The translations under genes and the position numbers were made by a program. DNA of 36,591 bases from Thiotrichaceae bacterium (GTDB lineage Bacteria; Pseudomonadota; Gammaproteobacteria; Beggiatoales; Beggiatoaceae). Positions 1 through 36,591 of this stretch are shown piece after piece. The first letter of the stretch is position 1. Every line of letters begins with the position of its first letter. The notes beneath the pieces are model-generated. The model was not told where the DNA came from and ran no database searches. It saw nothing but the letters and a program-made list of their open reading frames with translations. Location: contig JALWSU010000444.1 in NCBI GenBank assembly GCA_026993485.1, forward strand, positions 1 through 36,591, read 5' to 3'.

Positions 1-196
1 GTTTAAGATTATGAGGAATCGGATTGCGAACTTCAGGCATACGTTTCAATAAGCCTTCGCTCCAAGTAGGGGCTAAAACATCAATACTCACATCTGGCTG
101 TTCACGTTTCAACACTTTAAACAAACTTTGCGCCATCACCATATCCCCAACCCATGAGGGGCCAACCACTAAGATGGCAGGTGGTTTTGAGTTCAT
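1..196 (-). CDS. waaF: ADP-heptose:LPS heptosyltransferase II, N-terminal part (cut by left edge)
   Basis: Translating the minus strand from the ATG at 196 gives a protein beginning MNSKPPAILVVGPSWVGDMV. This is the typical N-terminus of WaaF/RfaF, with the GPSWVGD loop and a following 'MAQSLFKVLK' helix. In the family, WaaF adds the second heptose to the inner core of lipopolysaccharide on the cytoplasmic face of the inner membrane. Only about 65 codons are inside the window; the gene continues to the left. It lies 4 bp behind the zinc-finger gene and is probably co-transcribed with it. The order ilvE, zinc-finger protein, waaF is, as I recall, common in beta- and gammaproteobacteria, which supports the call. 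Confidence 0.85.
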   Translation of the reverse strand, partial: MNSKPPAILVVGPSWVGDMVMAQSLFKVLKREQPDVSIDVLAPTWSEGLLKRMPEVRNPIPHNLK

Positions 197-200
197 ATTA

Positions 201-389
201 TTATCTTTGGGCTAAAATATAGTCAGTCCCACAATAAGGACATTTGATTTTACCATCTGGACTGTTATCAATGGGTAAAAATACCCGCGGATGTGAGTTC
301 CATAAACTCATATTTGGCATCGGACAATGTAAGGGTAAATCATTTTTAGTGACTTCATATTGTTTTTTAGCGTTTGGAGTTTGACTCAT
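201..389 (-). CDS. Small zinc-finger domain protein (zf-CHCC type)
   Basis: A 62-residue protein with a complete CHCC metal site: Cys22, His33, Cys50 and Cys53, the last two in a KCPYCGTDY knuckle. The central 'SHPRVFLPI' and 'GKIKCPYCG' blocks match the zf-CHCC family (related to the C-terminus of mitochondrial NDUFS6). The cellular role of the bacterial stand-alone version is not established. The ATG at 389 is the only sensible start. The gene sits 21 bp behind ilvE and 4 bp before waaF on the same strand, a recurrent order, so it is a real gene despite its size. Confidence 0.82.
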   Translation of the reverse strand: MSQTPNAKKQYEVTKNDLPLHCPMPNMSLWNSHPRVFLPIDNSPDGKIKCPYCGTDYILAQR

Positions 390-410
390 ATTATTATTCC
401 CATTCCCAGT

Positions 411-1331
411 TTAAATAAATGTCAACCAATCTTGATGTCCAGCATGACGACCTTGCACAACATCAAAATATAAGCTTTGCAAACGTTCGGTTATTGGACC
501 GCGCCTACCAGTACCAATAATGCGCCCATCGAGTTCACGAATTGGTGTAACTTCTGCCGCAGTGCCAGTAAAAAAAGCTTCATCTGCGATATAAACTTCA
601 TCCCGCGTGATACGTTTTTCATAAATTTTCAAGCCGATTTCCTCTGCAAGAGTGAAAATAGTAGCACGGGTAATACCTGCCAAAGCTGAAGTTAAATCTG
701 GAGTATAAAGAATACCATCACGGACAATAAAGATATTTTCACCACTGCCTTCAGCAACATAGCCCTCATTATCCAATAATAAGGCTTCGTCATAACCACA
801 ACTTAAGGCTTCTTGTAAAGCCAGCATAGAATTCATATAGTTACCATTTGCCTTAGCTTTGCACATGGTAATATTAACATGATGACGAGTATAAGAAGAT
901 GTATGAATGCGAATACCTTTTTCTAAGCCATCAGTACCAAGATAAGCACCCCATTCCCAAGCTGCAACCATGGCATGAACACGCAAATTATCAGCGCGTA
1001 ATCCCATACCTTCAGAGCCATAAAAACACATCGGACGAATATAGGCACTTTCTAAGCCATTTTCGCGTACAGCAGTACAAATTGCATCGTTGATGCTTGC
1101 TTTATCAAAAGGCATGGGCATTGCTAAAATCTGCGCTGAGTCGAACAAGCGGCGAGTATGATCTTCTAAACGAAAAATTGCAGTACCTTGCTCAGTTTTA
1201 TAAGCACGAATCCCCTCAAACACGCCCATACCATAATGTAAGGTATGCGTCAAAACATGTACTTTAGCCTCGCGCCAAGGTAGTTTTTCCCCATCTAACC
1301 AGATGATTCCATCACGATCATCCATTCCCAT
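411..1331 (-). CDS. ilvE: Branched-chain amino acid aminotransferase (class IV)
   Basis: This PLP-dependent aminotransferase makes the last step of Val, Leu and Ile synthesis, transferring the amino group of glutamate to branched 2-oxo acids in the cytoplasm. The sequence shows the hallmarks of fold-type IV: 'HTLHYGMGVFEGIRAY' near the N-terminus, the PLP lysine in 'CKAKANGNYMNS', 'EGSGENIF' and 'FTGTAAEVTPI'. The open frame extends to a TTG at 1349. I choose the ATG at 1331 because a GGAG lies about 8 bases before it and family members begin 'M.M.DRDG.IW'. That gives 306 residues, the normal length. The start overlaps the end of purN by 14 bp, so the two are translationally coupled. Confidence 0.95.
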   Translation of the reverse strand: MGMDDRDGIIWLDGEKLPWREAKVHVLTHTLHYGMGVFEGIRAYKTEQGTAIFRLEDHTRRLFDSAQILAMPMPFDKASINDAICTAVRENGLESAYIRPMCFYGSEGMGLRADNLRVHAMVAAWEWGAYLGTDGLEKGIRIHTSSYTRHHVNITMCKAKANGNYMNSMLALQEALSCGYDEALLLDNEGYVAEGSGENIFIVRDGILYTPDLTSALAGITRATIFTLAEEIGLKIYEKRITRDEVYIADEAFFTGTAAEVTPIRELDGRIIGTGRRGPITERLQSLYFDVVQGRHAGHQDWLTFI

Positions 1332-1956
1332 TATCTTTTCTCCTATCAATCAGTTTTCCATCTAATAGAGCCAGATTTTGTTTCAATTCTAAACGCCCTT
1401 CTGCAAACCAATGTATGGCTTGTGGATAAATACGATGCTCTTCTTTTAAAACTCGTGCGGCTAAACTATTTTCATCATCATTAGAATATACAGGTACACG
1501 CGCTTGAATAATAACTGGGCCAGCATCTAAATCCTCTGTAACAAAGTGTACACTAGCACCATGTTCTTTAACACCTGCTGCTATTGCGCGTTTATGCGTA
1601 TCTAAGCCTTTAAAAGCTGGTAATAAAGACGGATGAATATTAATTAAACACCCTTGATAATGAGCGACAAATGCTGGGCTTAAAATACGCATAAAACCAG
1701 CCAAGACGACTAATTTAGCTTGATAAAAATCTATGCGAGTTTTTAATGCACTCTCAAAGGCGGTACGACTCTCAAATTCAGTATGATCCAGCACTTCGGT
1801 AGCAATACCGGCTTGTTGTGCATAAGCTAAACCTGGAGCTTTTGGGCGGTTACTAATTACAGCGCGTATTTCAACCAAAGGATCAGCAGCATCAATAATA
1901 GCTTTTAAATTGCTACCACGTCCAGAAATCAGCACGACTAGTGGTAATTTATCCAT
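1318..1956 (-). CDS. purN: Phosphoribosylglycinamide formyltransferase (GAR transformylase 1)
   Basis: PurN formylates GAR with 10-formyl-tetrahydrofolate, the third step of de novo purine synthesis. The 212-residue protein starts with the nucleotide loop 'VVLISGRGSNLKAI'. It carries the catalytic Asn-His pair in 'INIHPSLLPAFKG' and the catalytic Asp in 'TEDLDAGPVIIQ'. Length and motif order are normal. The ATG at 1956 lies 23 bp behind purM, and the 3' end overlaps ilvE, so purM, purN and ilvE probably form one transcript. The pairing of purM and purN is the usual one. Confidence 0.95.
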   Translation of the reverse strand: MDKLPLVVLISGRGSNLKAIIDAADPLVEIRAVISNRPKAPGLAYAQQAGIATEVLDHTEFESRTAFESALKTRIDFYQAKLVVLAGFMRILSPAFVAHYQGCLINIHPSLLPAFKGLDTHKRAIAAGVKEHGASVHFVTEDLDAGPVIIQARVPVYSNDDENSLAARVLKEEHRIYPQAIHWFAEGRLELKQNLALLDGKLIDRRKDNGNG

Positions 1957-1979
1957 ATTATTTATTATTTGATTTGATT

Positions 1980-3017
1980 TTATTCGTGCAACTTAATTGT
2001 TTCGCTAGAATCAGCTTCAATATAACCAATCACCCAAGCGGATTCTCCCATTTCATTTAGTAAATTTACAGTCTCAACTTTTTTATCAGAGGCTACACAA
2101 ACTACCATACCAATCCCACAATTAAAAGTACGATACATTTCCCTATCATAGAGATTACCTTGCTGTTGTAACCAATCAAAAATCGGTGGACGTAACCAAC
2201 TATTAATATTGATATGAGCGCACAAACCAATAGGTAAAACACGCGGAACATTCTCTAATAAACCGCCACCAGTGATATGTGCCAAAGCATGAACTGGTAT
2301 TTTTGCTATTAATTGCAATAAAGCTTTGACATAAATGCGAGTGGGTTCTAATAAAACCTCGCCCAAACTACGCCCATCAAAATCTTGATTTAAAGAAACC
2401 TCAGAACGCTCAATAATTTTCCGAATCAAAGAATAACCATTAGAATGTGCCCCACTGGCAGCGATTCCAATTAAGGCATCACCAGCTTGCACTTTACTAC
2501 CATCAATAATAGCGTTTTTTTCAACCATGCCAACCGAAAAACCAGCCAAATCATAATCGCCTTGACTATACATACCAGGCATTTCCGCCGTTTCTCCACC
2601 GACTAGAGCAGCCCCAGCAAGTTCACAACCTTTTCCAATGCCCTCAATAACTTGCATAGCAATATCAACATCTAAATGCCCAGTTGCGTAATAATCCAAA
2701 AAAAACAGCGGCTCTGCGCCAGAAGTTACAATATCATTAACACACATAGCGACTAAATCAATGCCGATAGTGTCATACTTGCCGAAAGACTGTGCTAATT
2801 TTAATTTGGTACCAACACCATCAGTACCAGAAACTAGTACAGGGTTTTTATAACGATTAAGCGGCAACTCAAATAAAGCCCCAAAACCACCTAAACCGCT
2901 TAACATTTCTGGACGGCGGGTACGAGCGGCAATAGGTTTCAATCGCTCAACTAATAAATTACCGCTGTCTATATTGACACCGGCTTCACGGTAACTAAGG
3001 GGAGTTTTGTTTGTCAT
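1980..3017 (-). CDS. purM: Phosphoribosylformylglycinamidine cyclo-ligase (AIR synthetase)
   Basis: PurM closes the imidazole ring of FGAM with ATP to give AIR, directly after the PurN and PurL steps of purine synthesis. The 345-residue sequence is full length and typical. It has '[13 protein letters not shown]' at the N-terminus, '[13 protein letters not shown]' (ATP/phosphate loop), '[19 protein letters not shown]', '[12 protein letters not shown]', '[11 protein letters not shown]' and '[16 protein letters not shown]'. The ATG at 3017 is the start. It is the first gene of the purM-purN-ilvE group. Its upstream region is filled by a palindromic repeat composite and an inverted-repeat remnant that separate it from pilQ. 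Confidence 0.96.
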
Positions 3018-3088
3018 TAGAATTAGAATAAGTATTCAAGCAGGGAAAAAGGGGGAGGGATTCTTTACGATCATACCTGTCAGGTTTA

Positions 3089-3205
3089 CTCGTTCCCAAG
3101 CTCCAGCTCACTCCTTTATACTATACATAAGGGCAACCAATTGCCCCTACAGTAAATCATTGTTTGTAGGGGCAATCCATTGTGGTTGCCCATTTGGGAA
3201 CGAGT
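3089..3205. repeat. Palindromic repeat composite, copy 1 (between purM and pilQ)
   Basis: An outer inverted repeat (ACTCGTTCCCAA at 3089-3100, mirrored at 3194-3205) encloses an inner palindrome at 3131-3191. The inner palindrome runs from GGGCAACC to GGTTGCCC and contains the pair TTGCCCCTAC / GTAGGGGCAA. Closely similar units lie at 5541-5602 and, in triplicate, at 32073-32277. It has no coding capacity. It could fold into a strong hairpin and may end or attenuate transcription running from pilQ towards purM; that role is inference. Confidence 0.8.
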
Positions 3206-3207
3206 CA

Positions 3208-3311
3208 ACTATTAAAATTTATAACTTACTTGGAGTCCAAAGCTAAAGCTTCTTCGCTTCTCTTCGCTCCAAGGAGAAAATAAAATAATTCGTTTGTCAA
3301 CGTAAGTCCTA
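3208..3311. repeat. Truncated MITE-like element (right end only)
   Basis: The right end (TTTGTCAACGTAAGTCCTA, to 3311) matches the terminal repeat of the elements at 14232, 8869 and 27475. The interior ('ttataacttacttggagtcc', 'gctaaagcttcttcgc', 'ctccaaggaga') matches the 27475 copy almost word for word. The left terminal repeat is absent; the palindromic composite sits where it should be, so the copy is a remnant. It ends 3 bp before the stop codon of pilQ. Confidence 0.75.
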
Positions 3312-3314
3312 TTA

Positions 3315-5453
3315 TCAATCAGTTTCTTTGAGAATTTTTGGAGTAACAAAAATCAATAATTCTGACTTATCATCTCTGTTAGATTTGCTTCTAAATAGAA
3401 CACCAATTAAAGGTAAATCAGCAAAAAATGGGACTCTACTTGTAGACTTACTACGAGTACGTTCATAAACACCGCCCAAGACAACTGTTTCACCATTATT
3501 AACCAGTACATTTGTTTGCAGTTCGCGTTTATCAATACTGGTTTGGCCATTGAATTCCGCACCAGGCGCATCTTTTTTCACTGCTAATTTTAAACTAATA
3601 CGATCATCTGGGGTAATTTGTGGCGTTACTTTAAGTTCAACTGTAGCATCTTTCCATTCTACTGTACCAGCGGTTCCAACCCCTCCAGAAGCCAGATAGG
3701 CAATTTGTGTACCTTGCATAATAGAGGCTTCTTGTTGATTACCTGTGATTAGACGTGGACTTGAAACAATTTCCCCACTGCCTTCGTTTTGCATAGCTGA
3801 CAATTCTAATTGTAATAAATAACTGCCAATTTTACCTATTGCTAATCCAAGTGCGCCATTGGCACCAGAAGCAGGTAAGCTGACAATATAATTTTCAATA
3901 CCAGAATTGCCTGGAAACGCAGTTCCTGTACTGAAATCGGTATCTCCAGGAAGTTTTCCACCTAACCTGCCATCAAGGTCGTTCCTGCCCCTAAAACTCC
4001 CACTAGTTCCAAATTTTACCCCCAATGCTTTAGTAAAATTACTAGTAGCAATCACGATTCTGGATTCAATTAAGACTTGGCGTATAGGGGTATCCAATGA
4101 AGCAATTAATTTTCGGATTTCGGTAATTTTAGAAGCCGTATCTTGAATAATTAAGGTGTTAGTCCTTTCATCAGTAGACACAGCCCCTCGAGCAGACAAA
4201 AAAGAATGTTCCTGATTGCTACCTCCGCCTTGAGATTTTAATAAAGAGGCAATATCAGCAGCTTTGGCATAATTAATCACAATAAATTCTGTATGCAGTG
4301 GTTCAATTTCTTTGAGTTTTTTTTGCGCCTCAAATTGGCGTTGTTTACGCGCTTCAATATTCTTTTTGAGGTCAATCATAACCACATTGCCAATTTTTCG
4401 CTTTCCTAAATCTCTAGCTTCAAGAATAATATCAAGAGCTTGATCCCAAGGAACGTTTTTAAGTCGTAAACTTATCGAACCTTTAACTTCGGCACCAACA
4501 ATCATATTCTTATTGACCCCAGGTAAATCAAACAATAATTTTAAAACTGCACGCACATCAATATCTTGAAAATTAAAAGAAACCAATTGGCCTTCATACT
4601 GTCTTTCCTCAATCTTCAATGATTCTGGTTTAACTTTAGGTTTTTCTTTAACTTCCAGAAAATAAATATTTTCGGTTTGAAACGCATGAAACTCATAATT
4701 ACCTTTTACAGTAACATTCATACGAACATTATCACCTTCAGGAAAAGTATCTATAAAACTAATGGGGGTGCCAAAATCTAAGACATTTAAACGTCGATCT
4801 AATCGGCTAGGTAAATGTGTTTTGGGAAATTCTAATACAATATCAGAACTTTCTCGATGCATATCAGCTATGATAGTAGAACTAGATAGGGTAATAGCAA
4901 TACGCCCAGCTCCAGTTTCGGTACGTTGAAAGTCTATATCTTGTATAGTAATCTTTCCTGATGTGGAACTACTTGATGAGCTTGAACGAGTCACATAGCT
5001 GACACTAGTTTGTTTAGATGCTCTATTTTCTATAGATACTAATACCTTTTTGCCAACAACTTTAATTTTAAATGGCACCATACGAATTAAATTGAGAACC
5101 ACGCGGGTACGATCCCGAGCTTCTACTGCTCTCGCTCCTTGTACCACGCCAATACCGATAGGCTTATATTTTTTCCTTAATCCAAGTTTGGTTTTAGGAA
5201 AATCTAAAACTATGCGGGCAGGATTATCCGTGAAAAATTTTAGAGGTTTTTTAGCTGAACGGGCAAAAATCAATTGAACTTGTACCCGATTGCCCACCAT
5301 AGCAGAAAAACTAATTTTTTTAAGACGATTATTTGAGGCATCAGCATAGTGAGTAAATAGTAAGCTGTAAGTTATACAGAAGAAAATGAACGCTTTTTTT
5401 AAGTTTAGAAAGAAGAAATTTGCTCTGCGCCAACAGAACAGGATATTATTCAT
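3315..5453 (-). CDS. pilQ: Type IV pilus secretin PilQ
   Basis: PilQ forms the outer-membrane ring through which type IV pili are extruded. The 712-residue protein has an N-terminal export signal followed by a first AMIN domain (about 45-135). A Ser-rich linker ('SSSSSSSTSG', about 155) leads to a second AMIN domain (about 170-270). Next come an STN-like segment ('NFQDIDVRAVLKLLFDLPGVN'), the N1 domain ('FIVINYAKAADIASLL'), and the secretin core with 'VSSPRLITGNQQEASI' and 'VPFFADLPLIGVLF'. AMIN domains bind peptidoglycan. The ATG at 5453 is used, and the long basic N-terminus before the signal helix is somewhat unusual. It is the last gene of pilMNOPQ and is separated from pilP by 199 bp holding a palindrome. 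Confidence 0.96.
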   Translation of the reverse strand: MNNILFCWRRANFFFLNLKKAFIFFCITYSLLFTHYADASNNRLKKISFSAMVGNRVQVQLIFARSAKKPLKFFTDNPARIVLDFPKTKLGLRKKYKPIGIGVVQGARAVEARDRTRVVLNLIRMVPFKIKVVGKKVLVSIENRASKQTSVSYVTRSSSSSSSTSGKITIQDIDFQRTETGAGRIAITLSSSTIIADMHRESSDIVLEFPKTHLPSRLDRRLNVLDFGTPISFIDTFPEGDNVRMNVTVKGNYEFHAFQTENIYFLEVKEKPKVKPESLKIEERQYEGQLVSFNFQDIDVRAVLKLLFDLPGVNKNMIVGAEVKGSISLRLKNVPWDQALDIILEARDLGKRKIGNVVMIDLKKNIEARKQRQFEAQKKLKEIEPLHTEFIVINYAKAADIASLLKSQGGGSNQEHSFLSARGAVSTDERTNTLIIQDTASKITEIRKLIASLDTPIRQVLIESRIVIATSNFTKALGVKFGTSGSFRGRNDLDGRLGGKLPGDTDFSTGTAFPGNSGIENYIVSLPASGANGALGLAIGKIGSYLLQLELSAMQNEGSGEIVSSPRLITGNQQEASIMQGTQIAYLASGGVGTAGTVEWKDATVELKVTPQITPDDRISLKLAVKKDAPGAEFNGQTSIDKRELQTNVLVNNGETVVLGGVYERTRSKSTSRVPFFADLPLIGVLFRSKSNRDDKSELLIFVTPKILKETD

Positions 5454-5540
5454 AACTTTAGTCCTTGATTATATTAATAATTAACTAATTCATCAAACAA
5501 ATTGAAAAAGATTTATTCAAATTGGCACTGATAAGAAAAT

Positions 5541-5602
5541 GGGCAACCACAAGGGATTGCCCCTACATGATGGATGGTAGGAGCAATCCCTTGTGGTTGC
5601 CC
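5541..5602. repeat. Palindromic repeat, copy 2 (between pilP and pilQ)
   Basis: Two 26-base arms (5541-5566 and 5577-5602) pair at 25 of 26 positions around a 10-base loop. The arms run from GGGCAACCACAAGGG to CCCTTGTGGTTGCCC. This is the same inner unit as at 3131 and 32110 but without the outer GTTCCC repeat. In the pil transcript it would form a very stable hairpin between pilP and pilQ and could adjust pilQ level or protect RNA ends; this is inference. Confidence 0.85.
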
Positions 5603-5652
5603 AGTCTTTAAAATAAATGCCAGATAATGTGTTTCATTACCACCCAATTTTT

Positions 5653-6237
5653 TTAGCTTTTTGGAAGCGTCTTTGAAGACTTAATTTTGACAATTACTTG
5701 TTTCCAACAACCTTTGCCATCAGGATGCAGTTCTAAAATTTCCATTTCATCCTCATTAAGATTAATAATTTGTCCATAATTGTCACCAATGTAATCATTT
5801 TGTTTTACCTTATAAATTGTACCATCAGTTTTTGAAACCACCAATGCCCACTTTCTCCCATCCATTTTTAATAAACCAACCATTTTTAAGGCATCAAGGG
5901 GCAGTTCCTCTAAACCAACTCGTATCCGATTCTGATTCGGACTATTTGGACAGCCCTGCTCGGGCGATTGTCCAGAATCATCAAGATCAATACTTCTTGG
6001 TTTTTTGGCATCAACAAAGGGTATAAATGGATCACGCCCACTTGGTTCATAAAAATAAGGGGGAATATGTCTATATTCAGGCATAGGATCCACATGTGGA
6101 TTTTTTATCGCTTTTATTTCCCTCACCGTTTTTTCCAAATCAGCCATACCAGGATCGCTACAGGCTGAAAGTAATATGGCCAGAATCAAAACTACGTTAC
6201 GATAGCAATTTTGATACTGAAAAATCATTTGTGTCAT
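5653..6237 (-). CDS. pilP: Type IV pilus inner-membrane lipoprotein PilP
   Basis: PilP is a lipoprotein that links the PilM/N/O inner-membrane complex to the PilQ secretin. The 194-residue protein has a lipobox 'ILLSAC' about residue 25, a flexible Pro-rich linker ('NPHVDPMPEYRHIPPYFYEPSGRDPFIPF'), and the C-terminal beta domain beginning 'RIRVGLEELPLDALKMVGLL'. That domain continues through 'GRKWALVVSKTDGTIYKVKQNDYIGDNYGQI'. All of this is standard for the family. The ATG at 6237 has AAGGAT about 7 bases upstream. It follows pilO by 21 bp. Confidence 0.95.
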   Translation of the reverse strand: MTQMIFQYQNCYRNVVLILAILLSACSDPGMADLEKTVREIKAIKNPHVDPMPEYRHIPPYFYEPSGRDPFIPFVDAKKPRSIDLDDSGQSPEQGCPNSPNQNRIRVGLEELPLDALKMVGLLKMDGRKWALVVSKTDGTIYKVKQNDYIGDNYGQIINLNEDEMEILELHPDGKGCWKQVIVKIKSSKTLPKS

Positions 6238-6258
6238 AAATTTATCCTTTATATTCTT

Positions 6259-6894
6259 TTATCTTCTTCTTCTTTTAGCTTTTTTAGCTTTTTTATCCAA
6301 ATAACGGTAAATTTGTATTGTCATATTTAGGGTTAAAGGATTTTCCCCCGGATTCTTCTTCGAACCAGAATAAGTAATCGAAACATCATGCTGAGTAACA
6401 ATACGATTCATAGCAGCAATACCACTGACAAATTTTCCGAAAGCGTGATAATTACCTTTAGCACGTAAGGTGATTGGTAATTTCACATAAATTCCCTTTT
6501 CTGAACGTTCTTTACCATATTGTGGTTGAAATAACTCTTGCTTTAAACCACTAGCAAGCACGGTTTGAGAAATATCTCTAATTAATTGATCTACTTGATC
6601 ATTATTTGGTAACTTTTTAAAAAGTTCATCAAGGAGAAACTCAATTTCGGCTAATTGTTCTTTCAGTTTAGGTAATGTCGCTGCTTGTAATTGCTTTTTC
6701 TTAAATTCCTCAATTAATTTGCCTTCTTGTTGTTTAACTTGATTGAATTCTTCAATTTGGACTTGAGTATCAAACCAATAACCGAGAAATAATGCAACTA
6801 TACATAAAACAATGACAATCATTGTTTTAACCGGAATAGGCCAATTACCCCAATTTTGGGGATCTAAATGTTGGATTTCTTCAATAAAATTCAT
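6259..6894 (-). CDS. pilO: Type IV pilus assembly protein PilO
   Basis: PilO is a bitopic inner-membrane protein that dimerises with PilN and aligns the pilus machine. The 211 residues show one transmembrane helix (about 25-42, 'MIVIVLCIVALFLGYWF'). A periplasmic coiled coil ('EEFNQVKQQEGKLIEEFKKKQLQAA') follows, then the ferredoxin-like domain with 'LFQPQYGKERSEKGIYVKLPI' and 'GNYHAFGKFVSGIAAMNRIV'. The C-terminus is very basic (KKAKKAKRRRR). Its ATG overlaps the pilN stop by 4 bp (ATGA), indicating coupling. Confidence 0.95.
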   Translation of the reverse strand: MNFIEEIQHLDPQNWGNWPIPVKTMIVIVLCIVALFLGYWFDTQVQIEEFNQVKQQEGKLIEEFKKKQLQAATLPKLKEQLAEIEFLLDELFKKLPNNDQVDQLIRDISQTVLASGLKQELFQPQYGKERSEKGIYVKLPITLRAKGNYHAFGKFVSGIAAMNRIVTQHDVSITYSGSKKNPGENPLTLNMTIQIYRYLDKKAKKAKRRRR

Positions 6895-7472
6895 TTGGAC
6901 TTATCCTTTTTAGGTGTGGTTAAAGTAATTTCCAACCTAAAAGAACTCTCGCTACGTTTTCTATGATTTGATTGAGTTTTGGTACTAGTTTGAATTAAAT
7001 AAATTTTGGGATTCGTAAACCATGGAGATTTATCAAGATTGCTCATTAGCGATGAAACACGCGCATCAGATTGGGCTACACCTTCAAGTGTAATTTTATT
7101 TTTCTTTTGTGTCATTCGCTTAAGGTAGACACCATCGGGGATATGTTTTACCAGTTCATCAAGCAAATGTACTACATGAGAACGACTTTCTTCAAGTTCT
7201 TGAATCACGTTCATACGCTCAACCAAGCGTCTTTTTTTATCCTGTAATTTTTCAATCTTCTTGATTTTTGCCTCAGCCTTTTTAATTTCGGATTTCAAAT
7301 AATCATTACGGCTTTGCTGATAAGCGATTTTATCAGCCATGTAGAGATGCACTGAAAATACAATTGCTCCAACAAAGGCGAGTGCTAGCCCAGTAATGAT
7401 AACAAAACGAATTTCACGTTCTTTTCTTTGCGTATCGCGCCAAGGTAATAGATTAATACGAGTCTTTTGCAT
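6891..7472 (-). CDS. pilN: Type IV pilus assembly protein PilN
   Basis: PilN starts with the conserved cytoplasmic motif 'INLLPWRDTQRKEREI', the stretch that in the family binds the groove of PilM. A transmembrane helix follows (about 25-47), then a Lys/Glu-rich coiled coil (about 60-90) and the small periplasmic domain 'LDELVKHIPDGVYLKRM'. Its length of 193 is normal. It lies 22 bp behind pilM and overlaps pilO by 4 bp. The ribosome binding site before the ATG at 7472 is weak, consistent with coupled translation. Confidence 0.95.
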   Translation of the reverse strand: MQKTRINLLPWRDTQRKEREIRFVIITGLALAFVGAIVFSVHLYMADKIAYQQSRNDYLKSEIKKAEAKIKKIEKLQDKKRRLVERMNVIQELEESRSHVVHLLDELVKHIPDGVYLKRMTQKKNKITLEGVAQSDARVSSLMSNLDKSPWFTNPKIYLIQTSTKTQSNHRKRSESSFRLEITLTTPKKDKSK

Positions 7473-7494
7473 GGTGATAATTTATTATCCATCT

Positions 7495-8580
7495 TCAGTA
7501 TTCATCAAAAGTGCGGAGAGCTAAACCACAAGCAATCATTAATGCGGGCGCATCTCTCATTAAAGCTTTTTCGCTTACTCGTGGAGCAAGTTGCATTGAA
7601 GAAAAAGGATTAACAATAGTTATATGCCCACTTAATTTAGTGTTAAGATTTTCAATCAGTCCAGGTATAGGAGCACATCCCCCAGCTATAAAAATATGTG
7701 CCAGTTTGCCATAGCTTGAATGAGCGTTATAATTTTTGATCATTAGGCTGATTTGATCAACTATATCTTCTTTAAAGGGATCAAGAATTTCAGTTTCGTA
7801 GTCAGAAAGAGGGGTTTCGTCAGATACTAAACCGCCGTTACGTATCGCCCTATCTGCTTCTTCGTAGCTTAAGTCATACTGGGAAACAACTCTTTCTATC
7901 AGTTGTTTACTGCCAAAAAGTTGCTCATTTGTGTACACAATTTTTTGATCACCCAACACAATTATTGTTGTTGTAGTTGCCCCTATTTCAACTAAGGCAA
8001 TGGTATCTGTTTCATCAATATCTGGATCATTTTCGACTACCATCTTGAAAGCATTTTCCAAGGCATATTTTTCTATGTCAACAATTTTTGCTTTTAAACC
8101 ACCCAGCTCAATAACATTAGTACGAACTTCTAGCGTTTCACTCCGACAAACAGCCAATAAATAATCAACACGATCAGGCTCTTTTTCATTAGGACCAATC
8201 ATTTGGAAATCGAATTCAATATCCTCAATGTCTTGACCAATATATGACGCTGGATCGGCTTCAATTTGTTCTTGAATCTCATTATCAGATAAGCCACTAT
8301 TCATAGTAATTGTTTTAGTGATCACATTACGCCCTGCTACAGCAACAGCCGCATATTGGGAACGGGGCTTAGCTCGCTTTACAACACTATTAATAGCTGG
8401 TGCTACAGCCTCTAGTTGACTAATATCCTTGTCTTCTACGGAGTTTTCAGGTAATGGTTCCATCGCATAACTTTCAACTTGGAACTTATCACCCACTTGG
8501 CTGAGTTCAAGCAACTTTACCGCAGTTGTTCCAATATCTATGCCAACTACGGGATCTGGCTTTAAACGGAATATGCTCAT
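7495..8580 (-). CDS. pilM: Type IV pilus assembly protein PilM (actin-like ATPase)
   Basis: PilM is the cytoplasmic actin/FtsA-like protein of the pilus alignment complex. The sequence has the phosphate-1 loop 'VVGIDIGTTAVKLLEL' at about residues 12-27, 'TIALVEIGATTTTIIVL' (phosphate-2) and 'KLAHIFIAGGCAPIPGLIENL' (adenosine loop). Its length of 361 is typical. It is the first gene of pilMNOPQ. The ATG at 8580 lies beside a run of eight T on the plus strand, and the 482 bp upstream separate it from the divergent mrcA. Confidence 0.97.
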   Translation of the reverse strand: MSIFRLKPDPVVGIDIGTTAVKLLELSQVGDKFQVESYAMEPLPENSVEDKDISQLEAVAPAINSVVKRAKPRSQYAAVAVAGRNVITKTITMNSGLSDNEIQEQIEADPASYIGQDIEDIEFDFQMIGPNEKEPDRVDYLLAVCRSETLEVRTNVIELGGLKAKIVDIEKYALENAFKMVVENDPDIDETDTIALVEIGATTTTIIVLGDQKIVYTNEQLFGSKQLIERVVSQYDLSYEEADRAIRNGGLVSDETPLSDYETEILDPFKEDIVDQISLMIKNYNAHSSYGKLAHIFIAGGCAPIPGLIENLNTKLSGHITIVNPFSSMQLAPRVSEKALMRDAPALMIACGLALRTFDEY

Positions 8581-8646
8581 TTTTTTTTATAGACTTTAAT
8601 TTATCAAATTAATATATGACTCTTAGTTTGCTATTATGTCATAATG

Positions 8647-8674
8647 ATAATCAGAGTCATCGTTTGATTTTCAA
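8647..8674 (-). promoter_or_regulatory. Possible sigma-70 promoter for the pilMNOPQ operon
   Basis: Reading leftwards, TTGAAA (8674-8669) and GATTAT (8652-8647) are 16 bases apart, about 70 bases before the pilM start. The -35 matches 5 of 6 consensus bases and the -10 matches 4 of 6. The region is very AT-rich, so chance matches are common. No clear sigma-54 element was seen. Between 8675 and 8868 I see nothing else that I can name. Confidence 0.28.
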
Positions 8675-8868
8675 TCAATAGGTAAGATAGGATAATGCCA
8701 AATTATAATTGTTAATTAGACACCATTTATGGCTTGAATTCAAGAGCAATATAAAATTCTAATTGATTTTCTTGAGATTTTAGTTATATGTAAATGTATA
8801 ATTGACTATTTTTTTGGTAGCATTACAAGCTATTCCAATTATTAATCTACAAAGTACAATATAGCATT

Positions 8869-9016
8869 TAGGACTTACGCATTGACAAACGAATTTTTTT
8901 TATTTTCTCTTTGGAATCCAAAGCTTTAGCTTTGGATTCCAAGTAAGTTATAAATTTTAACAGTTTGTTTTTATTAAAAAAACGAACAAACTTATGCTGT
9001 CAGTGCGTAAATTCTA
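8869..9016. repeat. MITE-like element, copy before mrcA
   Basis: 148 bp. The left end TAGGACTTACGCATTGACAA (8869-8888) is identical to the terminal repeat of the 14232 element. The right end (GTCAGTGCGTAAATTCTA, to 9016) is a degraded mirror of it. The interior holds a palindrome 'ggaatccaaagctttagctt' and the AT-rich 'taagttataaattttaac' seen in the other copies. It has no coding capacity. It ends 46 bp before the mrcA start, so the mrcA promoter must lie in or just beside it. Confidence 0.85.
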
Positions 9017-9062
9017 GTATTGTACTACATTTGATAATTTTTCTAGGTGCTATACCACTTTT

Positions 9063-11624
9063 ATGAGTTTGAAATCATACTTTATTAAAATATTACATGT
9101 CACATTATTAATGGGTTTACTGTTGACGCTATTAATAATTGGCGTTGTTGCAGCTATACAATGGTATTTTATTCCTCAAATGCCCTCTGTGGAACGTCTT
9201 AAAGATGTTCAAATGCAAGTGCCGCTCCAAGTCTACAGCAAAGATAAAGTTTTCATTGCGGAATATGGTACGCAACATCGCATTCCAGTGGATATTGAGA
9301 ATATTCCCCCTCTATTAATTAAAGCAGTAATCGCAGCTGAAGATGAGAGATTTTACCAACATGCAGGTGTTGATCTAAAAGGCTTATTGCGGGCCGCTGT
9401 CAGTTTATTAAAAACAGGTCAAAAACGACAAGGTGGTAGTACCATCACGATGCAAGTGGCTCGTAACTTTTTTCTTTCCCAAACGAGAACTTTCACGCGC
9501 AAATTTAATGAAATTGCCTTGGCTTTGAAAATTGATGCCGAATTGTCAAAGGACGAAATACTGGAATTATACCTGAATAAAATTTACCTTGGTCATCGCG
9601 CTTACGGGATGGGAGCAGCAGCTCAAGTTTATTATGGCAGGGATCTTGACAAACTAACGCTAGCTGAATTGGCTATGTTAGCAGGTTTACCTAAAGGACC
9701 TTCAGCCAATAATCCTTTAACAAATCCTAAGCGTGCTATAGAGCGTAGAAATTATGTTCTTGGGCGTATGCTAACTTTAAACTATATTACTAAAGAGCAA
9801 TATGATACCGCCAGCAAAGCACCGATTACAGCAAAACATTACAAGCTGATACCAGAAATAGATGGCTTATATCTTGCTGAAATGGCACGTTCTTTTTTGC
9901 TGAAAAAATTTGGTGAGCAAAGTATTGATAAGGGTTATAAGGTTTTTTTGACAATTACTAGTCACCTACAAGAAAAAGCCGATTTAGCTTTACGTCGTAC
10001 TTTATATAGTTACGATAGACGGCATGGATACAAAGGGCCACTTGATCATGTATCCATACCGAAAAAACTAAAAGCCTCAGAGGTGAAAGAATGGGCTCAT
10101 AAGATTTTGCTTAAATATCCTGTGGTTAGTACTTTAGTACCCAGCCTAGTTCTAAATGTCACTAGCAATAGCATTATTGCGTATAATCGCAAAGTGGGAC
10201 AATTTAGAATTCCTTGGAGTTCAATCAAATGGGCACGCCGCTATATTACTGAAAATAGACGAGGGCGTTTTCCAAGAAGCGCGAGAAGTGTTGCCAAACG
10301 AGGCGATATTATTATGGCTCGTTACTTTATAAAACGAAAAAAGAAAACCAAAGATGATGAAACTATTACTTATAAAGTAGCAAGCCAAGTAGAGGAATCG
10401 CAACAGGCGAAATTAAAAAACGCCAGTTGGTCATTATATCAAATCCCAGAAGTTGCAGGTGCTTTAGCCTCAATTAATCCTAATGATGGCTCAATTATTG
10501 CGCTATCTGGCGGGATTGATTTTCACTATAGCAAATTTAATCGCGCTATTCAGGCAAAGAGGCAACCCGGATCATCTTTTAAACCGTTTATTTATTCTGC
10601 TGCTTTTGCAAAAGGTTATACAGATAGAAGTCGTATTAATGATAAAAAAATAGTTTTCCACGTTGGTGGTGGACGCTGGATTCCTAAGAACTCTAGCCAT
10701 AAGTATTATGGTTGGGTAACGCTTAGAACTGCGTTGACTTATTCCTTTAATGTTAGTGCGATCCGATTATTAAAACAGATAGGTGTAGCTTATGCAATTA
10801 ATCATATTGCTAAATTTGGTTTTGACAAAGATAAAATCCCCCGAAATTATACAATCGCTTTAGGTACTGCCGAAGTTACACCTTTAGAATTAGCGACAGG
10901 CTTTGCGGTTTTTGCAAATGGCGGCTTTAGAGTTAAACCTTATTTTATTGATCACATTGAAGATGTTAATGGTAAAGTTGTTTATTCAGCGAATCCATTT
11001 AAAGTTTGTCATAAATGCCCCGAGGAAATTTTACTCTCTGAAAAAGCTCTAGAATCTAACATTCTAGTCCCTCATCAGGCTTGTTCATTAACTCCTAGAT
11101 ATGCACCGCGAGTTATTAGTACTCGTAATGCTGCTATGATTACTTCTATACTTAAGGATGTCATTAGGAGAGGTACAGGTAAAAAAGCCCGTCGCTTAGG
11201 ACGTAGTGATATTGCTGGAAAAACTGGAACAACCAATAATCAATTAGATGCTTGGTTTGCGGGCTATTCACCTAATATAGTAACCACTGTTTGGGTTGGA
11301 TTTGATAATCCCCGTTCTCTTGGACATAAAGAATACGGCGGAAATACGGCACTGCCAATGTGGGCTTACTTTATGAGTTGGGCATTAAAAGGTAAAGCTA
11401 TTAGCTCTTTTCCTCAACCACGCGGTTTTCATTTAAATGAAACCAGGAGTAATCGCTTCCCACGAAGCTATACTAGTAAGAGAAAGAAAACAAGGAAAAA
11501 AACCAAAAGAACCAAGCGTCGTGTAACGAAACGGAAAAAGCCTATAGTGAAAAAACGTCACAATCGATCTAAACCTCGTAAGGTTCATAAAAAGTCTACT
11601 GTCATCCCAGCTCAATTGTTTTAA
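9063..11624 (+). CDS. mrcA: Penicillin-binding protein 1A (bifunctional transglycosylase/transpeptidase)
   Basis: A class A PBP that polymerises and cross-links peptidoglycan in the periplasm. A transmembrane anchor (about 11-36) is followed by the GT51 domain with catalytic Glu93 in 'AAEDERFYQHAGVD', 'GGSTITMQVARNFFLS' and 'KDEILELYLNKIYLGHRAYG'. An OB-like insert precedes the transpeptidase with Ser504-x-x-Lys (SSFK), Ser561-Phe-Asn563 and Lys720-Thr-Gly. Its length of 853 is normal. The last 70 residues are extremely Lys/Arg-rich (KRKKTRKKTKRTKRR), more than in the E. coli enzyme. No clear Shine-Dalgarno lies before the ATG, but the N-terminus aligns with the family. It is divergent from pilM, the usual arrangement for this pair. 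Confidence 0.97.
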   Translation: MSLKSYFIKILHVTLLMGLLLTLLIIGVVAAIQWYFIPQMPSVERLKDVQMQVPLQVYSKDKVFIAEYGTQHRIPVDIENIPPLLIKAVIAAEDERFYQHAGVDLKGLLRAAVSLLKTGQKRQGGSTITMQVARNFFLSQTRTFTRKFNEIALALKIDAELSKDEILELYLNKIYLGHRAYGMGAAAQVYYGRDLDKLTLAELAMLAGLPKGPSANNPLTNPKRAIERRNYVLGRMLTLNYITKEQYDTASKAPITAKHYKLIPEIDGLYLAEMARSFLLKKFGEQSIDKGYKVFLTITSHLQEKADLALRRTLYSYDRRHGYKGPLDHVSIPKKLKASEVKEWAHKILLKYPVVSTLVPSLVLNVTSNSIIAYNRKVGQFRIPWSSIKWARRYITENRRGRFPRSARSVAKRGDIIMARYFIKRKKKTKDDETITYKVASQVEESQQAKLKNASWSLYQIPEVAGALASINPNDGSIIALSGGIDFHYSKFNRAIQAKRQPGSSFKPFIYSAAFAKGYTDRSRINDKKIVFHVGGGRWIPKNSSHKYYGWVTLRTALTYSFNVSAIRLLKQIGVAYAINHIAKFGFDKDKIPRNYTIALGTAEVTPLELATGFAVFANGGFRVKPYFIDHIEDVNGKVVYSANPFKVCHKCPEEILLSEKALESNILVPHQACSLTPRYAPRVISTRNAAMITSILKDVIRRGTGKKARRLGRSDIAGKTGTTNNQLDAWFAGYSPNIVTTVWVGFDNPRSLGHKEYGGNTALPMWAYFMSWALKGKAISSFPQPRGFHLNETRSNRFPRSYTSKRKKTRKKTKRTKRRVTKRKKPIVKKRHNRSKPRKVHKKSTVIPAQLF

Positions 11625-11636
11625 CGGATTTGAAGA

Positions 11637-11665
11637 AAAGGGCAATCCCCCTGTGCTTGCCCTTT
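11637..11665 (+). terminator. Hairpin between mrcA and plsY, possible weak terminator
   Basis: AAAGGGCAA (11637-11645) pairs with TTGCCCTTT (11657-11665) around an 11-base loop. Only AAAA follows instead of a U-tract, so full termination is doubtful. The GGGCAA...TTGCCC core resembles the palindromic repeats elsewhere in the window and may be a decayed copy. It sits 13 bp behind the mrcA stop. Confidence 0.4.
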
Positions 11666-11686
11666 AAAATCCTAAGAAAGATAAAA

Positions 11687-12283
11687 ATGTATATGTTAAT
11701 TAATAGCTTATTAATAATTGTCGCTTATTTAATCGGCTCCATCTCAGGAGCAATAATTACCACGAAACTAATGGCATTACCCGATCCACGTACACAAGGT
11801 TCTGGTAATCCAGGTGCAACTAATGTCTTGCGTCATGGGGGCAAAAAAGCAGCACTATTTACACTTTTGATTGACATATTAAAAGGAATAATCGCAGTTT
11901 TAATTGTAAAATTAATTGTTACAACACCAATAGTATTAGCAGCCGCTGCTTTAGCAGTATTCTTAGGACATTTATATCCGATTTTTTTTCAATTTAAAGG
12001 CGGTAAAGGTGTTGCAACAGCCTTTGCAGCCTTATTGATATTAGCATGGCCAGTTGCCTTAGCAGCATTATTCACTTGGATAATTATGGCCTTGATATTT
12101 CGTTATTCCTCACTTTCAGCCATTACGGCTGCTATTATTACACCTATTTATATGTTTTGGTTGATACCAAACTGGGAATATACACTGGTTAGCATTATAA
12201 TCTGTGGATTTCTGATTTGGCGGCATCGTTCTAATATCCAAAATTTATGGAATGGCACAGAAGATAAAATAGGTACTACTTAA
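11687..12283 (+). CDS. plsY: Acyl-phosphate:glycerol-3-phosphate acyltransferase PlsY
   Basis: PlsY transfers the acyl group from acyl-phosphate to glycerol-3-phosphate, the first step of phospholipid synthesis, in the inner membrane. The 198-residue protein has the three cytoplasmic motifs of the family. These are 'GSISGAI...LPDPRTQGSGNPGATN', 'GHLYPIFFQFKGGKGVATA' and 'RYSSLSA' with a following 'WRHRSNI'. Several hydrophobic helices lie between them. An open frame reaches back to 11630. I prefer the ATG at 11687, which has AAGAAAG 6 bases upstream; 11693 is a second option. It lies downstream of mrcA and 39 bp before yebC. Confidence 0.94.
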   Translation: MYMLINSLLIIVAYLIGSISGAIITTKLMALPDPRTQGSGNPGATNVLRHGGKKAALFTLLIDILKGIIAVLIVKLIVTTPIVLAAAALAVFLGHLYPIFFQFKGGKGVATAFAALLILAWPVALAALFTWIIMALIFRYSSLSAITAAIITPIYMFWLIPNWEYTLVSIIICGFLIWRHRSNIQNLWNGTEDKIGTT

Positions 12284-12322
12284 TCTCCAACCACTAACAA
12301 CTCAATAAATAACTAATTATAT

Positions 12323-13069
12323 ATGGCAGGACATAGTAAATGGGCTAACATCCAACACCGTAAAGGAGCCCAAGATGCAAAACGAGGTAAATTATTTACC
12401 AAATTAATTCGTGAAATTACCATCGCTGCACGCTTAGGAGGTGGCGATCCAGCCGCTAATCCACGCCTACGAGCTGCTATTGATAAAGCCTTAGCTGGCA
12501 ATATGACCAAGGACACGATAGAACGCGCTATCAAACGTGGTTCAGGTACGGCTGAAGGCGATAATTACGAAGAAGTACGTTATGAAGGTTATGGCGTTGG
12601 TGGAATAGCAGTTATGGTAGATTGTCTAACTGATAACCGCAATCGCACTGTTGCCAAAGTACGCCACGCATTTAGCAAACACGGCGGTAATTTAGGCACA
12701 ACTGGATCAGTATCTTATTTATTTGAAAAAAAAGGGATTATTACTTTCCCAGCGGGTAGCGATGAAGATCAAATCATGGAGATAGCTTTAGAGGCTGGAG
12801 CTCAAGATGTCGTGCAAAATGAGGATGAGTCAATTGATGTCTTAACAGCTCCTGATGACTTTTATGCAGTTAAAGAGGCTATGGAAAAAGCCAAATTAAT
12901 CCCCTCTCAAGCCGAAATAACAATGCAAGCTGCAACTAATATTGCCCTTGACTTAGATAATGCCAAAAAAATGCTAGGTTTATTGGACATGTTAGAAGAT
13001 TTAGACGATGTTCAACATGTTTATTCTAATGCCGATATTAGTGATGAAATTATGGCACAATTAAGCTAA
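12323..13069 (+). CDS. yebC: YebC/PmpR family regulator (TACO1-like)
   Basis: The 248-residue protein begins '[28 protein letters not shown]' (shown in parts elsewhere in the family) and carries '[20 protein letters not shown]' and '[22 protein letters not shown]', which define YebC. These cytoplasmic proteins have been described as DNA-binding regulators and, more recently, as factors that help ribosomes translate proline-rich stretches. Length and start are standard. It lies 6 bp before ruvC, the usual order yebC-ruvC-ruvA, so it is probably co-transcribed with the Holliday-junction genes. Confidence 0.96.
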
Positions 13070-13075
13070 CTACTG

Positions 13076-13555
13076 GTGAAAACTCGTATTTTAGGAATAG
13101 ACCCCGGATCTAGGATTACCGGTTTTGGGGTCATTGAAATTTATCGTCGCAAAGCAGTATATGTCACCAGCGGTTGCATACGAACTAAATTAAAGGATTT
13201 ACCATCGCGTTTGCATGAAATTTATACCAGTATTAATCAAATCATTGCAGAATATCAACCTACAGTATCTGCGATTGAACAAGTATTTGTACATCGCAAT
13301 CCCGCCTCTGCTATAAAATTAGCCCAAGTACGAGGAGTTGCTATTGTTGCCTGTATGCAGCAAGGTTTATTGGTAAATGAATACGCTCCCACTCAAATTA
13401 AACAAGCTATTGTTGGCAAAGGTCATGCGGAAAAAATACAAGTACAACATATGGTTAAAGTATTATTATCGCTTTCTGGTAGCCCGCAAGAAGATGCAGC
13501 TGATGCTTTAGCTATCGCACTTTGTCATGCTCATAATTTTTCCATTCAAAAATAA
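13076..13555 (+). CDS. ruvC: Holliday junction resolvase RuvC
   Basis: RuvC cuts Holliday junctions in recombination repair. All four acidic catalytic residues are visible: Asp9 in 'GIDPGS', Glu68 in 'SAIEQVFV', and Asp140 and Asp143 in '[14 protein letters not shown]'. Each is two positions on from the E. coli numbering. It starts with GTG at 13076, 6 bp behind yebC, with the sequence [11 protein letters not shown]. At 159 residues it is slightly shorter than usual (about 170), by a shorter C-terminus. It is followed by a short tandem repeat and then ruvA. Confidence 0.96.
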
Positions 13556-13561
13556 AAACTC

Positions 13562-13625
13562 AACAATTCAACAATTCAACAATTCAACAATTCAAACAAT
13601 TAAAACAATTCAAATAATTCAATAA
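13562..13625. repeat. 8-bp tandem repeat in the ruvC-ruvA gap
   Basis: Four perfect units of AACAATTC (13562-13593) are followed by degenerate copies up to the ruvA start. The repeat fills the whole leader of ruvA, and no purine-rich Shine-Dalgarno lies before its ATG. Repeat number could vary between strains. Confidence 0.85.
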
Positions 13626-13626
13626 A

Positions 13627-14229
13627 ATGATAAGTCAATTACGTGGCATATTAATCGAAAAGCAACCACCACTATTAGTCATTGACGTACAAGGTGTAGG
13701 CTATGAAGTCCTAGCACCCATGCCGACTTTTTATAATTTACCTGAAATCAAAAACGAGATCAGCTTATTAACCCATTTTATTGTGCGTGAAGATGCTCAG
13801 ATTCTTTATGGGTTTCTCAATGAAGCAGATCGTTCATTATTTCGTGATCTCATTCGAGTCAGCGGCGTTGGGCCAAAATTAGCCTTAAGTATTCTCTCTT
13901 CAATGGAATTGCCAACCTTTATCGAATCGATTCACGAAAATAACACTGGTCGTTTAATTCGTATCCCTGGAGTCGGTAAAAAAATGGCTGAAAGGCTAGT
14001 TATAGAAATGCGTGACCGTTTGAAAAATTGGCAAACAACCACAACACCTACTCCCGCAACGCCCCAACTAATCACCCAAGGAGTCACCACACCACTTGAA
14101 GATGCAATCAGTGCATTAATTTCTTTGGGCTATAAACCAACTGATGCCCGTCGTTGGGTACAAAGCGTTGCTGAAGAAGGTTTAACCAGTGAAATCTTAA
14201 TTCGTCGAGCCTTACAAGCTGCCTTATAA
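13627..14229 (+). CDS. ruvA: Holliday junction branch migration protein RuvA
   Basis: RuvA binds the four-way junction as a tetramer and loads the RuvB motor. The 200-residue protein has the OB-fold N-terminus ('ISQLRGILIEKQPP', 'GVGYEVLAPMPTFYNLP'), the acidic pin region and two helix-hairpin-helix motifs ('LIRVSGVGPKLALSIL' and 'LIRIPGVGKKMAERLVIEM'). The C-terminal RuvB-binding domain follows ('EDAISALISLGYKPTDA'). The start is fixed by homology even though no Shine-Dalgarno is seen. ruvB, which often follows, is absent here: a MITE-like element begins 2 bp after the stop. Confidence 0.96.
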   Translation: MISQLRGILIEKQPPLLVIDVQGVGYEVLAPMPTFYNLPEIKNEISLLTHFIVREDAQILYGFLNEADRSLFRDLIRVSGVGPKLALSILSSMELPTFIESIHENNTGRLIRIPGVGKKMAERLVIEMRDRLKNWQTTTTPTPATPQLITQGVTTPLEDAISALISLGYKPTDARRWVQSVAEEGLTSEILIRRALQAAL

Positions 14230-14231
14230 TA

Positions 14232-14352
14232 TAGGACTTACGCATTGACAAACTATTTTTTTTTATTTTCTCCTTGGAGTAAGTTTAAAATTTTAATAGT
14301 TTGTTTTTATTAAAAAACTTCTAAAAAATCACTTGTCAATGCGTAAGTCCTA
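14232..14352. mobile_element. Complete MITE-like element with perfect 20-bp terminal inverted repeats
   Basis: 121 bp. The ends TAGGACTTACGCATTGACAA (14232-14251) and TTGTCAATGCGTAAGTCCTA (14333-14352) are exact mirror images. The interior is AT-rich with the same 'ttttattttctccttggag' and 'tttaaaattttaatagtttg' blocks as the other copies. It has no coding capacity, so it would need a transposase from elsewhere. Flanking TA dinucleotides may be a target duplication. The terminal sequence suggests an IS630- or IS5-like parent, which I cannot confirm. It lies 2 bp behind the ruvA stop. Confidence 0.88.
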
Positions 14353-14359
14353 ATAAGCT

Positions 14360-14528
14360 GTTGCAAAATAAAACATGGTTTCCATTGTCTGAACCTTGAT
14401 TACAAAGGATTATAAGGATTATAAGGATTATAAGAATTGTTTAATCAATCGCTTCTAACCCAATCCTGTAAATCCTTTTAATCCCTTAAAATCAAGGTTC
14501 AGACAATGGCTGCAATTTATTTAGCAAC
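14360..14528. repeat. Second type of inverted-repeat element (20-bp perfect inner arms)
   Basis: CCATTGTCTGAACCTTGATT (14382-14401) is mirrored exactly at 14490-14509. Outside these, GTTGCAAAATAAA near 14360 and TTTATTTAGCAAC ending at 14528 form imperfect outer arms. The interior holds three 9-bp units AAGGATTAT (14405-14431). It has no coding capacity. This fills most of the ruvA-aroF gap together with the preceding MITE-like element. It is unrelated in sequence to the other two repeat families here. Confidence 0.8.
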
Positions 14529-14592
14529 AACTCTCATCTCAAATTAAAAATTAATTGATATATTTTTTTACAATCAAAAGGATTAACCCCCC

Positions 14593-15609
14593 ATGATCAT
14601 CATCATGCACTCCCAAGTAACGGAGGGCGAAATTGACAACGTTGCAGCCAAATTAAAATCGCTCGGTTTAGAAGCCAATATCTCACGCGGTATTGAAAGA
14701 ACTATCATCGGAGCCATTGGTGATGAACGCAAAATTCATAAAGAAACCTTAGAAGCCTTGCCCGGTGTTGAAGATGTTATACGTGTCATGAAACCCTACA
14801 AAATTGTGGCGCGAGAATCACATCAGGCGAATACCGTTGTTGATATTAAAGGCATTCCATTAGGCGGCAAAAAGCTACAAGTAATTGCAGGACCATGTTC
14901 AGTTGAAACACAATCACAAATGGATTTAGCCGCACAAGCGACTGCTCATGCTGGCTGTCGCCTAATGCGAGGTGGGGCATTTAAGCCACGCACCAGCCCT
15001 TATAGTTTTCAAGGCAAAGGTGTAGAAGGCTTAAAAATATTTCGTCAAGCCGCTGATAAGCACAATTTACCGATTGTTACCGAACTCATGGATGTGCGCC
15101 ATCTGGACTATTTTTTAGAATACGGCGTTGAAGTGATACAAATTGGGGCGCGGAATATGCAAAACTTTGATTTACTTAAAGAAGTTGGCAAAGTGCATAT
15201 TCCTATTATACTCAAACGCGGCTTATGCGCCACTTTATCAGAATGGTTAATGTCAGCAGAATATATCGCTGCCGGTGGTAATCACAACATAATTTTATGT
15301 GAGCGTGGCGTGCGTAGTTTTGAAAAAACCTACCGTAACATGTTAGATGTTACCGCCATTCCCATGCTAAAAAAAGAAACCCATTTGCCTGTTATTGTCG
15401 ATCCCAGCCATGCAGGTGGCAAAGCATGGTTAGTATCCGCCTTATCAAAAGCCAGCATTGCAGCCGGTGCAGATGGATTACTAGTTGAAATGCACCCAAC
15501 CCCTTGCGAAGCTTGGTGTGATGCCGATCAAGCCCTGACACCAGATGAATTGAAAAATTTAATGAGTGAATGGCGGGTTCTTGCACAAGCGGTAGGGCGT
15601 GATCTCTAA
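14593..15609 (+). CDS. aroF: 3-deoxy-7-phosphoheptulonate (DAHP) synthase, type I-beta with N-terminal regulatory domain
   Basis: DAHP synthase condenses phosphoenolpyruvate and erythrose-4-phosphate, the first step of the shikimate pathway. Residues 1-70 form a ferredoxin-like/ACT-type regulatory domain ('MHSQVTEGEIDNVAAKLKSLG') as in Thermotoga-type enzymes. The barrel follows with 'IAGPCSVE', 'RGGAFKPRTSPYSFQG', 'IQIGARNMQNFDLL', 'ILKRG', 'GNHNIILCERG' and the metal-binding 'VDPSHAGG'. Its length of 338 is normal for this class. The ATG at 14593 has AAAGGA upstream. The gene stands alone, between repeat elements and the convergent metW. Confidence 0.95.
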   Translation: MIIIMHSQVTEGEIDNVAAKLKSLGLEANISRGIERTIIGAIGDERKIHKETLEALPGVEDVIRVMKPYKIVARESHQANTVVDIKGIPLGGKKLQVIAGPCSVETQSQMDLAAQATAHAGCRLMRGGAFKPRTSPYSFQGKGVEGLKIFRQAADKHNLPIVTELMDVRHLDYFLEYGVEVIQIGARNMQNFDLLKEVGKVHIPIILKRGLCATLSEWLMSAEYIAAGGNHNIILCERGVRSFEKTYRNMLDVTAIPMLKKETHLPVIVDPSHAGGKAWLVSALSKASIAAGADGLLVEMHPTPCEAWCDADQALTPDELKNLMSEWRVLAQAVGRDL

Positions 15610-15616
15610 ATAAATT

Positions 15617-15665
15617 ATGATTAATTTGTAATTCTTTTTATATGATTAATTTGTAATTCTTTTTA
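15617..15665. repeat. 25-bp tandem duplication between aroF and metW
   Basis: ATGATTAATTTGTAATTC followed by TTTTTA occurs at 15617-15640 and again at 15642-15665, with a period of 25. The right copy contains the last codons and stop of metW, and the left copy repeats them outside the gene. It looks like a recent slippage or duplication event at the convergent gene ends. Confidence 0.85.
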
Positions 15666-16266
15666 CCGGCTTACTTCTAAGCCGGTAAAGGGCGATTTCT
15701 CCAAACCAGTTTGGCAACCAACCCATCCGCCGTTGCGCGTGATGCTCCATATCTACCACAGAGCGTTGTAGCACCTCAATCTCCAGCTTCTGGCACAATT
15801 TTTCAAAATCACGCACTGTACATAAATGAATATTTTCAGTATTATACCATTCATTAGGCAATGCACGAGAACTAGGCATCATACCAGTAAATAATAATGA
15901 CAAACGCGCCCGCCAATAAGCAAAATTAGGAAAAGTTACAATACCTTCACGCCCAACCCGTAACATTTCCATTAATAACTTATCTGGACGATGTATAGTT
16001 TGGATTGCTTGCGTCATCATCACATAATCAAAACTATCATCTGGAAAATTTGATAAACCCTCATTTAAATCCGCATGGATTACATTCACACCAGCTTTGA
16101 TACAATCGACAATATTATCATCATCAATTTCCAAGCCATATCCAGTTATTTGGCGAGTTTTGTGCAAATAAGCCAATAATGTCCCATCACCACAGCCTAA
16201 ATCCAGAACATGCGAACCTTCAATAATCCATTCACTCATTAATGCTAAATCTGTACGTATTTCCAT
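15646..16266 (-). CDS. metW: MetW-like SAM-dependent methyltransferase
   Basis: The 206-residue protein has a class I methyltransferase motif I 'HVLDLGCGDGTLLAYL', then 'GYGLEIDDDNIVDCIKAGVNVI', 'FPDDSFDYVMMTQAIQ' and the typical MetW stretch 'GIVTFPNFAYWRARL' with 'PNEWYNTENIHLCTVRDFE'. MetW normally sits next to metX and assists homoserine acylation in methionine synthesis. Here metX is not adjacent; the upstream gene is the TolC-like protein of the Pel block. The ATG at 16266 is used. The C-terminus lies in a 25-bp duplication and beside a strong hairpin. Confidence 0.92.
   Translation of the reverse strand: MEIRTDLALMSEWIIEGSHVLDLGCGDGTLLAYLHKTRQITGYGLEIDDDNIVDCIKAGVNVIHADLNEGLSNFPDDSFDYVMMTQAIQTIHRPDKLLMEMLRVGREGIVTFPNFAYWRARLSLLFTGMMPSSRALPNEWYNTENIHLCTVRDFEKLCQKLEIEVLQRSVVDMEHHAQRRMGWLPNWFGEIALYRLRSKPVKRITN
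15662..15689. terminator. 12-bp perfect hairpin at the convergent aroF/metW ends
   Basis: TTTACCGGCTTA (15662-15673) pairs perfectly with TAAGCCGGTAAA (15678-15689) around a 4-base loop. It sits inside the last codons of metW, about 50 bp behind aroF. No clear U-tract follows on either strand, so it is a candidate transcription stop or RNA 3'-end stabiliser, mainly for aroF. Confidence in that role is low; the structure itself is certain. Confidence 0.4.
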
Positions 16267-16300
16267 AATTAGTCAAATGTCAGCTGTTAATTTACTCCAT

Positions 16301-17710
16301 TTATTTTAGAACTCTCATCATCAGCGTACCAGGCATCGGATCTAAACCAGCAATGAAGCGAATTTGCGCCAATGTAGTATGCACTTTAGCATAAGCTAAT
16401 TCTCGATTAATTTCAGATAAGAGTTTCTTCGCACGTATAAAAATCATTTCAAAATCATCATATTGCAATTTATATAATTGTTTTTCTACCCCAGATAAGT
16501 CCTGTGCTAGCTTGAAGTCTTCAAGTGCAATTTTATATTTATGATAGGAAAACCACAGTTCAGTAAGAACTGCCATACTTAATGCCATCCGTTGATGATC
16601 ACTTAATATCAATCGAGCTTCACTTGCTTTCTTATTCGCCAAACCACCCGTAAAAACATTCAATAAATTCCACGATATTTGTAATCCAGCTTGTCGCCAT
16701 TTTGGATTAGAAAGAAATTGATTACTACTATAATACCCTCCCCAAGAAATTTCTAAGCCGGGAAATAATCGTAAAATAGATTTTTTTATCTCTAATTGAT
16801 TAATACGCTTTTGATAATCAGCTTCTCGTAACAGCGGTTGATTAAGCAAGGCTTGAGATTCCAAATCTTCTAAAGAAACTTTTAATGTTGGGATTTCATA
16901 ATTATCAGGAACGACTACATCATAAGCTGTGCCTGGTGGTAGATTCATTAACCTAGCTAATTGCGTCTTTGCCTGAGATAATTCTCCCTGTAACATAACG
17001 AATTGTTGGTAGGTTTCCAATAAACGCTTGCGATAAGAAAGAATTTTTTCAGATTCATTTATCTGTTCTTTAGAACGTACTAGCAGTACTTGAATATCAT
17101 CCAATAATTTATCAATAGAGGGTAATAAACGTTGGGCAGCCACCGTTTGCCAATAATAGCCTTGTATTTCTTTAATCATGGTTTGAACCATTTGTCGTCG
17201 CCGCTCCTTGGCTATTAACACCTCATTACCTAACTGTTGAGCAACCACATAGCTGATTCCAAAATCCAAGACATTTAATACCACATTAAAACTAATAACT
17301 GCATTATCACGCGGTTCAGTAGTAGAAGCTTCTAAACTTTGTTGCCCAGTTATCAAAGATTGATAAATACCACCACTATCATTACTACGCTCCTGATAAC
17401 CTGCTGCTAAAACTAAATCAGGTAACATCTTATAGTTAGCAACCTCAAGTAAACGCTCTTTAAGGGCTATTTCCATGACTTTAACCCGATGCGCTAAATT
17501 ATATTTTAAGGCACGCGCGATAACATCCCATAAATTTAGGGGTTTTGTAATAGCTATTTGCTGTTTATATAGTTTGGAAAGATCCTTATCAACTCTATTT
17601 TCAACTGGTTTTGGTTTCAAAGCTATAGGTTTTACCGCACATCCCACAGCTAAAAATAATCCCAAGAATATAACGAACAGTTTTTTTAGATTTGTTTTTA
17701 GTATTAACAT
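16301..17710 (-). CDS. TolC-family outer-membrane lipoprotein, second copy (pel-associated)
   Basis: The 469-residue protein starts with a lipoprotein signal ('VIFLGLFLAVGC', Cys24). It continues with the two-fold repeated architecture of outer-membrane efflux proteins: long amphipathic helices alternating with beta segments such as 'VISFNVVLNVLDFGIS' and 'GLQISWNLLNVFTGGLANKK'. TolC-family trimers form channels across the outer membrane and periplasm. A clear paralogue lies at the other end of the Pel block (35091-36591), with shared blocks 'LNVLDFGIS', 'IKKSILRLFPGLEIS' and 'WNLLNVFTGGL'. The ATG at 17710 overlaps the end of the upstream pelF-like gene by 7 bp, so it belongs to the Pel transcript. 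No adaptor or pump gene lies nearby. The exported substrate is unknown; Pel or an associated polymer is inferred. Confidence 0.85.
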   Translation of the reverse strand: MLILKTNLKKLFVIFLGLFLAVGCAVKPIALKPKPVENRVDKDLSKLYKQQIAITKPLNLWDVIARALKYNLAHRVKVMEIALKERLLEVANYKMLPDLVLAAGYQERSNDSGGIYQSLITGQQSLEASTTEPRDNAVISFNVVLNVLDFGISYVVAQQLGNEVLIAKERRRQMVQTMIKEIQGYYWQTVAAQRLLPSIDKLLDDIQVLLVRSKEQINESEKILSYRKRLLETYQQFVMLQGELSQAKTQLARLMNLPPGTAYDVVVPDNYEIPTLKVSLEDLESQALLNQPLLREADYQKRINQLEIKKSILRLFPGLEISWGGYYSSNQFLSNPKWRQAGLQISWNLLNVFTGGLANKKASEARLILSDHQRMALSMAVLTELWFSYHKYKIALEDFKLAQDLSGVEKQLYKLQYDDFEMIFIRAKKLLSEINRELAYAKVHTTLAQIRFIAGLDPMPGTLMMRVLK

Positions 17711-19269
17711 GCTTGATTATTATTAGTTCCTAATAGCGATTTAAACATGAATTTTCCATTTTTAATATTTTGTTTTCTCATTTTAGAAATCAGTTCTTTA
17801 TATACAATAGAGTATTTGTCTCTGAATTGTTCTTCAGAATAATATTTTTCAATACGTTGAATACCTATTTTCCCCATTTTATTTGCCAGAGTTCGATTAT
17901 TTAGAATACGCATGGTTTTGGTTGCAATATCATAACTATCCATAATATTTGCAATATATCCAGCTTGTCCTAAATTATCATCAATACCATAAAGCAGTTC
18001 TTTACAAGCACCAACTTTCGTCGCAACCACAGGTAAACCACTAGCCATCGCTTCCATGACGACTAAAGGCATAGTACTTTTGATAGAAGTCAATAAAAAC
18101 ACATCCATTTTTTTATAAAACTCAAGCGGATTAGCATTTTCTATAAAACTCACCACAGTTTCTAAATTTAATAATTCACGCAAGGCTAAACATTCTTTAT
18201 AATAATGTTCTTCTTTATTTTGCTTCTGTTTTTGCTTTTGCCCAATCAAATAAGCTTCAATATTTGGATGAAATTCTTTGATAATTGCAACCACATTCAA
18301 AAATGTTTTGATATCTGTACTCTCCTCAATTCTACCAATCATACCAATAACAGGAGGCTGGCTTGTTATCCTAGTTCTTCGCGCTTTTGTAAATAAATTA
18401 ATTGGGATTCCATTGGGAATCACTCGCACTTTTCTAGGATTGGCACCGTATTCTGCAATTAATTTTTTATTACCTTCAGAAAAGGTAATCAGTGTTGTAA
18501 CGGTTTCATATTCAAATTTGATCAGTCTTTTAAAAAAATTACGCCACATTTCTTGCAAGTAAGGTTCATCTAACCATGATGAATTATCCAACAAGTTGAA
18601 ATCCATATCCTTTTCCTGCATATAGAGACTGTGTTCAGTGATTACAGAAGGTTTCTTATAAAGCGCAGTCATCATACAAACCAAAAATCCAGCAAATCCG
18701 GTGCCAGCAGCATGGTAAATTTTAGCCTTAGGAAGACGATTGATAAGCATAAATACTCGCCAGATTTTTAAATGCAGATTACGCCAATTATAATAATATT
18801 TGAGAAAGCCATTTTTTCCATGCTTTTTGGCATAGATTTCACCTAACAAAGTAAATCCACTTTCAGAAAGCAGGAAATGTTTAAAAAATCCGTCCTGATA
18901 TTTTTCTAAAATATCCTTAAAGAGTTGACATTCATCATCATTTAGCTGTCCTCTTCTAAAACTGAAGCGTGAGATTTCATGAATCAGTAAATCGATTCGA
19001 TTCTTTTCTAATTTAGTAAATTTTACTAGCTTGGCATCTTTTATAGTCGTATAGTCAGATAAATTAAATTGTTGAAATGAAATAACATTTTCCGGCAAGG
19101 AATAGCGCATATTCCAAATCTTTTTAGATTCGGTTGTCAATGCTACCACAGCAAAGGTCATTTTTTTTTTATAACATTTGATTAAACCTTGTACCCAAGA
19201 AGCAACACTGCCAGTGGAATAAGGATAACTGTTTTCTATAATTAAGCAAACATCAGCTATCTCTATCAT
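17704..19269 (-). CDS. PelF-like glycosyltransferase with eroded active site (second copy)
   Basis: The 521-residue protein is a full-length paralogue of PelF (27727-29340). It has an N-terminal DUF3492-type domain ('ADVCLIIENSYPYSTGSVASW') and a C-terminal GT4 half ('PPVIGMIGRIEESTDIKTF'). Key residues differ. The EX7E motif, EAMPLSVME in the other copy, is STMPLVVME here, so the first Glu is Ser398. The donor-binding Lys (VKDIKTF) is Thr318. The N-terminal GGVSSW is GSVASW, and EHGIY is EHSLY. It may be a catalytically dead partner, or an enzyme of altered specificity. It overlaps the downstream TolC-like gene by 7 bp and begins 1 bp behind pelE, with AAGGA as ribosome site. The frame is intact, so it is not an obvious pseudogene. 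Confidence 0.85.
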   Translation of the reverse strand: MIEIADVCLIIENSYPYSTGSVASWVQGLIKCYKKKMTFAVVALTTESKKIWNMRYSLPENVISFQQFNLSDYTTIKDAKLVKFTKLEKNRIDLLIHEISRFSFRRGQLNDDECQLFKDILEKYQDGFFKHFLLSESGFTLLGEIYAKKHGKNGFLKYYYNWRNLHLKIWRVFMLINRLPKAKIYHAAGTGFAGFLVCMMTALYKKPSVITEHSLYMQEKDMDFNLLDNSSWLDEPYLQEMWRNFFKRLIKFEYETVTTLITFSEGNKKLIAEYGANPRKVRVIPNGIPINLFTKARRTRITSQPPVIGMIGRIEESTDIKTFLNVVAIIKEFHPNIEAYLIGQKQKQKQNKEEHYYKECLALRELLNLETVVSFIENANPLEFYKKMDVFLLTSIKSTMPLVVMEAMASGLPVVATKVGACKELLYGIDDNLGQAGYIANIMDSYDIATKTMRILNNRTLANKMGKIGIQRIEKYYSEEQFRDKYSIVYKELISKMRKQNIKNGKFMFKSLLGTNNNQAC

Positions 19270-19270
19270 T

Positions 19271-20227
19271 TCATTCCTTATTTACTATGCTAACATTTTT
19301 TAAAAATGCTAGTTCGTCAAAATAACTTTTAAAAGTAGAGGAATAATCATTTTCGTCAAAAGTTGCCTTAACTTGATTAATAAATTTCTCAGCCTTTTCT
19401 ATTTGCTTATTTTCTAAAAAATATCTGATCGCCATGTTATAAGTGGATAAATTGGTATGTTCTTGTTTTTTTATGACTTTTTCTATAGCTTCACAGGCAT
19501 TATTAAGATAAAAGTGACCAATATGAGGATCCACCAGACCAATATAATAAATTTCATGATACAAATTAGCTAATCTTAATTGATCTGGTTCAGCTTGCCT
19601 ATTTAACTCTATCAACTCGTTTAAAATTTCATTACGTTTTTCATTAATAAGACGTGCAGCACCAACAATGATTGATGGATATTTACTATATTCCAACAAC
19701 ATTTGTAGAATACGGGTTTTATGTGGTGTCCACTTTAATTTATCCAATAAATTCAAGGTAGCTCTAGAATCCTCATAAGGTTGGCGGCCATGAATTAATT
19801 CAATCACCTTATCAGAGAGAAGATTATAATAAGATTCATCAATTCCAGTTAGGTTTTTATCTAAATAGTCTTGATTAATAACCTCATATTTCTCCATAGC
19901 AAGCGAACGAACTGGGGCATGCTTTAACGAAAATGCAAACGATAAAACCGATATTGGCCCTACTAATGGTAAACAAGCCAGAATAAACATATTTGTTTTC
20001 AATGCTTTACCAATAACAAAGTGAGACTTCAAATCTTGAAATTCGAACTCAATTTCAGCAATTGTGGATAAATAGCTTAAGCTGAGAAATACGCTAATAG
20101 CATGAGCAATAAAAAAAAGCAGCCACCATAGGCTGCTTTCTAGTAATAAAAAAATAATAACAAAACTTGTGTCAACTACCCATAAAGCTAAAATCACCCA
20201 AAGATATAATTTTTTTAATGTGTTCAT
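19271..20227 (-). CDS. pelE: PelE-like inner-membrane TPR protein
   Basis: 318 residues. Two adjacent N-terminal transmembrane helices (about 8-30 and 33-55) and a third hydrophobic stretch (about 78-98) precede a soluble helical domain. 'LNLLDKLKWTPHKTRILQMLLEY' and 'LSTYNMAIRYFLENKQIEKAEKFINQV' look like TPR-type hairpins. This architecture and the position after pelD match PelE, a part of the inner-membrane Pel synthase complex. It overlaps pelD by 56 bp. AGGAAA lies about 7 bases before its ATG at 20227, inside pelD. Sequence conservation of PelE is low, so the call leans on context. Confidence 0.82.
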   Translation of the reverse strand: MNTLKKLYLWVILALWVVDTSFVIIFLLLESSLWWLLFFIAHAISVFLSLSYLSTIAEIEFEFQDLKSHFVIGKALKTNMFILACLPLVGPISVLSFAFSLKHAPVRSLAMEKYEVINQDYLDKNLTGIDESYYNLLSDKVIELIHGRQPYEDSRATLNLLDKLKWTPHKTRILQMLLEYSKYPSIIVGAARLINEKRNEILNELIELNRQAEPDQLRLANLYHEIYYIGLVDPHIGHFYLNNACEAIEKVIKKQEHTNLSTYNMAIRYFLENKQIEKAEKFINQVKATFDENDYSSTFKSYFDELAFLKNVSIVNKE

Positions 20228-21431
20228 TTTTAATTTCCTGCCAATTGTCTCCCAATTTTTTCTCCTTGAATTTGGCTAAGATTGGTGATAATTCTTCAGC
20301 AAAACCAAATAGCACAACAAGTTTATCTCCAATAAGAAACTTGTCATCAAATTCCCGCGTTTGTAATTCTAATCCTGTTACTAAACTTTCCAGTTGAGTT
20401 TCTGATAGATTACCAATTGGTAAATAAGCTAGTTTATAAGACAACTTTGCTTGTTGAAATAATGTTAGCCGTTTTTTCAGAAAACCTTCAGCAATCTCTG
20501 GTTTAAATACTAATACATTTTTAAATAAGCTATATTCCAACATAGTTTCCATATATAGCTTCTTTTCTAAATTAAATCTTAGGGCTAGAGCAAGGACATA
20601 CAAACCAAGCAAAACCTCCTCTTTTTTCATAGTATAACGGATACGCTCTATCACAATCACATATTCCATTAGATTACCCTTCATTACAGGGATAGAAATA
20701 ACAAATTGATTAATTTCTGCAATAACTTTAAGTGAAATAATTTGTTTTTCTAGTTGCAGTACCTGAAACCATTCTGGTGCGTCACTTGTCACAATCTTAT
20801 CTGGAAAATCAATGGGATTAGAAATCCCATACCTAAATAAGCTAACATATTGATTATTATCAATGTCTAGTTTATAAACGATCCCTCCTTCAACAAAAGT
20901 ATAGCGGTAAAGCATTGTAAAAATGCGGGAAAACATTTCTAGTTCTTCATTGGTATCTTTAAGGATTTGACGTAATTCATGATAAAGGTAAGTTGGGCGA
21001 TCAACACGAAAATAACTCTCACCTAAAAATTGTTTATGTGACGTATCAATTAAGGCAATTTGAGATTTCAGCTCCTCAATTCTTTTTTGGGCGATAATGT
21101 CAGTTTCTCTTAAAACTCTATGTTCTCTATCACTAGTTTCTTTTTGGTATCCAACAATTAAAATGAGTAAGAAACCCATAATTAGAATTAATCCATCTTC
21201 TAGATTAATTAGACTCAATGCAAAATGATTTAAGCTAATTATCGCTAACAATAAAGCAATGCTACCGACAATTATACCCATAATTCGGTAAAACAGGGCA
21301 AAAATAATCCCTACAAAAATAAAAATATAAGGAATTAATTTTACTGGTAACAAATGCCAAATACCAAAAAATAAAAAACTATAAATAACAGCTATTTCAA
21401 TATAAGGTAAAAAATATCTTATTTGATTCAT
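20172..21431 (-). CDS. pelD: PelD c-di-GMP receptor of the Pel synthase
   Basis: 419 residues: four transmembrane helices in the first 100, a coiled coil (about 105-130), a GAF domain (about 150-300) and a degenerate GGDEF-like domain at the end. In that last domain Arg359-Glu-Phe-Asp362 followed by 'DKFLIGDKLVVLFG' aligns with the inhibitory-site RxxD and the GGDEF loop. The catalytic GGDEF residues are lost but the c-di-GMP site is kept, as in Pseudomonas PelD. The additional arginine used by that protein has no obvious counterpart (Lys residues at about 391-392). Its ATG directly follows the pelB-barrel stop (TAAATG). Binding of c-di-GMP is expected to switch on synthesis after translation. 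Confidence 0.93.
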   Translation of the reverse strand: MNQIRYFLPYIEIAVIYSFLFFGIWHLLPVKLIPYIFIFVGIIFALFYRIMGIIVGSIALLLAIISLNHFALSLINLEDGLILIMGFLLILIVGYQKETSDREHRVLRETDIIAQKRIEELKSQIALIDTSHKQFLGESYFRVDRPTYLYHELRQILKDTNEELEMFSRIFTMLYRYTFVEGGIVYKLDIDNNQYVSLFRYGISNPIDFPDKIVTSDAPEWFQVLQLEKQIISLKVIAEINQFVISIPVMKGNLMEYVIVIERIRYTMKKEEVLLGLYVLALALRFNLEKKLYMETMLEYSLFKNVLVFKPEIAEGFLKKRLTLFQQAKLSYKLAYLPIGNLSETQLESLVTGLELQTREFDDKFLIGDKLVVLFGFAEELSPILAKFKEKKLGDNWQEIKNEHIKKIISLGDFSFMGS

Positions 21432-22883
21432 TTACTTAAACCGCCAATTAATGCCAAGATCACCCCTAGTTTCCCCATCCCCGCTTAAACTATCAATACG
21501 GTATTCTAGGCCTCCTAGAAAATCTAAATCTCTATCAAAACTGTAACGCAAACTTACTTCTGGAGTTGCAGCAAGTCCTTCAAAATTTTCTCCACGCATA
21601 TAACCAATAGTAAAACTATAATGGAACAGGTTTTTATAAGGCCCAAAATAGCGCAATCCAGAAATAACATAATAAGGCATATCGAAACGGCGAACAATAT
21701 AATCCGTATTCCCTTTACCCTGAATATGTACCCAACCAATGCCATGTTGCAAGGTGGGACTTTTATCGTCAAGAATATACATAAAATAAGGATGTAAAAT
21801 ATGCATATAACCGACTTCTTCACCGCTATCTGGTAACTTATAATCACTATAAGTATAACTACCTCCAAGAATAGTTTTTCTTCCAGGTTTATAGTAACCT
21901 GATATTGTTCCGCCACTTTTCAGCGCAAAATTCTTGAGTAATGCCGTTACATCAGTCTCCACATCACGATAATATCCTTTAAAAGCCAACTGAGAAAATC
22001 CTAGACGGCGACGCTGCCATCCAGCCTTAAAGCCGAACTGATTATCGCTTGATAATGCCGCAAAATAAAGTTTATCCTTAAAGCCTACAACTTTATCAAT
22101 CTTTAAAGAAAACTGATCTTTACCATTGAAATTATAATCTTTGAATGTCACTCGTCCCCAATTAGTTATGGGAAACATCAGCTCAGTTTCTACTGGATAG
22201 AAAGTACCATGCAGTTTATTATCAATAAATTTTATTCTAGTACTAATATGTGGAGACCAAAACCGCCTCTTATCCATACGCAGCCATTCTGCCTGCTGTT
22301 GCTCGTGTGGGGTATATTCGACATTGCCAATAACCTTACCCAATAAAGCCTCTGTTGTATCTAACTCTCCAGCCATCAAAGCAAAATAAGCTGCATAAAT
22401 ACGATTACCACTAATATCCTTATAATCTTTAACCCAATCAAAGGCTTCCTGATATTTACCATAAGCTAACAACAGTTCCGCCTGTTTAAAAGCATAACGA
22501 ATACTAAATTCTTTATTTTGATACTTTTGCTGCAATGCTGCTAACATGCTTAAATGCTGATTTTTGTCATTATAGCGTAGTTGCGAAAGCATCCACATAT
22601 CCAGACGAGATACTAATAAAGAATTTAAATGTTGAATAGTTTCCCTATAACGCCGTTGAGCTACTAACATATCCATATAATTAAAAGAAATCTCCAACGG
22701 CACCTTTGGCTCTTGCAATAATTGTTGATAAATTTTTTCGGCTTTTTGTGTTTCACCAATATTGCTTAAAGCCCATGCCTTATCGCGCTGTTTCTGAATG
22801 TTATTCTCGCTGCCCTCACCCTCACCCTCAGCATTAGCTGTAAAAAACAACGCTGCTAAAAACAGGCAAATCAATACTCTCAT
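21432..22883 (-). CDS. pelB: PelB C-terminal half: secreted TPR plus outer-membrane beta-barrel
   Basis: 483 residues with its own signal peptide ('MRVLICLFLAALFFTANA', cleavage after Ala18). A few TPR-like helices follow ('KAWALSNIGETQKAEKIYQQLL', about 30-190). From about 210 on, alternating amphipathic strands rich in Tyr, Trp and Gly are typical of an outer-membrane barrel, ending in 'GDLGINWRFK'. In Pseudomonas the barrel is the C-terminal third of one PelB of almost 1200 residues; here it is a separate protein. The 16-strand count is taken from that family. It begins 2 bp behind the TPR gene, with GAGGA 8 bases before the ATG, so both are made from one transcript. It probably is the Pel export channel. 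Confidence 0.88.
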   Translation of the reverse strand: MRVLICLFLAALFFTANAEGEGEGSENNIQKQRDKAWALSNIGETQKAEKIYQQLLQEPKVPLEISFNYMDMLVAQRRYRETIQHLNSLLVSRLDMWMLSQLRYNDKNQHLSMLAALQQKYQNKEFSIRYAFKQAELLLAYGKYQEAFDWVKDYKDISGNRIYAAYFALMAGELDTTEALLGKVIGNVEYTPHEQQQAEWLRMDKRRFWSPHISTRIKFIDNKLHGTFYPVETELMFPITNWGRVTFKDYNFNGKDQFSLKIDKVVGFKDKLYFAALSSDNQFGFKAGWQRRRLGFSQLAFKGYYRDVETDVTALLKNFALKSGGTISGYYKPGRKTILGGSYTYSDYKLPDSGEEVGYMHILHPYFMYILDDKSPTLQHGIGWVHIQGKGNTDYIVRRFDMPYYVISGLRYFGPYKNLFHYSFTIGYMRGENFEGLAATPEVSLRYSFDRDLDFLGGLEYRIDSLSGDGETRGDLGINWRFK

Positions 22884-22885
22884 TA

Positions 22886-25348
22886 CTAAGAATCCTCTGC
22901 TATGATTTGAATCAGTCGTATATTTGTTTCCCTGAAAGGCTTTTCTTGTCCCAAACGTTTATATAAAAGTGCCAAATCTTTTAAAACTTTAATCTTATCA
23001 TCAAGTTTCTCAGTTTTTGTATTTTTATGTTGTTTTAACCAGCGTTTATGCAAATTGATAGAGTTTTGCCAACGACCACTTTTTTGATAAGCTTGAGCAA
23101 TAGTAATCACTACTTCGCTAGACATTTTCGAGATAGGTAATGTTTCTAGCACCGCCGCTTGTTTAGCATATTGCTTATCTTTACCATAAGCAAAGGCTAA
23201 CATTAATTTATATTCATCCTTACCAGTTTTATTCAGTAATTTCGCTAAAATTTTAGCTGCCTTTGAATAATCATGTTTAACATAAAGATAATGCTTAGCT
23301 AACTTCTCCCCATGATTATTATTCGGTTGTTGTTGAAAAACAAATTCTAAAGCGGTTTCATATTCTTTCTTGCTAATATTGTGAGCTGTACTTAAATAAA
23401 TTGGCTCATATTTATTATGATTTATCTGATAAAGTCTTTTATAAACAGACACAGCTTGTTTTTGTTGTCCTTTTTTTATATAAAGGTAAGCTAAACTTTC
23501 CAAATATTTGGGATTTCGAGTTTTTCTATAAAGCTGTTTATAATCATAAACAGATAATTTAGTTTTAATTGGCTTAGATTGCCTAGATTGCCTAGATTGC
23601 CTAGATTGCCTAGATAGATTTTTTTGGACATAGGTTAATTGCACAGTTGATTTGGGCAAATATTTTTTATTACGAGTTATTTTGTAAAGCTTTTTATAAA
23701 GAGATGCTATTTTTGCCCTTTGTCCAGTTTTAGTATAAAGAGCAACTAAAACGTCTACATAACCTGATTTTTTAGGGTGTTTCTGCACTAAGCGGCTAAA
23801 ATAATAAATTGCTTTTTTGTGTTCCTTCTTTTTTAAGTAATAGTAACCCAAAAACTTATCGGAACGTAAAAACGGATAAGTTTCCATTAAATTAACTAAT
23901 TTTGCGGGTTTATTACTATAAACTGCTGCTAATTGTTTTAAATATTTTCGGTTTTGAGTGTGTTTATAAGACTGAAGCAAAATATCTGCCATCATGTTTT
24001 TATCTTTTAGTACCGAAGCCAAACTATAACTCTGTTTTAATGCACTAAAATCATGCCATTTTTTCCATATCATAAGATAAGTTTTCAAGGCTTTTTTCTG
24101 TTGCCGGCTATCTATATAAATTTGGGCTAATGTTTGCTGATATTTCCGATTTTTTGGGTATTTTTTTGATAAAATCCGAAATTGTTTTTCTGCCCCTAGA
24201 TAATCTTTGTCGTCAAGATAAAGTGTAGCTAAATTTTCTAAATATTGCTTCTCTTTGGTGCGTTGCGCCAAGAGACGCAACAATTGTTTCATTTTTGGCT
24301 TATTTTTTAACTCATAAGCCAAATTATAGGCGGCTTTTAAGGCAGGCACTGTTCGCCATTTTCGCCAGATTTTTTCATAAATAGCTAATGCCTTTACTTT
24401 GTCATCGCGCTGGTTATAAGTTTCCGCTAAACGAAAGGCATAAGTAGGCTTATAATTAGCTAATTGAGATAAATATTGAAATTCTTCAATAGGTAAATCA
24501 GCTACTTTAGCAGTAAAATAGGCTTTTTCTAACAGTTTAACATCATGATATTCTTGGTAAGCCCCCCAATAAGTCGCTGCGGTATTTTCTGCATCACCGA
24601 GTTTTTGATAAAGAAATGCTAAACGCTCATAATCCGTGAAACTTTGGATTAAACCAACATGCTTGAGTGCGCTATTATAATCTTTCTTTTCTACATATAA
24701 GTTGATCAAATCCCCTCTTAATTGATCATTATTTTCCATTGCTAAACTACGTTCCATCCAACGAATTTTTAAATCAGAATCCTTGCTCCATAAAGCCACT
24801 TTTAAAGCTGCATCCACCTTTTCCTTAGAAAAATTTTTACCTGCTGCTTCTTGCCATTCGCTCTCATAAACATTAACCGCTTCAGCAAAGCGTTGATTCC
24901 AAATTAAAAAATCTTTTAAGTAATCGGTTTGTTTAAATAGCTTTGCAAAAAAGATAACCGTATCTTGGTTTTCTTTAAGCGTTTTATTTTTTTCCCATAA
25001 GGCATTCGCATATAATAAGACGTTTTTAAAATAAGCTTCATCCCGAAATCCTAAATCGTAAAGTTTTTTGACTGTCGCTTTATAATTAGGCAAATCTTGC
25101 CTATCACGATATAGTTGTGCCAAACGCTTCAATGCCAGAAACTTGTTTTGTGGTAATGTTTCAGTTTCTGCCGCCCGTTTATAATAAACAATTGCCTGAT
25201 CGTATGAACCCGTCTTGACAAAAGAATCGGCTACGTTCATTGCAGGTGGCCTCAACAAATAATAAAGAAAACCTAAACATATAAAAATCAATATAAACAG
25301 CCACTTATTAAAAATAGGGGTTGGACGATAACTACTGGAGTAATTCAT
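22886..25348 (-). CDS. pelB: PelB N-terminal half: membrane-anchored TPR scaffold
   Basis: 820 residues: one N-terminal transmembrane helix (about 14-34, 'WLFILIFICLGFLYYLL'), then a long series of tetratricopeptide repeats. A recurring pattern of the type 'K.YL..LA.LY..K' can be followed almost to the C-terminus. No beta-barrel is present; the frame stops at the last repeat and a separate barrel gene follows 2 bp later. In Pseudomonas PelB the TPR region binds PelA and guides deacetylated polymer; I infer the same. A short Ser-Arg-Gln repeat (about residue 580) interrupts the TPR array. Its start overlaps the upstream hydrolase gene by 17 bp. Confidence 0.88.
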   Translation of the reverse strand: MNYSSSYRPTPIFNKWLFILIFICLGFLYYLLRPPAMNVADSFVKTGSYDQAIVYYKRAAETETLPQNKFLALKRLAQLYRDRQDLPNYKATVKKLYDLGFRDEAYFKNVLLYANALWEKNKTLKENQDTVIFFAKLFKQTDYLKDFLIWNQRFAEAVNVYESEWQEAAGKNFSKEKVDAALKVALWSKDSDLKIRWMERSLAMENNDQLRGDLINLYVEKKDYNSALKHVGLIQSFTDYERLAFLYQKLGDAENTAATYWGAYQEYHDVKLLEKAYFTAKVADLPIEEFQYLSQLANYKPTYAFRLAETYNQRDDKVKALAIYEKIWRKWRTVPALKAAYNLAYELKNKPKMKQLLRLLAQRTKEKQYLENLATLYLDDKDYLGAEKQFRILSKKYPKNRKYQQTLAQIYIDSRQQKKALKTYLMIWKKWHDFSALKQSYSLASVLKDKNMMADILLQSYKHTQNRKYLKQLAAVYSNKPAKLVNLMETYPFLRSDKFLGYYYLKKKEHKKAIYYFSRLVQKHPKKSGYVDVLVALYTKTGQRAKIASLYKKLYKITRNKKYLPKSTVQLTYVQKNLSRQSRQSRQSRQSKPIKTKLSVYDYKQLYRKTRNPKYLESLAYLYIKKGQQKQAVSVYKRLYQINHNKYEPIYLSTAHNISKKEYETALEFVFQQQPNNNHGEKLAKHYLYVKHDYSKAAKILAKLLNKTGKDEYKLMLAFAYGKDKQYAKQAAVLETLPISKMSSEVVITIAQAYQKSGRWQNSINLHKRWLKQHKNTKTEKLDDKIKVLKDLALLYKRLGQEKPFRETNIRLIQIIAEDS
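23572..23616. repeat. In-frame 9-bp tandem repeat inside the pelB TPR gene
   Basis: Units of GCCTAGATT: an imperfect first unit at 23572-23580, three perfect units (23581-23607) and a last variant (23608-23616). On the coding strand each unit adds Ser-Arg-Gln, giving 'SRQSRQSRQSRQS'. Because the period is three codons, gain or loss of units keeps the frame, so the linker between TPRs can vary in length. Confidence 0.9.
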
Positions 25349-26105
25349 GCGCTAATTTCCAGAAAATACCCATTTGTTGGGCTTGATTTTGCAAATTACG
25401 AATATCCTGCTCACTTACTTTCTCGGCATAGTCAATTGCTAAAATAAATTTCTTATCTTGTTTTAAACGTGTTACCCATCCAGAAAGCCAAGTCATATCT
25501 TGCTTTCCTCTCCTAACAAACTTGCCATTTTTTTTATCATAAAAAAAAGACTCAATTAAAACACCTTGTATCAGATTTTTTATTTTTGGATAAATTGCAA
25601 ATCCTCGATTAATAATAATTTTTCCCTCGGTTTTAGTTCTAATATAAGCGACTAGTTCTTGAGCCTTATTTTTATAAATATCACATTTCTCGGAATGTAA
25701 AATACATAATATTTCCACACCATCTGCTGTGTCAAGAAATACTTGTTGATAATCTTGTTTTAAGATAAATGACAATTCTTGCTGAATTACTTTTTGCCAT
25801 GCAGGATGCGTAATATCAACTAAAACAGATGCCCAGGCTTTATTATCTTTAATTATCGCTTCTTTGGGGAACTTAGCAAAATAAGGCGAGAATTGATTAA
25901 TTTCCGTTAAAGATAAATAAGCATAGCTCTTGTTTTTATTACCTTGCACTTTTGCATACGGATTCAAAATAAATATATCAATTGTCTCAGGAATAACAAC
26001 TTTATTTGAATAATTAATAATAAATGATAAGGAATCATGAGTTTGTTGAGAACAAGATAAAATTAATACACTAGAAATCATCAGCAATTTCTTTAATAAT
26101 GACAT
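25332..26105 (-). CDS. pelA: PelA hydrolase-domain lipoprotein (GH114/GH166-like)
   Basis: 257 residues from the ATG at 26105; a longer TTG-started frame to 26132 is less likely. It has a lipobox ('SSVLILSC', Cys18) and then a single glycosidase-type barrel. Marks are 'AYLSLTEINQ', 'DITHPAWQKVIQQEL', 'QVFLDTADGVE' (Asp125, Asp128), 'KIIINRGFAI' and 'QGVLIESFFYD'. Glu185 in the last is the likely counterpart of the catalytic Glu of the PelA hydrolase domain. In Pseudomonas this domain is the N-terminal part of PelA and cuts Pel; here it stands alone without the deacetylase. It overlaps pelG by 35 bp and the pelB-TPR gene by 17 bp. Position between G and B supports the PelA assignment. Confidence 0.83.
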   Translation of the reverse strand: MSLLKKLLMISSVLILSCSQQTHDSLSFIINYSNKVVIPETIDIFILNPYAKVQGNKNKSYAYLSLTEINQFSPYFAKFPKEAIIKDNKAWASVLVDITHPAWQKVIQQELSFILKQDYQQVFLDTADGVEILCILHSEKCDIYKNKAQELVAYIRTKTEGKIIINRGFAIYPKIKNLIQGVLIESFFYDKKNGKFVRRGKQDMTWLSGWVTRLKQDKKFILAIDYAEKVSEQDIRNLQNQAQQMGIFWKLAHELLQ

Positions 26106-27432
26106 ATTCCCAATGTCCCAAAATTTTTTCAATAATATAATAAGAAATAAAGAAAACTACCATGCTGGAGAATAATAAACCCAAACCATCGTATGGAAGA
26201 TTCATTTGGATACCAATAAAAGTCAATAAAAAATTTAAGGCAAAAAATAGAAAACAAATCCATGCTAATGGTTTTTTTTGGTTCATATAATCTAGAATTA
26301 GCATGTTTAAGGAAAATAAACCCAGAAATAAAGTTGCGATGAGAAGTATATTAAAAACATAAGGATTACTCCAAGGCAAATGGATAAAACCTAGTGACAC
26401 CATTAACATAATAAACATAGTTAATCCGCCATAAATAAAAATAAGAGCGTAAAAAATTTTTTGATAACCTGCAATCATTTCGATTTTGCTTTTATCAAGC
26501 CTTGATAAAGGAAAATTATGATAAAGCCCCTCGGAAAATTCTTTATGAGGAGATTTGATATATTCATTAACACGTCTCAAGGTTAATAATTGGGCTATGG
26601 ATAAAATGGTAAAAGCAACAAAAAATGGATAATCATAGTCTGAATAGCGAAACAGTGGGTCAACTGGATGCGTTGTTTGTGGCATAAACCAAAATAAAAT
26701 CTTATCAATCCATATTCCTAAATTAAAAAAGAAAAAGAATAATAAAGATGGTAAAGCATCTTTTTTTAAAAAGCCAAAACTGGAAGAAAGGATATCATTT
26801 CGATGATACGCTTTGAAAATATAACCGTATTGAATAAATCCGATTCCAGAAAATCCAAAAATAAGCATAACTAAAACATATTCAATTTCAAAAAATTCCC
26901 TAGTAAAGAAAATGATAATATAGGTTATTCCTAATACGAATAAGTAACTGAAAAAAATCAGGCGTTCTAACTTTAGAATCATCATAATATTATTGATAAT
27001 CCAAAGCGCACCTAAACCAGTAGTTAATCCCGCAAAAATTAAGCCATGACTGAAAGGTTTTAAAGAAACCGATACAAACAAAAGCAAAGTTAAACTAAAA
27101 ATTATAGGCATAACCAATAACAGAGCACCTGTTAAACTATTTAGTACTTCGTTGTAATTTTTAGTAAAAAGTGCCTCATTCAAATGAAAATTTAACATGC
27201 CATTGATAGGAGAACTGAAAATCATTGATAAGACAATGGCATAAGTAAAATGTATAAAAAAATAGGCATCCAGCCCATATAATAATTGCTCCATCCAAGC
27301 AATCAACGCCAGAAAAATCACCGTTAGCCACCACGCACCAACGCTGTCTGCGGCTCGCAGTATTTCTTGTATGACAGATTCGGTGATTGTTGTTGGAGCC
27401 TTGTGAGGATTAAAACTAAATATAATTTTCAT
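26071..27432 (-). CDS. pelG: PelG inner-membrane transporter (Wzx-like)
   Basis: 453 residues, nearly all in hydrophobic helices (about 12). The N-terminal signature of the family is recognisable: a short amphipathic start, 'AADSVGAWWLTVIFLALIA', then 'SSPINGMLNFHLNEALFTKNYNEVLNSLTGALLLV'. It matches the usual PelG length (about 455). PelG belongs to the polysaccharide flippase superfamily and is thought to move the growing Pel chain across the inner membrane together with PelD, PelE and PelF. In this locus it is separated from pelF by a 255-bp MITE-like element. Its 3' end overlaps the hydrolase gene. Confidence 0.88.
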   Translation of the reverse strand: MKIIFSFNPHKAPTTITESVIQEILRAADSVGAWWLTVIFLALIAWMEQLLYGLDAYFFIHFTYAIVLSMIFSSPINGMLNFHLNEALFTKNYNEVLNSLTGALLLVMPIIFSLTLLLFVSVSLKPFSHGLIFAGLTTGLGALWIINNIMMILKLERLIFFSYLFVLGITYIIIFFTREFFEIEYVLVMLIFGFSGIGFIQYGYIFKAYHRNDILSSSFGFLKKDALPSLLFFFFFNLGIWIDKILFWFMPQTTHPVDPLFRYSDYDYPFFVAFTILSIAQLLTLRRVNEYIKSPHKEFSEGLYHNFPLSRLDKSKIEMIAGYQKIFYALIFIYGGLTMFIMLMVSLGFIHLPWSNPYVFNILLIATLFLGLFSLNMLILDYMNQKKPLAWICFLFFALNFLLTFIGIQMNLPYDGLGLLFSSMVVFFISYYIIEKILGHWEYVIIKEIADDF

Positions 27433-27474
27433 CGTAAAAATCTACTTACTCTACTCAGTGATTTCATTACTTTC

Positions 27475-27729
27475 TCGGACTTACGCACTGACAGCATAAG
27501 TTGATTAGTTTTTTAATAAAAACAAAGTGTTAAAATTTATAACTAACTTACTTGGAGTCCAAACGAAGTAAGCGTAGCTAAAGCTTTAGCTTTAGCTTAG
27601 CTTCGCTTACTTCGTTTCGCTTACTTCGTTTCGCTTACTTCGTTTGGAAGGTCCAAAGCTAAAGCTTCTTCGCGTCTCTTCGCTCCAAGGAGAAACTCAA
27701 AAAATTTGTTTGTCAATGCGTAAGTCCTA
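27475..27729. repeat. Expanded MITE-like element between pelF and pelG
   Basis: 255 bp. The left end TCGGACTTACGCACTGACA and the right end TTTGTCAATGCGTAAGTCCTA (up to 27729, here one base longer than the common end) mirror each other with few mismatches. The interior holds the shared 'ttataactaacttacttgg', 'gtccaaagctaaagcttctt' and 'ctccaaggaga' blocks plus three perfect 14-bp units CGCTTACTTCGTTT (27604-27645). The last three bases (27727-27729) are the stop codon of pelF. It has no coding capacity. It may change pelG expression relative to pelF. Confidence 0.87.
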
Positions 27730-29340
27730 ACTTTCATATTTATTGCTATAAATAACTTTTTTTTGATATAGAGTTTTTGATACTGGTTCATTAATCAGGT
27801 TTTGCAGATTATCAGTTTTGTCTATGACTTTTGGTTCGGATTTGACTGAAAATTTCTCAGATTGTTTAGCTTTATTGAAAAGTTCTTCATACACAACTCG
27901 ATATTTATTTTTTAGGATGGTATCAGTGTAATATTTTTCCACACGCTTAATACCAGTTTGAGCCATTTGATTAGCTAGTTTCGGATTTTTGATGAGATGC
28001 AAGGTTTTCATTGCTAGTGCTTGACTATCCATAACAGCGGTTATGTAACCAGCATGTCCTAAATTATCATCACCAAACCCTAGTATCAGTTCATCACAAG
28101 CACCTACATTGGTTGCTACAATAGGTAATCCAGCCGCCATTGCTTCCATGACAGATAGTGGCATGGCTTCCTTAACGGATGTTAATAACACAATATCGAA
28201 TTTTTTTAAATAGTCATCCAAACTATCGACGCGCCCTGTAAAAGTTATATAATCTTGTGCATTAACTATTTCACGTAAGGCAAGGCATTCTTCATAATAA
28301 TCCTTATCCTGTGGTCCAACAAGATATGCTTGAAGATTAGGACAATATTCTTTGACAAGCGTTGCTACATTTATAAAAGTTTTAATATCCTTAACCGCTG
28401 AAATTCTACCAATCATACCAATAACTGGAGTGGATGTTGTTAAACGAGTTTTTCTAACTGGTATAAATTGCTCAAGTTTGATGCCATTTGAAATAACTTG
28501 CACTTTTCTCGGATCAGCACCGTATTCTTCCATAATGGGCACATTGTTGTAATTTGCAGTAATTAGGGTTGTCACCCTTTCATATTGATATTTTGTTAAG
28601 GCTTTATAAAAATCGCGCCACATTTCCCGCATATATGGATCTGATAACCATTTGGGATCAGCTGAACTTAAATCCATTTCTCTTTCCTGCATATAAATAC
28701 CATGTTCAGTAATTAATGACGGCTTGTCATATAGTTCGGTCATCATACAAGCTAAAAATCCAGAAAATCCAGTACCTGGGGATTGGTAAATTTTCGCATT
28801 TGGTAGTTCATTAACCAGCATAAATACTCGCCAAATGATAATATGAATAGTACGCCAATTATAAAAATAGTTTATAAAACCGTGTTTGCCATGTTTTTCA
28901 TTATAAATCTGAGTGAATAATTTAAATCCATTTTCAACTTGCATAAAATGCTTGAAAAAACCTTCCTTGTAATTATGCAATATATCTTTCAAAAGTTGAC
29001 GTTCTTCTTCATTTAAATGCCCAGTTCTAAAACTGGAGGTAGCTAGTTTATAAATGTTAGAATAAATTCTCTGTTCTTCATCCGAAGAAAATTTGCTAGG
29101 TTTCGCATTCCTTATGCCACTGTAGTCAAATAAATCTAAACTTTTTACGGCAACCACATTCTCAGGTATTATAAAACGTTTATCAGCATCGGTTTTTTTC
29201 CCAGCAGTCAGTGCAACTATTGTAAAAGTCAATTCGGTTGCATAATATTTAATTATATGATGAACCCATGAAGAAACACCACCTATTTCATAGGGATAAG
29301 TGCCTTCAGTAATTAGACAAATATCCGCTGAATCATTCAT
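27727..29340 (-). CDS. pelF: PelF glycosyltransferase (intact copy)
   Basis: PelF is the cytosolic GT4 enzyme that polymerises Pel from UDP-sugar. From the ATG at 29340 (GAGG 6 bases upstream; an ATG at 29352 is also in frame) it has 537 residues. Visible are 'ADICLITEGTYPYEIGGVSSW' (split here: GGVSSW at 20-25), 'ITEHGIYMQERE', 'VISNGIKLEQF', 'GMIGRISAVKDIKTF' (Arg312, Lys317) and the complete EX7E motif (Glu391 to Glu399) in 'KEAMPLSVMEAMAAGLP'. The last 45 residues form a polar tail without counterpart in the second copy. The stop codon is the end of the downstream MITE-like element. Confidence 0.94.
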   Translation of the reverse strand: MNDSADICLITEGTYPYEIGGVSSWVHHIIKYYATELTFTIVALTAGKKTDADKRFIIPENVVAVKSLDLFDYSGIRNAKPSKFSSDEEQRIYSNIYKLATSSFRTGHLNEEERQLLKDILHNYKEGFFKHFMQVENGFKLFTQIYNEKHGKHGFINYFYNWRTIHIIIWRVFMLVNELPNAKIYQSPGTGFSGFLACMMTELYDKPSLITEHGIYMQEREMDLSSADPKWLSDPYMREMWRDFYKALTKYQYERVTTLITANYNNVPIMEEYGADPRKVQVISNGIKLEQFIPVRKTRLTTSTPVIGMIGRISAVKDIKTFINVATLVKEYCPNLQAYLVGPQDKDYYEECLALREIVNAQDYITFTGRVDSLDDYLKKFDIVLLTSVKEAMPLSVMEAMAAGLPIVATNVGACDELILGFGDDNLGHAGYITAVMDSQALAMKTLHLIKNPKLANQMAQTGIKRVEKYYTDTILKNKYRVVYEELFNKAKQSEKFSVKSEPKVIDKTDNLQNLINEPVSKTLYQKKVIYSNKYES

Positions 29341-29355
29341 GTTATGCCTCATTAA

Positions 29356-30324
29356 CTATATATAAATTTCCCGTGTTCTCCACATATCCTTAACGGATTG
29401 TTGCAGTGTGATGGAAGGTGTCCAATCCAACTCTTGTTTGGCCAAAGTTGCATCTGCTGCTTGTTCTGGTACCGAAAATTGGCGACGATTTGTAGTACTT
29501 TCGTATTTTACCCCTAAACCAGATTCTTTAATTAACAATTCTATGATTTCTTTTCCCGAGGTTTTTTTCCCACTACCAATATGATAAAGTCTTCCAGCTT
29601 TGCCTTGTATTAATGCCATTAATATGGCACGGGAAACATCTCGAATATCGGTATAATCCCGTAACGTAGTAAGATCACCAAATTCTAGAGTCTTCAGTGG
29701 TTCACCTCCTGCCATTGCTGCAAGTAATTTAGTACAACGTCCTGATAGCAATGTGTCTGGTAATCCAGGGCCAATCAAATTGAACAGTCTTAGCCTAACT
29801 ATATTTTGTTGATGGCGCAAGTAAGCCGCATGAGCTACCATAGATTGTGATAATTTGGAAATACCATAAGGATCAACTGGTTGACATGCTGCATTTTCAG
29901 CCAGCGGCAAATCTTCTGGAGAACAATAGCCGATTTCGGCAGAAGAGCCAATAATAACAACGCGCTTCTCGGTTCCCATTTTGTCACGCATGGCTTCTAA
30001 TAAATAGTCTGTTGCAACTACATTGCCATCTAAGACTTGTTGCAATGAACCAAATCGTTGACTGGCTAAATGTATAACAATATCTGGACGTACTTCTGTC
30101 ACCAGTTTAACTACTGAAGCCTTAGAAAATAGTTCTACCGAATAATAAGCATCTAATCCTTTCACAACTGCGGTTTTTCGTCTCGCAATACCTACAATTG
30201 TGCTATTAACGAAAGCTTCTTTTAGTGATGCAACTAAGTGTGTTCCGACAAATCCAGTACAGCCAGTAACGAGAATACGGCTATTTTTTAGCTGATTTGT
30301 TATAATATTCTGGGAGAAATACAC
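29356..30324 (-). CDS. NAD(P)-dependent nucleotide-sugar epimerase/reductase (SDR)
   Basis: Extended short-chain dehydrogenase with the Rossmann motif 'GCTGFVGTHL' (about 21-30), 'IVIHLAS', the Ser-containing 'IIGSSAEIGY', and catalytic Tyr153-x-x-x-Lys157 in 'DPYGISK'. 'RLFNLIGPG' follows. It resembles GDP-4-keto-6-deoxymannose reductases and related 4-reductases. The frame is open back to 30378. I favour the GTG at 30324 with GAGG 9 bases before it; an ATG at 30366 is the alternative. It overlaps the nucleotidyltransferase gene by 44 bp and lies 15 bp before pelF, so it belongs to the Pel transcript. The exact substrate cannot be read from the sequence. Confidence 0.85.
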   Translation of the reverse strand: MYFSQNIITNQLKNSRILVTGCTGFVGTHLVASLKEAFVNSTIVGIARRKTAVVKGLDAYYSVELFSKASVVKLVTEVRPDIVIHLASQRFGSLQQVLDGNVVATDYLLEAMRDKMGTEKRVVIIGSSAEIGYCSPEDLPLAENAACQPVDPYGISKLSQSMVAHAAYLRHQQNIVRLRLFNLIGPGLPDTLLSGRCTKLLAAMAGGEPLKTLEFGDLTTLRDYTDIRDVSRAILMALIQGKAGRLYHIGSGKKTSGKEIIELLIKESGLGVKYESTTNRRQFSVPEQAADATLAKQELDWTPSITLQQSVKDMWRTREIYI

Positions 30325-31021
30325 TTGGATTAGCCTCAAAGCGTTCGTTCGCGTCTTGATAATCATCAGGCCGTCCAATATCTAACCATGTACCTTTAGC
30401 CTGATGACAATAGAGATATTCATCTTTTTTGATTAGAAGCCGCATTAAATCAGGAAAATCCTGATATTCGTTATACTTAATATAATCAAGAATACGTTTA
30501 TTTAAGATATAAATTCCAGCACTGGCTTGATAATAGAGTATAGGTTTTTCTGTATATTCAAGCAATTGATTTTTATCATAGTCAATTTTAAGTACCCCAA
30601 GTGAAATAGGAACTTCCTTGCGGAAGGTGGCAATCGTAGCGATGGGTTGCACTTGTTTATGATGGCTCATCAATTCTCCATAATTCAGATCAGTCAGGAG
30701 ATCGCCATTCATCACCAAAAAATCCTCATCCAAACGCTCTTTTAGTAGACCGAGTGGCCCAGCAGTCCCAAGGGGCTCATCTTCACGAGAATAGCTGATT
30801 TCAAGTCCCCATTTATGACCATCTCCAAAATAAGCTTCAATCAGTGCCGCTAAATGACTGACTGTAAAAATAAGTCGGTCAAAACCATAACTTTTTAATT
30901 GCCGAATAATTACTTCTAAAATCGGCATGTCTTCCCCGATGGGAATTAAAGGTTTCGGTAAAATTGTGGTGTAAGGACGAAGTCGTATTCCTTTGCCACC
31001 AGCTAAAATAATCGCTTGCAT
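30281..31021 (-). CDS. Sugar-phosphate nucleotidyltransferase
   Basis: 246 residues starting with the nucleotide loop 'AIILAGGKGIRLRPYT' and 'PKPLIPI'. 'VMNGDLLTDL' (metal-binding Asp), 'EKPILYYQASAGIYIL' and 'GTWLDIGRPDDY' follow. This is the short class without a C-terminal beta-helix, as in mannose-1-phosphate guanylyltransferase-like and PtmE/LegF-side enzymes. It activates a sugar-1-phosphate with an NTP. It lies between the LegB-like dehydratase (23 bp) and the reductase (overlap), which points to a single NDP-deoxysugar pathway. The nucleotide (GTP, UTP, CTP or dTTP) is not decidable here. Confidence 0.88.
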   Translation of the reverse strand: MQAIILAGGKGIRLRPYTTILPKPLIPIGEDMPILEVIIRQLKSYGFDRLIFTVSHLAALIEAYFGDGHKWGLEISYSREDEPLGTAGPLGLLKERLDEDFLVMNGDLLTDLNYGELMSHHKQVQPIATIATFRKEVPISLGVLKIDYDKNQLLEYTEKPILYYQASAGIYILNKRILDYIKYNEYQDFPDLMRLLIKKDEYLYCHQAKGTWLDIGRPDDYQDANERFEANPSVFLPEYYNKSAKK

Positions 31022-31044
31022 AGATATACTTTTCCTATAACTAT

Positions 31045-32037
31045 TTATACTTGATAAGTATTTACTTTATAGAGATCAATATGATCTGTAATAAAATTAA
31101 TAACCTGACTCAAACCAGCTTCAAAATTTACCGTAGGAGTCCATCCTGTGAGCTTGTTGATTTTTTCAGCATTACAAAGTAATTCAAACACTTCACTTTT
31201 ACTCGGTCGCACTCGCTCTTCTTCACATTTGACTTCAACTTCAACATTCATAAGAGTGAAAATCTTTTCAGCTAGTTCACCGATTGTAATCCCTTTTCCA
31301 TTACCAGCATTGCAAACTTGACCGATAGTTTTATCTGATTCTGCAACCGCAATAAAGGCGCGTGCTGTGTCTTTAACAAAGGTGAAATCACGAATTGGTG
31401 AGAGTGATCCTAATGTAATAGTTCTGGCACCACTAACTATTTGACTGATAATGGTAGGAATGACAGCACGGGCGGATTGACGAGGGCCATAAGTATTAAA
31501 TGGGCGAAGTATAGACACGGGGAGTCCAAAACTTCGATAATAGCTTTCAGCTAAACTATCAGCAGCAATTTTTGAAGCCGAATAAGGTGATTGTGGTTGT
31601 AACGGATGCTTTTCATCAATTGGTGTATATTGTGCCGTGCCATAAACTTCTGAAGTAGAGGTATGAACTACCCGTTGAACATTACAAGCAAGGGCTGCTT
31701 GTACAACGTTTAATGTTCCCCTTATATTAGTTTCAACATAGCTGGCAGGTGCAATATAAGAATAAGGAATACCAATAAGTGAGGCTAAATGAAATACAAC
31801 ATCACGACCTTCCATAGCTTTGTTTACTGAAAAATAGTCAGTTAAATCATAAGCACGTACATCAATGGCATCACGAATATTTTTTGGCAGTAGTTCTAAA
31901 TTTCCCCAATCATTACGGGAATTATAGTGAACCATTGCCCTAACATCTGCACCTAGCTCAACTAAAATTTCAGTTAGATGGCTGCCGATAAAGCCTCCTG
32001 CACCAGTGATTAAAACTTTGCTTTTTGATATATCCAT
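31045..32037 (-). CDS. LegB-like nucleotide-sugar 4,6-dehydratase (SDR)
   Basis: 330 residues: 'VLITGAGGFIGSHLTEILV' (NAD loop), 'VVFHLASLIGIPYSYIAPASYVETN', 'HTSTSEVYGT', and catalytic Tyr152/Lys156 in 'QSPYSASKIAAD'. 'RPFNTYGPRQSARAVIPTII' and 'DFTFVKDTARAF' follow. From memory these blocks agree closely with Campylobacter LegB (GDP-GlcNAc 4,6-dehydratase of the legionaminic acid route) and its relatives. I cannot run an alignment. The remaining leg genes are not in the window. As first gene of the three-gene sugar module it may form a 4-keto-6-deoxy sugar that the downstream SDR reduces. The 260 bp upstream hold the triplicated palindrome. Confidence 0.85.
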   Translation of the reverse strand: MDISKSKVLITGAGGFIGSHLTEILVELGADVRAMVHYNSRNDWGNLELLPKNIRDAIDVRAYDLTDYFSVNKAMEGRDVVFHLASLIGIPYSYIAPASYVETNIRGTLNVVQAALACNVQRVVHTSTSEVYGTAQYTPIDEKHPLQPQSPYSASKIAADSLAESYYRSFGLPVSILRPFNTYGPRQSARAVIPTIISQIVSGARTITLGSLSPIRDFTFVKDTARAFIAVAESDKTIGQVCNAGNGKGITIGELAEKIFTLMNVEVEVKCEEERVRPSKSEVFELLCNAEKINKLTGWTPTVNFEAGLSQVINFITDHIDLYKVNTYQV

Positions 32038-32072
32038 AGTTGTTAGTTGTGTTAGTTGATAGACATTTTGTT

Positions 32073-32277
32073 CTCGTTCCCAAGCTCCTGCTCACTCTCT
32101 TATACACAAGGGCAACCGATTGCCCCTACAGTAAATCATTGTTTGTAGGGGCAATCCCTTGTGGTTGCCCAGAACAGTAAATCATTGTTTGTAGGGGCAA
32201 TCCCTTGTGGTTGCCCAGAGAGTACAGTAAATCACTGTTTGTAGGGGCAATCCCTTGTGGTTGCCCATGGGAACGAG
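32073..32277. repeat. Triplicated palindromic repeat composite, copy 3
   Basis: The outer repeat CTCGTTCCCA (32073-32082) is mirrored at 32268-32277. Inside, the left arm GGGCAACCGATTGCCCCTAC (32110-32129) is followed by three direct units, each starting 'acagtaaatcattgtttg' or a one-base variant and ending GGTTGCCC (at about 32170, 32215 and 32265). Copies at 3089 and 5541 have a single unit, so the right half has been amplified. The composite separates the PelA-like gene from the sugar module. Confidence 0.88.
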
Positions 32278-32297
32278 GATAACGAGGAGAACAGTTC

Positions 32298-34892
32298 TTA
32301 TTTCAGCGTAATATTACCAGTGTGCGTACCAAAGCTATCAAATTTCATTTCAACCACATTATTAGGTAATGAACTGACACTATCAGCACCAGTGATATTG
32401 AACTGGCTTTCTGCTCCATTCAGAACTATACGCACTTTGCCTTCACCCTTAAAGGTATAATTCAAATTAGTACCATCACCATTGAGCGAAATTAATTTCG
32501 CACGCATAGGTAGCCTTGCAATATGTGTGACAACATCCTGAGTTGTGCCTAACTGTATGACAAAAGTGCCACCATCATTATCAAGAAACACTTTATCATT
32601 ATTGTAAGCATACCAATTATTGACGTTTTTGATTATTTCGCCATTCTGCGGTGCAATTTGCAAAGCAAATTTACCAACATTGGTTGCATTAACGGTTGCA
32701 GTAATCAGATTACCATTATGGCTAACGCTCAAATCAGCATTTCTTAAAGTCTCAATACGTTGAGTTACATCTGCTAAGGTCACAAATTCCGCATTATCAT
32801 TGAATGCCATAGCTATAGTATTTTCATACATAGCAACTGTATATCCATCGCCATTTACTGGATCAGCAGCAATAGTAGGTCCGTAATCATGCCAAGGCCA
32901 CATAATAATAGGTTCAGAGCTATGTCGTGTTAGATAAGCATATTCATTTTGCCAATACACTTCAGCTTCAGCCGCTGTTAATGGTACTGGTACGGGTGGA
33001 TTGCCTACTGGTACACCATACTGAATCAAGGTATAATCAAAAGTCATATCTGGGCTAAAATAGACTTTATTGGAATCTGGCTTGAGATAACCAAAAGCTC
33101 CAGGATAACCAGCATGTACACTAGAAAAACCACCAGTTAGATAGTTCAAATATTGAACAATTTCTGTTGCAGTATTAACACTCTCTGGCGCACCAGGTAC
33201 TGCACTGCCACGTATTGTCTCATCTCGCCAAGTTTTATTATTAAGTTGGCTACTGATTTCATTCATAGATTGGTTGAACTGAAACTCAATTTCGCTGGGA
33301 GTCAATTCATCAGTAACATTTGGATGTGTCCATGAATGCGTACCAATTTCATTACCAAGAGCGATGTACTTTTTGAACAGAGGCGCAGAAACAGCCCAAT
33401 CAGTCCATTCTCCAATTTCCGGATTATTACCAATATCAATGAAAAAAGAACCAACAAAATTATAATCTCTCTTCCAATTGACTAACAAATTATAAAGTGG
33501 TACATGAACTATCGGAACTTCATCATGTTGCATCGCTTCATCTGTATCATTACGCGAAACAAATAAGCTATTATAACGCCCCATTTTTAAACCAACTGGT
33601 ATATCGTTACCATAAATAACCCATTGCAGTGCTTGCCATACTAAGTTACCATCTCCCATGAGTCCAACACTAGCAAAATGCACATTTCGCCCTCCTGTAA
33701 TACTGGCTAAGATTGCGTTATAAGTGCCAGAACTATTACCAGTTACAGTCTCATTAGCTAGTACAGTTACGGCTTGACCTGATACTGGTGTAAAATAACT
33801 ATACCAATTCTGGCTATAATCAAAAATTAGCTCATTTGTGGTATAACCTTTCATCACTGGATGAGTAACATCCACTGCTTTAACGCTGATGTCAACTGGG
33901 CCTTCACCATCTACCCTACCAATACCTAAAAGTTGTTTCATATATCTATATGAATCCCCAGGTAAAGGGGTACCATTTTCATCATTAGTTAAAAAATCAC
34001 CGGCAGTAATAATGCCAATGTTGTAATGATAAATCGCCTTAAATAAGGTGTCATGAACGGCTGCTAAGATATTATTAGGTATTTCCGCGAAATAAGGAAA
34101 AATCAGCGCATCATAATTGACAATATTAGCCACATCTGTTAGATCATTTTCCGTCAGCAGGTCAAAAGAAATACCTGCCATCATTGCCTGATGCTGCATC
34201 GCCATAAAAAGCTGCGAATAGGCTTTCTCATCATAAAATTGGTTTTTGCTAGTCTCACCAAAAACGATACCTACCCGTTTATTAAAATCAATTCTAGGTG
34301 GTAAAACCTCAACCGTACCAGGAATGGTATATTGCCCTGTTGAAGAATCGGCTGGCAAGAAAATACTATCATTAATATCAACTAAAATATCAATCGCTTG
34401 ATTTGGCATTAACGATAAGGTACTAGCGGGTATGGCTACTTCCAAAATTTTATGATCGGCACTATAAGCGTGTACCAAAGGACCGCCAATCCAAGCAAAG
34501 CTCTGATTGTAAAGATGTGGTTGGGAATCTATAACAACATTAAGATAATATTCAGCTCCCCCCACATTTTGTAATCCAGTAGCACGATTCTGATCCGTGT
34601 TAAACCACACTGTTGTATTTGCCCCAATTGCAGGACCAGTTGATTTCAGAGCAATCACATAGGTTGCTTCAGGAGTATTAACAAATTTCCCATAGATTTC
34701 AGGCCCAGTAGCCAAATAAGGTGGCAAATTATCTGGTAAATTAATACGATCAGACAGCGTCCAATCATTTAAATCCCCATCAATGTTGATATTGCCAAAA
34801 GTATTAGCAAAAACATTAACAGTGCTTAGATATAAAAACAGAGTACCGAGCAACAAAGGTAAACTGTATTGATTTGTTCTCTGGTTAAACAT
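32298..34892 (-). CDS. PelA-like secreted polysaccharide deacetylase with N-terminal sugar-binding-like domain
   Basis: 864 residues. A signal peptide (about 1-30) is followed by a beta-sandwich resembling CBM9/DOMON domains ('NINIDGDLNDWTLSDRI', 'WFNTDQNRATG', about 33-195). A GATase-like alpha/beta domain follows ('RVGIVFGETSKNQFYDEKAYSQLF', about 205-430). Next is a NodB-type deacetylase (about 440-710): Asp449/Asp451 in 'RNDTDEA', His519-x-x-x-His523 in 'GTHSWTHP', and 'WPWHDYGP'. A beta-rich tail (about 720-864) ends the protein. The order of the middle and deacetylase domains resembles Pseudomonas PelA without its hydrolase, which is encoded separately at 25332-26105. A perfect AAGGAGG lies 6 bases before the ATG, the strongest ribosome site in the block. 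Deacetylation of Pel in the periplasm is inferred. Confidence 0.82.
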   Translation of the reverse strand: MFNQRTNQYSLPLLLGTLFLYLSTVNVFANTFGNINIDGDLNDWTLSDRINLPDNLPPYLATGPEIYGKFVNTPEATYVIALKSTGPAIGANTTVWFNTDQNRATGLQNVGGAEYYLNVVIDSQPHLYNQSFAWIGGPLVHAYSADHKILEVAIPASTLSLMPNQAIDILVDINDSIFLPADSSTGQYTIPGTVEVLPPRIDFNKRVGIVFGETSKNQFYDEKAYSQLFMAMQHQAMMAGISFDLLTENDLTDVANIVNYDALIFPYFAEIPNNILAAVHDTLFKAIYHYNIGIITAGDFLTNDENGTPLPGDSYRYMKQLLGIGRVDGEGPVDISVKAVDVTHPVMKGYTTNELIFDYSQNWYSYFTPVSGQAVTVLANETVTGNSSGTYNAILASITGGRNVHFASVGLMGDGNLVWQALQWVIYGNDIPVGLKMGRYNSLFVSRNDTDEAMQHDEVPIVHVPLYNLLVNWKRDYNFVGSFFIDIGNNPEIGEWTDWAVSAPLFKKYIALGNEIGTHSWTHPNVTDELTPSEIEFQFNQSMNEISSQLNNKTWRDETIRGSAVPGAPESVNTATEIVQYLNYLTGGFSSVHAGYPGAFGYLKPDSNKVYFSPDMTFDYTLIQYGVPVGNPPVPVPLTAAEAEVYWQNEYAYLTRHSSEPIIMWPWHDYGPTIAADPVNGDGYTVAMYENTIAMAFNDNAEFVTLADVTQRIETLRNADLSVSHNGNLITATVNATNVGKFALQIAPQNGEIIKNVNNWYAYNNDKVFLDNDGGTFVIQLGTTQDVVTHIARLPMRAKLISLNGDGTNLNYTFKGEGKVRIVLNGAESQFNITGADSVSSLPNNVVEMKFDSFGTHTGNITLK

Positions 34893-34977
34893 TACTTACC
34901 TCCTTAACAAATAATAGGAAAAACTAATTTTCCCCAAAATAACATCCTTGTTGAAGAAACATTAGAGTTGTCCGGGT

Positions 34978-35030
34978 TGGAGTCCAAAGCTTTAGCGGTG
35001 GTCGCACCAAAGCTAAAGCTTTGGACTCCA
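34978..35030. other. Large perfect hairpin upstream of the deacetylase gene
   Basis: TGGAGTCCAAAGCTTTAGC (34978-34996) is mirrored exactly at 35012-35030. A second small stem GGTG/CACC lies in the loop. TTTTTTT follows on the plus strand only. In the leftward Pel transcript it would be a stem without a U-tract, between the TolC-like gene and the deacetylase. The arm sequence equals the interior of the MITE-like elements, so it may be a remnant core of one. The rest of 34893-35090 shows only the deacetylase ribosome site. Confidence 0.7.
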
Positions 35031-35090
35031 TTTTTTTATTTACTGACTAGTTTATTATTATGATTTAAAACCACACACTTTGTCAAAGTA

Positions 35091-36591
35091 CTATTGTTGT
35101 GCATAACGTTTCTGTTGTAGTCCAAAACCTTGCATGTATATTTCTATTTCTTTTGACAAAGTTGGAATATCGTCAATGACAGTCATTGTTTTAGGCGCAG
35201 GGGTATAAATTTGATATAAATTGAGTACCTGATGCGCTGTTAGCGTCTTAGGTAGTGGATCCAAACCGACAATATATCGCAGTTTCGCCATTGCATTTTG
35301 TACTTTTACATAAGCTAAATCTTTCGCAACTTGTGACTGAAATTTTTCAGCACGGATAAAAAGCCCATCAAGATTTTCAGAGCCTTGATTTTCTGCGGCC
35401 TCAGCAAGCCGAGCCAGCTTCTCATTAACTATATAAAGTTCATCCGTAAGTTTATAATTTTCAAGTGAAAGCTTATAGCGTTGGTAAGAAAGCCGGACTT
35501 GAGTTAGTATTGCCATACTTAATGCCAAACGTCGATGATCAGCTAAAACCACTTGAGCCTCGGCAGCCTTTTTGGCACTCAATCCACCCGTAAAAACATT
35601 CAACAAATTCCACGATACTTGTAAGCCCGCATTAATCCAACTTTTGTTATAGAGGAATTTATTACTACTATAATTTGTCCCCAAGGAAATTTCTAATCCT
35701 GGAAACATCCGTAGTATAGATTTTTTGATTTCCAATTTACTAATACGTTTCAGATAATCAGCTTGTCGTAAAGCTGGTTGATTTAATAATGCTTGATACT
35801 CCAGTTCATCAACAGATTTCTCTAATGGTGGCAATTCATAATCTGCTGGAATTGCAACCTCATAAGTTGTTCCAGGTGGCAAGTTAATTAACTTAGCTAA
35901 GCGTATTTTTGCTAAAGATAATTTTTCGCTGAGCTTGAGCAATTTTCTTGCAGTTTCCAATAAACGTTTTTGAGTAGACAAGGCCTGTCGCGGATTTTCT
36001 AACATTTCTGGTTCTAAAGTTTTATAACGACTTAGTTGCGATTGTATCTCTCTTAGCATAACTTTGAACTGTGGTAGTAAGCGTTGAGCCGCTACTGCAT
36101 ACCAATAGGCTTCTTGCACCTCTTTAACAATTTTTTGAATAATACTACGCCGTCGTTCTCTTTCAATCATTACTTGATTAGCTTGCTGTTCAGCAATAGC
36201 ATGGCTAATACCAAAATCTAAGACATTCAAAACGACATTAAAACTGCTAGTCAAATAATCGCGTGGTTCAGTTGTAGAAGCTTCTAAACTTTCTTTACCT
36301 GTCAACAAAGATTGATGAATACCACCACTATCATTATTACGCTCACTGTAGCCAGCCGCTAATACTAAATCAGGCAACATACTATAATTAGTAACATTCA
36401 GTAAACGTTCATGTAGGGCAATTTCCATGAGTTGGGCACGATGTTCTAAATTGTATTTTAAAGCACGGGCTATTGCATCCCATAAAGTCAGAGATTCGGT
36501 AATAGGTTCTTGCTTTTCAAACATTTTTTCCAGATCGCGTTCTATTCTAGTTTGAATCTCTTTTTGTTTTAAAGTTATTGTTTTTACAGTG
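35091..36591 (-). CDS. TolC-family outer-membrane protein, first copy (cut by right edge)
   Basis: The frame is open to the right edge. The codons before the Met at 36524 continue in frame and match the other copy ('TVKTITLKQKEIQTRIERDL' against its mature N-terminus), so the gene starts outside the window. About 500 codons are visible. They show outer-membrane efflux protein architecture, with shared blocks 'SFNVVLNVLDFGIS', 'LINLPPGTTYEVAIP', 'IKKSILRMFPGLEIS' and 'VSWNLLNVFTGGLSAKKA'. The C-terminus is longer than in the other copy by about 45 residues. A lipobox like that of the paralogue would lie just beyond the edge. It is the first gene of the visible Pel block. Confidence 0.85.
   Translation of the reverse strand, partial: TVKTITLKQKEIQTRIERDLEKMFEKQEPITESLTLWDAIARALKYNLEHRAQLMEIALHERLLNVTNYSMLPDLVLAAGYSERNNDSGGIHQSLLTGKESLEASTTEPRDYLTSSFNVVLNVLDFGISHAIAEQQANQVMIERERRRSIIQKIVKEVQEAYWYAVAAQRLLPQFKVMLREIQSQLSRYKTLEPEMLENPRQALSTQKRLLETARKLLKLSEKLSLAKIRLAKLINLPPGTTYEVAIPADYELPPLEKSVDELEYQALLNQPALRQADYLKRISKLEIKKSILRMFPGLEISLGTNYSSNKFLYNKSWINAGLQVSWNLLNVFTGGLSAKKAAEAQVVLADHRRLALSMAILTQVRLSYQRYKLSLENYKLTDELYIVNEKLARLAEAAENQGSENLDGLFIRAEKFQSQVAKDLAYVKVQNAMAKLRYIVGLDPLPKTLTAHQVLNLYQIYTPAPKTMTVIDDIPTLSKEIEIYMQGFGLQQKRYAQQ

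Follow-up and report, generated by a model that had tools for sequence, protein, structure and literature searches.

Does the gene block that fills the right half of a 36.6-kb contig from one Beggiatoaceae MAG (3.2 Mb, 94% complete) encode a Pel exopolysaccharide system of its own kind, and which of its genes belong to that system? The window, meaning the whole stretch of 36,591 nucleotides analysed here, is the entire contig. Its left flank is ordinary chromosome (pilMNOPQ, class A PBP, plsY, yebC, ruvCA, DAHP synthase and metW). A plasmid origin was considered and dropped, the plasmid PelFs being at most about 34% identical. An earlier note had described overlapping Pel genes on one strand in the order F-G-A-B-B-D-E-F, and this was confirmed (F1-G-A-B-B-D-E-F2). 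The full transcription order on the (-) strand is TolC1–deacetylase–SDR1–nucleotidyltransferase–SDR2–pelF1–pelG–pelA(hydrolase)–pelB(TPR)–pelB(barrel)–pelD–pelE–pelF2–TolC2 (Table 1), and from pelG through TolC2 every intergenic gap is 2 bp or less, or an overlap. A search for Rfam elements, a c-di-GMP riboswitch for example, gave none, and a promoter scan returned 78 promoters where 83 were expected.

Table 1. Features of the Pel block, in transcription order.
Feature	Position	Strand	Description	Evidence
TolC1	35091..36591	-	TolC-family outer-membrane protein, 5' end off contig	PF02321 110.7 bits
Deacetylase	32298..34892	-	secreted CE4-like polysaccharide deacetylase, 864 aa	PF01522 22.5 bits (cut-off 23.1)
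SDR1	31045..32037	-	LegB-like NDP-sugar 4,6-dehydratase	TIGR04180 471.7 bits (cut-off 475)
Nucleotidyltransferase	30281..31021	-	sugar-1-phosphate nucleotidyltransferase	PF00483 139.9 bits
SDR2	29356..30378	-	epimerase/reductase-type SDR, start uncertain	PF01370 136.9 bits
pelF1	27727..29352	-	GT4 synthase, R...K and EX7E intact	NF038011 348.5 bits
MITE-like element	27477..27727	.	between pelF1 and pelG	terminal inverted repeats GGACTTACGCAYTGACA
pelG	26071..27432	-	divergent Pel transporter	PF16933 156.6 bits (cut-off 29)
pelA (hydrolase)	25332..26105	-	hydrolase domain alone, GH166-type, probable lipoprotein (lipobox LILSC)	5TCB E=3e-14
pelB (TPR)	22886..25348	-	TPR half, inner-membrane anchored	TPR families; canonical PelB HMM E=1e-6
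pelB (barrel)	21432..22883	-	porin half with signal-like N-terminus, short TPR and predicted outer-membrane beta-barrel	hhalign
pelD	20172..21431	-	4 TM, GAF, degenerate GGDEF with RxxD (R359-D362)	hhalign vs canonical PelD
pelE	19271..20227	-	4 predicted TM, TPR-like C-terminus	hhalign vs canonical PelE
pelF2	17704..19269	-	GT4 homologue	NF038011 316.7 bits
TolC2	16301..17710	-	TolC-family protein	PF02321 79.9 bits

The PelF, PelG and PelA hydrolase assignments were upheld by curated models (NF038011, cut-off 100 bits, and PF16933) or by the match to solved PelA. The hydrolase scored 111.6 bits against a canonical PelA HMM, and its D134, D137 and E194 are invariant across 15 PelA hydrolase sequences. 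A profile search against the cut-off revealed no second PelG in the genome, and pelF1 and pelF2 are its only PelFs above the NF038011 cut-off.

Pfam models fail to match PelD, and none of them exceeds its cut-off with PelE. A search of the genome with PF16963 (PelD) gave no match; the controls were likewise silent, so that its absence is uninformative. In hhalign comparisons, a lone canonical sequence for each family lacked the power to identify them, whereas canonical profiles built from 16-17 operons of the phylum resolved both proteins. The PelD type matched canonical PelD at 97.8% (E=8e-13, 375 columns aligned) and the PelE type matched canonical PelE at 98.7% (E=3e-16, 322 columns aligned). 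Mismatched-family controls gave 0.2-0.6% and reversed profiles about 1% or less, while with shuffled columns the highest scores were 26 for PelD, whose real score was 102, and 29 for PelE, whose real score was 120. The matches persisted at 96.7% and 98.5%, respectively, when the bridge genome described below was left out. PelD is identified additionally by R359 and D362 of the RxxD preceding the degenerate GGDEF, which are invariant in all 13 aligned PelDs. When only sequences of this PelD type entered the profile, no solved PelD was recovered from the PDB at E<=1, and the AlphaFold model of the protein was poor (pLDDT 45).

The PelB parts proposed in the earlier note fared unequally. The TPR half, with a predicted N-terminal TM at 16-34, is recognised by TPR families and by the PelB HMM. 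Evidence for the barrel is weaker: hhalign aligned it with PelB barrels of Alphaproteobacteria at 65% (E=6e-5) and a score of 46.6, where no null exceeded 22.5, which supports a PelB porin assignment with moderate strength. P. aeruginosa PelB carries its TPR and barrel parts in one chain (PMC12141448); the split here therefore lies between scaffold and porin. A PelC HMM that detects PelC in a control operon (L106) and in the bridge operon gave no hit anywhere in the window, nor in any of the sister core loci. In a search for CE21, the canonical PelA deacetylase, only the hydrolase domain of PelA was matched in the block.

The order of the core genes is found again in a second phylum. When the genome collection was scanned, a single PelF query found nothing and a PelF alignment found Marithrix, Desulfofervidaceae and Muiribacteriota. 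A Ca. Desulfofervidaceae MAG (L050) has pelG-pelAh-pelB-pelB-pelD-pelE-pelF in identical order; a true galE, divergently oriented, lies next to it on the upstream side. Two genomes of the host's family are Ca. Marithrix, which makes the host a probable large sulfur bacterium of Beggiatoaceae type. Both keep barrel-D-E-F together with pelG on another contig, and a Ca. Muiribacteriota contig carries pelG-D-E-F. The Marithrix pelG adjoins an SDR gene, apart from the other pel genes (L011:17945-19303, L014:1970-3328). The bridge genome G596 (L072), from the phylum of the Desulfofervidaceae MAG, has a pelC end, a pelA split into a hydrolase and a separate CE21 part (510 bits), a split pelB and a divergent pelD-E-F-G in which this PelD type stands in the canonical PelD position. 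Its operon is intermediate between the types. This type of Pel is rare, being present in 1 of 369 genomes of the class (a sample without Marithrix) and in 2 of 297 in the phylum of the Desulfofervidaceae MAG.

In trees, PelF and PelG of this type were each separated from 16 canonical rows with 100/100 support; these rows are proteobacterial, with Gram-positive and thermophile sequences not included, so that distinctness is demonstrated relative to proteobacterial Pel only. Together with the recurring order, this bears out the distinct subtype that the earlier note had suspected. Judged by sequence, the core pelG-Ah-B(TPR)-B(barrel)-D-E-F is a genuine, recurrent Pel variant, neither pelABCDEFG nor pelDEADAFG. 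We consider it very likely that the block represents a separate Pel lineage and that its core would export its product as a c-di-GMP-gated, synthase-dependent exopolysaccharide system.

As in the Pseudomonas-type pelABCDEFG operon, PelD, PelE, PelF, PelG, the PelA hydrolase and a TPR-plus-barrel PelB are all represented and the c-di-GMP RxxD site is kept. The block differs from that operon in its order (G-A-B-B-D-E-F), in having PelB in two genes, in lacking PelC and a CE21 deacetylase, in a duplicated PelF of which one copy is degenerate, and in its PelG, which scores 156.6 bits compared to 374-560 for the other Pseudomonadota PelGs above the PF16933 cut-off in the sample. With the pelDEADAFG operon of Bacillus cereus (PMC7112168, PMC13254593) it shares PelD-E-F-G, a hydrolase and a deacetylase on separate proteins and, in the Desulfofervidaceae relative, linkage to galE. 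The order differs from D-E-A(DA)-F-G, however, and outer-membrane parts (TPR and barrel genes) are present here. Seven alphaproteobacterial operons (L110-L113, L115-L117) combine canonical order with a split pelB, some with a split pelA and some without a recognised pelC; the splits themselves are thus not the novelty. Bundalovic-Torma et al. (2020) had reported pelB fission, pelA rearrangement and pel duplications (PMC7112194), which puts the novelty below what the earlier note implied. Passages of that paper on such variants make no mention of a degenerate PelF. Pel-like operons with PelA, PelE, PelF, PelG and a transmembrane protein suggested as PelD have been described in the Seep-SRB1a/1g partners of methanotrophic archaea (PMC10553843), and by that description they would fit the present type.

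The most specific new prediction concerns PelF2. The two PelFs share 52% identity and group with the Marithrix PelF in a single clade (support 99/97), which places the duplication within this lineage. It is pelF2 that occupies the ancestral PelF position, at the PelDE-linked end of the core. In an alignment of 23 PelFs, PelF2 was altered at 11 of 69 near-invariant columns. Among these changes, T318 replaces the conserved GT4 Lys (K318T), S398 replaces the first Glu of EX7E (E398S), and G21S is a further change. PelF1 was altered at 5 of the 69 columns, H190Q among them, and kept the Lys and both Glu residues; the PelFs of the relatives were altered at 0-2. A Glu-Lys pair has been described as a common GT4 feature (PMC13104830), and in the GT4 enzyme GnaT the E283A substitution, at the Glu equivalent to the first EX7E Glu, nearly abolished activity (PMC12856342). 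By analogy, we infer a PelF2 with no activity or a greatly reduced one. PelF1 would then polymerise, with PelF2 probably a non-catalytic structural or regulatory partner of PelD and PelE, a role that is less certain than the identity of the Pel lineage. A further-reaching reading of the whole block, which we hold to be less likely than not, is a Pel lineage that exports without PelC and, in this genome, has a hetero-PelF synthase, in which a dead PelF2 would work with an active PelF1 drawn from an upstream module of a non-PelA deacetylase and sugar-nucleotide enzymes, yielding a modified Pel.

PelF2 might instead be a decaying duplicate, ordinary Pel being made through PelF1. The excess of altered near-invariant positions is what decay would produce, yet the pelF2 ORF is full length, without stops or frameshifts, and tightly spaced with its neighbours. 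Its branch (0.55) is barely longer than that of PelF1 (0.52). Full length and branch length together argue that PelF2 was kept, against free decay, and we regard this explanation as unlikely.

The deacetylase was the one member whose earlier label failed. Called PelA-like, it scored at noise level against the canonical PelA and alphaproteobacterial PelA deacetylase profiles, and its designation as a PelA CE21 enzyme was dropped for want of a sequence match. No specific match to CE26, the pelDEADAFG deacetylase, was found, and a proven Agd3/CE18 or CE26 enzyme was likewise dropped after no sequence hit. Its PF01522 score falls just below the cut-off; all five family members match, and the protein carries an HSWTH metal motif. 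The predicted layout is a signal peptide, an N-terminal beta region, an alpha/beta domain, the CE domain with HSWTH and a C-terminal beta region. Agd3 and BcPelADA have an alpha/beta domain, a CE domain and a beta-rich end (PMC13254593), and the layout here may resemble theirs, a lead only, which rests on low-confidence secondary structure (AlphaFold pLDDT 36). Among 43 family genomes, homologues (60-61% identical) occur in Marithrix only. Of these 43 genomes, three have PelF and PelG, and the same three, representing two genera that are perhaps sisters, are the only ones to encode the deacetylase. Marithrix BB16 has two tandem copies (L125:13987-19555) and Canyon 246 has one (L127:15607-18366). 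A role of this protein in Pel is less certain than the identity of the lineage.

Between pelF1 and pelG lies a gap of 294 bp filled by the MITE-like repeat, and the pelF1 stop codon takes the first base of one of its terminal repeats. Further copies with the terminal inverted repeats GGACTTACGCAYTGACA are present at 8871-9014, 14234-14350 and 3230-3308. A repeated element exactly at this gap makes a short-read misjoin possible, though the copies are just 78-89% alike. Nowhere is the assembly weaker than at this element, which divides the conserved core from the upstream module. The stretch upstream of SDR1 holds three 46-nt direct repeats (32128-32269), and related copies occur near 3089-3204 and 5539-5604.

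The block could accordingly be two loci, an ancestral core pelG-A-B-B-D-E-F2 and an unrelated glycan module (deacetylase, SDR1, nucleotidyltransferase, SDR2 and PelF1), joined by insertion or misassembly, with PelF1 making a different glycan. Besides the MITE-filled gap, this would account for the GC content (0.30-0.33 in most core genes vs 0.34-0.40 in the genes upstream), for the tight spacing of SDR1-nucleotidyltransferase-SDR2-pelF1, and for the Marithrix deacetylase, which stands alone, unlinked to pel genes. It would, however, leave the core without an active polymerase, given that PelF2 lacks the catalytic residues. The single clade of PelF1, PelF2 and Marithrix PelF also speaks against it, as do the one strand throughout and the divergence of 11-22% among the MITE copies. 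We find this reading doubtful, to about the same degree as decay of PelF2.

The nucleotide-sugar module that the earlier note saw as embedded is present, upstream of the core rather than inside it. SDR2 falls below the GalE cut-off (TIGR01179, 107.9 vs 262.3). The LegB-like module may add a 6-deoxy-hexosamine; as no aminotransferase occurs in the module, this sugar is a guess. Such a module within the block would suit a PelF2 that is still active with an altered donor or linkage, the two PelFs making a heteropolymer, and so would its intact ORF, ancestral position and PelF1-like branch length. Because PelF2 has lost both members of the Glu-Lys pair that is widespread among GT4 enzymes, and given the effect of the GnaT substitution, we consider an active PelF2 improbable.

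Two TolC genes (57% identical) do frame the block, as had been noted, but their membership in the Pel type did not hold, since they are absent from Marithrix. No ABC transporter or membrane-fusion protein of type I secretion adjoins either TolC in the window, the region upstream of TolC1 being off the contig. The TolC homologues of five Beggiatoaceae relatives (L062, L063, L064, L065, L066) are all away from pel genes, and in four of the five the homologue adjoins a long surface-type repeat protein, as judged by eye; the two could form a secretion system. That the TolC pair serves as the outer-membrane exit in place of the PelB porin is the least probable explanation, despite the framing and the 7-bp overlap of TolC2 with pelF2, because a separate PelB barrel exists, Marithrix has this Pel type with no such TolC, and relatives without Pel carry TolC near surface-repeat genes.

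In our preferred reading, c-di-GMP bound to PelD would activate a PelDEFG inner-membrane complex. PelF1 would polymerise a nucleotide-activated hexosamine, probably UDP-GalNAc, and PelG would move the chain across the membrane, from where it would be led along the TPR scaffold to the porin, with no PelC ring involved. The PelA hydrolase would trim the chain and the unrelated deacetylase could take the place of the missing CE21 domain, while PelF2, probably a catalytically dead paralogue, would be a structural or regulatory partner of PelD and PelE.

The locus thus points to a Pel lineage whose PelD and PelE escape current family models. The occurrence of this lineage in large sulfur bacteria, in Muiribacteriota and in a sulfate reducer of the Desulfofervidaceae suggests that it passed between distant phyla. 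Two questions become testable: can a Pel system with a split PelB do without PelC, and can an exopolysaccharide synthase keep a polymerase as a subunit that no longer catalyses? Marithrix forms attached filaments, for which a polysaccharide sheath has been proposed (PMC4971068); in attached filaments of the Beggiatoaceae, the lineage described here is a candidate for the system that makes the matrix.
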